Shown here: piece by piece, positions 1 through 48,848 of the stretch
Layout of the letters: each line of letters starts with the position of its first letter
Position numbering within the stretch: position 1 is the stretch's first letter
NCBI GenBank assembly: GCA_030530875.1
Contig: JAUMUD010000015.1
Span: forward strand, 1-48,848
Reading direction: 5' to 3'
DNA length: 48,848 nucleotides
From: Corynebacterium sp.
GTDB lineage: Bacteria > Actinomycetota > Actinomycetes > Mycobacteriales > Mycobacteriaceae
The notes under the pieces: model-generated
Told to the model about the DNA's origin: nothing
Database searches by the model: none
Seen by the model: only the letters and a program-made list of their open reading frames with translations
Position numbers and translations under genes: made by a program

Positions 1-3000
1 TTCGCTTTGTGCAGTGTTCTTGCGTGCGTTGCCGTTTTGCACTTCACGCAGCTCAATCTCAATCGGGGCTATGAGGGGGTCTTGGTGCTGCTGGTCGAGC
101 AGCATGCGCAGGGTGGCGAATGGGGTGGTGAGGGTACGAGTGAGCGCTGGTGGGTTTTGCACGAGGCGGCGGCGGTAGCCGAGGGGGAGAAACTTGGCGG
201 CAGTCGTCCATGGGCGCAGGGACTTCTCATAGAGGTCCTCAGAGCCGAGGCTGGTCATAATCTTGATTAGCAGGCTCATCGGGTTGCTCAGGAGACGCTC
301 AATATGAGGCTCAGTGGTGTGCGTATCTCGAGCGTAGTTGCGCACATCCATGACGTCCTTCACATTCATGGTGCGGTGAGGATCATTGCGGAACCAGGTG
401 CTGCGATCGCCATGACGCTCATAATCGGCCAACATATCGCTGGTAATAGCCCAAATCATGCCATACTCATCAGGCTGATTATCAATATGCGCACGCAGAT
501 TACGGCGGCGGCTCACATCATCATTAATGCGCCAGGAATCCATCGGATTATCCTTGGTTCCACGAAGAGCATGCCAGACCTTCGAATCGCAATAAATATA
601 GAAGGCCACAGACTTGCCATTGGCATCAGTTTCACTGCGCAGCACAAAATCAGGCTGGGTGAAATCACCCACGCGGACCTCACGTTCAAGGGTCCAGGTG
701 CGCTTACGGCCCTTCAAGCGAATAGCCCACTTGCTGGTCCGAGCATTCTCATATTCATCCACACGGGCACCCTGATTAGCCATCGCCTTAAAGAACTGCT
801 CAGCAAAACGCTCCTCAAGCTTGGAAATAGCATGGTCACGGCTAAAGTCCGGACGATAATCCGCAATATCCTCAGCATCAAGCTCAGCATAGGTATTTGC
901 AATATCAGCCTGTGCCTCGACCAGATCCTGATAGGTCGCCTGACGGGCATTAAGGCGAGCAATCTGCTCCGGGGTATAGAGCAGTTCCTCAATAATCTTC
1001 AAAGCCACAGCCCGGCGGGTATAGCGCAGATCCCTGCTGGTAGTAAAAGGCTGCAGGCAATTCACACAGCAGGACTGATCAGCGGTCTGAGGCGTGGTAC
1101 CACACTCACAGGTGGAGAGAATATCACGGGCACTAATAAGAATATTCTTCAGCGAATTCGCATCCACCAGACTTTCCAAGAACCCCGTGCCACCACGAAC
1201 AGTGTCATAAAGCAACAGAGCCTTTTCCGTCTTATTATCCTGCGAGAGCTCCTCCTCAGCAGAGAACTTAATCTTCGCACGGGAACGAATAGGAATTTCC
1301 ATAATATCGGTATGCTCAAGAGCACCACCGATCACCTTCGAAAAACCAAGACGCAAAGCAGCAATCAAAGAAGGAATGGCATACTTCGAAGAAATACGGC
1401 GCACACGCGGAGGCAAATAGAACAAAATACCCTGCGTATCATAATCGCGAGACAAAGCCAGACGCACATTATGCTTCTGATCATGAGAATAGCGGTGCTT
1501 ACAATACGCACGGTGATCGCTAGGCATATTAGCCCCGGCAGCCACATCCTCCTTACCGCAATAAGAACACAGCGTAAAGAGAGAAGGCTGACGCAGCTGA
1601 CCATTATAAGAAACCTCCTTGGCCCCACTATTCGGGTGCCCAAGGTTCAAATGCCTCACAGTCAACTTCGGCACAAACTGCACCTCAAAGCCGGTGGCAG
1701 TCTCAAGGGGAGCCTGCATCTCATTCACCGGCGGCAGCGCACAACTCGTATGAATGGTGTAATAGGATTCGCGCCGGGCATCCTCAGAGGAATCAATGAG
1801 GTCACGCTCATAGCGCACCACACTAGAGACCGTGCGCAGGTCAATAAAGTCCAGCTCACGTTCACGGGCATTAAAGGCAATGGCACCACAGGATGGGCAC
1901 TGCTCCGGGCTATTTTCGGTGCGAATTTCCGAATAGGAGCAATTGGAGCACAGAAGCAGGGTCTGAATTGGATTATTCTTATCCCGCAAATCCACAGCAT
2001 CAATATTCAGGCGCAGTGACCTGGCATAATAATGGGAACCAGGGGCAAGCTCACTCAGCACCCGGTCATTATTCACCTTCACTGGCTCCAGCTTCACTGG
2101 CATAAATCCAGAATTATCCTCCGTGCGGCGGAAGCCCGAGGACTCCACCGTCACCGAATGGTCATGCAGGCTGTAATTTGGCAGCAGCCCCAGGTCACTA
2201 AAGACAATGGCCCAATATTTCTGACCCGAGGATCGCGCAATTTGTGCAGCCTTGACCAGGGACACAGCCTCAATATAGGCCTCCTCAGCCCAGACCTGCT
2301 GCTCCTCATGATTCTGCTGCAGCTTCACCGTGCGCGCAGCATCCGAGGCCTCATGCTCCATATTCTTCAGGTCGATTTGCTTATTCTTCCAGGCCAGGGT
2401 AGCCGCGCGCAGCACAGACATATAGTCCCAGGACAGGACCTTCTCTGCCACATTTTGCTTAACTTCCAGGCCCAGGCTATCAATAAACTCGGTGAAAATC
2501 CGCTTCATCACACCTGGATTCTGCAGCTCATAGGCACGCAGGCAATCATGCAGGCCCCTGTGGCCCGCAAAAAAGTCATTGGCAGAAACACCCAGCGGTC
2601 GCTCATCCATCAGTGGCATGACATGGTCCAGTACCGCAGCAAAGGCTTGGCGACGAATAAGATTAGGCGCATTCAAATAGATGGTCGGTGGCTGAATGGC
2701 GCCAGCAATAGTATCAAGCGGATTTTCCAGGGCCTGCAGGTTCTGCGCGGAACCACGCAGAACTGCCACCACAAGGCTATTGCCGGTAATACGCCCGGCA
2801 CGACCAGCACGCTGAATATAGGAGGCCGTCGTGCGTGGTAGGGAGGAAAGCATGACCATGGAGAGATCACCAATATCAATACCCATTTCCAAGGTTGGGG
2901 TAGCTACCAGCACATTAGGTGCGCATGGGTACTTATCCTTGGCGCTATGTGTGGCCCCACGGAAGCTATTTTCCATCTGATGGCGGGTAGTCGTATCCAC

Positions 3001-6000
3001 CACGGAGCTATGTTCACGGGCAATAATGCGCGTGCGGCGGCTGGTCTCATAGAAATTGGAGTAGAAATTATTCTCCACAGGATGGACTTCCAGGTGGCCT
3101 TCGCAGGTGCGGTTAAAGCATGGAGCACCCTCCATTTCGCGCGCAGCCCTACCCGTAATTGGCAGAGTCTGCTTACACAGGCCACAGCTCAAAATGCCAC
3201 AGTTATCCAGCTCCGCAGCAGGATACACACCCAGACGATCCAACGGAATGGAGAAGGTACGAAGAGCATTCTCATTTGGCTCCTCCTTTGGCTTCTTCTT
3301 GCCATTCTTATCCTTGTCCTTCTTCGTCAGGTCGCGGATAATTGGCACAGAATCCACAAGCCCTCGGGATTCCAGGGCCTTAAAGAAGCTCAAAATCACA
3401 TCCCCGGCATTCTCCCTGGCAATACCAATGGCCCTATTGGTCCAATGGGCATACCAGCCTTCCTTAGCAGTGAGGCTATCCAGGTAATAGCGGGTGCGGG
3501 CACTATTTGGCTTGGCCGGCCCAGAAACAGGGTAGCTAGGCGCACGACCGCGACCAAACATGCGCATCTTAATATCATTGCGGTATGCGGTGCGGTTCAG
3601 GCGCCAGTCACTACAGGATTCCTGACGGTACTGATTCAACCATGGGTGGCTAATACCACCGCGAATACGCACACGCTCAAGCAAACCACGAGCCCAGAGC
3701 AAATAATCGCGATCAGTGAGATTTTTAATTTCTTTAAGCGGAATTATTCCATCGGCCGTGTCGACGGCCTCTTTAGCAGTCTGGATCAATAGATCCGTCT
3801 CATATTTGAGGCGCAGGTCGGCCACGCCAGTAAGCATGAGGGTACGGCCAATACCGGAACGGCGGCTAAATTCCAGCATTACATCAAATTCGAGGCGGTC
3901 ACGCAGCAGCTTTTCCACATGCGACTTCTGTTCCGCATTGAAGATATAAGGAATAATACCATCGGCCCCAGGGCTTGGGCAGTCCTGATAGAGCGGCTCC
4001 AGTTCCGTATCCATCATCAAATCTGGTGGCAGCAGGGCAAAGCGCTCCTGCTTGGTATTAGCCGCCTTGATAATATCATCGGCAATATCCTTGCAGGTGG
4101 TCTTGCCATTATGCAGCGCATTGGTAATAGCGGTTCGGAATCCAAAGTTATAGCTTCGATCTTCCACATAGCCCGCACGGTGGGCCGCATCCTGAATGGA
4201 GTCGGCAAAAATGAGGGTTTTCTTTTCATTCCCGCCCACATTGCCCATACCAAAGAGCGTGGTTACAGCAACAGAAAGCAGGGTAGTAACAGCCGAGCCC
4301 ATGGCGCGGATAGTGTCCTCACTACCGCAGGATGGGCAGTAATTATTCCAGGCCCGCTTCTTTTCCCAATCGGAGGTGGCCGTGCGGTCAATGAGATTAA
4401 CGGCCTTGACCCCAATCCAGGAACCAGCTGTTGCCGGGTCCTCCTCCAGCACGCGCTTATATTCCCCGGCAGAGTAGATTTTTTGCTGGGAAGGGTCCAG
4501 CCAATAAAACTGGGTGGCCTCACCGGAGCGGTCACGGGCAGTGTTAGTCTCGTACTGGCTTTCCTCACCCGGATAAGCGCTAATTACAGGCAGTACTGCC
4601 ACGGCTTCCTCGCGCACGGAAGCACGGCGCAGAATCTGAGGGTCGGCAATATAGGTGCGCTCATCACTATCACCCTTGCCGATATACCAGCCGCTCCTAC
4701 CGCAGTGGCGACAATAAATAGCGGGCAGCCAGGAGGTACTCTCAGCAAAAGCAGTATCGGTGCCCAGATTCCAGCGGAATTTCGCACTATGGCTAAGCTT
4801 ACGGTCCACGCGGTTAAGCTCACGCACCCACAGGTGAATATTGACATCCGGAATACGGGTGGTTGGGTGGAATTCCTCACCGGCACGCAGATTCTGCTTC
4901 TTTTTCTTGTCATTATTCGCAATGCGTGCACGCAAGGAAGAAGCCCAGGCAAGCAGGTATTCCATGAACTTAGTGGCCACGGAGCTCTCAAGGCCCTGGC
5001 CCACATAGGTGGTGGTGAGTTCAGCAAAATCCACAAATTTATCTGCCAGGGCATAAAGGCGACAGAGCCACGGATTTTCACGCACAGACTGGGCGATATG
5101 CTCATCATCCACGCGCGCAAAACCGCAGTGCTCAGACATTACCTCATGGAGGCGCTCATCAAAATCCACCCCATTCATATCCTCATCGGCAAGGTCCTGA
5201 ACCACGCTAGAAACCACTTCCACAAAGCTCTTGCCATTGGTCTTCCAGGAGCCAAGCACCTCTTGGGTAGCAAAATTCTGCATGCCTAGAACTCGGTTCC
5301 AGTCACGCAGGTTCTCACGGGTCTCACCCACAATATCGGACTCGGAGAATTTCACCCCAAAAAGGGTAGAGAGGTATTTGACCAGCTCTTCGCTATTATC
5401 CTCACCCATGGTTGCGGAGGTAGCCACCGGAACCACACCGCAGAGCGCGTCATTGCGGCGCTCAAGATTCCACCCCTGCTGCTCACGGATATGGCGGATT
5501 CGCATACCAAGGCGGCGAAGCAACATGGTCACATCAGTACCCTGCGCGCCATCATAAGTATGCGCCTCATCAAGCACCAAGTACGCAAGATTCTTGGCAA
5601 TGCTCTCCCAGAGGGAAAGCTCCCCATTGGCAGTCACCGCATCAGCATGGCGGTGGAGCATAATATCGAGCATCTTGTAGTTGGTGAGGATAATATCCGG
5701 CTTGTATTTACGGATATCCTCACGCTTACGGATCACCACTGGGCCAGGAATGGAACCCAGGTCCTCACTATCCTCATCCTCAATATTGAAGGGATTATCG
5801 CCGATATAGAGACCAACGCGCAGGTCTTTGAGCTCCTCATTGTCCCGAATCAAAGATTCGAGACGCTTGGTTTGGTCATTGGCCAAGGCATTCATTGGAT
5901 ACAAAATAATGGCCTTGGGGCCAAGCTTATTCTTTGCGCGCTCACGCACACAGTGATCCAAAATTGGGTAGAGATAGGCCTCGGTCTTACCAGAACCGGT

Positions 6001-6348
6001 ACCAGTCACAATTGCCGTTGGGCTAGGCTGTTGGGTACGACCACGACGGTCCGCGGTACGAAGCCTACGGAAAGCCTCATCCTGGTGGACATATGGTACA
6101 AAGCCTGATGGTAGCCACTGAAGCACATGCGCATCTTCCTCATCGACCTTTTTAAAAGGCATGGCAGTGCGCACAAAGGGCCCACGGAAGAGACTGTGCT
6201 GGGCGCCAGTCTCATGATCGAGGGTCTGCAGGAAGCGCTTAAATTCCTGCTTTGCATCATTATCTTCCAACCCCATGGTGGTCGTGAGATATTCAGCAAT
6301 ACCCTCGTTTACAGAAAAACTACCATTAATCGGCAATAGTGAGCTCAT
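1..6348 (-). CDS. Giant DEAD/DEAH-box helicase with DUF1998 domain, DruE-like or fused DrmA-DrmB-like (partial; C-terminus off the left edge)
   Basis: The reading frame is open for 2116 codons from an ATG at 6348 to base 1, with no stop. Near the N-terminus it has Walker A TGTGSGKT (residues 115-122), DEAH (260-263) and SAT (311-313). Helicase motif VI, QRAGRAGR, follows at about 1176-1185, preceded by ATPTLEMGIDIG. Paired cysteines (CRHC, CPSC, CGLC, CSNC, CSYC) suggest several zinc sites. At about 1709 YDTVRGGTGF followed by CECG and CCVNC is the hallmark of DUF1998/MZB. Further on, PDFVL followed about 20 residues later by YCDSKVWH resembles a PD-(D/E)xK-like nuclease core; that is inference. 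Size and layout fit Druantia DruE, or DISARM DrmA and DrmB in one chain. The SNF2 helicase gene lies 92 bases upstream on the same strand, so both probably share a transcript. The likely role is DNA translocation in anti-phage defence. Confidence 0.85.
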   Translation of the reverse strand, partial: MSSLLPINGSFSVNEGIAEYLTTTMGLEDNDAKQEFKRFLQTLDHETGAQHSLFRGPFVRTAMPFKKVDEEDAHVLQWLPSGFVPYVHQDEAFRRLRTADRRGRTQQPSPTAIVTGTGSGKTEAYLYPILDHCVRERAKNKLGPKAIILYPMNALANDQTKRLESLIRDNEELKDLRVGLYIGDNPFNIEDEDSEDLGSIPGPVVIRKREDIRKYKPDIILTNYKMLDIMLHRHADAVTANGELSLWESIAKNLAYLVLDEAHTYDGAQGTDVTMLLRRLGMRIRHIREQQGWNLERRNDALCGVVPVATSATMGEDNSEELVKYLSTLFGVKFSESDIVGETRENLRDWNRVLGMQNFATQEVLGSWKTNGKSFVEVVSSVVQDLADEDMNGVDFDERLHEVMSEHCGFARVDDEHIAQSVRENPWLCRLYALADKFVDFAELTTTYVGQGLESSVATKFMEYLLAWASSLRARIANNDKKKKQNLRAGEEFHPTTRIPDVNIHLWVRELNRVDRKLSHSAKFRWNLGTDTAFAESTSWLPAIYCRHCGRSGWYIGKGDSDERTYIADPQILRRASVREEAVAVLPVISAYPGEESQYETNTARDRSGEATQFYWLDPSQQKIYSAGEYKRVLEEDPATAGSWIGVKAVNLIDRTATSDWEKKRAWNNYCPSCGSEDTIRAMGSAVTTLLSVAVTTLFGMGNVGGNEKKTLIFADSIQDAAHRAGYVEDRSYNFGFRTAITNALHNGKTTCKDIADDIIKAANTKQERFALLPPDLMMDTELEPLYQDCPSPGADGIIPYIFNAEQKSHVEKLLRDRLEFDVMLEFSRRSGIGRTLMLTGVADLRLKYETDLLIQTAKEAVDTADGIIPLKEIKNLTDRDYLLWARGLLERVRIRGGISHPWLNQYRQESCSDWRLNRTAYRNDIKMRMFGRGRAPSYPVSGPAKPNSARTRYYLDSLTAKEGWYAHWTNRAIGIARENAGDVILSFFKALESRGLVDSVPIIRDLTKKDKDKNGKKKPKEEPNENALRTFSIPLDRLGVYPAAELDNCGILSCGLCKQTLPITGRAAREMEGAPCFNRTCEGHLEVHPVENNFYSNFYETSRRTRIIAREHSSVVDTTTRHQMENSFRGATHSAKDKYPCAPNVLVATPTLEMGIDIGDLSMVMLSSLPRTTASYIQRAGRAGRITGNSLVVAVLRGSAQNLQALENPLDTIAGAIQPPTIYLNAPNLIRRQAFAAVLDHVMPLMDERPLGVSANDFFAGHRGLHDCLRAYELQNPGVMKRIFTEFIDSLGLEVKQNVAEKVLSWDYMSVLRAATLAWKNKQIDLKNMEHEASDAARTVKLQQNHEEQQVWAEEAYIEAVSLVKAAQIARSSGQKYWAIVFSDLGLLPNYSLHDHSVTVESSGFRRTEDNSGFMPVKLEPVKVNNDRVLSELAPGSHYYARSLRLNIDAVDLRDKNNPIQTLLLCSNCSYSEIRTENSPEQCPSCGAIAFNARERELDFIDLRTVSSVVRYERDLIDSSEDARRESYYTIHTSCALPPVNEMQAPLETATGFEVQFVPKLTVRHLNLGHPNSGAKEVSYNGQLRQPSLFTLCSYCGKEDVAAGANMPSDHRAYCKHRYSHDQKHNVRLALSRDYDTQGILFYLPPRVRRISSKYAIPSLIAALRLGFSKVIGGALEHTDIMEIPIRSRAKIKFSAEEELSQDNKTEKALLLYDTVRGGTGFLESLVDANSLKNILISARDILSTCECGTTPQTADQSCCVNCLQPFTTSRDLRYTRRAVALKIIEELLYTPEQIARLNARQATYQDLVEAQADIANTYAELDAEDIADYRPDFSRDHAISKLEERFAEQFFKAMANQGARVDEYENARTSKWAIRLKGRKRTWTLEREVRVGDFTQPDFVLRSETDANGKSVAFYIYCDSKVWHALRGTKDNPMDSWRINDDVSRRRNLRAHIDNQPDEYGMIWAITSDMLADYERHGDRSTWFRNDPHRTMNVKDVMDVRNYARDTHTTEPHIERLLSNPMSLLIKIMTSLGSEDLYEKSLRPWTTAAKFLPLGYRRRLVQNPPALTRTLTTPFATLRMLLDQQHQDPLIAPIEIELREVQNGNARKNTAQSE

Positions 6349-6440
6349 GTGCTATATCCTACCAGGCGATAGGGACAGAAACAGGGCTCATTATTGCCGG
6401 TAAAACGCTAAGCGAAACTTGGGTAGATTAGCGCTGCTTT

Positions 6441-9386
6441 TCAGTTCTTAGGAACAACCATGAGAATTGGGCGCTCATACTTATTCTTCGGATCGAACTT
6501 CGTGGTCATGCGCTCCTCATACTTCTTGCGCTCGGTCGCATCCTTCACGCGCTCGCGGCGGTGAGACTGGTTGAAGCGCTGAATAGCGGCAGTTTGCACA
6601 TCGGTGAACTTATTCTTGATCATCTGCATAATGTCATTCATCTGCTCCACAGCAGGGCGGATGAGTGACTGCAGTTCCTTAATGTCCTCATCGCTGAATT
6701 CGCGCAGGTTATTAGCTGCACGGGTGTCGCAAAGATCAGTATGATCGCGCAGCCAACGCGTGATATCAGACTCCGGAAGGTAGGAGAAGAAGAGCTGACC
6801 ATCAGCGGTTTTGCCCTCATACTTGGCGGTATAAATGGCGCGCGTAATGGTCTGGCCATAAGGGTTAGAGAGCGTAGCCAGCAGAATGATGGTTGGGCTT
6901 TCCACATCACCATGGATAATTGGAATTTCCTTGCCACCCATGGTGGTAAGAGCACGGTCCGCAGCCCAGGCAGTCACCGGGTGCAAAGGGCCAAGATAGT
7001 GGATGCGTGGCCAGTTAGCCTTGACCTCACTATCCAGGGCACTCTGAATGGATTCATTGCCGGTTTCACGGTTATCAGTGAGCCTGATTTCATCAAGAAT
7101 ATGCAGGTCCTTGACATAGTCCTTTGGCAACACACGGAAGCGCTGCTGCAGGTCAGGGGAAGGGTTGAGACGAACCACATGCTCAGCGGCATTCTGAGCC
7201 CAGCCCACACCATCATTATCCAGTGGCTTTTCTGGGTGATCCTGGAAGGCCTCCAAAAGTGCATCCTGTAGATACTCCACCTCAGTGGCATAAATGGAGC
7301 TAAAGGCATCCTCTTCGCTATTTGCGGACTCGCTCGCAGCCTGCGTATCTGGGGCATCGAAGTTTAGCAGGTCAAGGGTATTGAGCGCCGCCATGCTGCT
7401 ATCCTCACTGTCCTCAGGAGCATTGCTATTTTCAATGATCTGGCGGAATGGGGCAGCAGTGCGTGCAAGGGCTTCTTCCACCTCAGGCACGACCTCTTCG
7501 AAGGTCTTTTGGCCGCTAAGGGCATCACGGATCGAGGCTTCCTCAGCCTTGACATCGTACTTGCCCATGAGCACAGCAACATCGCCACCGAGTTGCTCGC
7601 GCACCGTATACTCGCGCTCCATGAGCTTTTCGAAAATATGCAGATCACCTGGGCTATCGGCCGCATTGGTATCGAGAAGCAGGGTAGCGATAACTGGACT
7701 ATGGTGCTGACCATAGCGGTCAATACGGCCATTACGCTGCTGGATACGAATCAGGGACCATGGAATATCCCAGTGAATCAGGTGGTGGCACTGCTGGTGG
7801 AGGTTCACACCCTCACTGGCCACATCGCCAGTGACCAGCACACGTAGGTCATCTTCCTTGCGCTTAAAGGACTCAATGATAGCCATCTGGGTGGCATCAT
7901 CATCCTTACCATTCATGGTGGTGATCTGTGAGGCCTTGAGCTTCAAAGTCTTGGCAATATTCTCCTTGAGCCAGCTAAGGGTATCTACACGCTCAGAGAA
8001 AATCACCACGCGCTCATCGCTCTTTGGCCCAATGCCAATTTCTTTGAGATAGGAAATGAGCTTTTGGAACTTAGCAGAATTTGAGGTGTTGACCTTGGAA
8101 TTTAGCTCCTCAAGGCGCAGGAGAGCCACAATTTCCGGATCAGTTTCCGGCAGGTGCTTTTCTTTGCGCAGCAGGTTCAGACGGTTATTAATGGTCACAT
8201 CCAAAGCTGCAGGTGAGGAGAGGAAAGCCTTGAGCAGCACCCATGGGAAGAGATGATTATGGCCACGGGCCTCATTCTTCGCTGATGGTGGCATAACATC
8301 TTTGCCGGTCCAGGTATTGCGCAGCTCACGAGCCACCGCGGCCTCCTCCGCGCTCGGTTCAACCAGCATATTGACTGGTTCAGCGCGCTCAGCCCACTGG
8401 TCAGCCACATGGTCGCGCACCTCAGGGGAATAGCGGTGACGGCGAATAACGAGCTTTTTGACAAATTCCTTAATTGGAATGCCGTGTTCATCCACAGCTG
8501 CAGGGTCCAACAAACGCAGCATCTCACCAAAGGCCTTCTGGTTGCCATTATGAGGCGTAGCAGAGGCAAAAATCAGTGCATCGGTGCGGGTGGAGAGCAT
8601 GCGCACAAGCTGGTTGTTCTGGGTTTCGCGGTTCACCACATTATGGGCCTCATCCACAACCACAGCATCCCAGTTCACCTTCTCCAGGTAGGTGCGGTAC
8701 TTAGGCTGCTTCAGGGTATCCAAGGACACAATGGCGCGATTGTAATAAGTGAAGGGATTACGGGTAGCCGGAAGTTCCTGACGGATGCGCTGGATAGCAA
8801 TGGAATCAAGACGGACAAAAGGAATAGCGAAGCGGTTCCACATTTCCTTCTGCATCTGCTCAAGGACGCTTGGTGGGGTGACAATCAAAATACGGTCACC
8901 GCGACCACGCTTAATCAGCTCAGCAAGAATCAGACCAATCTCAATGGTCTTACCCAGACCCACAGCATCAGCAATGAGCAGACGAGGCTGGTAGTTATCG
9001 GCAGAGAGAATCTGGCTTACAGCCTTGCGCTGGTAATCGAGGGGATCCACAAGCATGCTATTGGCCACGACAAGCTCATGGGACTCCAAAGGTACTGGAG
9101 TCTGGCGCAGAGTGGTTTCCATCCACAGGCGGGACTTGCGGAAATTTGGGGAGGTATCGGGGCTGAGAGTGACATTCTTCGGATCAATAATCTTGATTTT
9201 GTCGAAGCAGTCGAAGAAGATAGCTTCCTCATCACGCACATATTCGCTGATACCACGGACATGGATGCGCTGGGAGCCAGCAGCCACACTGGCATCTGTT
9301 ACCAGCCAGTGCTCATCGCGCACCTCAACAATCATGCCAGGGGAGTATGTGGTCTCTACCTTGGCTTCTTCCTTGGTCTCTGCCAT
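6441..9386 (-). CDS. SNF2/RapA-like helicase, DISARM DrmD-like
   Basis: This 981-residue protein is an SF2 helicase of the SNF2/RapA type. Walker A lies in ADAVGLGKT (residues 139-147), DEAH at 245-248, an ASATPHNG motif III follows, and motif VI is RIQQRNGRIDRYGQ near residue 595. The N-terminal 100 residues form a small beta-rich region (GMIVEVRDEHWLV), as in RapA-like proteins. Length and layout agree with the DrmD helicase of class 1 DISARM. The start ATG at 9386 has an AGGG ribosome site about 6 bases upstream. The gene is the first of a two-gene minus-strand block, followed by the giant helicase after 92 bases in which I see no terminator. The assignment to DrmD rather than another SNF2 defence helicase is inferred from family resemblance and from the methylase at 17.1 kb. 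Confidence 0.85.
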   Translation of the reverse strand: MAETKEEAKVETTYSPGMIVEVRDEHWLVTDASVAAGSQRIHVRGISEYVRDEEAIFFDCFDKIKIIDPKNVTLSPDTSPNFRKSRLWMETTLRQTPVPLESHELVVANSMLVDPLDYQRKAVSQILSADNYQPRLLIADAVGLGKTIEIGLILAELIKRGRGDRILIVTPPSVLEQMQKEMWNRFAIPFVRLDSIAIQRIRQELPATRNPFTYYNRAIVSLDTLKQPKYRTYLEKVNWDAVVVDEAHNVVNRETQNNQLVRMLSTRTDALIFASATPHNGNQKAFGEMLRLLDPAAVDEHGIPIKEFVKKLVIRRHRYSPEVRDHVADQWAERAEPVNMLVEPSAEEAAVARELRNTWTGKDVMPPSAKNEARGHNHLFPWVLLKAFLSSPAALDVTINNRLNLLRKEKHLPETDPEIVALLRLEELNSKVNTSNSAKFQKLISYLKEIGIGPKSDERVVIFSERVDTLSWLKENIAKTLKLKASQITTMNGKDDDATQMAIIESFKRKEDDLRVLVTGDVASEGVNLHQQCHHLIHWDIPWSLIRIQQRNGRIDRYGQHHSPVIATLLLDTNAADSPGDLHIFEKLMEREYTVREQLGGDVAVLMGKYDVKAEEASIRDALSGQKTFEEVVPEVEEALARTAAPFRQIIENSNAPEDSEDSSMAALNTLDLLNFDAPDTQAASESANSEEDAFSSIYATEVEYLQDALLEAFQDHPEKPLDNDGVGWAQNAAEHVVRLNPSPDLQQRFRVLPKDYVKDLHILDEIRLTDNRETGNESIQSALDSEVKANWPRIHYLGPLHPVTAWAADRALTTMGGKEIPIIHGDVESPTIILLATLSNPYGQTITRAIYTAKYEGKTADGQLFFSYLPESDITRWLRDHTDLCDTRAANNLREFSDEDIKELQSLIRPAVEQMNDIMQMIKNKFTDVQTAAIQRFNQSHRRERVKDATERKKYEERMTTKFDPKNKYERPILMVVPKN

Positions 9387-9461
9387 AGAAATCCCTTCAA
9401 AAATTACCAGCTGTGGATTTACTTCTTCAATATTACTGATTGATCAGCCCAGAAATGAGAA

Positions 9462-9492
9462 ACGGGGCATCATCCTGGTGATGAAGCCCCGT
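9462..9492 (-). terminator. Rho-independent terminator of the small secreted protein gene
   Basis: Read on the minus strand, ACGGGGC pairs with GCCCCGT around an inner ATCAC/GTGAT-type stem, followed by TTTCTC. It lies 33 bases after the stop of the gene at 9526-9948 and before the helicase block, which it should insulate. Confidence 0.6.
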
Positions 9493-9525
9493 CCGTGCTC
9501 AAAAAGTGCAGCTATGTGCCCAAAT

Positions 9526-9948
9526 TTAGTTATTGGACTTATTGCTGTCAGCAGTAATGTCATCAGTGCTTGGAATCTTGACGTACTTGCCTCCGAGCTT
9601 GAAGATAGCATCGCGCAGCGCATCAATGTCGAAAGCACCAGACTTCGGAATAGCAGTGGCAAAGTCCATTGCTGGGCCCATATCGGAACGGGAGGAACCG
9701 ATCATGAGAGCGCCGAGCCACCAGAATGGGTTAACCCAGAGAGCCCATGGGGTAGCAGAGGAGCCAAGATAAGAAGAACCTGAGGAGAGAATACCAGCCG
9801 TACCCATTGGGCCAATGGCCTTAACAACATCACCAGCACCTTGAATCTGACTTGGATCAATCTGGTCAGCCTTAGCAGGTGCGGTGGTCAATGCAATAGT
9901 GGAGCTGGCGGCAAGAACACCAGCGATGAACTTCTTCTTCAAAGACAT
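9526..9948 (-). CDS. Small secreted protein of unknown function
   Basis: The protein has 140 residues and I do not recognise a family. It begins with a clear Sec signal peptide: a basic KKK start, a hydrophobic stretch FIAGVLAASSTIALTTAPA and a probable cleavage site at AKA-DQ near residue 28. The mature part is short, rich in Gly and Ser in the middle (GILSSGSSYLGSS), has a tryptophan-rich segment (WALWVNPFWWLGALMIG) that could sit in a membrane or the mycomembrane, and ends in a polar tail. The start ATG has GGAGGAG about 6 bases upstream. A terminator follows at 9462-9492. The next protein gene upstream on the same strand, at 11443-12357, also encodes a secreted protein. The corynebacterial cell envelope is the likely location, but no function can be given. 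Confidence 0.7.
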   Translation of the reverse strand: MSLKKKFIAGVLAASSTIALTTAPAKADQIDPSQIQGAGDVVKAIGPMGTAGILSSGSSYLGSSATPWALWVNPFWWLGALMIGSSRSDMGPAMDFATAIPKSGAFDIDALRDAIFKLGGKYVKIPSTDDITADSNKSNN

Positions 9949-10154
9949 GGAGGGCTCCTCCGGAAGTAGTGGAATAATAACGCCCTTAGCTTAACCAGGG
10001 TTTGTCGCACACGTCAATGGAAAAATTAGGGAAGCTTGATGAAAAATACAGAATTTATCGCCATTGGAACTGGGAATCTGCGCTGACTTGCAAAAATAGC
10101 AGCTGTGCTAATTTGGTCACACTCGGATGCCAGTGTAGGCCACGTGAGGCTGAC

Positions 10155-10420
10155 AAAAAACGCTAGCCACAGTGTGAAATACCGTGGCTAGCGTCCCTAG
10201 GTATCTGATATCCGCCGTGGGATACCCAGATGCCCCAACAAAGAAAGGATAGCAACTATGCCTAATACATCCCGCCCGCATCAGTATATTCAGCGGGATT
10301 TAAATCATAGTGCTGGGATGACGGGGCAGTATGTACTGTTATCCGCCAGGTCGCTTTCACCCGTGCGACCTTGATTAGAAGAGTAGCAAGCGGTCCGGAC
10401 ATTAATTCTTTTTTTGGGGC
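10155..10420 (-). ncRNA. Candidate small RNA, copy A, ending in a minus-strand terminator
   Basis: On the minus strand the unit contains a 7-bp stem AGGTCGC/GCGACCT with loop ACGGGTGAAA (10348-10371), then a GGTATC/GATACC pair. It ends in a strong terminator: GCTAGCCAC pairs with GTGGCTAGC (10162-10192), followed by six T (10155-10160). A short minus-strand frame of 46 codons exists here but is not conserved in copy B. The 5' end is uncertain because I could not place a convincing promoter. It may instead be the 3' part of a longer transcript. Confidence 0.45.
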
Positions 10421-10527
10421 TATTAGTGCAGGTAGCAAGGTGTATTGGGTGTTAACTATGTTGCGGGGCTAGTGGTGTGTGTGGCTTGGGTGGTAGAGAT
10501 TGTTAGCTAGCCACTTGGGTCTGACAT

Positions 10528-10790
10528 AAAAAATGCTAGCCACAGCGTTAAGTGCTGTGGCTAGCGTCCATTGGTATCTGAAATCCGCCGGGGGATACCC
10601 AGATGCCCTAACATAGAAAAGTAGGTGCCAAATGTCCTATCCATCACGTCCGCATCTGTATGCTCAGCGGGATTGAACTTGTAGCTCCGGGATGACGGGG
10701 CAGTATGTACTACTATCCGCCAGGTCGCTTTCACCCGTGCGACCTTGATTAGAAGAGTAGCAAGCGGTCCGGACATTAATTCTTTATGAG
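10528..10790 (-). ncRNA. Candidate small RNA, copy B, ending in a minus-strand terminator
   Basis: This is the second unit. The hairpin AGGTCGC/GCGACCT lies at 10722-10745 with the same ten-base loop as copy A. The terminator stem is a perfect 12-bp GCTAGCCACAGC/GCTGTGGCTAGC (10535-10565) followed by six T on the minus strand (10528-10533). The middle bases of the terminator differ from copy A. The stem is improved rather than broken, as expected if the structure is under selection. A 71-codon minus-strand frame covers the unit, but its last half has no counterpart in copy A. Confidence 0.45.
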
Positions 10791-11150
10791 GCTATTGCTG
10801 CAGGTAGCCAAGGGTATTGGGTGTTAACTATGTTATGGGGCTAGTGGGGCGTTTAGCGCGTGGTGGGGTGATTGAAAAGTGTGATGCGGTTTTGTTGGCT
10901 GTGATAGTGTGTCGCGCATTTGGGTGGGGTATGGTGCAATGCGCCAGTTTTCTGTTATTTTATGCGAGAGTATGAATCCCTAGTTTTGTAGGCGAAAGAT
11001 CTCTAGGGTAAAACCACATATACCCATCTAAGTGATTTTCAGGAAAATTTTTATGTTCTGACCAGGTGCAACAGATAAAGCCTATTTGCAAAGTGGGATT
11101 CTTTAGTATTCATTATCGAATTATAAAATACAGAATTCGACCCGTGCGCA

Positions 11151-11206
11151 GGCCGCTCAAAACAGGCGACTCAACATAGGCCATTCAAAACAGGCCGCTC
11201 AAAATA
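11151..11206. repeat. Four tandem copies of a 14-base repeat
   Basis: Units start at 11151, 11165, 11179 and 11193 with the form GGCCGCTCAAAACA. Copies 1 and 4 differ at one base, copies 2 and 3 at two to four bases. The array lies in AT-rich DNA with no gene on either strand. Confidence 0.75.
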
Positions 11207-11257
11207 GCAATCCGGCACCAGTAAACAAGGCAATCTAGCCCAAGCGCCACAAAATTA

Positions 11258-11380
11258 CAAATATAAAGGGCCAACCCCTAAGGGCTGGCCCGACAAGAAA
11301 GGAGTCCTATCACGAACACAGAACTCATGGGATGGCTTGTTGGGGCGCCAGGTTGCTTTCACCCGTGCAACCTTAAGGAC
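11258..11380 (-). ncRNA. Candidate RNA element, diverged third copy of the hairpin-terminator unit
   Basis: The stem-loop AGGTTGC/GCAACCT at 11350-11373 has the same ten-base loop as copies A and B. Both arms changed together (C to T on one side, G to A on the other), so pairing is kept. A different but equally placed terminator follows: GGGCCAGCCC with GGGTTGGCCC (11268-11291), then a T-rich run on the minus strand. This unit sits directly downstream of the HtaA-like gene (stop at 11443) and could also serve as the structured 3' end of that mRNA. Confidence 0.45.
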
Positions 11381-11442
11381 ATTATACCAGGAAATGGCGT
11401 TAGCGCAATAGTTTTATTCCATCAGCCTAATTCCTGAGATTT

Positions 11443-12357
11443 TTACTTCTTCAGCAGGCGGTAAATGAGGTAACCAATTACGCCAAGACCAAGCACGCCA
11501 CCGGCGATAATTGGGGCATTCTGCTGAGCCACGGTAGCCCAGCCATTGGCCTCATTGACCAGGCTAGAAGCAGGGTCGTTCTTAATCTGACCGGAGTATG
11601 GGGTAGCGGTCTTAGCAATACCGATGCTCAATGGATCAGGGGTCTTCTGCGCATTGCGGGAAGAATCCGTGGAGTAGAACCATGCACGCATATCCTGAGG
11701 CAGGAAGTTTACGAAATCAGCAGGCCAGGTGCCAGGATAATCCGGGGTGATGTCAATGGACCAGTAATTGCCATGGTCAACCACAGCGGAGTTAGCAAAA
11801 GTAGTCAGAGTTACGCGGGCAGGGCCATTAGCAGGACCATTACCCTTATCATCCACGTAGGTCACGTCAGCCACAATGGAGCCAGAGCCATTGGCGTTGC
11901 GGACGATGGTTGGCGAGCCCCAGTAAATCTTGATTGGGAGGAAAGAGTACATCTGGTACTCAACGCCACCAAGGAAGGAGACAGAGGCCTGGCCGGTAGC
12001 AGGGTCAAGGTAACCAAAGCCATTGTTGAGGTGCGTGGAGTTGGTCGCAGCATCATAAGTCGTGGCAGATTCATAGGTTGTCACAGACCAGTTACGCACA
12101 TACTGGTTAAAGGACCAGCCCATGGAGGCATTTTCAAAATACACAGAGCCAGGATTGCCCTGATTATGCCAGTTATTCAGATTGTCCTGGGCGAGCATTG
12201 CAGTGGTGGTACCCGTACGTGCCTGTTCGCTGCCATTGATGAGCTTGGTGCTGGAACCAAAAGGCATATCATCAGCATGGGCAGGGGCAGTAGCAAGGCC
12301 AAAAATAAGGCTGGTGCTCATAAGACCAGCAATTAGACCGCGAGATACACGCATCAT
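11443..12357 (-). CDS. Secreted HtaA-domain-like protein with C-terminal membrane anchor
   Basis: The protein has 304 residues. It carries a signal peptide cleaved after AHA near residue 28 and a C-terminal hydrophobic segment, IIAGGVLGLGVIGYLIY, followed by RLLKK, so it should be anchored to the membrane facing outward. The middle matches the pattern of corynebacterial HtaA heme-binding domains: a WSFNQYV-type N-terminal strand, then GFGYLDPATGQASVSFLGGVEY (split here as GFGYLDPATG and QASVSFLGGV), then a PTIV..NGSGSIVADVTYVDDKG block. The histidine that family members carry after the F-GGVHF-type strand is not obvious here (EYQMYSF instead), so heme binding is uncertain. Start ATG 12357 is followed by a second ATG. 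Its neighbours suggest a cell-surface role; iron control was not seen. Confidence 0.75.
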   Translation of the reverse strand: MMRVSRGLIAGLMSTSLIFGLATAPAHADDMPFGSSTKLINGSEQARTGTTTAMLAQDNLNNWHNQGNPGSVYFENASMGWSFNQYVRNWSVTTYESATTYDAATNSTHLNNGFGYLDPATGQASVSFLGGVEYQMYSFLPIKIYWGSPTIVRNANGSGSIVADVTYVDDKGNGPANGPARVTLTTFANSAVVDHGNYWSIDITPDYPGTWPADFVNFLPQDMRAWFYSTDSSRNAQKTPDPLSIGIAKTATPYSGQIKNDPASSLVNEANGWATVAQQNAPIIAGGVLGLGVIGYLIYRLLKK

Positions 12358-12644
12358 TGATAATTCTCTCTATCACTCGGAAGAAGTACATCCGCTACTC
12401 ATAGGTAGTGGAACTAAGCCTTAGTTTACATCAACCGGGGGTAATTTTTGACAGCGCTTTCCACCCAGTTAAATCCTTATAAACCCCTTAAAATCCTGCC
12501 CTGACGTTGATTTTTACCCCGCGCCCATCCGCACCACAAAATCGCACCGGGGGTAGTCCACATGCAAAAGTTATGAAATGCGGCCTTTGTAGGGTAAAAA
12601 TGATTTCAACCTTTTTCATTTCAATTCTTTGGAAGGGAGACCCC

Positions 12645-13793
12645 ATGACCGGCCGAATTTTCACCATTTCCCTGGCATTTGTTGGTCTTATTGTTGGAGC
12701 GGGCTTCGCTTCCGGCGCAGAGGTCAAACAGTACTTCGTCGCCTTCGGATCACTTGGCATGCTGGGCGCCATTATTGCCGCCATCATCATGGGCATTATT
12801 GGCTTCGCCATTCTTGAACTCGGAAGCTACCTTCAAGCAGCCGAACACACCGTGGTCTTTAACCGCATCTCCTCCCCAATCACCGCGAAACTTCTCGATG
12901 CCGCCGTAGTCATCAACCTCTTCTGCGTGGGCTTTGTGATGTTCGCCGGAGCGGGCTCAAATCTCAAGCAACAATTTGGCCTCCCAACATGGGTTGGAGC
13001 GACACTCATGCTCATCCTCATCATCGGCGCTGGCATGTTTGATGTGGAGAAAGCCAGCCGCATTATTGGCGGCATCACCCCATTCCTCATCTTCTTCCTC
13101 GTGCTTACCGCGATCTACATTGCTTTCAAGGCCGATTGGAACTTCCCACACCTCGATGAATCCGCCGCCACCGTGGAGACAACCCTTCCAAACTGGATTG
13201 TGTCCTCCATTAACTACGTGGGCTTTAGCGTCATCGTGGTAGTCTCCATGGCAATCTGCATTGGCGGTACCATGCTCTGCCCAAAGGAGGCCGGCCGTGG
13301 TGGTCTTGCCGGTGGCCTGCTCTTTGGCACACTTCTCTTCATCAGCGCAATGACCATGTATCTATCCGTGGATACCGTGGGCAATGAAGAGCTCCCAATG
13401 CTCGCAGTCATCAACTCCCTGCACCCCGCTCTTGGCCTTGCGATGGCCGTCGTCATCTACGGCATGATCTTCAACACCGCCTTCGGTATGTTCTACCCAC
13501 TGGGCAAGCGCATGAGTGCCAAGAAGCCGGAGCGCTTCCGCCTCTACTTCATTGGCATTACCCTTCTTGGCTTCGTGCTTAGCGCCGTAGGATTCAAGAA
13601 CCTCATTGGTTGGGTCTACCCAGCACTGGGCTATGCCGGCCTCGTACTTGCCGTAGTGATTTGCTATGGCTGGGTGCGTCACCGCAAGCAGATCAATGAA
13701 ACTGCTTCTTATCGAAGGGCCGTTGACGCACAGCAAAAAGACCACATCACGCTCGATACGCCGGTCTGGGTGCCGGATACCGTTCGTGATTAG
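12645..13793 (+). CDS. YkvI-like multi-pass membrane transporter
   Basis: The protein has 382 residues and about ten predicted membrane segments, beginning with ISLAFVGLIVGAGFASGAEV. The GAGFASG sequence in the first segment is the signature I associate with YkvI-type membrane proteins, distant relatives of the LeuT-fold transporters. The substrate is not known from sequence. The start at 12645 is chosen because GGAAGGGAG lies 6-8 bases upstream; a longer in-frame start at 12507 has no such site and would add a non-hydrophobic 46 residues. A strong terminator follows at 13815. The C-terminal tail from about residue 340 is polar and probably cytoplasmic. It lies next to the lysE/lysG export pair, but nothing ties it functionally to them. 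Confidence 0.8.
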   Translation: MTGRIFTISLAFVGLIVGAGFASGAEVKQYFVAFGSLGMLGAIIAAIIMGIIGFAILELGSYLQAAEHTVVFNRISSPITAKLLDAAVVINLFCVGFVMFAGAGSNLKQQFGLPTWVGATLMLILIIGAGMFDVEKASRIIGGITPFLIFFLVLTAIYIAFKADWNFPHLDESAATVETTLPNWIVSSINYVGFSVIVVVSMAICIGGTMLCPKEAGRGGLAGGLLFGTLLFISAMTMYLSVDTVGNEELPMLAVINSLHPALGLAMAVVIYGMIFNTAFGMFYPLGKRMSAKKPERFRLYFIGITLLGFVLSAVGFKNLIGWVYPALGYAGLVLAVVICYGWVRHRKQINETASYRRAVDAQQKDHITLDTPVWVPDTVRD

Positions 13794-13814
13794 TGGATGG
13801 ATAGAAAGAGTGAA

Positions 13815-13844
13815 GGCGCCGTTTTCTGTAACGGCGCCTTTTTG
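13815..13844 (+). terminator. Rho-independent terminator after the YkvI-like gene
   Basis: GGCGCCGTT and AACGGCGCC form a perfect 9-bp stem around a six-base loop, followed by five T. Because it is nearly symmetric it may also stop lysE transcription coming from the other side. Confidence 0.85.
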
Positions 13845-13901
13845 TGCAAGGAGGCTTGTGGTTTTGCTTGAAGTGTGGCTGCTGAATGTTGCCTGGTGAC
13901 T

Positions 13902-14609
13902 TTAGTGGGCTAGAAAAAGCAGGCGGAAGATGATGAAGAGCATGAAGCAACCAACGCCAATATTGAGGCCACGCCAGACCTTCGGGCTCTGCATTGGCTT
14001 GGAGAGAAGACGAGCACCAAAGCCAAGAGCAGGGAACCAGACCAAGGTGGCGCCAAGAGCGCCGAGGGCAAAGATCCACTGGGCAGCACCATTCTGTGCG
14101 GCAATGGAGCCGAACATGACCGTATCAATGATGGAGAGTGGGTTCAGCCATGTGAGAGCCAAAGCCGTAGTCGCAGCGGCAGCCGCAGTCATTGGAGCAG
14201 CCTTACGGGTGCGCTGCTGAACAGCTACAGCTGAATCGGCACTACGCCCAGTGGAAGTCGAAGAAACTTCAGGGTGAGATTCAATGTGGGAAGGAATATC
14301 TGTGCCGGGGGTATCCAAATCCATACCCTTCGCATGCACTGCATCCTTGAAGCAGGTATAAGCAAAGTAGAGAAGATAAATTGCGCCAAGCCACTTTAGA
14401 GTGGAGAGCAAGCCAGGAACATGGCTCACAACAGCGCTCACACCGGCAGTGCCGGCAACAACCAGGAACACATCACTAATCATGCAGACCGCAATAACTG
14501 GCAGCACATGAAGGCGACGGATGCCGGTCTTTAGAATAAAAATATTCTGCGGACCAATGGAGACCATGAGCGAAAGCCACAGCGTAAAACCGGAAATAGC
14601 AACATTCAT
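13902..14609 (-). CDS. lysE: LysE family basic amino acid exporter (lysine/arginine)
   Basis: The protein has 235 residues, close to C. glutamicum LysE (233). Recognisable parts are LSLMVSIGPQNIFILKTGIRR at the N-terminus (LysE signature SIGPQN), ISDVFLVVAGTAGV, a variable polar central loop, then LTWLNPLSIIDTV and a C-terminal SPKVWRGLNI stretch. Six membrane segments are expected in the inner membrane. LysE exports L-lysine and L-arginine when they accumulate, for example during peptide uptake. The start at 14609 has GAAGG just upstream and fits the family; an upstream start at 14693 would overlap lysG and add non-conserved residues. It is divergent from lysG with 69 bases between start codons, the arrangement in which LysG activates lysE. 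Confidence 0.93.
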   Translation of the reverse strand: MNVAISGFTLWLSLMVSIGPQNIFILKTGIRRLHVLPVIAVCMISDVFLVVAGTAGVSAVVSHVPGLLSTLKWLGAIYLLYFAYTCFKDAVHAKGMDLDTPGTDIPSHIESHPEVSSTSTGRSADSAVAVQQRTRKAAPMTAAAAATTALALTWLNPLSIIDTVMFGSIAAQNGAAQWIFALGALGATLVWFPALGFGARLLSKPMQSPKVWRGLNIGVGCFMLFIIFRLLFLAH

Positions 14610-14666
14610 GCCTTCAGTTTCGCCTACATTCCGATTAAAGTAAAATAAAGAAATCTTGATTTGCGT

Positions 14667-14679
14667 TAGAATAGCTTCA
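14667..14679 (+). promoter_or_regulatory. lysG -10 box, probably leaderless transcript
   Basis: TAGAAT at 14667-14672 is followed by six bases and the lysG ATG at 14679, so transcription would begin at or next to the start codon. No ribosome site precedes the ATG. The 69-base divergent region also has to hold the LysG operator for lysE. Confidence 0.5.
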
Positions 14680-15596
14680 TGAATCCTATTCACCTGCAGA
14701 CACTATTAGCCGTATTCGATGAAGGTACCTTTGAAGGGGCCGCTGACCACCTAGGAATTACCCCATCAGCGGTAAGCCAAAGAATTAAAGCCCTAGAGCA
14801 AAAAGCTGGCCGAGTATTAGTCCGAAGGGGAGTGCCAGCCATCCCCACCGAAGCCGGTGAAGTATTAGCCCAATCCGCACGCCGCATGGCACTTTTGCAG
14901 GCAGAGACAGAGCAACAGCTCTCAAGCCACTTAGCCTCAATCCCACTGAGTATCGCGGTCAACGCCGACTCCCTTGCCACCTGGTTCCCAGAGGTAATGA
15001 CAAAAGTCGCCAACCATGATGGCCTTACACTTCGCATGCGCATTGAAGATGAGTCCCAAACCCTCCATCTGCTACGAAGCGGTGACGTACTCGGGGCTAT
15101 TACCCGTGACTCAACCCCAGTAACAGGCTGCATCGTGGAAAGCCTCGGCACCATGGACTATTACCCCTGCATCGCGCCGGGCTTGCTCGCACGCTATACC
15201 CTCGAGGATTTAACCCCACAGCAGAAGAAGCAGATGACTGTTGTCGAGCGCATTGACTGGTCACAAATTCCAGGTCTTCGCTTTGGTCGTAATGATGCCA
15301 TCCAAGGCCGTGCCCTCGACCGCTACTGCCCAAAGTCTAAAGGCTTTGCGGCGCCAGTCAATGAGATTCCATCCTCCCAGGCCTTCCTTGATGCTGTGCG
15401 TGTTGGTCTTGGTTGGGGCATGCTTCCGGAGCAGCAAGCGGCCCCATTGTTGAAGGCTGGCACAGTGGTGCTCATTGATGATTATGTGGACAAGGTGGAG
15501 CTCTACTGGCAGCGCTGGCGTCTGGAGTCTCGTATCCTCGAGCAGCTCTCCGCCATTGTCATTGAAGCCGCCCATGCTGCGCTCACAACTGAATAA
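14679..15596 (+). CDS. lysG: LysG, LysR-type activator of lysE
   Basis: The 305-residue LysR-type regulator begins MNPIHLQTLLAVFDEGTFEG and has a winged helix-turn-helix at residues 5-65, with recognition helix ITPSAVSQRIKALEQ. The effector domain shows blocks shared with C. glutamicum LysG, such as NADSLATWFP, RRGVPAIPTEAG and a C-terminal YWQRWRLESR. The family member senses lysine, arginine, histidine or citrulline and switches on lysE. Its divergent position next to lysE supports the same job here. The gene seems to be translated from a leaderless message. Confidence 0.93.
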   Translation: MNPIHLQTLLAVFDEGTFEGAADHLGITPSAVSQRIKALEQKAGRVLVRRGVPAIPTEAGEVLAQSARRMALLQAETEQQLSSHLASIPLSIAVNADSLATWFPEVMTKVANHDGLTLRMRIEDESQTLHLLRSGDVLGAITRDSTPVTGCIVESLGTMDYYPCIAPGLLARYTLEDLTPQQKKQMTVVERIDWSQIPGLRFGRNDAIQGRALDRYCPKSKGFAAPVNEIPSSQAFLDAVRVGLGWGMLPEQQAAPLLKAGTVVLIDDYVDKVELYWQRWRLESRILEQLSAIVIEAAHAALTTE

Positions 15597-15688
15597 TTCG
15601 TGAATAATTGGTGTGTAGTCGGGGCTAATTAGGCCCCCTACCGGCGCGCCAATCCCAAGTAAGCGCACTACATTCTAATCTTTTAAGC

Positions 15689-16998
15689 ATGAATGACAAC
15701 TCTTCACGCCCAGTAGACGATCTCGATGACGTTGATGTCCCAACCTATGGTGGGGATCCCAACCCAACGCAGCGTGCCTATGAGCGGGCGGGTCGCGTTG
15801 CGCCAACCGTAATTACTCCGGGTGGTTCAAGAAGCCAGCTGAGCCTGCTAAGGAAGCAGATGAGCCAAAGGCTGCTGCTCCAGAGCAGAAGCCAGTGGAG
15901 TCTGATGTCAAGGTAGCTCCTGCAGCATCCGAGGCTCCAGAAGCTACCGAGCCAGCAGCTGATGCTGCGCCAGCACCAAAGGTAGAAACCGCTGAGCCAA
16001 AGCTCGCCGATGAAGCCTTCGAGCTCGTTGATGCTCCAACTACTCAGTTTGGTGTGCCAGCTTCCACTCCTGGCCCAACCCCATCTGCCAAGGAAGAAGC
16101 ACCTGAGGCTAAGGCTCCAGAGGTTTCCGCTTCTGATGATGCCATTCTGGATACTCCAATGATTCCTGACGATGATGCAGCAACCACGGTTATCCCAACC
16201 GTCTCTGGTGATGCACCTACCACCATCTTCCAGGACCCAATGCCACCAGTGGAGCACCCAACTGCACAGATTCCTGTAGTTCCAAATAATCCAGCTCCAG
16301 CACCTAACCCACAGGCTTATGGTGACTTTGCGCAGGGTTCCGTTCTTCCAGGTGCGCAGCCAGTGCAGCCAGAACAGCCACAGGGTCTGAGCTTTGAAAC
16401 TCCACAGGAAGTTCCACCAGCACCAACCAATGTGACTCTGCCAGGTTCCGTTCCACAGCAGGTTGCCCCACCGGCCCCAACTATCGTTGAGGAACGCCGT
16501 GGCACCATGGACTTCGGTATCTTCCTGCTGCGCCTGATTGTGGGTGCACTCTTTACCGTTCACTCCCTGGCAGTGTTCTTCCACTTCGGTGGTTCCACCG
16601 GCATCAACGGTCTGCAGCAGCAGTTCGAGTTTGCTCACACCACCTTCATGCCAATGGTGCTTCCTTGCCTTGAGCTCATCGCTGGTGTCTTCCTCATCCT
16701 CGGTCTTGCAAGCCCAGTGGCCAGTGCCCTTGGTATTGTTGCTGCCGCAACGACCACCACGGTGGATTACATCAATCATGATTGGTCTTCCAATGAGGTG
16801 ATTTTCTCCGCACTGTTGCTCGGCCTGGTTGTAGCCCTGCACTTCACCGGCCCAGGTCGCTGGAGCTTCGACTTCTCCCGTTCCTGGTCCAAGCGCCCAC
16901 TGGCCAGTGTGTGGATTTTCTTCGTGATTGGCGTTATCGCCGCAGTTGCCCTCTGGGTAGCTCTCGTGGGTGTTAACCCACTGGCAGTCACTACCTAG
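15689..16998 (+). CDS. DoxX family membrane protein with an apparent one-base frameshift
   Basis: A start at 15689 (TAATCT -10 box seven bases upstream, leaderless pattern) gives an N-terminus with DDVDVPTYGGDPNPTQRAYERAGR. This frame is lost soon after VITPGG near 15833. The next frame over continues as GWFKKPAEPAKEADEPK without any start codon of its own that has a ribosome site. One missing base around 15828-15834 would join them as PGWFKKPA. The downstream frame holds a long Ala/Pro/Glu-rich linker and then a DoxX domain with four membrane segments, starting at about 16507 (DFGIFLLRLIVGALF) and ending VWIFFVIGVIAAVALWVAL. DoxX proteins are membrane proteins linked to redox stress in mycobacteria. 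The break may be a real mutation or a sequencing error. The membrane domain itself is intact. A GTG at 15895 is a weak alternative start. Confidence 0.75.
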
Positions 16999-17018
16999 CA
17001 TTTAATATTCACACTCAA

Positions 17019-17055
17019 GCCCTGATTCGGTTCATTCTCCGAGTCAGGGCTTTTC
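17019..17055 (+). terminator. Rho-independent terminator after the DoxX gene
   Basis: GCCCTGATTCGG pairs with CCGAGTCAGGGC (one mismatch) around a short loop, followed by TTTTC. It separates the DoxX gene from the methylase gene. Confidence 0.75.
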
Positions 17056-17123
17056 TTTCGCGTTCTGTCATTATAATGACAGGAGTATTTCCCTTTTGCA
17101 CTCTAGGAGCGAGGTCCGACCCC

Positions 17124-20100
17124 ATGGCCATTTATGATTCGATTATCAATAATGACAACTTCGTGTCGGATTATTTCATGACTTCGGAGGACTCGAAGGG
17201 CACCTTCTACGGTGAGACCAAGAAGCGTATTGCGTACTGGAAGAAGGAACCAGGCGCTGAAATTCATAAGCGCTTGGCTAGTATGGTGACGCCATTCCTT
17301 ACGGAATTTGCTCAATTCAATGACGAGGGGCATGACCAGAGTATCCTCTACACCCTGCTCCACAACTTCATGGGCTTCCCGGAGGATCGCGTTATTCAGC
17401 ACGATCTTGCGACTGATGGTGATGCCTGCAAGGAATTCCTGCTCAAGGGCTATCTCGCTTCTGGCAACCACACTCTTTACCTCGATGCTACGGCAGTTGA
17501 TGCCTATGAGGACATTGTTAATGCGAAGCCGTTGACTCCAGTTGTGGTTGATGGCAAGCCGCAGGAGTGGAATATTTCAAAGACTTTGAGTCAGGTGTTC
17601 GCTCTGGATACCCCACCTGAATATGCGGTGGTTATTGCCGGTCAGTGGCTGTTGTTTACATCTCGTGAGGCATGGCCTTATGGCCGCTACCTTGCTGTCA
17701 ATATTCGCTGGGTGTGCGAGCAGAATGAAACCAAGACCGGCGGTCTTAATGACCTTGCAACCTGTATTTTTGTGATTGAGAATACGAGTAAGCACCTGGA
17801 TGGTTCGTGCTGGTGGGATAGTGTTCTGGAAGCCGCTAAGGAACACACCGCCAAGGTGTCAGGTTCTCTTCGCCATGCAGTACGCGACTGCGTTCAGATT
17901 CTCGGCAATGACGTGCTCCAGCGCAGGACTGCTCAAGGCCTCGAGAATACAGACGAGATCGCCGAAGAGCTTACCCGCGAAGCACTTCGCTACATGTACC
18001 GCATCCTCTTCATCCTCTTCGCCGAAGCATCCCCTGAACTCGGCGTTCTACCAGTGGGCACGGATGAGTACGACATGGGATACGGCCTTACCCGTCTCAC
18101 TAACCAGGTTCTTGAACGCCCGAATAACTACGCCGCTAACAACGGCACCTACCTCTACCAGTCCCTCGAAGTTCTCTTCGAGAATGTCAATGGTGGCTCG
18201 GATGTGTCCACCGAATTCGCCGAATACTATATGAGTTTTGCTGGTGTGGAAGCCGACATCTTCCTTCCGGAGAATACGAAGTATATTTCCGAGGTTGGAC
18301 TCTCTAACTCAGCGCTGCAGAAGATTCTCAACAAGCTGCTGCTTACGCCTAAGCCTGGTGATAAATCAGCTCGTGGTAAGAAGTCTGGGCGAGGTACTGG
18401 TCGCACCTCCAAGTCGACTGAACGTGGCTTTATTTCGTATGCCTCACTCGGCGTTACCGAGCTTGGTCAAGTTTACGAGGGCTTGATGTCCTATAAGGGC
18501 TTTATCGCCGAAGAGTCGCTGTACGAAGTGGCTCCGGGTGGTGATAATTCGCAGGGCTCGTGGATGATTCCGTGCCGTATTGCTGATGCGGATGAGAAGC
18601 GCTACCCAAAGACTGACATTGTCGGCTCCATTGATCCAGAAACTGGCGAATTCATGCCAGTATATTACCCGCAGGGTAGTTTTGTTTATCGCCAGTCTTC
18701 GTATGATCGTGAGCGTTCGGCCTCTTTCTATACACCTGAGGTTCTCACGAGTTTTGTGGTTGACCAGGCCCTTGAAGTGCTCGAAGAACAAGGTGCCATC
18801 AGCAAGGCTGAAGACTATCTGCATCTGAGTGTTTGTGAGCCTGCTATGGGTTCCGGTGCCTTCGCGGTCCAGGCTGTTCGCAAGCTTGCCGACCGCTATC
18901 TCACTATGCGTGAAGAAGAGCTTCGTAAAGAACTGGGAAGCAAATACGAAGCACTCGATCCGGAAGACCGACCCGAGGAACTTCAGAAGGTCAAAGCCTA
19001 TATTGCCCTGCGTAACGTCTACGGTGTGGACCTCAATAACACTGCTGTAGAGCTTGGTCAGATCGCTCTGTGGTTGGACGCGATGGTGAAGGGTCTTCGT
19101 GCCCCGTGGTTCGGACTTCACCTTCGTGCTGGCAACAGCCTGATTGGTGCCAGTCGAACTACCTTCAACGCCAAAGACCTTGCTAAAGACGCATCTAAAA
19201 AGAAGCCAGATTTCCGTTGGCTCGATACCCCAGCGGACAAATACGCTGCTAATGAAGATTTTGCAGGTAAGGTCTATAGCTTCCTGCTTCCTTCACCCAC
19301 ATGGGGCGCTGCAACTTCTAAGGTTGAGACTCATGTGAAGAAGCGATTTGGCGATGAAATTAAGAACCTCAATGCGTGGTCTAAATCTATCTCGAAGCCA
19401 GACTTACTCGCAGCCACTCCATTCGAAGTGAACCGCCAGTTCACAGTGAAGACTGCTACCGACTCCTCTAAGCACGTAGCCAGTGGCATTACGCGACTTG
19501 AATTCCTCGAGCAGCTTTCACTGCGCATTAACCAGTTGTGGGAGTTCGCTACCGTTCGTCTTCAGCTTGCAGAGAAGCAGATTGAGCGAGATTTCAACAT
19601 CCGTGGTTATAAGCCTGATACTGTTGACCGTCAGGCCAATCGCCAAATGATCGAAGCCTCATTGGATGATGCTAACAGTGCGCTTCAGCGCTTGAAGCTT
19701 GTGATGGATGCCTGGTGTGCTCTGAAATTCTGGTCGATCATCACCCCACACGACAATAACGGCAACAAGATCGTCCCGCCCTCTTATGATGAATGGCTCC
19801 AAACCATTGACCTCATTGTGGGTGAGTATGTCCCCGAGACCCAGGGCAAGAATGGGCAAATCTCCTTCGGTACCATCACCACCTGGAATACTCTTGAAGA
19901 AGCCGAACGCGATAATGCAGCTTTCGCATTCGCTGGACGCGGACAGGATGTTGAGAAGATTGTTGCTGATACTCCGTGGCTTCAGGTTGTACGGAAGCTT
20001 GCTTCGGAGCAGAATTTCTTCCACTGGGAGCTCATGTTCGCCCAAGTCTTCGCTAATGGCGGCTTCGACCTCGTCATCGGAAATCCTCCTTGGGTACGCC

Positions 20101-21743
20101 CACAGACAGATGAGCAAGCAGCTCTGGCGGAGTTCGATCCATGGTGGGTCATTGCAAAGAAGAGCACACAAGCCGAACAGAATTCTGCCCGTGAAGAGGC
20201 ACTAGCAAATCAAGACTTCCTACCTAGTTACGTTAACGCCTTGACAATCCCTGTCGTAACGTCAAAGATTCTCAATGATCCAACACTTTACCCAGAATTA
20301 CTTGGTCAGAAGGCCGACCTTTATCGCGCATTTATGGTGCGTAGTTGGGATATAGTCAATTCTGCTACTGGTACTGCTGGTTTGATTCATCCTGAATCTC
20401 ACTTCACTGAAGAAAAGGCCGCGCCCCTCCGCAAAGAGGCATACCACCGTCTACAGCGACATTTTCAGTTCATTAATGAGCTAAAGCTGTTTGATGTCCA
20501 CAATCTTGTCACCTACGGCTGTCATATCTATTCAAGCTACGATATCGAGCCTAGATTCATCAACATGGTGTCACTGTACCATCCACTCACAGCAGTGGAG
20601 TCACTTCGAATTAAGACCTTCGATGGCAGCGTAGAGCTCCCAGGCACTAAGACATCCGATGGTAACTGGGATCTACGTCCTCACCCTGAGCGTAAGCAAT
20701 TGGTGGGCGATGAAACACTCGCGCTTTGGTGTCGTGCTGTGGAGACCGAGGGCACTCCCATCGACGAAGCCCGCATGGTCTACGCCATCAACATCACCGC
20801 CACTAATATTCTTGCTAAACTCGCGGTTCAGCCAAAAATCAAGGAGCTAGGACTCCTGTATCACACAGGATGGAACGAAACTACAGATCGTAAAAAGGGC
20901 TATTTTGAGCACGGATATAACACGCCAATAACTTGGGATGAAGTCATTCTGCAAGGACCCCATATTGGTGTCGCAACCCCATGCATCAAGCAGCCTAACC
21001 CTACTCTCAAGAGCAACAAAGACTGGAGCGAGACAAACTTCCTGAATGTCACTAGCGATTTCGTGCCGGCTTGCGCTTATATACCGTCTCTTGAGTCCGG
21101 ATATGAGGAATCATACAGGCACATCAAACTAGATAATGGCGACACCGTAAGCCACAAGGATTTTTATCGCATCGGTTGGCGAGAAATGGCTGCAAACACG
21201 GGCTTCCGTACGCTTTATCCAGCAATTTTGCCGCCGAGGGCAGCGCATGGGTTTACAATCATGTCTGCATTTCCACGTAGTCTCAGTTTGGCTGTGCTGC
21301 TCACGGCTGCAGGTTCAATGAGCTCGATTATCACAGACTATTACTTGAGATCTCTTGGTGGTGGACACCTACAAGGCGGGGTAGTCGACTCTTTGCCGCT
21401 AGCGTCTAATCAAAGTCTCGTGGTCTTGGCAGCTAAGCTCAACTGCATCACCGCGGTCTATGCTGACCTATATAAAGAAGCCAGTGGCGAGGAATGGACC
21501 TGGGATAGTCCGCTGCGCCATGAGCTTGATCGTCAAAAGGCTCTGGCTGAGATTGACGTGATTGTTGCTAAGGACTTTGGCTTGACTCTGGATGAGTTGA
21601 TTTATCTTTACACCAAGCAGTTCCCGATCATGGCACGTTATGACAATGAGTGGATGTATGACGCCAATGGCGACCGCACTGAGGAAGATGGTGAGGTCTT
21701 TGACCGCGTCGCTTACTACAAGGAACTGTGGGCGACGAGGTAG
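17124..21743 (+). CDS. Large class I N6-adenine DNA methylase, Eco57I/DrmMI-like
   Basis: The protein has 1539 residues from the ATG at 17124, chosen because AGGAGCGAGG lies about 9 bases upstream; an ATG at 17076 has no ribosome site. Methylase motif I is CEPAMGSGAF (571-580), the S-adenosylmethionine site, and motif IV is NPPW (987-990), the catalytic motif of N6-adenine enzymes. Between them lie about 400 residues, as in large Eco57I-type and BREX/DISARM methylases. The N-terminal 500 residues are of unclear fold; the region after NPPW should hold target recognition. No nuclease motif was seen, so it probably marks host DNA for a system whose helicases lie at 1-9.4 kb on the other strand. 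Codon use changes after about 20210, with TTA, ATA, AGA and AGG codons that are rare in the first two thirds. It could also be a stand-alone type IIG-like enzyme. Confidence 0.88.
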   Translation: MAIYDSIINNDNFVSDYFMTSEDSKGTFYGETKKRIAYWKKEPGAEIHKRLASMVTPFLTEFAQFNDEGHDQSILYTLLHNFMGFPEDRVIQHDLATDGDACKEFLLKGYLASGNHTLYLDATAVDAYEDIVNAKPLTPVVVDGKPQEWNISKTLSQVFALDTPPEYAVVIAGQWLLFTSREAWPYGRYLAVNIRWVCEQNETKTGGLNDLATCIFVIENTSKHLDGSCWWDSVLEAAKEHTAKVSGSLRHAVRDCVQILGNDVLQRRTAQGLENTDEIAEELTREALRYMYRILFILFAEASPELGVLPVGTDEYDMGYGLTRLTNQVLERPNNYAANNGTYLYQSLEVLFENVNGGSDVSTEFAEYYMSFAGVEADIFLPENTKYISEVGLSNSALQKILNKLLLTPKPGDKSARGKKSGRGTGRTSKSTERGFISYASLGVTELGQVYEGLMSYKGFIAEESLYEVAPGGDNSQGSWMIPCRIADADEKRYPKTDIVGSIDPETGEFMPVYYPQGSFVYRQSSYDRERSASFYTPEVLTSFVVDQALEVLEEQGAISKAEDYLHLSVCEPAMGSGAFAVQAVRKLADRYLTMREEELRKELGSKYEALDPEDRPEELQKVKAYIALRNVYGVDLNNTAVELGQIALWLDAMVKGLRAPWFGLHLRAGNSLIGASRTTFNAKDLAKDASKKKPDFRWLDTPADKYAANEDFAGKVYSFLLPSPTWGAATSKVETHVKKRFGDEIKNLNAWSKSISKPDLLAATPFEVNRQFTVKTATDSSKHVASGITRLEFLEQLSLRINQLWEFATVRLQLAEKQIERDFNIRGYKPDTVDRQANRQMIEASLDDANSALQRLKLVMDAWCALKFWSIITPHDNNGNKIVPPSYDEWLQTIDLIVGEYVPETQGKNGQISFGTITTWNTLEEAERDNAAFAFAGRGQDVEKIVADTPWLQVVRKLASEQNFFHWELMFAQVFANGGFDLVIGNPPWVRPQTDEQAALAEFDPWWVIAKKSTQAEQNSAREEALANQDFLPSYVNALTIPVVTSKILNDPTLYPELLGQKADLYRAFMVRSWDIVNSATGTAGLIHPESHFTEEKAAPLRKEAYHRLQRHFQFINELKLFDVHNLVTYGCHIYSSYDIEPRFINMVSLYHPLTAVESLRIKTFDGSVELPGTKTSDGNWDLRPHPERKQLVGDETLALWCRAVETEGTPIDEARMVYAINITATNILAKLAVQPKIKELGLLYHTGWNETTDRKKGYFEHGYNTPITWDEVILQGPHIGVATPCIKQPNPTLKSNKDWSETNFLNVTSDFVPACAYIPSLESGYEESYRHIKLDNGDTVSHKDFYRIGWREMAANTGFRTLYPAILPPRAAHGFTIMSAFPRSLSLAVLLTAAGSMSSIITDYYLRSLGGGHLQGGVVDSLPLASNQSLVVLAAKLNCITAVYADLYKEASGEEWTWDSPLRHELDRQKALAEIDVIVAKDFGLTLDELIYLYTKQFPIMARYDNEWMYDANGDRTEEDGEVFDRVAYYKELWATR

Positions 21744-21788
21744 TGATAGTGGAGCGTCAATAAGCAAAGAATGCAGGGGTTTTAACTA

Positions 21789-21818
21789 TTGACAAGCTGC
21801 CATTTTTGGCCGTATCAT
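21789..21818 (+). promoter_or_regulatory. Promoter of the small membrane protein gene, with structured leader
   Basis: TTGACA (21789-21794) and TATCAT (21813-21818) are 18 bases apart, close to consensus. The roughly 100-base leader before the ATG at 21928 can fold two hairpins, CACCC/GGGTG at 21861-21872 and GGGG-CAGTA/TACTG-CCCC at 21887-21907, before the AAGGAG ribosome site. Confidence 0.6.
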
Positions 21819-21927
21819 TTAAGTAGTTAAAACATTTGTAGAGCTTCTCCTGAAACCAAGCACCCTCGGGTGGATCGATTAAGACCGGGGCAGTAGTACT
21901 GCTCCCCAAGCACCGTAAGGAGTCATC

Positions 21928-22263
21928 ATGACGCAGCCATCTTTCCTCATTCGCATGCTTCCCTTTGTCGGGGCCTTTGGCGTCGCCATTAACCTCTCTG
22001 ACTTTATCTCCCGTGGAAACCTCGGGGATATGGGCAGTATGTTGGTCATTATTTTCGGCCTCATCTTTAGCATCGGCACCGGTGTATGGCTGAGCGTTAT
22101 TGATGCCTCGGCAAGGATGTGGAAGCAACTTGGGATCTTCGCCCTTGTCTTTATTGGACTAGGCATGGCGCTGCCAAGCCCATTTACCAGGTTCTTCCTT
22201 GCAGGCCTGTTTGCAGCCTTCCTGCTTGCGCGCTTTGTGCGTGACACCACTGTGGTGAGGTAG
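21928..22263 (+). CDS. Small membrane protein of unknown function
   Basis: The protein has 111 residues and four hydrophobic segments, with ends at about residues 8-25, 35-58, 66-84 and 88-104. I do not recognise a family. The start has AAGGAG six bases upstream. It has its own promoter at 21789 and is closed by a terminator at 22277, so it is a single-gene unit lying between the methylase and the convergent ilvD. The small size, all-membrane layout and lack of charged clusters give no functional hint. Confidence 0.7.
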   Translation: MTQPSFLIRMLPFVGAFGVAINLSDFISRGNLGDMGSMLVIIFGLIFSIGTGVWLSVIDASARMWKQLGIFALVFIGLGMALPSPFTRFFLAGLFAAFLLARFVRDTTVVR

Positions 22264-22276
22264 AAACCTACACAAA

Positions 22277-22318
22277 AGCCCCGGAAGATCCTAGGAACTA
22301 GGAGCAACCGGGGCTTTG
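22277..22318. terminator. Two-way terminator between the small membrane protein gene and ilvD
   Basis: AAGCCCCGG and CCGGGGCTT form a 9-bp stem, and the enclosed bases contain a further CCTAG/CTAGG pair. A-rich bases on the left and T bases on the right allow it to work in both directions for two convergent genes. Confidence 0.75.
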
Positions 22319-22358
22319 GCGTCGCTAAGCTTTAGAGAGTTTAGCGACTTGTTTATGG

Positions 22359-24200
22359 CTAATCAACCTGGCGGACAGCACCCTTGTCGGCGCTGGTGGC
22401 CAGCTTGGCATAGGCGCGCAGGGCCTTGGAGACAGTGCGCTTGCGGTTGACTGGCTGCCATGGCTTTTCGCTGGCTTCCATTTCAGCGCGGCGGGCGGCG
22501 AGTTCTTCCTCGCTGACCTTGACCTCAAGGAGGCGCTCATGGACGTCGAGGACGATGATGTCACCGTCGCGGACCAGGCCAATGGTGCCACCGTGGGCAG
22601 CCTCAGGGGAGATGTGGCCAACGGAGAGGCCGGAGGAACCACCGGAGAAGCGGCCATCGGTGATAAGGGCGCACTTCTTGCCCAGGCCAGCGCCCTTAAG
22701 GAAGGCGGTTGGGTGGAGCATTTCCTGCATGCCAGGGCCGCCGGACGGACCCTCATAGCGCACGACGAGGACTTCGCCGGCCTGAATGGTGCCATTGAGG
22801 ATGACGGAGACGGCTTCCTCCTGGCTTTCGACTACGCGGGCTGGGCCCTCAAAGTGCCAGAGGGATTCATCGATGCCGGCGGCCTTGATGATGGCGCCGT
22901 CGATAGCCAAATTGCCGCGCAGAACAGCAAGACCGCCGTCCTTGGTATATGCATGAGCGGTGTCACGAATGCAACCAGTGGTGGCATCCGTATCGAGGTT
23001 CTCCCAGCGGTTATCCTGCGAGAAGGGTTCGGTGGTGCGCTGACCACCTGGGGCGGCGTGGAAGAGCTCCTTGGCCTTATCACTGGCCTTGCCACCGCGA
23101 ATATCCCATTCGTCCAGCCAATCTTGGAGATTATTGGAGTGGACGGAGTGGACATCGGTGTGCAGGAGACCAGCGCGGTTGAGTTCACCGAGCAGGGCTG
23201 GAATGCCACCGGCGCGGTGAACATCTTCCATGTGGAAGTTGGAGTTCGGGGCGACCTTGGAGAGGCATGGAACCTTGCGGGAGAGATCGTCAATGTCCTG
23301 CAGGTCAAAGTCGACCTCACCTTCCTGGGCAGCAGCAAGAATGTGCAGCACAGTATTGGTGGAACCACCCATGGCCATATCCAGGCTCATGGCATTTTCG
23401 AAGGCGTGCTGGTTGGCGATATTGCGTGGCAGCACGGACTCATCACCGTCGGTGTAATAGCGGCGGCAGAGATCCACGATGAGTTCGCCGGCCTGTTCAA
23501 AGAGGGCGCGGCGGGCCTTGTGGGTGGCCAGGGTGGAGCCATTACCAGGGAGGGAGAGGCCAAGGGCCTCAGTGAGGCAGTTCATGGAGTTCGCGGTGAA
23601 CATACCGGAGCAGGAACCGCAGGTTGGGCAGGCGGACTGCTCAACGGTGGTCAGGCCCTTTTCATCCACATCCTCAGCGGCGGAGGCAGAGATGGCGGTA
23701 ATGAGGTCAGTTGGGGCCTGGGCGACACCATTAACAACGACGGCCTTGCCGGCCTCCATTGGGCCACCGGAAACAAAGACAACTGGGATATTCAGGCGCA
23801 GGGCAGCGTTGAGCATACCTGGGGTGATCTTATCGCAGTTGGAAATGCAGACCAGGGCGTCAGCGGCATGGGCATTGACCATGTACTCCACGGAGTCAGC
23901 GATGATTTCGCGGCTTGGGAGGGAATACAGCATGCCATTATGGCCCATGGCAATACCGTCATCAACGGCGATGGTATTGAATTCCTTGGCCACACCGCCG
24001 GCCTTTTCCACGGCCTCGGCGACAATCTGGCCCACATTACGAAGGTGGACGTGGCCTGGGACGAACTGGGTGAAGGAATTGGCAATGGCGATAATTGGCT
24101 TGCCAAAATCGGATTCTTTCATGCCTGTGGCACGCCACAGGGCGCGGGCGCCGGCCGCATTACGGCCACTAGTAGTTACTTTTGAGCGGAGAGGGATCAT
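22359..24200 (-). CDS. ilvD: Dihydroxy-acid dehydratase
   Basis: The protein has 613 residues, the same as C. glutamicum IlvD, and starts [27 protein letters not shown] (quoted in part as [10 protein letters not shown]). It converts 2,3-dihydroxy-3-methylvalerate or -isovalerate to the 2-oxo acids in isoleucine and valine synthesis. Iron-sulfur ligands are visible in CISNCDK near residue 120 and [18 protein letters not shown] near residue 195. The C-terminus carries the family's [13 protein letters not shown] and [10 protein letters not shown] blocks. It lies 18 bases downstream of the PH-domain gene on the same strand, so both are probably co-transcribed, away from ilvBNC. There is no clear ribosome site before the start. 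Confidence 0.97.
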
Positions 24201-24218
24201 TATTTAATCTCTGTGGTT

Positions 24219-24707
24219 TTAGTTACGGGCGGTATTAGTTTCGTCGGTGGTTGCGACTTCATCTTTGTTCTTCAGGACCTGATAGCCATCACGGTGAATG
24301 ACTACGACCTTGTCGGCTGCGGCTTCATGGGCCTGGCCAATGACATCAGTAATTCGGCCATTGCTTACCTTGGATAGGGTTGGCAGCGAATTAAAGCTGA
24401 TACCGGGAAGGGAAAATTCTTCCTTCCCGGAACGGGCGAAGGAACCACCGCGGCCAAAGCGAATGCCATCAAAGTGATCCCAATCAAGGCTGCGTGGGCC
24501 CTTGAAGGCATAGTGTGCGGTAATGCCCTTGTCATTGACTACCGTATAGGAACGAAGAACGGCATAGATAAAAATGAGGGGGATAAACAAGAGCCAGAAG
24601 AGGTACTTTGGCGCCCAACCGATGGCCATGAGGAACATGAGCTCCATAATGACGAAAGAGAATAGGTGCATGCGGTTGGTGCGGAAAGTGTACTCAGTCG
24701 AACTCAT
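24219..24707 (-). CDS. Membrane-anchored PH-domain protein
   Basis: The protein has 162 residues. Two hydrophobic segments at about residues 14-31 and 35-52 are followed by a small domain of the bacterial PH (bPH2) kind with YTVVNDKGITAHYAFKGPRSLDWDHFDGIRF split over strands. Proteins of this type sit beside ilvD in corynebacteria; the function is not known to me. The start at 24707 has TATTAT seven bases upstream (24715-24720 on the plus strand), so the message is probably leaderless. ilvD follows after 18 bases, which suggests that this promoter also serves ilvD. Confidence 0.8.
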   Translation of the reverse strand: MSSTEYTFRTNRMHLFSFVIMELMFLMAIGWAPKYLFWLLFIPLIFIYAVLRSYTVVNDKGITAHYAFKGPRSLDWDHFDGIRFGRGGSFARSGKEEFSLPGISFNSLPTLSKVSNGRITDVIGQAHEAAADKVVVIHRDGYQVLKNKDEVATTDETNTARN

Positions 24708-24832
24708 AAGGAATATAATACCCGTTCTTTGTATTGGTCATGTTTGTGGGCAGCATGTGTGTACGCATGCGGATAGATGTGTTGATGCATGGTACACACA
24801 TACCTGGTGTGCTTTTACTGACCAGCCTTGTT

Positions 24833-26431
24833 TTACTGGCCAGTATTGGCATTGGCCGTGTTATCGCCCTGGTTGGTGTTGTTGTTATTGGCGGAATTGC
24901 TCTGGTTGTTATTGGCGGGGGCCTGATTGTTATTGGCCTCGGTATTCTGCGGTGGGTTGATAGCAGAGGTGGCCTGATCGATCAGGTTCTGTAGGACCTC
25001 ACCAGGGTTGACGGCGGTTGCGCTGGTGCCTGGGTTTTCTGTGTTTGTGGTGTTGGTGGTGGTTTCAGCTGTTGGGCTGTCGGTTCCACTGGAACCGACA
25101 GTGCTTGGTTCCGTGTGATTTGGATCCGTCGGGGTTGCCGTTGGATGTGGTTCAGGGCTATGTGCCGTGGTGCTTGGGGCATAGCTCGTTGTTGGTGGCA
25201 CGTAGGTGTAATTGGTATTCGTGCTGACCGTGGTGTTAGTGGTCGTGGTTTCCTCAGGTGGAACCATCATGCGGACGACAAGAACAATAATGGTGATCAG
25301 GATAAGCACCGTACTGGTTGGGCGGATGCGGTTACCAATGGAGAAAATACGGCCCGGCAGGGAAGTATAGAGCAACTGACGTTCCGGCTTTTCTTTTTCA
25401 TTTTCGGCGTCATCATTAACGGAGAGATCGGCACTGGCGGCCGAAGTCTGACGGTGGGTGTTATTGGCCGAATCAAAGTCCACATCCACCTTTGGTAGGC
25501 GGTGCTTGGCAGTCATCTTGCCGTGCTCAGCAAGATGCTGGGCGGTCATGGCCTGAGTTTCAGCATCGGCCATGAGATCATCAGCCACTGGCTTATGGTT
25601 CTTCTCACCATATTCATCCCAGAACTCATCAATGAGTGCGGAGCGAATGGCGCGTTCCACGGCCCACTGGCGGGCAGGGGTGGCTTGAACCACGAATCGG
25701 ACGGTCACGATCCATGGCATGTCAGTGGAGACTGGCTTTTCAAAATTAGTCGCTGGGAGGACATCCAAGTGGCCCTTAATATCCGGTTGGATGGCAGAGC
25801 GACGAATAGCACGTCTGGCCGCGTGAGTGGCGCGCGACACAGTTTCGTTGAGAGATCCACCAACCACAGGGATTGGTTGATCAACCACCGCGCGGGCCCA
25901 GGAATTAGAACGGTTAATAGCCAGTTTAGCTGAGGAATTAGGCACAATTACGGTCTCGCCATTGGAGGTTCTTACCGTGGTTGCGCGCATGGTCATCTTG
26001 ATCACATCACCCTGCACGTCAACGCTGGAACCTTGAAAATGGACCCAGTCGCCCACGCCGAACTGCTTTTCCGAGAGGATAAAGAAGCCGGCGAGGAAGT
26101 CAGCAACCACGCTTTGGGCACCCAAGGCAGCCGCTGCTGAAATGAAAGCAGCGGGGATAGTCACACCATTAAGGGCGAAGCCAAGCTCACGCAAAATCGT
26201 GATAAAGGTGATGATATAGAGCACGATTTGTATGAGGTAGACCAGGGTAGAGAACAGTGCCCGTCGTGTCTTTTCCTCTTGTGTAGTATTACCCAAATTG
26301 CGGGTGAGGAAGCGCACGGCATAGCGGCCTGCGCGAGGGATAAGAAAAGCAACGAGTATGAGCAGGATCACAGTGATTCCGTGATTTATTACCCAAGAAC
26401 TAAAAGAGTTAACGAGGTTCTGCCAATGCAT
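24833..26431 (-). CDS. mscCG: Mechanosensitive channel of the MscS type, MscCG/YggB-like glutamate exporter
   Basis: The protein has 532 residues, matching the C. glutamicum MscCG length of 533. The N-terminal part has three membrane segments and the MscS pore and beta domain, with AAALGAQSVVADFLAGFFIL and KQFGVGDWVHF, and then TVIVPNSSAKLAINRSNSW-type sequence. The long C-terminal extension that distinguishes MscCG is present: a polar linker, a fourth membrane segment STVLILITIIVLVVRMMV near residue 375, and a Thr/Pro/Asn-rich tail. MscCG opens under membrane tension and exports glutamate and betaine. Synteny with ilvD and ilvB supports orthology. The start has TATCCT seven bases upstream (26439-26444), another leaderless pattern. 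Confidence 0.9.
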   Translation of the reverse strand: MHWQNLVNSFSSWVINHGITVILLILVAFLIPRAGRYAVRFLTRNLGNTTQEEKTRRALFSTLVYLIQIVLYIITFITILRELGFALNGVTIPAAFISAAAALGAQSVVADFLAGFFILSEKQFGVGDWVHFQGSSVDVQGDVIKMTMRATTVRTSNGETVIVPNSSAKLAINRSNSWARAVVDQPIPVVGGSLNETVSRATHAARRAIRRSAIQPDIKGHLDVLPATNFEKPVSTDMPWIVTVRFVVQATPARQWAVERAIRSALIDEFWDEYGEKNHKPVADDLMADAETQAMTAQHLAEHGKMTAKHRLPKVDVDFDSANNTHRQTSAASADLSVNDDAENEKEKPERQLLYTSLPGRIFSIGNRIRPTSTVLILITIIVLVVRMMVPPEETTTTNTTVSTNTNYTYVPPTTSYAPSTTAHSPEPHPTATPTDPNHTEPSTVGSSGTDSPTAETTTNTTNTENPGTSATAVNPGEVLQNLIDQATSAINPPQNTEANNNQAPANNNQSNSANNNNTNQGDNTANANTGQ

Positions 26432-26493
26432 AGTTCTTAGGATACCTGAGGGGCATATTCCTACTGAAGGGATAAAGGCAATATTTTTGGTGG

Positions 26494-26544
26494 TAGCATA
26501 AACTTATTCCAAATTTCCCATCATTTTCAGAAAATATAAAGGAG
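26494..26544 (+). promoter_or_regulatory. ilvB promoter -10 box and ribosome site
   Basis: TAGCAT at 26494-26499 is the best -10 box; AAAGGAG at 26538-26544 is the ribosome site, 9 bases before the GTG start at 26554. The leader would be only about 48 bases long. There is no room for a leader peptide with an attenuator hairpin. Confidence 0.5.
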
Positions 26545-26553
26545 CCATACGTC

Positions 26554-28392
26554 GTGAATGGGGCAGAATCCACTCGGCCAAGCCCGGCCACCGTATCCCG
26601 ACTGCATCAGGCTAAGCAACCAGAAACTCTTACTGGTGCTCAGGCCATTGTGCGTTCCCTTGAGGAGCTAGGGGTTGATCTCGTCTTCGGTATCCCTGGC
26701 GGTGCCGTCCTGCCCCTCTATGATCCGATTTACTCCTCTACTAAGCTGCGCCACGTTTTGGTCCGCCACGAGCAGGGTGCTGGCCATGCTGCTTCTGGCT
26801 ATGCTCAGGCCACCGGTCGCGTGGGTGTCTGCATTGCTACCTCCGGTCCTGGTGCTACCAACCTTGTGACTGCCTTGATGGATGCCAACCTTGACTCTGT
26901 GCCAATGGTGGCTATCACCGGCCAGGTAGGTACTAAGTTCCTGGGCACCGATGCCTTCCAGGAAGCTGATATTCGCGGCATGACCATGCCTATTACTAAG
27001 CACAACTTCATGGTCACCGATGCCAATGAGATTCCTCAGGCTCTGGCCGAGGCATTCCATATTGCTTCCACTGGTCGTCCTGGCCCAGTCCTCGTGGATA
27101 TTCCAAAGGACATTCAGAATGCCACCATGGAATTTAAGTGGCCACCAGAGATTGAGCTGCCAGGTTATCGTCCAACCGCTAATCCTCACCGCCGTCAGCT
27201 CGAAGAGGCTGTGAGCATGATTAGCAAGGCACGTAAGCCAGTGCTTTATATCGGTGGCGGTGTGGTTAAGGCCAATGCCACTGAGGAACTGCGTCAGTTC
27301 GTGGAGTACACCGGCATTCCAGTTGCCACCACTTTGATGGCTCTTGGTGCTTATCCTGAATCCGAGCGCCTCCACCTGGGTATGCCAGGTATGCACGGTA
27401 CTGTTGCTGCCGTTGGCGCTATGCAGGGTGCTGACCTGCTCATTACCATTGGTGCCCGTTTCGATGACCGCGTGACCGGTGACCTTGATTCCTTCGCCCC
27501 TGAGGCTAAGGTCATCCACGCTGATGTGGACCCAGCTGAGATTTCCAAGCTCCGCGTGGCTGATGTGCCAATCGTGGGTGACGCTAAGGAAGTTCTTGCC
27601 CGCCTGCTTGAGATTTATAAGGAAGGCGAGTACCACGTACCAAATATTGAGGAATGGGTCGAGTACTGCATTAACCTCAAGGATAAGTTCCCACGTGGTT
27701 GGACCGAACCAGTCTGCGGCAAGCTCGCACCACAGTTTGTGATTAATGAGATTTCCCGCCTTGCTGGTCCTGAGGCCATCTACTGCGCCGGTGTTGGCCA
27801 GCACCAGATGTGGTCTGCTCAGTTTATTGACTTTGAGCACCCACGTACCTTCCTGAACTCCGGCGGTGCCGGCACCATGGGTGTGGCTGTTCCATTCGCC
27901 ATGGGTGCTAAGGCAGGTATGCCAAATAAGCAGGTCTGGGCCATTGATGGCGATGGTTGCTTCCAGATGACCAACCAGGAACTCACCACCTGCTCTGTCG
28001 AAGGCTTCCCAATTAAGGTGGCCATTATTAATAACGGTAACCTGGGCATGGTTCGCCAGTGGCAGACCCTGTTCTACGGTGAGCGTTATTCCAATACCAA
28101 GCTCCGTGAGCAGGATGCTTATATGCCTGATTTCGTGAAGCTTGCTGAATCCATGGGCTGCTATGCTCTTCGTGTCACCAAGATTGAAGAGGTTGAGCCA
28201 GCCATTAAGAAGGCCATGGAGATTAATGACCGCCCAGTGGTTATTGACTTCATTGTCGGTCAGGACTCTCAGGTCTGGCCAATGGTTGCTGCTGGTGCTT
28301 CCAATAGTGACATCCAGTACGCCTGGGGTCTGCGCCCACTTTTCGATGATGATTCCTCTGCCCAAGCCAATAATGAATCGGAGGCTAAGTAA
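26554..28392 (+). CDS. ilvB: Acetolactate synthase, large catalytic subunit
   Basis: The protein has 612 residues. It joins two pyruvates to acetolactate, or pyruvate and 2-oxobutyrate to acetohydroxybutyrate, the first shared step of valine, leucine and isoleucine synthesis. It needs thiamine diphosphate, FAD and Mg. The catalytic glutamate lies in [10 protein letters not shown] (Glu73), and the thiamine diphosphate motif is [12 protein letters not shown]...NNGNLGM near residues 470-500. The GTG start is supported by AAAGGAG 9 bases upstream and agrees with the GTG start known for C. glutamicum. ilvN follows after two bases, and ilvC is next on the same strand. Confidence 0.97.
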
Positions 28393-28394
28393 AT

Positions 28395-28925
28395 ATGTCA
28401 GCGCCTGATGAGATCCGCCGCTATATTCTCAGTGTGCTCGTGCAGGATGCGGACGGCATTATTTCCCGTGTCTCGGGTATGTTCACCCGCCGCGCGTTCC
28501 ACATTGTCTCCATTGCCTCCGGTATTACCGAAAATGAGGAACTGAACCGTATCACCATCGTCTCCGATGCTGATGAAAAGTCCATCGAGCAGATCACCAA
28601 GCAGCTCAATAAGCTCGTCCAGGTGCTCAAGGTCGTGCGCATGGATGAAGAGGCCTCTGTTACCCGTGCTCTGCTTCTGGTGAAGGTGAGCGCTGATAAT
28701 ACTAACCGTCCACAGATCGTTGATGCGGCCAAGATTTTCCGTGCCCGCATTATCGATGTCGCCCCAGACTCTGTGGTCATTGAGGCCACCGGTTCCACCG
28801 GTAAACTCCATGCTCTGCTTGATGTTCTGGAGCCATTCGGTATTCGTGAGCTCATTCAATCCGGCCAGGTCGCGCTCTCTCGCGGCTCCAAGGTGATGAA
28901 CCCAACGAAGCGCCGTTTCTCATAA
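28395..28925 (+). CDS. ilvN: Acetolactate synthase, small regulatory subunit
   Basis: The protein has 176 residues; the C. glutamicum subunit has 172. An N-terminal ACT domain (YILSVLVQDADGIISRVSGMF, quoted in parts as YILSVLVQD and SRVSGMF) binds valine for feedback inhibition, and a C-terminal domain follows. It activates the large subunit and carries the allosteric site. The start lies two bases after the ilvB stop, with GGAGG inside the end of ilvB, so the two are translationally linked. Confidence 0.96.
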   Translation: MSAPDEIRRYILSVLVQDADGIISRVSGMFTRRAFHIVSIASGITENEELNRITIVSDADEKSIEQITKQLNKLVQVLKVVRMDEEASVTRALLLVKVSADNTNRPQIVDAAKIFRARIIDVAPDSVVIEATGSTGKLHALLDVLEPFGIRELIQSGQVALSRGSKVMNPTKRRFS

Positions 28926-28961
28926 TGTGAGACAAATTTTCTCATTTATTCCATTCTGTGA

Positions 28962-30042
<1,081 letters not shown>

Positions 30043-30101
30043 TTTCCATTAGTGGATAGCGTATAGCCCGCATAGGATATATGCTATAACCCTTCAATAA
30101 G

Positions 30102-30133
30102 TCCCCGTTTTACCCAGGTAGAACGGGGATTTT
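30102..30133 (+). terminator. Terminator after ilvC
   Basis: TCCCCGTT pairs with AACGGGGA around a 12-base loop, followed by TTTT. It closes the ilvBNC block. Confidence 0.8.
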
Positions 30134-30263
30134 GCGTTTGCAATTCATGCAGGTTAAAATAGTGACAGGTTCGTTTTAAAAACGGTCTGCATAAAGGTAT
30201 CACTTCCGGCACGTACCTGCCCGCTGGTGGTGATCCTCAAAGCCCCGCTACAACGGGGCTTTT
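30132..30263 (+). ncRNA. Candidate ~97-base small RNA between ilvC and the next gene
   Basis: TTGCGT (30132-30137) and TAAAAT (30155-30160) are 17 bases apart and make a near-consensus promoter right after the ilvC terminator. The RNA would start near 30167 and end in the terminator at 30241-30264. It holds an ATCAC/GTGAT pair before the terminator and a CGTTTT/AAAACG pair near the start. No ORF with a ribosome site lies inside. Confidence 0.4.
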
Positions 30264-30264
30264 C
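30241..30264 (+). terminator. Rho-independent terminator
   Basis: AGCCCCG pairs with CGGGGCT around a six-base loop, followed by TTTT. It lies about 100 bases after the ilvC terminator, so it must end a second short transcript or back up the first. Confidence 0.75.
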
Positions 30265-30361
30265 AAATTTTCGGGGGCAAACAGCCAATTAGAATGTAGT
30301 GCATACAATCGCTGCGTAGTATATCCTGGAGAGCAAATGATGATTGCTTATTAGGGAGGCA

Positions 30362-31579
30362 ATGGTGAATCAACCGCAATCCACGGCACGTGAGGCTTTG
30401 CAAGATGCGCTGACTGTGATGATTTATCGCACCAGTATCTTGACCAAGCGCTCGATTGAAGAAGTAGTGTACATGGATAGCGAGGTACTACATGCAGTTA
30501 TCCATGAGGAACGTACCCCAGTAAATCTCCGTCTCCTCTTTGCCTCACGCTATATCACCTGCCTATTCGATTTTGGCTTTGAACTAAATCCAATTCCTGA
30601 CGCCCTGCCACCAGGGGAGACCGAGGAAGAAAATCTCCAACTGTGGGATATTGCCGCACAGATTCTGCGCGACCGCAGTGTGGACTGGCTTAAGGAAGAT
30701 GGTGTCCCTGGCATCATGGCTCTGCGCCTCAAGCTCGACTGGGACTTCCTGTTGGGCCTTAACTGGGACGCCAGTTCTTTTGAGGAAATCATCAAGGCCA
30801 AGAATGGCTACTCCCTTACCAGTGCCATCACCATGGACCGTATGTCCACGGATGAGGATAATTCGGAAGAAATCGCCTCCAAGTTCAAAGAGATTCTCGG
30901 CAATGCAGGGGAGTTTGACTTCAGCGGCCTTGAAGCCCTCCTCGGCGAAGACAGCCCCACGCTCAATGAGTATGACGAAGACGAAGACGATGACTGGGAC
31001 GATGACTGGGAGGATGATTGGGATGAGGACGAGGACGAAGATCCCTTCTTCAATTGGCTAGATAGTGACGGCTGGTTCTTCATTCCAAATGAACGCGACC
31101 CGCTCGAGTACTTCGTTGCCGCTGATAGTCTGGATACCGCGAAGATGGTTCGTCTCCACGAAATGCAGTCCCTATTGAATTGCCAGCGCAGTTGGGCTGG
31201 TGTGCTCGAAATTCTCACCCTGCGCCTGCGCCTCCACGCCACCGATGAGAAGCTCTATCCTACGGCACTCCACGATCAGGAGCGCTTCCTGACCATGGGT
31301 ACCGCCTATAGCCTCATTGCGCGTCTTGATGGGCTGCTGCGCATTTGCCGCACGGAGAGTGAGTACATCGCCAAGCTCGAGCAAGGCCTCAAGTTTGAAG
31401 CCAGCCGCAAGTCGATGGAATATCCGGAGTACCTGGATACGGTCTTTGCCCAAAGGGTCGAGCTCTTCAAGGATGAATTTGATGTCCTCATGGCTGATAC
31501 TGACCTGTCCTATGCCGAGGCAGTGGATCTGACTAAGTCCTTTATTGATTGGGAGTTGAACGAGAATGACGAACTTTAG
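30362..31579 (+). CDS. Conserved-looking hypothetical protein with an acidic central stretch
   Basis: The protein has 405 residues and no family I recognise. It is soluble and mostly helical, with no signal peptide. Residues of about 205-235 form a run of Asp, Glu and Trp (DEDEDDDWDDDWEDDWDEDE), a very acidic linker between two helical halves. The start is uncertain: GGAGG lies only two bases before the ATG at 30362, so the in-frame GTG at 30365 is a good alternative. A five-codon frame (MMIAY) with its own GGAG stops just before. The next gene overlaps its end by 14 bases, so the two are almost certainly translated together. Confidence 0.75.
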   Translation: MVNQPQSTAREALQDALTVMIYRTSILTKRSIEEVVYMDSEVLHAVIHEERTPVNLRLLFASRYITCLFDFGFELNPIPDALPPGETEEENLQLWDIAAQILRDRSVDWLKEDGVPGIMALRLKLDWDFLLGLNWDASSFEEIIKAKNGYSLTSAITMDRMSTDEDNSEEIASKFKEILGNAGEFDFSGLEALLGEDSPTLNEYDEDEDDDWDDDWEDDWDEDEDEDPFFNWLDSDGWFFIPNERDPLEYFVAADSLDTAKMVRLHEMQSLLNCQRSWAGVLEILTLRLRLHATDEKLYPTALHDQERFLTMGTAYSLIARLDGLLRICRTESEYIAKLEQGLKFEASRKSMEYPEYLDTVFAQRVELFKDEFDVLMADTDLSYAEAVDLTKSFIDWELNENDEL

Positions 31580-32684
31580 TGATGAAAGGCGCGCCAAGCT
31601 TCAACTCATGCTTGGTCGCCTGAGCTATGTTATCGAAGAAATTCTGCGCTATTCGCAGGAAAACAAAGATGAGATCAATCCTATGGACTATGAGGGCCTC
31701 ATCGGGGTCATTGATATGTCCATGACCCTTCAGGATGTGCTCGCCCCATATGGCTTCAATATGCAGGCGCACGCCGGTGGCGTGGATATGCCATTTGGCT
31801 TTGGCAATATGTTTGACCGCTGGCAGCGCTACTTCCAGGAGGTTCTGGCTGAACTTACTGGTTGGCTTGAGAGTGGTGAGCCGCGCCCCGATACCATTGC
31901 TGATTTTACCTATCTCTACATGGCAGTCTTTGGCCCTGAACACCCACTGACCAAGCGCGTTATGGAGGCCGGTGCCGAGTCCTTCTACCAGGCTAAAAAG
32001 GCTGGCGGGGAACATCCTAATCTGGCTAATGTGCTCAATCAGCACCACGGTATGCCTGAGGGCATGCCACTTGACCCTGATGTTGAGCGCGAGCAGCTGG
32101 CTGAGGACCTTGTGAAACTCAGGGATTTTTTCGCCCAACTCGATGACTCTGATGAAGTCACCGATGAGGACTTCTTCGGTGGTGGCCATCCAGCCAAGAA
32201 CCCCACTCACGACAATGGTCTTGAATTCCTGGTCATGCCAATCCACAAGGACATCATGTACTATCTCACCAACGGCGAGGAAGAAGACCGCCCGGAGCGT
32301 GCCCATGTGGATTCATACAAGCAGTACGATAAAACCACGGATGCGTGGCGTGAGCTTTTCGAAAGTACGTGTCTCGCCGCCATCTATGATTACCGCTTCC
32401 CTGGCAGCATGAGTTTTGTTCATCGCCTGCGCGGTGACCTGGTCAAAATTGGCATGGCCTATGGTCTTATCCCTGCTCTTGATGAAATCCTCGACCTTTA
32501 TGGCGACGATGGTTCCGACCTTAAATTCACAAAGCAGCACAAGGACCAAGTCCTGGCGGACCTGCGCGAAGAATTCACCAAATTCTGGAAAGAGCTCAAG
32601 ACCTACTGCACCTGGAGCTCCTTCCGCATGGATGATGCTAAGTTCCTCCTTGAGGAACACCGCGCCGCCCTCGGCCTCAGGTAG
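31566..32684 (+). CDS. Hypothetical protein, partner of the preceding gene
   Basis: The protein has 372 residues, is soluble, acidic and helical, and matches no family I know. It begins inside the end of the preceding gene (14-base overlap), with GGGAG about 10 bases upstream, so it should be made in step with it. Features are a Gly/Met-rich segment (HAGGVDMPFGFGNMF) near residue 70 and an acidic DDSDEVTDEDFFGGGH stretch near residue 200. The two proteins share a helix-rich, acidic character, though no clear sequence repeat was seen between them. A terminator follows at 32737. Confidence 0.75.
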   Translation: MTNFSDERRAKLQLMLGRLSYVIEEILRYSQENKDEINPMDYEGLIGVIDMSMTLQDVLAPYGFNMQAHAGGVDMPFGFGNMFDRWQRYFQEVLAELTGWLESGEPRPDTIADFTYLYMAVFGPEHPLTKRVMEAGAESFYQAKKAGGEHPNLANVLNQHHGMPEGMPLDPDVEREQLAEDLVKLRDFFAQLDDSDEVTDEDFFGGGHPAKNPTHDNGLEFLVMPIHKDIMYYLTNGEEEDRPERAHVDSYKQYDKTTDAWRELFESTCLAAIYDYRFPGSMSFVHRLRGDLVKIGMAYGLIPALDEILDLYGDDGSDLKFTKQHKDQVLADLREEFTKFWKELKTYCTWSSFRMDDAKFLLEEHRAALGLR

Positions 32685-32736
32685 TCAAAACTCCGCCTCC
32701 GTACCTACGCTCTCATAGGAAAGGTCTTGTGATTTT

Positions 32737-32784
32737 AGGCACAATGGCAATCTCATATTCTGGGATGGTCCTTGTGCCTTTCTT
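32737..32784 (+). terminator. Terminator after the two hypothetical genes
   Basis: AGGCACAA pairs with TTGTGCCT around a 27-base loop, followed by TTCTTATT. Confidence 0.6.
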
Positions 32785-32921
32785 ATTGTTAAAAATCCAC
32801 TTTTTAACCTCGCGTGCCGGTTAACCTGCAGGAATGGGAACTAGCCCCAAGAATTTCACTGTCTCAATTACCCGTTCTTAGTGGCAATGATTTTGCTTTA
32901 GCTTCTAAGCGGAACGGGTTC

Positions 32922-32969
32922 CATTTTCATTTAATTGACTTTATTGAAAATGAGGCTAGGCTAAATTCT
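32922..32969 (+). promoter_or_regulatory. Promoter and candidate operator of the cation exporter gene
   Basis: TTGACT (32935-32940) and TAGGCT (32957-32962) are 16 bases apart, and the -10 box ends seven bases before the ATG at 32970, so the message is leaderless. An inverted repeat, CATTTTCA (32922-32929) and TGAAAATG (32945-32952), spans the -35 box, the place where a repressor would block polymerase. A metal sensor (Zur- or ArsR-type) is a guess from the gene it precedes. Confidence 0.5.
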
Positions 32970-33956
32970 ATGAACGCACCTCAGGCCGAAGACCCACAAC
33001 TTCGTCAGGATCACTCCCATGATCATTCTCATAGCCACTCCCACGGTCATGATCATGCTCACCATGGTGGTCATACACATGACCACCATGTACCGGAGAC
33101 CATTGCTGCGCTGATGGTCGTGCTGGTGATGAGCTTGGTCATCTTTGTGGCTGAGGTCCTTGCCGGTATCTTTTCGGGCTCACTGTCATTGCTGGCGGAC
33201 TCGGCGCATATGTTTAGTGATGTGCTGGGCCTGGTACTGGCGGCGGTGGCCATCATGATTGGGCGTAAGCAGGGAAGTGCCACGGCGACCTATGGCAATA
33301 AGCGTGCTGAGGTCATGGCCGCAGCCTTTAATGCGATCTTCGTATCCGTGGTTTGTGTGTGGATTGTGGTGGAGGCTGTTGAGAGGCTAGGAAGCCACGA
33401 GCCAATTAATACCGGAATGATGCTGATTGTGGCAGTGATTGGTCTGGTGGCCAATTTTATTAGTGCCATGATGCTGGTGCGTAAGCAGCATGAGAGCCTG
33501 AACCTGAAGGGCGCGTATTTGCATGTGCTCAGTGACTTGTTCGGGTCCATTGCGGTTGTAGTGGCGGGCCTTGTTATTCGCTATACCGGATTCCATGCGG
33601 CGGATACTATTGCATCCCTGATTATTGCGGGCATTATTTTGCCGCGCACGTGGAAGTTGCTGCGCCAATCCATGAGGGTGTTGATGGAGTGGACCCCGGA
33701 GAATGTGGATAATGAAGAGGTTATTCAACGCCTCTTAGAGGTTGATGGGGTAGAGGCAGTACATGATCTTCACCTGTGGAGCGTGGATGGGGCAGATGTG
33801 TTGTGCACGGCGCACCTGGTCGTTGATGATCTGAATAAAAACTGCAAGATTCTCTGCGCAGCGAATTCGGTGCTCGAAGACATGGGCATTGGGCACTCAA
33901 CGCTGCAGGTAGAATCCAGTGAGCATTCGGCCATTGAGCCAGCAGATTTACACTAG
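32970..33956 (+). CDS. Cation diffusion facilitator (Zn/Cd/Co-type efflux)
   Basis: The protein has 328 residues. The N-terminus is a histidine-rich tail (HSHDHSHSHSHGHDHAHH), typical of CzcD/ZitB zinc exporters. Six membrane segments follow, with metal-site motifs DSAHMFSD in the second and HVLSDLFGS in the fifth, and then a cytoplasmic C-terminal domain (EVDGVEAVHDLHLWSVDG). It exports divalent cations in exchange for protons. The start at 32970 is chosen because it directly precedes the His tail and fits the promoter; an upstream frame from 32814 has no ribosome site and adds nothing conserved. Confidence 0.9.
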   Translation: MNAPQAEDPQLRQDHSHDHSHSHSHGHDHAHHGGHTHDHHVPETIAALMVVLVMSLVIFVAEVLAGIFSGSLSLLADSAHMFSDVLGLVLAAVAIMIGRKQGSATATYGNKRAEVMAAAFNAIFVSVVCVWIVVEAVERLGSHEPINTGMMLIVAVIGLVANFISAMMLVRKQHESLNLKGAYLHVLSDLFGSIAVVVAGLVIRYTGFHAADTIASLIIAGIILPRTWKLLRQSMRVLMEWTPENVDNEEVIQRLLEVDGVEAVHDLHLWSVDGADVLCTAHLVVDDLNKNCKILCAANSVLEDMGIGHSTLQVESSEHSAIEPADLH

Positions 33957-33976
33957 AAAACTTTAGGGTAGAAGGG

Positions 33977-34081
33977 TACAATAGTGCTTGTCGCACGCCA
34001 ATGAGCCGGCGTGGACCCGTATCTGGCCGACGCGGTCGTGCCTGTCGGATACGGACGCACCTCATGTCAGGAGATACAGAC
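33977..34081 (+). promoter_or_regulatory. serA promoter and structured 5' leader
   Basis: TACAAT at 33977-33982 is a good -10 box, giving a leader of about 90 bases before the serA GTG. CCGTATC (34017-34023) and GATACGG (34048-34054) form a 7-bp stem, extended by GCGT/ACGC after a bulge, with an inner CGAC/GTCG hairpin. The ribosome site AGGAGA follows at 34069-34074. The structure is GC-rich and could act in regulation, but it matches no riboswitch I know. Confidence 0.45.
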
Positions 34082-35674
34082 GTGACCCAGACTGGCCGTC
34101 CAGTAGTACTAATCGCAGATAAGCTCGCGCAGTCCACAGTAGACGCGCTTGGAGATGCAGTGGAGGTGCGTTGGGTCGATGGCCCCAACCGCCCAGAATT
34201 GCTTGCAGCTGTTCCAGAGGCTGATGCCCTTCTGGTTCGCTCCGCAACCACTGTTGATGCTGAGGTTTTGGCCGCAGCAAAGAATCTCAAGATTGTTGGT
34301 CGTGCAGGCGTAGGCCTGGACAATGTTGATATTGCCGCCGCTACTGAGCGTGGCGTGATGGTTGTCAACGCACCAACCTCCAATATTCACTCCGCTTGTG
34401 AGCATGCAATTGCTCTGATGCTCTCCACCGCTCGTCAGATTCCTGCAGCTGATAAGACGCTGCGTGACGCCGAGTGGAAGCGCTCTTCCTTTAGCGGCGT
34501 AGAAATCTTTGGTAAGACCATTGGTATTGTTGGTTTTGGCCACATTGGTCAGCTTTTCGCTCAGCGTCTCGCAGCATTTGAGACCACCATCATTGCCTAT
34601 GATCCATATGCAAACCCAGCCCGTGCAGCCCAGCTTGGTGTAGAGCTCGTTGAGCTCGAAGAGCTGGTTTCCCGCGCTGATTTCATCACCATCCACCTGC
34701 CAAAGACCAAGGAAACTGCAGGCATGTTCAATGCTGAGCTCCTGGCTAAGGCAAAGAAGGGCCAGATTATTGTTAATGCTGCCCGCGGTGGTCTGATTGA
34801 TGAGCAGGCTCTGGCTGATGCCATTAAGTCCGGCCACATCCGTGGCGCCGGCATTGACGTCTACTCCACCGAGCCTTGCACGGATTCCCCACTCTTTGAA
34901 CTCCCACAGGTTGTTGTGACCCCTCACCTTGGTGCTTCTACCGTTGAGGCTCAGGACCGTGCCGGCACCGATGTTGCCGCTTCTGTTCTGAAGGCCCTTG
35001 CTGGCGAGTTTGTTCCTGACGCTGTCAATGTTTCCGGTGGCCGTGTTGGTGAAGAGGTTGCTGCATGGCTTGACCTCGTACGCAAGCTTGGTGTGGTTGC
35101 TGGCGCTCTGCTTGATGGTGCTCCAGTTGCCATTGAGGTTGAGGCTCGTGGTGAGCTCTCCACTGAGAAGGTGGACGCTCTTGGTCTTTCCGCTCTGCGC
35201 GGTCTGTTCTCCGCAGTAGTTGATGAGCAAGTCACCTTTGTGAATGCTCCACGCATCGCTGAAGAGCGCGGTGTCACCCTCACTGTGAAGACTGCTCCTG
35301 AGTCCCAGTCCCACCGCTCTGTGGTTGAGGTTTCTGTGGTTACCAATGATGGCAAGCGCGTAAGCGTCATCGGTACCCTCTCCGGTCTTGACCGCGTGGA
35401 GAAGATTGTTCGCATCAATGGCCGTGGCCTGGACCTTCGTGCCACCGGCCGCAACCTCTTCTTCCACTACGCTGATGCTCCTGGCCTTCTGGGTAAGGTC
35501 GGTACCCGCCTCGGCGCTGAGGGTATCAACATCCTCGCTGCTGCACTCTCCCAGGACTCCGCCGGCGATGGCGCAACCCTGGTTCTGCGTGTCGACGCTG
35601 AGGTTCCTGAAGCCGTGCTCGAGAGCATTGCCACCGAGGTCAATGCCAAGACCGCACAGCTTGATCTGAACTAA
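34082..35674 (+). CDS. serA: D-3-phosphoglycerate dehydrogenase
   Basis: The protein has 530 residues, the same as C. glutamicum SerA. It oxidises 3-phosphoglycerate with NAD, the first step of serine synthesis. The NAD site is GIVGFGHIGQLFAQRL near residue 145; the catalytic block contains NAARGGLIDEQAL, and the His of TPHLGAST lies near residue 280. The extra substrate-binding (ASB) domain and a C-terminal ACT domain (LLGKVGTRLGAEGINI) mark the long form that serine inhibits. The GTG at 34082 is chosen over the in-frame ATG at 34064 because AGGAGA lies seven bases before it and the protein then matches the family's start (TQTGRPVVLIADKLAQ). Confidence 0.95.
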   Translation: MTQTGRPVVLIADKLAQSTVDALGDAVEVRWVDGPNRPELLAAVPEADALLVRSATTVDAEVLAAAKNLKIVGRAGVGLDNVDIAAATERGVMVVNAPTSNIHSACEHAIALMLSTARQIPAADKTLRDAEWKRSSFSGVEIFGKTIGIVGFGHIGQLFAQRLAAFETTIIAYDPYANPARAAQLGVELVELEELVSRADFITIHLPKTKETAGMFNAELLAKAKKGQIIVNAARGGLIDEQALADAIKSGHIRGAGIDVYSTEPCTDSPLFELPQVVVTPHLGASTVEAQDRAGTDVAASVLKALAGEFVPDAVNVSGGRVGEEVAAWLDLVRKLGVVAGALLDGAPVAIEVEARGELSTEKVDALGLSALRGLFSAVVDEQVTFVNAPRIAEERGVTLTVKTAPESQSHRSVVEVSVVTNDGKRVSVIGTLSGLDRVEKIVRINGRGLDLRATGRNLFFHYADAPGLLGKVGTRLGAEGINILAAALSQDSAGDGATLVLRVDAEVPEAVLESIATEVNAKTAQLDLN

Positions 35675-35698
35675 GCTCAGAGCACTCAGATACTCCTC

Positions 35699-35744
35699 GC
35701 GGAGACCCACATCCCCAGTTCGGGGCGCGTGGGTCTCCGCTTTT
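35699..35744 (+). terminator. Terminator after serA
   Basis: GCGGAGACCCAC and GTGGGTCTCCGC form a perfect 12-bp stem, with an inner CCCC/GGGG pair, followed by TTTT. Confidence 0.9.
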
Positions 35745-35849
35745 GGCTTTTCCAGGTAAAACAGCTTTCTGCGGGCACAAGCACCGGCTTGCGCTGGCAC
35801 TTGACCCTGTAGCATATCTGCGGGTATACTAGCGCTTATATACTAGTGC

Positions 35850-36142
35850 TCAGACTGTATATCCGAGTGGGCCCCTTAGTTCATTAATTTGAACTCCGGA
35901 ACCAGAGTTGCACCGTCTGGTTCCGGTTAGGGGTTACCCTTTCGTCTCTTCCAGACGGACAAAGCCGTCCTTTTCAAGACTTCCACGAAGACTCTCCCTA
36001 AGAAAGCTCCGAAAAGCTTGGGGGAGCCATTGGTTTTTAAAATCTAGACACTCAAGGCCGAAACCTATCTCCGGGCCGGTTGGCTCATTGTATGAGTTAA
36101 GTTATTAAATCGGGCCGCACACGGTGGTGCGGCCCGATTTTC
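35850..36142 (+). ncRNA. Tandem small RNA, copy 1
   Basis: The promoter is TTGACC at 35801, with two -10 boxes (TATACT at 35825 and again at 35839) caused by a 14-base duplication. The RNA of about 290 bases has a CCGG..CCAGAG/CTCTGG..CCGG-type hairpin and an AAGCT/AGCTT hairpin inside a CTCCC/GGGGAG stem. It ends in the terminator ATCGGGCCGCAC/GTGCGGCCCGAT followed by TTT (36107-36142). No frame with a ribosome site is shared among the copies. Confidence 0.7.
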
Positions 36143-36231
36143 GTGGTGTAATGCGCGATCTTTGCACGGGCACAAGCACCGGCTTGCGCCGGCACTTGAC
36201 CCTCTAGCATACCCGAGGGTATACTAGTGCT

Positions 36232-36522
36232 CAGATCATATGTCTGAGCGGGGCCCCGCGTTCATTAATTTGAACGCCGGTTCCAGAGTTCGTGGCTCTG
36301 GTTCCGGTTAGGGGTTACCCTTTCGTCTCTTCCAGACGAACAAAGCCGTCCTTTTCAAGACTTCCACGAGGACTCTCCCTAAGAAAGCTCCGAAGAGCTT
36401 GGGGAGCCAGTGGTCTTTAAAACCTAGACACTCAAGGCCGAAACCTATCTCCGCGCCGGTTGGCTCATTGTATGAGTTAAGTTATTAAATCGGGCCGCAC
36501 ACGGTGGTGCGGCCCGATTTTC
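36232..36522 (+). ncRNA. Tandem small RNA, copy 2
   Basis: TTGACC at 36196 and TATACT at 36220 (18 apart) give a near-consensus promoter. The transcript would begin near 36232. It carries, in order, GCTCAG/CTGAGC, GTTCA/TGAAC and CCAGAG/CTCTGG hairpins in its first 90 bases, then the GAGC-capped stem of CTCCC/GGGGAG near 36390, and ends in the same strong terminator as copy 1 (36487-36522). About 290 bases long. Confidence 0.7.
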
Positions 36523-36611
36523 GTGGTGTAATGCGCGATCTTTGCACGGGCACAAGCACCGGCTTGCGCCGGCACTTGACCCTCTAGCATACCCGAGGGT
36601 ATACTAGTGCT

Positions 36612-36858
36612 CAGATCATATGTCTGAGCGGGGCCCCGCGTTCATTAATTTGAACGCCGGTTCCAGAGTTCGTGGCTCTGGTTCCGGTTAGGGGTTACCC
36701 TTTCGTCTCTTCCAGACGAACAAAGCCGTCCTTTTCAAGACTTCCACGAGGACTCTCCCTAAGAAAGCTCCGAAGAGCTTGGGGAGCCAGTGGTCTTTAA
36801 AACCTAGACACTCAAGGCCGAAACCTATCTCTGCGCCGGTTGACTCACTGCACCGAAG
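36612..36858 (+). ncRNA. Tandem small RNA, copy 3, terminator lost
   Basis: The promoter (TTGACC 36576, TATACT 36600) and the first ~245 bases are nearly identical to copy 2. After about 36858 the sequence is unrelated and the terminator is missing, so this copy either is inactive or makes a longer transcript running towards leuB. A minus-strand ORF with a strong ribosome site overlaps it. Confidence 0.55.
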
Positions 36859-36900
36859 CGACTCAAGCCAATTTTTCAGTTCTAAAGCGTACTCAAACAT
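36688..36900 (-). CDS. Small ORF antisense to small RNA copy 3 (candidate gene)
   Basis: Read on the minus strand, AAAGGAGG lies seven bases before an ATG at 36900, a perfect ribosome site. The frame runs 70 codons, starting MFEYALELKNWLESLR and ending in a hydrophobic, basic tail (FGAFLGRVLVEVLKRTALFVWKRRKGNP, quoted in parts as FGAFLGRVLVEVLK and FVWKRRKGNP). Most of it is the complement of the RNA repeat, and the same frame is open in copy 2 but has no start there. Only the first ~15 codons and the ribosome site are unique to this copy. It may be a chance fusion of upstream signals to the repeat, or a small membrane-active protein controlled by the antisense RNA. Confidence 0.35.
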   Translation of the reverse strand: MFEYALELKNWLESLRCSESTGAEIGFGLECLGFKDHWLPKLFGAFLGRVLVEVLKRTALFVWKRRKGNP

Positions 36901-37355
36901 ACAATCACCTCCTTTCCATCGCTGGTCGGAAGGTGATGCGATTAGCACCACGTCATCCATTCTACTTTATGTTCGGGACATGAATAGAAGTATGCTTTCA
37001 CCAGCGGAAATGTTGGAATCGGGCGTCGAATTTTTGAAAGTTTTTTCGCAGGTGGTTTTAGGTGGATAGTTAACTTATGCGAAGGCGCGCCGCAGCGTGT
37101 TCGGCTGAAAGAAAATTCGAGAATAAAAATGCGATTTAATAGCTATGACAGGACCAGCTTCGTGTGATGTTAATGCCGGAGTCCCGGTGGCCAAGGACTT
37201 CGTCACGGTCGCCAATAACAAGACCATGATGCGTTCCGGTGTGACCAAGAATTGGGGCAATACACCTGAACGAAGCGCGGGATAGTAATTCAGCCCGCCG
37301 CGCCTGTGGTAAGATTAACGGCAGTATCATAATGTGAGAAAGGGTGTCCCATTCT
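36901..37355. other. Gap before leuB without a firm gene
   Basis: I see a 29-codon plus-strand frame at 36980 (MNRSMLSPAEMLESG..) without a good ribosome site, and a 46-codon frame at 37144 (MTGPASCDVNAGV..) also without one. TAAGAT near 37311 may be the leuB -10 box, and AAAGGG at 37339-37344 its ribosome site. On the plus strand CACCTCCTTTC at 36907-36917 resembles the 3' end of 16S rRNA only because it is the complement of the minus-strand ribosome site. Confidence 0.5.
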
Positions 37356-38378
37356 ATGAAACTTGCTGTTATTGGTGGCGATGGTATTGGCCCAGAGGTA
37401 ACCGCCGAGGCCTTGAAGGTTCTCAAGGCCCTGCGTGATGATATTGAGGTTACCGATTATGACCTCGGCGCACGCCGTTACCTGCGCAATGGCGAACTGC
37501 TCACCGAGGCCGACCTTGCCTCCCTGCGAGAGCATGATGCCATTTTGCTCGGTGCCATCGGCGCCCCAGGTAGTGTCCCACCGGGTGTCCTTGAGCGCGG
37601 ACTTTTGCTCAAGATGCGCTTTGCCCTGGATCACCACGTGAATCTCCGCCCAGCCAAGCTCTACCCAACGGCAACCAGTCCTCTGGCTAACCCTGGTGAG
37701 ATTGACTTTGTTGTTGTCCGCGAGGGCACCGAGGGCCTTTACTGCGGCAATGGCGGTACCCTGCGTGAGGGCACCCCACATGAGGTTGCCTCCGAGGTTT
37801 CCCAGAACACCCGCTACGGTGTCGAGCGCGTGGTCCGTGATGCCTTTGAGCGTGCCATGAAGCGCCGCAAGCACCTGACCCTTGTGCACAAGACCAATGT
37901 GCTCGTCAATGCTGGTGGCCTCTGGCAGCGCACCGTCAATGAGGTGGCCAAGGAATATCCTGAGGTCACCGTGGACTATAACCACATTGACGCCGCCACC
38001 ATCTACATGGTCACCAACCCAAGTCGCTATGACGTGATTGTCACCGATAACCTCTTCGGTGATATCCTCACTGACCTTGCTGGTGCTGTTACTGGTGGTA
38101 TTGGTCTGGCCGCTTCGGGCAATATTGATGCCACCGGCGCCAACCCATCCATGTTCGAGCCTGTCCACGGTTCCGCCCCAGATATTGCTGGTCAGGGCAT
38201 TGCTGACCCAACTGCAGCCATTCTCTCCGCAGCCATGCTGCTGCGTCACCTTGGTGATGAGGCCAATGCCCAGAAGATTGAGACCGCAGTGGCCAAGGAT
38301 GTTGAAACCCGTGGCGATGCCCCAATCAAGACCGCCGAGGTCGGCGACCGCATCGCAGCAGCTGTTGCAGCTCTTTAA
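37356..38378 (+). CDS. leuB: 3-isopropylmalate dehydrogenase
   Basis: The protein has 340 residues and starts [20 protein letters not shown], as in C. glutamicum. It oxidises and decarboxylates 3-isopropylmalate with NAD in leucine synthesis. Substrate arginines lie in [21 protein letters not shown] (in part), and the conserved [21 protein letters not shown] metal and cofactor block lies near residue 230, followed by [14 protein letters not shown]. The ATG at 37356 is preferred to an in-frame GTG at 37344, which overlaps the ribosome site. Two hairpins follow the stop. Confidence 0.96.
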
Positions 38379-38469
38379 GCTTTGGGCTGGTTGAGCTCGC
38401 CGCTTTGCTTTCTGGTCTAGCCGCTCCCGGCTCTGGGCCAGCTGCACTGGCTTGACTCTTTAGCTTTAC

Positions 38470-38505
38470 GCCAAAAGGGAGATGCTTGCGCATCTCCCTT
38501 TTGGC
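38470..38505. terminator. Near-symmetric hairpin after leuB
   Basis: GCCAAAAGGGAGATGC and GCATCTCCCTTTTGGC are perfect 16-bp arms around a four-base loop. It lies between the convergent leuB and esterase genes and probably ends transcription in both directions, although no long T run follows. Confidence 0.65.
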
Positions 38506-38521
38506 GTACCTGGAAGTTTTC

Positions 38522-38566
38522 CTTTCTTCCCCTTTGAGGTTTCCTAAACCTCAAAGGGGAAGAAAG
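38522..38566. repeat. Perfect 21-bp inverted repeat overlapping the end of the esterase gene
   Basis: The arm at 38522-38542 (CTTTCTTCCCCTTTGAGGTT and one more base) is an exact reverse complement of 38546-38566, separated by CCT. The right arm encodes the last residues FFPFEV of the esterase, and the stop codon sits at the loop. It lies 16 bases from the 16-bp hairpin after leuB. Confidence 0.85.
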
Positions 38567-39557
38567 TGTTTATCGCCTTCGCGATTTCGTGCGTCCAGCA
38601 GTACTTATCGTGGCCGCCGGTGAAATAGCGCATGCCGGTGGTCAGGCGCTCGTCCATGAGCGTGGAGCTTGCTTCCATCAGCCACTCGAGGCTGCCGGAG
38701 GCGGCGTAGAAGTTGTGGTCATTGATGGAGTCAGGAAGCTCTTCCATTCGGACCCATGGCGCAGAGAGGCTAATGGCATAAGGGTAGCGCTCCGGGTAGT
38801 GGAGGTGGCCCCAGTAGGCGGCAAGACCACCAAAGGAGGAGCCGGCAAGAATGGCAGGGGTGTGTGGCAGGGCATTGCCGAGCCATTCAAAGAAATCTGG
38901 GTTGAAGAGCAGGTCTTTATTGCGGGCTTGTACATCGCCATGGTGAATGAAGGCCACCCATGGGATTGGCCAGAAGGAGATGAATTTGAGCAGTTCCGTT
39001 TTTTCAAAAATGGGACCATCAAAAACAATCAGGCCAGGAAGATTCGTAATGGCAGGGGTAGGGCGGGAGGCGAAGGTGAATTCGCGGCCATACTCCTCAT
39101 CGATATAGTGGTCGATGGTGTATTCGCGGGGCTCACGGGTGTTATTGAATGGGGCTTCAGGGCCCGCAATTTCCCGAGATTCCACGGGCTTAGCCAACGC
39201 GGTCTTCCACCACAGGCGCTGATCATCAGCAGGTGGTGGGCTAAGGCGCAGCAAATCATAGGAGCCACGGAAGGAGGCCGGGGCCTTAATGGCGGTAGCC
39301 AAAACATAGGGCATGACCTCGCGCAGGGTGCCGACTTCAAGGCGGGAGCGGTCGGTGAGCCCATTAACAGAGGCGAAGAGGAATTCCTCATCGGCCAGGG
39401 GCACGGCATGATGAGCAATGATGAGGCGATCCCCATCAAAAACGGGGCCATCCTTCAGGGCCTTATTGATGAGTGCTTCATCTTTGGTGGCATCCAGTGC
39501 CGCCGAGTAGTCGGGGATAGGAAAAGGGCGACTACCCGGAGTAATAGGAGTGCTCAT
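38544..39557 (-). CDS. Enterochelin esterase-like siderophore hydrolase (Fes/IroE type)
   Basis: The protein has 337 residues and no signal peptide, so it acts in the cytoplasm. It has an alpha/beta hydrolase domain with the nucleophile elbow AGSSFGGLAAYWG (Ser241) and a late histidine in TGGHDKYCWTHE near residue 322. The N-terminal ~150 residues match the extra domain of Fes-type esterases, which cut ferric catecholate siderophores to release iron. Its start codon overlaps the stop of the siderophore-binding protein gene by one base (TAATG), so the two are coupled. The exact siderophore is not shown by the sequence. Confidence 0.85.
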   Translation of the reverse strand: MSTPITPGSRPFPIPDYSAALDATKDEALINKALKDGPVFDGDRLIIAHHAVPLADEEFLFASVNGLTDRSRLEVGTLREVMPYVLATAIKAPASFRGSYDLLRLSPPPADDQRLWWKTALAKPVESREIAGPEAPFNNTREPREYTIDHYIDEEYGREFTFASRPTPAITNLPGLIVFDGPIFEKTELLKFISFWPIPWVAFIHHGDVQARNKDLLFNPDFFEWLGNALPHTPAILAGSSFGGLAAYWGHLHYPERYPYAISLSAPWVRMEELPDSINDHNFYAASGSLEWLMEASSTLMDERLTTGMRYFTGGHDKYCWTHEIAKAINTFFPFEV

Positions 39558-40492
39558 TATTTGGCAGGACCCTCTTTAAAGGTGCCGAGAATGCTATTAG
39601 CAGCGAGCAAGGATGGCTCAATGAACCAGAGGTCAAAATCCACCGCCACAGCCTGATTATTATGTACAGCACCGAGGCTGGTCCAGGTAGGATCAGTGGT
39701 AGGTGACACGCTACCAGCAGCCACACCATAGTAGAGCCACTGGGCATCAGCCTGAATCATATCAGCAGGCTGCAGTGGGTGCGTTGGGGCATCGGTGAAG
39801 TTCTGGTTATCAGGACGAGCCAAACCACAATCAGCAGCCACAAGACCAGGCATAGAACTTGCCCCAGCCAGAGCAAAGATAGGATTGAGGCTTTGGAGGA
39901 AAGAAACAGTAGGGGCAGGGGAGCTTAGCTTCTTGCTAATAGCCTGCACATCGGAGCTATAAAGATCAATCTTCTTCTGGGCCTCAGTCTTCTTACCCAC
40001 AGCCTCAGCGATGGTCAGAAGATTATCGCGCCAATTAGCAGGGACATTATCGGTCGTAGTCACAGCAGTAATAGCGCGCAGCGAGCTCAAGAGCTGTGGA
40101 TCAGTATCAGCGGCCGCATAAATACGAGTTGGCTTCAGATCGCTAATTGCGACAAAATCTGGGGCAGTACGAGAACCCACAAGTTTGATGGAATCAAGAT
40201 CAAACTTAGAGCCATAGGCATCGCGCAGATACTGAGGCACAGTAGTCTCACCATCAGGCAGAGCAATACCCACCGGCAAAATACCCAATTCCAAAAGATC
40301 AGCAGTCTGACCAGCACCCAAAGCGACTACACGCTGGCTATTTGCATCCGTTGGGGCAGCAGTGGCGGCACTGGAAGTAGACGTACTGCTGCTTGCCTGC
40401 GAGTCATTTTTATTTGAACATGCGGCCAGGGCGAGGGCTGCTGCGCCCATGACACCGAAGCCAAGAAATTGACGGCGGGAAATTGAGCTCAT
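39557..40492 (-). CDS. Siderophore-binding lipoprotein of an iron ABC transporter (FepB/FecB type)
   Basis: The protein has 311 residues. The N-terminus carries a twin-arginine motif (SRRQFLGFG) and a lipobox (LALAAC), so it is a folded lipoprotein on the outer face of the membrane. The rest is a two-lobed periplasmic-binding fold with QRVVALGAGQTADLLELGILPVG near residue 57 and DLWFIEPSLLAANSIL-type C-terminal sequence. It would capture a ferric siderophore, whose iron is then released by the esterase encoded next to it. No permease or ATPase gene is adjacent. The ATG at 40492 is chosen; a TTG at 40501 is possible. No DtxR box of the TTAGGTTAG type was seen upstream. Confidence 0.88.
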   Translation of the reverse strand: MSSISRRQFLGFGVMGAAALALAACSNKNDSQASSSTSTSSAATAAPTDANSQRVVALGAGQTADLLELGILPVGIALPDGETTVPQYLRDAYGSKFDLDSIKLVGSRTAPDFVAISDLKPTRIYAAADTDPQLLSSLRAITAVTTTDNVPANWRDNLLTIAEAVGKKTEAQKKIDLYSSDVQAISKKLSSPAPTVSFLQSLNPIFALAGASSMPGLVAADCGLARPDNQNFTDAPTHPLQPADMIQADAQWLYYGVAAGSVSPTTDPTWTSLGAVHNNQAVAVDFDLWFIEPSLLAANSILGTFKEGPAK

Positions 40493-40533
40493 GATTACCA
40501 AAATAATAGACCTTTGGACTCAGAACAAAAAGT

Positions 40534-40569
40534 GTGACAAAGTAGACAAAAACCGTGTACACTACCCCT
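40534..40569 (+). promoter_or_regulatory. odx promoter, leaderless
   Basis: GTGACA (40534-40539) and TACACT (40558-40563) are 18 bases apart. The -10 box ends six bases before the ATG at 40570. The stretch also contains the divergent start region of the siderophore-binding gene. Confidence 0.55.
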
Positions 40570-41367
40570 ATGCGTATCGCTCGAATTGCAACCACTGAAG
40601 GCATGTCTTTTGCCGTTATCGAAGGCGAGAATGACAATCTCACCGCCAAGCAAATTGCCGGTCACCCCTTCCAAACCCCAGAATTCACCGGTAAAGAATG
40701 GCCACTTAATGAAGTCCGCCTCCTTGCCCCAATGCTCCCTTCCAAGATTTGCGCCATTGGTCGTAACTATGCCGACCATGTAGAAGAGGTCTTCCAAAAG
40801 GGCCATGAGCATCTCCCACCAACCCTCTTCCTGAAGCCACCAACGGCCGTGGTTGGTCCTGATGCCCCAATTAAGATTCCTGATTTTGCCACCAAGGTCG
40901 AGTTTGAGGGTGAGCTTGCCCTGGTCATTGGCCGTCCATGTAAGAATGTCAAGGCGGCCGATTGGAAGTCTGTGGTTCTTGGCTATACCATCCTTAATGA
41001 TGTTTCCTCCCGCGACCTTCAGTTCGCTGATGGCCAGTGGACCCGCGCCAAGGGCATTGATACCTTCGCCCCACTCGGCCCATGGATTGAGACCAATCTT
41101 GATGCCATTGATGAGGATGATCAGCCAATCCGTGCGCATCTCACCCATAATGGCACCCGCGAGCTTAAGCAGGATTCCAATACTGACCAGATGATTATGG
41201 ACCTCGGTCAGATCGTGGAATATATTACTGCCTCCATGACCCTGCTGCCAGGTGATGTCATCTCCACCGGCTCGCCTGCTGGTACTGCAGCAATGGTTCC
41301 TGGTGACACCATTGAAATTGAGATCCCAGGTATTGGTATCCTCCGCAACCCTGTTGAAAAGGCTTAG
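40570..41367 (+). CDS. odx: Oxaloacetate decarboxylase, fumarylacetoacetate hydrolase family
   Basis: The protein has 265 residues. It shows the FAH-family metal site with KVEFEGELALVIG near residue 115 and NDVSSRDLQFADGQW near residue 145, and ends GDVISTGSPAGTAAM and IEIEIPGIG. The C. glutamicum relative at this chromosomal position (cg1458, from memory) is a divalent-metal-dependent oxaloacetate decarboxylase, turning oxaloacetate into pyruvate and CO2. Similarity is high along the whole length, so I carry that function over. The start at 40570 fits both the family and the leaderless promoter. Confidence 0.88.
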   Translation: MRIARIATTEGMSFAVIEGENDNLTAKQIAGHPFQTPEFTGKEWPLNEVRLLAPMLPSKICAIGRNYADHVEEVFQKGHEHLPPTLFLKPPTAVVGPDAPIKIPDFATKVEFEGELALVIGRPCKNVKAADWKSVVLGYTILNDVSSRDLQFADGQWTRAKGIDTFAPLGPWIETNLDAIDEDDQPIRAHLTHNGTRELKQDSNTDQMIMDLGQIVEYITASMTLLPGDVISTGSPAGTAAMVPGDTIEIEIPGIGILRNPVEKA

Positions 41368-41409
41368 GCTTTTCAACAGTGAGGCATAGTCCCGGCTTGT
41401 CGAAAGCTA

Positions 41410-41454
41410 AAAGGCGGTTCAGTTCTGAAAAGTGAACTGAACCGCCTTTTTCTT
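41410..41454. terminator. Two-way terminator between odx and putA
   Basis: AAGGCGGTTCAGTTC and GAACTGAACCGCCTT form a perfect 15-bp stem around an eight-base loop, followed by T-rich sequence and preceded by A-rich sequence. It serves two convergent genes. Confidence 0.9.
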
Positions 41455-41523
41455 TTAGGTTCTAAACCGGGAGCTCAGGATTATGAAGTCTTCAACTCCC
41501 AATTTATCCCCGGACTCCTTTTA

Positions 41524-44500
41524 CTAACGAGGGTCCGGCAGGACCTGAGTAGTCAAAGGAGTCCGGTTGCCAAAGCGGTGGTTGGTGATGGAGATTGCCT
41601 GTTCGTGGACGAATGGCAGGATTTCCACACGGCCGGATTCGGTTGGGACAGAATCGTAGACCGCGAGGCGAATATCGCCTTCGGTGGCAATGCGCAGGGC
41701 ATCGCCGCTTTCACCAATCAGACGCCAGCGCTCATCCAGGGAGATGTTGGAGGCGCTGATACGTTCGTGGAACTCAGCCATGGTTTCATTGGTGATTTGT
41801 GCACCGTAGAGCCTGAGCATGCGTACCAGTGGGGCAGGAAGTTCCTTGGCGCTGGAGACCGTGAGGTTAAATGGCACATAGGTGCCACCAGCATAACGAC
41901 GGACGAAGCCGGATGGGGCAGTGCCGGTACCGCGAGCAAGGAGCTTTGGTGCGCGCTTACCCAGGGAGGCCAAGGACTTGATTTCACCCACAGCGAGTGC
42001 AGCAGAGAGCACGCGCAGAACCGAGTAGTCATCGGCGCCCTCACCAATGCGCAGACCCACGGTGGTAGGAACATAGCGCAGGTAATTGCGCTCAACGCCG
42101 ACCTGGCTTGGATCGTGCAGCACATCGAATTCCTTTGTGGCGGCATATTCATCGCTGGAGACGGCGCGGAAGAGCTTGGAGAAGCCCTCCTCATCGAGAA
42201 TGGCACGGCCAACAGCAAGCACATCGCGCAGGGCCTGCTTAGTCACTGGAATACCAACGGTGGCTGGCTTTTCGGTGAGAGTACCAAAACCATAGAGGTA
42301 GTTGGGGCCACCGGCCTTTGCGCCTTCACCCACCGCAGAGAGCTTCCAACCACCGAATGGCTGACGCTGAACAATCGCACCGGTAATACCACGGTTGATG
42401 TAGATATTGCCGGCCTGAACATTGGCCAACCAGAGGTTAATCTCATCGGCATCCAGGGAATGGAGACCAGCGGTAAGACCATAGGAGGTTTGGTTCTGAA
42501 CAGCAATGGCCTCCTCAAGGGTGTTGACATGGATAATGCCAAGCACTGGGCCAAAGTACTCGGTGAGGTGGTACTCAGAGCCAGGCTTCACATTGGTGCG
42601 AATACCAGGGGACCAGAGGCGACCAGATTCATCGAGCTGCTGTGGCTTGAGCTCCCATTCCTCACCAGGACCAAGCTGGGAAAGACCACGGCTGAGCTTC
42701 TCACCAGGAACCTGGGAGAGAGGACCCATCTGAGCGGAGAGATCATCAGCCCAGCCAATATTGAGGGAGGAGGTGGCATCGATCAGCTGATCGTGGACGC
42801 GGCGGGAGGAACCAGTGGAACCGACCAGGATGACATAGGAGCAGGCGGAACACTTCTGGCCAGCATGACCGAAGGCAGAGGAGACCACATCCTTGACCGC
42901 GAGGTCGAGGTCGGCCGAAGGAGTAATGATAATGGAGTTCTTACCCGAGGTTTCAGCCATGACCTTGGTGGTGGCATCCCAGCTGCGGAAGAGCTCGGCG
43001 GTGGCAGAAGCACCGGTTAGCACCACGCGCTTGACGCGAGGATCGGTGACAAGTTCCTTGCCGTGCTTCTCATCATCAATAATGAGCAGGGCGAGTGCAT
43101 CCTTGGGCACACCGGCAGCCCAGAGAGCATCAGCAATGAGGGCAGCGCAGCGGCGCGATTCGGGAGCAGGCTTGAGGATAGCCGTGGAACCAGCAGCCAA
43201 GGCTGCCAGTACACCACCGGCAGGGATGGCCAGTGGGAAATTCCATGGTGGGGTCACCAGCGTAATACTAACCGGGCTAAAGGTGGCACCATCGAGGACC
43301 TCAAGGTCCTTGGCGCGCTCAGCATAGTAGTGGGCAAAGTCCACAGCCTCGGAGACCTCGACATCGCTCTGGTCAAGGCCCTTGCCGAGCTCAGCACCGG
43401 CAACCTCAATGAGCTGGGCGCGTCGGAAAGCAAGCTCAACACCTGCATTATGAAGAATCTCTGCGCGCTCAGCGGCTGGAAGCTCAGCCCAGGTGCTTGC
43501 AGAAAGAGTCTCGAGAACAGCATTGATGCCCGCGGAATCCTCCACGGTGTACTCATCAACGAGTGCCTCACCGAGGGTGGAACTAGGAATCTTATCGCGA
43601 ATGGCCCGTGCCCAGGTGAGATTAGCTGGCAGGGCAGGATCAGAATCCGGAGTATTAGTGAAGGTCCAATTACCAGCAGGATCCTTCATAGCGGAGGCGA
43701 GCTGCTCACGGGTTTCAGTATTGCGATCCTGAAGGCGGTTTGGGCCAACACGGGTGGTACCCTCATCCTCCATCTGGGCCACAGCCTTGAGGAAGCGCTC
43801 CTTTTCCTTATCAAAGCTGGCCTGCTCGGTGCCAATATCGAAAATGGAAGCCATGAAGTTCTCATCGGCGGCATTCTCCTCGAGGCGGCGAACCAGGTAG
43901 GAAATGGCCACATCATATTCCTCAGGGTGAACCACAGGAACATAGAGAAGGAGATTGCCCACATCGGCGCGCACCGCGGCGGCCTGCTGGGTAGCCATAC
44001 CGGAGAGCATTTCGAAATCCACGCCCTCGGTGACCCCGCGCTCCTTGGCGAGCTCCCAGGCGGCAGCCACGGTAAAGAGGTTATGGCCAGCCACACCAAT
44101 ATGAACATTCTTAATATGTTCAGGGGTGAGCGACCACTCAAGAATGCGCATGTAATTGGCATCAGTTGCCTGCTTGGAATCCCAGGTGGTCAGTTCCCAG
44201 CCGTGCATGTAGGCGTCGACACGCTCCATAGCCAAGTTCGCACCCTTGACCACACGGACCTTGATCGGAGCACCACCACGAGCCACACGGCCGGCAGCCC
44301 ATTCCTGCAGCTCCTTCATAGCATTGAGGGTATCGGGCAGGTAGGTCTGGAGCACAATACCAGCGGAGAGGTGGAGGAGATCCTCGCGGTCCAAAATCTG
44401 CTTGAAGACATCAATGGTTAGGTGCAGGTCGTGGTATTCCTCCATGTCCAAGTTAATGAACTTTGGGGTCGACTGGGCGGCCGCATATTCATAGAGGGGG

Positions 44501-45114
44501 AGAAGCTCCTCGACCGCATGGGCGACGACCTCCTCATAGCCCCATGGGTTATGAGGGCCGGTCACAGCGGAGACCTTGAGGGAGACATAATCCACATCAT
44601 CGCGCTGCAAAAGACGCATGGTATCCGCAAGGCGTTTCTTGGCCTCACGATCACCAAGCACGGCCTCACCAAGAAGGTTCATATTGAGGCGGGCCCCATC
44701 GCCCTTCAGGCGCTCAATGGCTGGGCCCAGCTTCTCCTCACTCACATCAACGACGAGGTCACCGACCAGCTTGGCAAAGACCTTACGGGCCGTTGGTACT
44801 GAGAGTTTAGGCAAAAAGCGGCTTGCCTGGCCGCCCACATAGGCTGGGGTGCGCAGGAACCAGGGCAGGAACTTTGGATTCTGCATACCCACATTCTCCA
44901 AATGTTGGGCAGCGACCTGCGTATCTTCCGGGCGAATAACACCATCAACAAAGGACACGGTGAAATCCAGACCCGTTTCATCCTCCAAGACTTCACCCAG
45001 GAGCTTGGCTGCACGATTAGCAGGATAGTTATTCGAGTCCTTGACCCACTTATGGGCGGTAGCTAGCGCACGATCAGCAATCTGATTGAAATCCACGGAT
45101 GGAGCAGTAGACAT
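41524..45114 (-). CDS. putA: Bifunctional proline dehydrogenase / 1-pyrroline-5-carboxylate dehydrogenase
   Basis: The protein has 1196 residues. The N-terminal half is the FAD-dependent proline dehydrogenase barrel, with SLKVSAVTGP near residue 175 and RVVKGANLAMERVDA near residue 290. The second half is an aldehyde dehydrogenase with VTPPWNFPLAIPAGG and the catalytic cysteine in GHAGQKCSACSYVIL near residue 765. It turns proline into glutamate. The N-terminal ribbon-helix-helix DNA-binding domain of enterobacterial PutA is absent, so it should not regulate its own gene. It lies 100 bases downstream of the proline symporter gene on the same strand, with a hairpin between. The start has AAGGG about 6 bases upstream. 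Confidence 0.95.
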   Translation of the reverse strand: MSTAPSVDFNQIADRALATAHKWVKDSNNYPANRAAKLLGEVLEDETGLDFTVSFVDGVIRPEDTQVAAQHLENVGMQNPKFLPWFLRTPAYVGGQASRFLPKLSVPTARKVFAKLVGDLVVDVSEEKLGPAIERLKGDGARLNMNLLGEAVLGDREAKKRLADTMRLLQRDDVDYVSLKVSAVTGPHNPWGYEEVVAHAVEELLPLYEYAAAQSTPKFINLDMEEYHDLHLTIDVFKQILDREDLLHLSAGIVLQTYLPDTLNAMKELQEWAAGRVARGGAPIKVRVVKGANLAMERVDAYMHGWELTTWDSKQATDANYMRILEWSLTPEHIKNVHIGVAGHNLFTVAAAWELAKERGVTEGVDFEMLSGMATQQAAAVRADVGNLLLYVPVVHPEEYDVAISYLVRRLEENAADENFMASIFDIGTEQASFDKEKERFLKAVAQMEDEGTTRVGPNRLQDRNTETREQLASAMKDPAGNWTFTNTPDSDPALPANLTWARAIRDKIPSSTLGEALVDEYTVEDSAGINAVLETLSASTWAELPAAERAEILHNAGVELAFRRAQLIEVAGAELGKGLDQSDVEVSEAVDFAHYYAERAKDLEVLDGATFSPVSITLVTPPWNFPLAIPAGGVLAALAAGSTAILKPAPESRRCAALIADALWAAGVPKDALALLIIDDEKHGKELVTDPRVKRVVLTGASATAELFRSWDATTKVMAETSGKNSIIITPSADLDLAVKDVVSSAFGHAGQKCSACSYVILVGSTGSSRRVHDQLIDATSSLNIGWADDLSAQMGPLSQVPGEKLSRGLSQLGPGEEWELKPQQLDESGRLWSPGIRTNVKPGSEYHLTEYFGPVLGIIHVNTLEEAIAVQNQTSYGLTAGLHSLDADEINLWLANVQAGNIYINRGITGAIVQRQPFGGWKLSAVGEGAKAGGPNYLYGFGTLTEKPATVGIPVTKQALRDVLAVGRAILDEEGFSKLFRAVSSDEYAATKEFDVLHDPSQVGVERNYLRYVPTTVGLRIGEGADDYSVLRVLSAALAVGEIKSLASLGKRAPKLLARGTGTAPSGFVRRYAGGTYVPFNLTVSSAKELPAPLVRMLRLYGAQITNETMAEFHERISASNISLDERWRLIGESGDALRIATEGDIRLAVYDSVPTESGRVEILPFVHEQAISITNHRFGNRTPLTTQVLPDPR

Positions 45115-45160
45115 GGAAATCCCTTCTCAAAAATAATGGAAAATTCGAACGCCGATATTC

Positions 45161-45205
45161 AATTTTCATTTGGAAACTCCTAATAGAGTTTCCAAATGTA
45201 AAATT
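45161..45205. promoter_or_regulatory. Strong hairpin between putP and putA
   Basis: CATTTGGAAACTC (45167-45179) and GAGTTTCCAAATG (45186-45198) are perfect 13-bp arms around a six-base loop, and ATTTT/AAAAT extends the stem outside a bulge. No T run follows on the putP side. It may stop part of the putP transcript, stabilise its 3' end, or bind a regulator of putA. Confidence 0.6.
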
Positions 45206-45214
45206 CGTATTCAG

Positions 45215-46696
45215 TTATAGGCCCTTGAGAGCTGAGTCGAACTCCTCTTCAATTTCAGGATTTGGCTTATAGGTAACAAGGGAGATAACTACGGCCGCAA
45301 TCAGGTTGAAGATAAAGCCAGGCAGAATCTCATACATATCGAAAATGCCGCCGGAAATATTGCCCCAAATGCCCACAGTAACTGCGCCAACAATCATGCC
45401 GACCAGGGAACCCGAGACGGTGAGCTTGCGCCAGTAGAGGGAGAGAATCACAATCGGACCGAAGGCTGCGCCAAAGCCAGCCCAGGCAAAAGAGACCAGG
45501 CCAAGAATGGAATCAGTACGGTTCCAGGCCAGCAGGGCAGCAATGATAGAAACACCAGCCACCACAAGGCGGGAAATAAGCACACCATCCCGTGCGGCCA
45601 GTTCACGCTTACTGAAAGCACGATAAATATCCTCAACCACTGCCGAGGAGGTCACCAACAACTGGGAAGAAATGGTTGACATAATAGCGGCCAAAATAGC
45701 AGCCAGCATAAAGCCCGCAATCAGTGGGTGGAAGAGCATCTGGCCCAGGGTAATAAAGACGGACTCAGGATTAGGCAGGGCGGCAGTGTCATGCTTATAC
45801 ACAGCCACACCTACAAGAGCAGTCATACCCGCACCAATAATGGAGAGCAGCATCCAACCAATACCAATACGGCGCGCGCTCTTTGCCTCACCAGCGGAAC
45901 GCAGGGCCATAAAGCGGACAATAATATGTGGCTGACCAAAATAGCCAAGACCCCAGGCCATAGCCGAAATAATGGAAAAGACCGTGGCGCCAGTCAAGGC
46001 CCCACCAGTCCAGGAGAAAAGTCCCGAATCAACGGCATCAATGCTGCGAATCATCTCACCCGGACCGCCAACATGGATAATGCCCACAATAGGCGCCAAA
46101 ATCAAAGCGATGCACATCATCAAACCCTGCACCACATCGGTCCAGGACACAGCCAAGAAGCCACCAACCAGGGTATAGAGAACCACCACGGCGGAAACCA
46201 GAACCATGCCCAGGTGATAGTCCATGCCAAAGGAGGACTCAAAGAAAGTACCGCCGGCCACCATGCCGGAGGAAACATAGAAAATAAAGAAAATCATGAT
46301 AATCACACCGGCCAAAACACGAATGGCACGGGAATTATCATGAAGTCGCGAACCCAAGAAAGACGGGATAGTAATGGAATTTTGGGCCACCTGCGAATAA
46401 GCACGAAGACGCGGGGCCACAATCTTCCAGTTCACCCACGCACCAATGGTCAAACCGACAGCAATCCAGCCCTCAATAAGACCTGAGGCATAAATCGCAC
46501 CGGGGAGACCCATGAGCAACCAGCCTGACATATCTGAAGCGCCTGCGGATAGTGCCGCCACCGCCGGGCCAAGACCACGGCCACCAAGCATATAGTCGTC
46601 AATATCACTCGTGCGGTTATATGCCAGCAGGCCGATCATCACCATTGCGACGGCGTAGATGATCATCGCGATCGCCTGCCATGTCGTATCAGTCAT
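45215..46696 (-). CDS. putP: Sodium/proline symporter
   Basis: The protein has 493 residues with about 13 membrane segments, of the sodium:solute symporter family. The N-terminus has DIDDYMLGGRGLGPAVAALSAGASDMSGWLL, including the SAGASDMSGW sodium and substrate motif near residue 50, and GYFGQPHIIVRFMA near residue 252 is typical of PutP. It takes up proline with sodium. Being followed by putA on the same strand, it forms a proline use unit. AAAGGGGG lies about 5 bases before the ATG. Confidence 0.95.
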   Translation of the reverse strand: MTDTTWQAIAMIIYAVAMVMIGLLAYNRTSDIDDYMLGGRGLGPAVAALSAGASDMSGWLLMGLPGAIYASGLIEGWIAVGLTIGAWVNWKIVAPRLRAYSQVAQNSITIPSFLGSRLHDNSRAIRVLAGVIIMIFFIFYVSSGMVAGGTFFESSFGMDYHLGMVLVSAVVVLYTLVGGFLAVSWTDVVQGLMMCIALILAPIVGIIHVGGPGEMIRSIDAVDSGLFSWTGGALTGATVFSIISAMAWGLGYFGQPHIIVRFMALRSAGEAKSARRIGIGWMLLSIIGAGMTALVGVAVYKHDTAALPNPESVFITLGQMLFHPLIAGFMLAAILAAIMSTISSQLLVTSSAVVEDIYRAFSKRELAARDGVLISRLVVAGVSIIAALLAWNRTDSILGLVSFAWAGFGAAFGPIVILSLYWRKLTVSGSLVGMIVGAVTVGIWGNISGGIFDMYEILPGFIFNLIAAVVISLVTYKPNPEIEEEFDSALKGL

Positions 46697-47128
46697 GATG
46701 TCCCCCTTTTCTTAAAGTCATTCCAATTTACAATGCTTGCATAAAGCGTTACGCTCAGGATACCGCACATCGCACATTTCGGCTAATATCTACATAAATT
46801 AGTCCCCCCGTAAGCACATGTTATCCCTGCATTTCTGCTGGTCAATCCAAATTCCCAAGCGCAAAGGCATTGCCCCCGCAATGTGCCAGTGTAAAAAGAC
46901 CAAAGCACCCAGCAAAGCATCAAAAAGAAGACCACCAACAGAAGGGTGGTACTCACTGTATCTGTCGACATATTGGCAGAATTTAAAATCCGCCCAAAAC
47001 TTCCCCCATTCATGCAAGTTTTGCAAGCCCTCACATAACACAAGGCACCGCGCGCCCGCAGGACAATGCATCACTCAACCCGGTGCACATCTATTCCCGG
47101 CACTGGACTTTGGGCTAACATGGAGAGC
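46697..47128. other. 432-base gap between putP and gltX
   Basis: The gap holds the divergent promoters of putP and gltX. TAACAT at 47116-47121 ends seven bases before the gltX ATG at 47129. A minus-strand frame at 46783-46971 codes 62 residues with one hydrophobic stretch (TLLLVVFFLMLCWVLW), but it has no ribosome site and odd cysteine-rich content, so I do not call it a gene. Confidence 0.5.
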
Positions 47129-48625
47129 ATGTCAGACGCTAATAATTCCGATATTCGTGTGCGTTTTTGCCCATCCCCAACTGGTACCCCTCACGTTGGT
47201 ATGGTGCGCACCGCTTTGTTTAACTGGGCTTATGCCCGCCATGTTGGTGGCAAGTTGGTTTTCCGTATTGAGGATACCGACGCAGCGCGTGACTCCGAAG
47301 AGTCCTATCAGGCCATCATTGATTCCCTGAACTGGTTGGAAATTGACTGGGATGAGGGTGTTGTTAAGGGTGGCCCTCATGAGCCATATCGTCAGAGCCA
47401 GCGCAAGGAAATCTACTTGGATGTGCTGGAAAAGCTTAAGGAAGCCGGCGAGGTTTACCCAGCTTATTCCACTGCGGAAGAAGTAGAGGAGCGCCATAAG
47501 GCTGCTGGTCGTGATCCAAAGCTCGGTTATGACAACTATGACCGTGACCTCACCCCAGAGCAGATTGCTGCTTATGAAGCTGAGGGCCGTAAGCCAGTGT
47601 GGCGTCTTCGCATGCCAGAGCAGACCTGGAAGTGGAATGACCTGGTTCGCGGTGAGATTGAATTCAAGGCCGAAACCCAGCCGGACTATGTGGTGGCCCG
47701 TTCTAATGGTGAGCCACTCTACACCCTGGTGAACCCAGTGGACGATGCGCTGATGGGTATTACCCACGTGCTTCGCGGTGAGGACCTGCTTCCATCCACC
47801 CCACGTCAGCTCGCCCTCTATGCTGCCCTTGAGCGCATTGGTGTAGCTAAGTTCACCCCAGTCTTTGGTCACCTCCCATTCGTCATGGGTGAGGGCAATA
47901 AGAAGCTCTCCAAGCGCGACCCACAGTCCAATCTCTTTAATCACCGCGATGCTGGCATCATCCCTGAGGGCATGATTAACTATCTCGCCCTGCTTGGTTG
48001 GTCCCTGTCCAAGGATCAGGACATCTTTAGCCGTGAGGAGCTCGTGAAGAACTTCGATGTGGCTGATGTTCTCTCCAACCCAGCACGCTTTGATCAGAAG
48101 AAGCTCGAGGCCATTAACGCTGAACACATTCGTCTCCTTGCCCCGGAGGACTTTGCTGCACGCCTGCGCACCTACCTCGAGGAGTACAAGGGCTTCCCAG
48201 CTGACTATCCAGCAGATAAGTTCGCCTTTGCTGCTGAGCAGGTTCAGACCCGTATCAAGAAGCTTGAGGATGCTTGGGATCTGCTCGAATTCCTGCTCAT
48301 CAAGGATGAGGACCTCGTTCTGGATGAGAAGGCTGCAAAGAAGAACCTCAAGGAAGATGCTGCCCAGCCACTGGAGCGCGCCCTTGCTGTTCTTGAACCT
48401 ATTGCTGAGGCTGACTGGAATACTGCCAATATTGAGGCTGCACTCTCGGCTGAGCTCATTGAGCGTCTGGAACTCAAGCCACGCAAGGCCTATGGTGCCC
48501 TGCGCGTAGCTATCTCTGGCCAGCAGGTTTCCCCACCTCTCTTTGAGTCCATGGAACTTCTGGGTAAAGCAAGCACTGAGACCCGTGTAAAGAATGCTCT
48601 GAAGCAGGTTCCTTTTGGTGCCTAA
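47129..48625 (+). CDS. gltX: Glutamyl-tRNA synthetase
   Basis: The protein has 498 residues. It charges tRNA-Glu, and in bacteria without glutaminyl-tRNA synthetase also tRNA-Gln, whose product is then amidated by GatCAB. The class I HIGH motif appears as [19 protein letters not shown] near the start, and the KMSKS motif as NKKLSKRDP near residue 257. A C-terminal anticodon-binding domain follows. The start at 47129 fits a leaderless message (TAACAT seven bases upstream) and the family; the ATG at 47120 is in frame and possible. A tRNA-Gln gene lies 139 bases downstream. Confidence 0.96.
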
Positions 48626-48764
48626 CCAGCGGATTTGCCAAGTGTGAGAGTCTGTGGTTAAATTAATTCTCGTTGCACGGGAAGCAAACAGAAAAGCTTC
48701 AGAGCGACAGAGAGTGTTAAAACTCTCAGTCGGGACGAACTTTCCAAGCTTCTAGTGACAGCGA

Positions 48765-48836
48765 TGGCCTATGGTGTAATTGGCAACACGAAGGTTTCTG
48801 GTACCTTTATTCTTGGTTCGAGTCCAGGTAGGCCAG
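48765..48836 (+). tRNA. tRNA-Gln(CTG)
   Basis: The 72-base cloverleaf has acceptor TGGCCTA/TAGGCCA with discriminator G, D arm GTGT/ACAC, anticodon arm AAGGT-TTCTGGT-ACCTT (anticodon CTG, read as Gln), and T arm CTTGG-TTCGAGT-CCAGG. CCA is not encoded. It follows gltX, the enzyme that probably mischarges it with glutamate. Confidence 0.93.
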
Positions 48837-48848
48837 CTGCAAAAGCTG

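Follow-up and report, generated by a model that had tools for sequence, protein, structure and literature searches.

The locus analysed here raises the question of whether three large genes, two of them adjacent on one strand and the third on the opposite strand 7.7 kb away, form one defence system, and which system that is. The window, meaning the whole stretch of DNA under study, is the entire contig C47 (48,848 bases) of a draft Corynebacterium genome (G000; 2.19 Mb, 67 contigs). It encodes a helicase–DUF1998 protein (1..6348, minus strand), an SNF2 helicase (6441..9386, minus strand) and a methylase (17124..21743, plus strand), all located as in the preliminary description. Judged by sequence kinship, the three genes are ARMADA Type II, a known phage-defence system, and not a new hybrid. 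The system is already known; its arrangement in the window is new.

Kinship with ARMADA Type II

ARMADA Type II was published by Bell et al. 2025, whose main text (PMC12458937) presents it as a missing link joining DISARM to Druantia and reports that it protects E. coli. Its parts are given there as a BrxHII/RapA-like SNF2 helicase (ArmA), a PglX-like methylase (ArmB) and a YprA-like helicase (ArmC), in the order ArmA-ArmB-ArmC, followed by ArmD, a GajB-like UvrD helicase. Further features described are a RelE-like N-terminal domain on ArmD, a C-terminal Vsr-type nuclease on ArmC and a BrxA-like insertion after RecA1 of ArmC. A 2026 review (PMC12904381) lists ARMADA as restricting by mechanisms not yet known. 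By kinship with these parts, the SNF2 helicase is ArmA, the methylase is ArmB and the helicase–DUF1998 protein is ArmC.

We compared the window proteins with those of an E. coli plasmid that carries a STY4851/ECs_5259-family gene, DruE, ArmA, ArmB, ArmC and ArmD in a row (gene names assigned in this analysis; DruE confirmed by PADLOC at 2180 bits). The window ArmA, ArmB and ArmC, together with the ArmD found on contig C44, match E. coli ArmA to ArmD at 409, 574, 439 and 230 bits. The ArmC match extends over 1882 aa, and E. coli DruE is matched by the window ArmC in two short stretches only (115 bits over 313 aa, and 65 bits). The PADLOC DruE3 model scores the window ArmC at 256, E. coli ArmC at 347 and E. 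coli DruE at 2180, and in a tree rooted on E. coli DruE the E. coli ArmC forms a group with one cyanobacterial ArmC, beside 28 actinobacterial ArmCs. The DrmD-, DrmMI- and DruE-like profile matches anticipated in the preliminary description were indeed obtained, but they do not single out a hybrid, as PADLOC gives the E. coli ARMADA proteins labels of the same kinds (DrmD, REase_MTase_IIG, DruE3 at low score and GajB/UvrD). The 2023 PADLOC models give ARMADA proteins the labels DrmD, DruE, type IIG and GajB.

ArmC is a YprA-family helicase fused to DUF1998/MZB (Pfam DEAD, Helicase_C and MZB/DUF1998), with 2116 codons up to the contig end, where its ORF remains open; it is incomplete because the window is the whole of contig C47. 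Its C-terminal 313 codons were found at the right end of contig C44 (L117:12830-13771, minus strand), which also carries ArmD. An exact copy of the first 12 bases of the window stands 3 bases short of the C44 end, so the two contigs are probably neighbours; this join and the C34–C33 join described below are inferred from a draft assembly. Over the two contigs ArmC has about 2430 codons, compared with about 2100–2300 in most relatives and 2113 in E. coli. Its DEAD/DEAH helicase domain (5404..6015, minus strand; aa 112–315) contains Walker A Lys121 and Walker B Asp260, and its MZB/DUF1998 zinc-binding domain (1054..1251, minus strand; aa 1700–1765, by Pfam) recurs in all 30 ArmC rows scanned, the window and 29 relatives. 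A putative C-terminal nuclease-like region (379..711, minus strand) shows a D...D...H pattern at aa 1900, 1921 and 1926; these columns are invariant in the 30 rows, and the Pfam nuclease match in 1 of 30 is weak sequence evidence. We take the pattern to resemble the Vsr motif.

ArmA, a SNF2/RapA (BrxHII-like) helicase of 981 aa whose best PADLOC model is DrmD, is separated from ArmC by 92 nt with no ArmB between them. The order ArmA-ArmC-ArmD is kept across C47 and C44, given the probable join, with the ArmB position vacant. ArmD (L117:10400-12775) has a Pfam UvrD match, and PADLOC returns a NERD+UvrD model at 108 bits, then GajB at 78 bits. At its N-terminus, in an alignment of 12 sequences, it is 16% identical to E. 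coli ArmD and lacks the common RVRTGRV-like stretch; no Pfam toxin match occurs in this ArmD or in those of three relatives. The proposed RelE-like toxin part may be degenerate in the window genome.

The catalytic residues named in the E. coli mutants are kept: K146 and D245 in ArmA, K121 and D260 in ArmC, K310 and D533 in ArmD, and the NPPW and glycine motifs in both ArmB copies of the genome. Mutation of these residues abolished or weakened defence in E. coli, and abolished it for the counterparts of ArmC Lys121 and Asp260 (main text, PMC12458937). Our check used E. coli proteins from a strain other than the one tested there, and the residue numbers land on the expected motifs.

The likeness to ARMADA Type II comprises the four protein kinds, the A-C-D order and the conserved catalytic residues. 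The window differs in that ArmB lies outside the operon, on the opposite strand, and exists in two copies with unlike C-terminal blocks, in its longer ArmC and in the diverged look of the ArmD RelE-like part. Class 1 DISARM shares relatives of DrmD and DrmMI, but it has separate DrmA and DrmB where the window has helicase and MZB/DUF1998 in one ORF of the ArmC/DruE kind. Past the window ArmC lie ArmD, an SRAP gene and gatB rather than a DrmC-like PLD gene; such a gene had been thought possible left of base 1, and the search there turned up ArmD instead. The SRAP gene and gatB, which follow ArmD on C44, yielded no PLD gene and no PADLOC match. The likeness to Druantia III (DruE, DruH) lies in the best PADLOC match of the window ArmC, which is to DruE models; there is no full-length match to E. 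coli DruE, the DruE3 score is low, and the neighbours are ArmA and ArmD.

We searched 201 genomes of the genus at E 1e-30, scoring the best two to four candidates per genome, so that absences and copy numbers are not exhaustive. Matches came from 49 genomes for the helicase–DUF1998 protein, 44 for the SNF2 helicase and 40 for the methylase; 7 of the 49, with ArmC matches limited to a short N-terminal helicase stretch, were left out before co-occurrence was counted, and the ArmA counts take in two fragments (G005, G168). ArmA, ArmB and ArmC occur together in 39 of 201 genomes, far beyond chance (Fisher p 7e-37 to 7e-35 for the three pairs). This count, the PADLOC matches and the shared operon bear out the earlier proposal that the DrmD-like, DrmMI-like and DruE-like families are parts of one system. 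The exceptions are ArmA and ArmC without ArmB in G058, ArmB alone in G082, ArmC alone in G060 and G159 (a fragment in G159), and ArmA alone in G005, G131, G168 and G169, in part fragments or contig ends. Among 44 ArmB loci of the genus, 31 have ArmA to ArmD on one piece, usually in the order SNF2 helicase, methylase, helicase–DUF1998, UvrD helicase; 6, including the window, have ArmA, ArmB and ArmC; 2 have ArmA and ArmB at contig ends; and 5 have ArmB alone.

Two ArmB genes outside the operon

ArmB1 is a PglX-like N6-adenine methylase of 1539 aa, or 1555 aa from an earlier ATG at 17076, with its NPPW and EPAMGSGAF motifs intact. It lies on a 5.3-kb insertion (16989..22273) in place of which the sister genome G058 has 96 bp and no ArmB. 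Between 6.8 and 30.8 kb of the window G058 is otherwise collinear with it, and the methylase does stand within a core gene order, having entered this segment separately from the helicase genes, as had been supposed. Upstream of ArmB1 there is a perfect 16-bp palindrome, TGTCATTATAATGACA (17066..17081), preceded by a terminator-like hairpin (17017–17052), a region that could possibly provide ArmB1 with its own control. The insertion also contains a 111-aa ORF (21928..22263, plus strand) that is hydrophobic by eye and has no Pfam or PADLOC match; 3 of the remaining 200 genomes contain weak relatives. A promoter-like site precedes the ORF (21789–21818), of a kind no commoner than chance. In the 530 bp 3′ of ArmB1, blastx against the ArmB ORFs of the fetched regions returned no remnant of a recognition block (best E 0.63).

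A second intact ArmB, ArmB2, lies at the end of contig C34, after a NUDIX gene and a gene of 310 aa. The equivalent place in G058 has the NUDIX gene, a single relative of the 310-aa gene (38% over 268 aa), then a leuD-like gene, and no ArmB. In the window genome, contig C33 carries the leuD-like gene, with two further relatives of the 310-aa gene ahead of it, and the final 47 bases of C34 have a 94% match on C33. We infer that C34 and C33 are neighbours, and that the NUDIX–leuD interval would hold several 310-aa-type genes and ArmB2 in the window genome compared with one such gene and no ArmB in G058. The tandem relatives of the 310-aa gene adjoin ArmB2 and leuD (L274:3-1779, L095:6291-7223).

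ArmB1 and ArmB2 are 93% identical over residues 167–1110 and 87% in the tail, and diverge in two C-terminal blocks. Counted from 17076, variable block 1 of ArmB1 (20424..20693, plus strand; aa 1117–1206) is 56% identical to ArmB2, and variable block 2 (21084..21413, plus strand; aa 1337–1446) is 38% identical; a short stretch, 761–800, also diverges (57%). The first 1100 residues give a dN/dS of 0.05 at a dS of about 1, which indicates long-standing selection on both copies; a recent duplication, which we considered, is ruled out by this dS. In residues 801–1100 dS falls to 0.34, which suggests local exchange. A mobile element common to both copies was likewise rejected: they share no flanks, their DNA homology is confined to the ORF, and the 111-aa ORF of the insertion is without a Pfam match. 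In the ArmB tree, both copies fall in a clade with the ArmBs of G183, G041 and G082 (support 1.0), whose inner order is weakly supported (0.333), and in the ArmA and ArmC trees, the latter by FastTree, G183 and G041 are near kin of the window genome, after G058. Searching PDB sequences with the ArmB profile returned no match.

Variable blocks and inverted cassettes in relatives

The same pattern of divergence recurs among relatives. Six plasmid ArmBs (five from E. coli and one from Klebsiella, drawn from 51 matching plasmid records) have mean identities of 0.99–1.00 to residue 720 and 0.90–0.97 to residue 1080, which drop to 0.58–0.69 and 0.37–0.56 in the regions corresponding to the two blocks. 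Many close Corynebacterium pairs behave alike, as in G102/G099 (core 0.95, second block 0.38, tail 1.0); second-block divergence is weaker in other pairs (0.69 in the G195 orphan pair, 0.77 in G074/G191), and the first block is often conserved between Corynebacterium pairs, e.g. 0.91 in G191/G186. PglX is the specificity factor of BREX, and phase variation is common in pglX, according to the account in PMC11341690. By this analogy, a role in target recognition would be the natural reading of the two C-terminal blocks, and that the two ArmBs of the window genome differ mostly there points the same way.

Among the 44 genus loci, five (G044, G183, G171, G145 and G170) have a C-terminal piece of ArmB beside the gene, facing the other way. 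These loci hold six inverted cassettes (two in G171), all stop-free. The cassettes begin at one of two places: in G044, G171 and G170 at position 246–249 of the cassette model, near ArmB residue 1337, the point at which ArmB1 and ArmB2 part too, and in G183 and G145 at model position 1, near residue 1091. Exact inverted repeats shared by gene and cassette reach 52 nt in G044, 278 nt in G183, 50 nt in G145, 17 nt in G170, and 38 and 13 nt for the first and second cassettes of G171; they sit mostly in arms that are 73–89% alike. A recent inversion is likely only for G183, with its 278 exact bases. With a model built from Corynebacterium sequences, cassettes were found, among 80 loci kept from 165 relatives, in the records of G171 and G183 only, and in none of those from another genus.

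These arrangements suggest cassette exchange by inversion, so that a population could switch its ARMADA specificity where exact repeats are present, as in phase-variable restriction systems. The likeness to the phase-variable PglX of BREX lies in a PglX-like methylase as specificity factor (PMC11341690, as above); the systems differ in their effector genes, in the ArmB cassettes, which are inverted copies next to an ARMADA operon, and in the two full ArmB copies of the window genome. The main text of the ARMADA paper (PMC12458937) mentions neither inversion nor phase variation, and a title-and-abstract search of incomplete coverage turned up no paper describing it for ARMADA.

In G183 the cassette has a tyrosine recombinase gene next to it. 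Among the fetched regions, an ORF matching two reference recombinases lies between ArmA and ArmC in G058 and G183 only, and the kinship of these two recombinases is moderately supported (0.895); the window genome has two marginal recombinase matches (E 4e-4 and 9e-4). We rejected the idea that such a recombinase belongs to the system in general: homologs occur in 89 of 201 genomes, so the ArmA–ArmC recombinase is perhaps an ordinary integrase.

A probable specificity subunit acting in trans and the rival explanations

We consider it probable that the window genome encodes an anti-phage system of ARMADA Type II with a specificity subunit that acts in trans. The ArmB methylase would read a short DNA site and mark the host DNA and, like the PglX of BREX, would guide ArmA, ArmC and ArmD to unmarked phage DNA. 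There, ArmA would serve as an SNF2 translocase, ArmC as a helicase with a C-terminal nuclease-like region, and ArmD as a UvrD-type helicase. In the window genome armA, armC and armD stay together and armB has left the operon, and two armB genes with near-equal cores and different presumed recognition blocks occupy two core-genome sites. Two armBs with different blocks would allow one effector set to police two motifs, provided that both ArmBs methylate DNA at different motifs and assemble with the same effectors. More tentatively, and with somewhat less confidence than we would need to favour it outright, we propose an ARMADA with an exchangeable specificity subunit: a movable ArmB, able to quit the operon and work in trans, whose blocks are swapped by inverting silent cassettes, the window strain having one ArmA-ArmC-ArmD set and two ArmBs of different specificity.

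The main rival, which we regard as unlikely, is that the ARMADA is being dismantled: armB would have been lost from the operon, and both ArmBs would be solitary methylases (self-marking or anti-restriction) that no longer serve ArmA, ArmC and ArmD. G058 has ArmA, ArmC and ArmD where the window genome has them, with a tyrosine recombinase gene occupying the position of ArmB, and no ArmB was detected in this genome, which is 91% complete, at E 0.001; the helicase set therefore persists without a detectable ArmB. Conversely, two ArmBs were found in G082 (a MAG with 5% contamination) and neither ArmA nor ArmC was matched there at 1e-30, so an unlinked ArmB need not serve ARMADA. Between the window genome and G058, ArmA, ArmC and ArmD also evolve fast, with pN/pS of 0.43–0.62 compared with 0.10–0.21 for three core genes, at synonymous sites near saturation. 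However, their ORFs remain open over 958, 2038 and 780 compared codons at pS 0.63–0.66, and the tested catalytic residues are retained, which speaks against this reading.

Less probable still is that the methylases are stand-alone type IIG restriction–modification enzymes that merely lie near a helicase pair, an outcome that the preliminary description had named as one that would count against it. The top PADLOC model of ArmB1 is REase_MTase_IIG (1335 bits), and the gene, which is unlinked, perhaps has a control region to itself. But the identical label falls on ArmB within the E. coli ArmA-ArmB-ArmC-ArmD operon, and ArmB is near ArmA and/or ArmC in 75 of the 80 relatives kept; the remaining five comprise two G082 MAG pieces, a 3-kb contig and two loci from C. 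otitidis.

It is very improbable that ArmB1 was misplaced by chimeric joining, even in a draft of 67 contigs in which a contig end breaks ArmC: G058 is collinear on both sides of a clean insertion, the ArmB1 ORF is intact, and the flanks of ArmB2 differ from those of ArmB1. The weakest explanation, a new hybrid of class 1 DISARM and Druantia in which a DruE-like protein replaces DrmA plus DrmB, drew on the DrmD-, DrmMI- and DruE-like profile matches of the three proteins and can practically be set aside, as the same gene set, together with ArmD, has been published as ARMADA (main text, PMC12458937) and the E. coli ARMADA proteins match the same kinds of profile.

Several minor observations concern the surroundings of ArmB. 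C. otitidis G195 has at least three ArmB genes (L109/L201, L110 and L226) away from its own ARMADA locus (L107), where additional genes separate ArmA from a split ArmB; L226 was found only in the wider search of relatives, not in the genus search. Extra genes are also frequent in the ArmB–ArmC stretch (L123, L126, L133, L125, L111, L144 and L105), which reaches about 15 kb in G038, and include same-direction ArmB-tail fragments in G038 and G049; the stretch 3′ of ArmB looks like an insertion hot spot. Between ArmA and ArmB, G145 carries an RloB-like gene and an AAA ATPase gene (L100:14887-16824). Directly upstream of the ARMADA operon on a Tsukamurella plasmid lie a helicase gene and a separate DUF1998 gene (L263:1-2392), DISARM-like by annotation.

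The window also contains, at 10155–10874 and 11346–11374, a non-coding repeat with two tandem copies of about 350 nt, 77–88% alike over three matched segments. Among the 201 genomes the repeat was found in this one only, and Rfam gave no family at its cut-off for the region, with one match far below it. The first part of the repeat (10150–10275) forms strong predicted hairpins (z −5.9), and the second (10275–10410) shows no such folding (z −0.6). A third, short copy of one of the repeat hairpins carries compensating changes on both sides.
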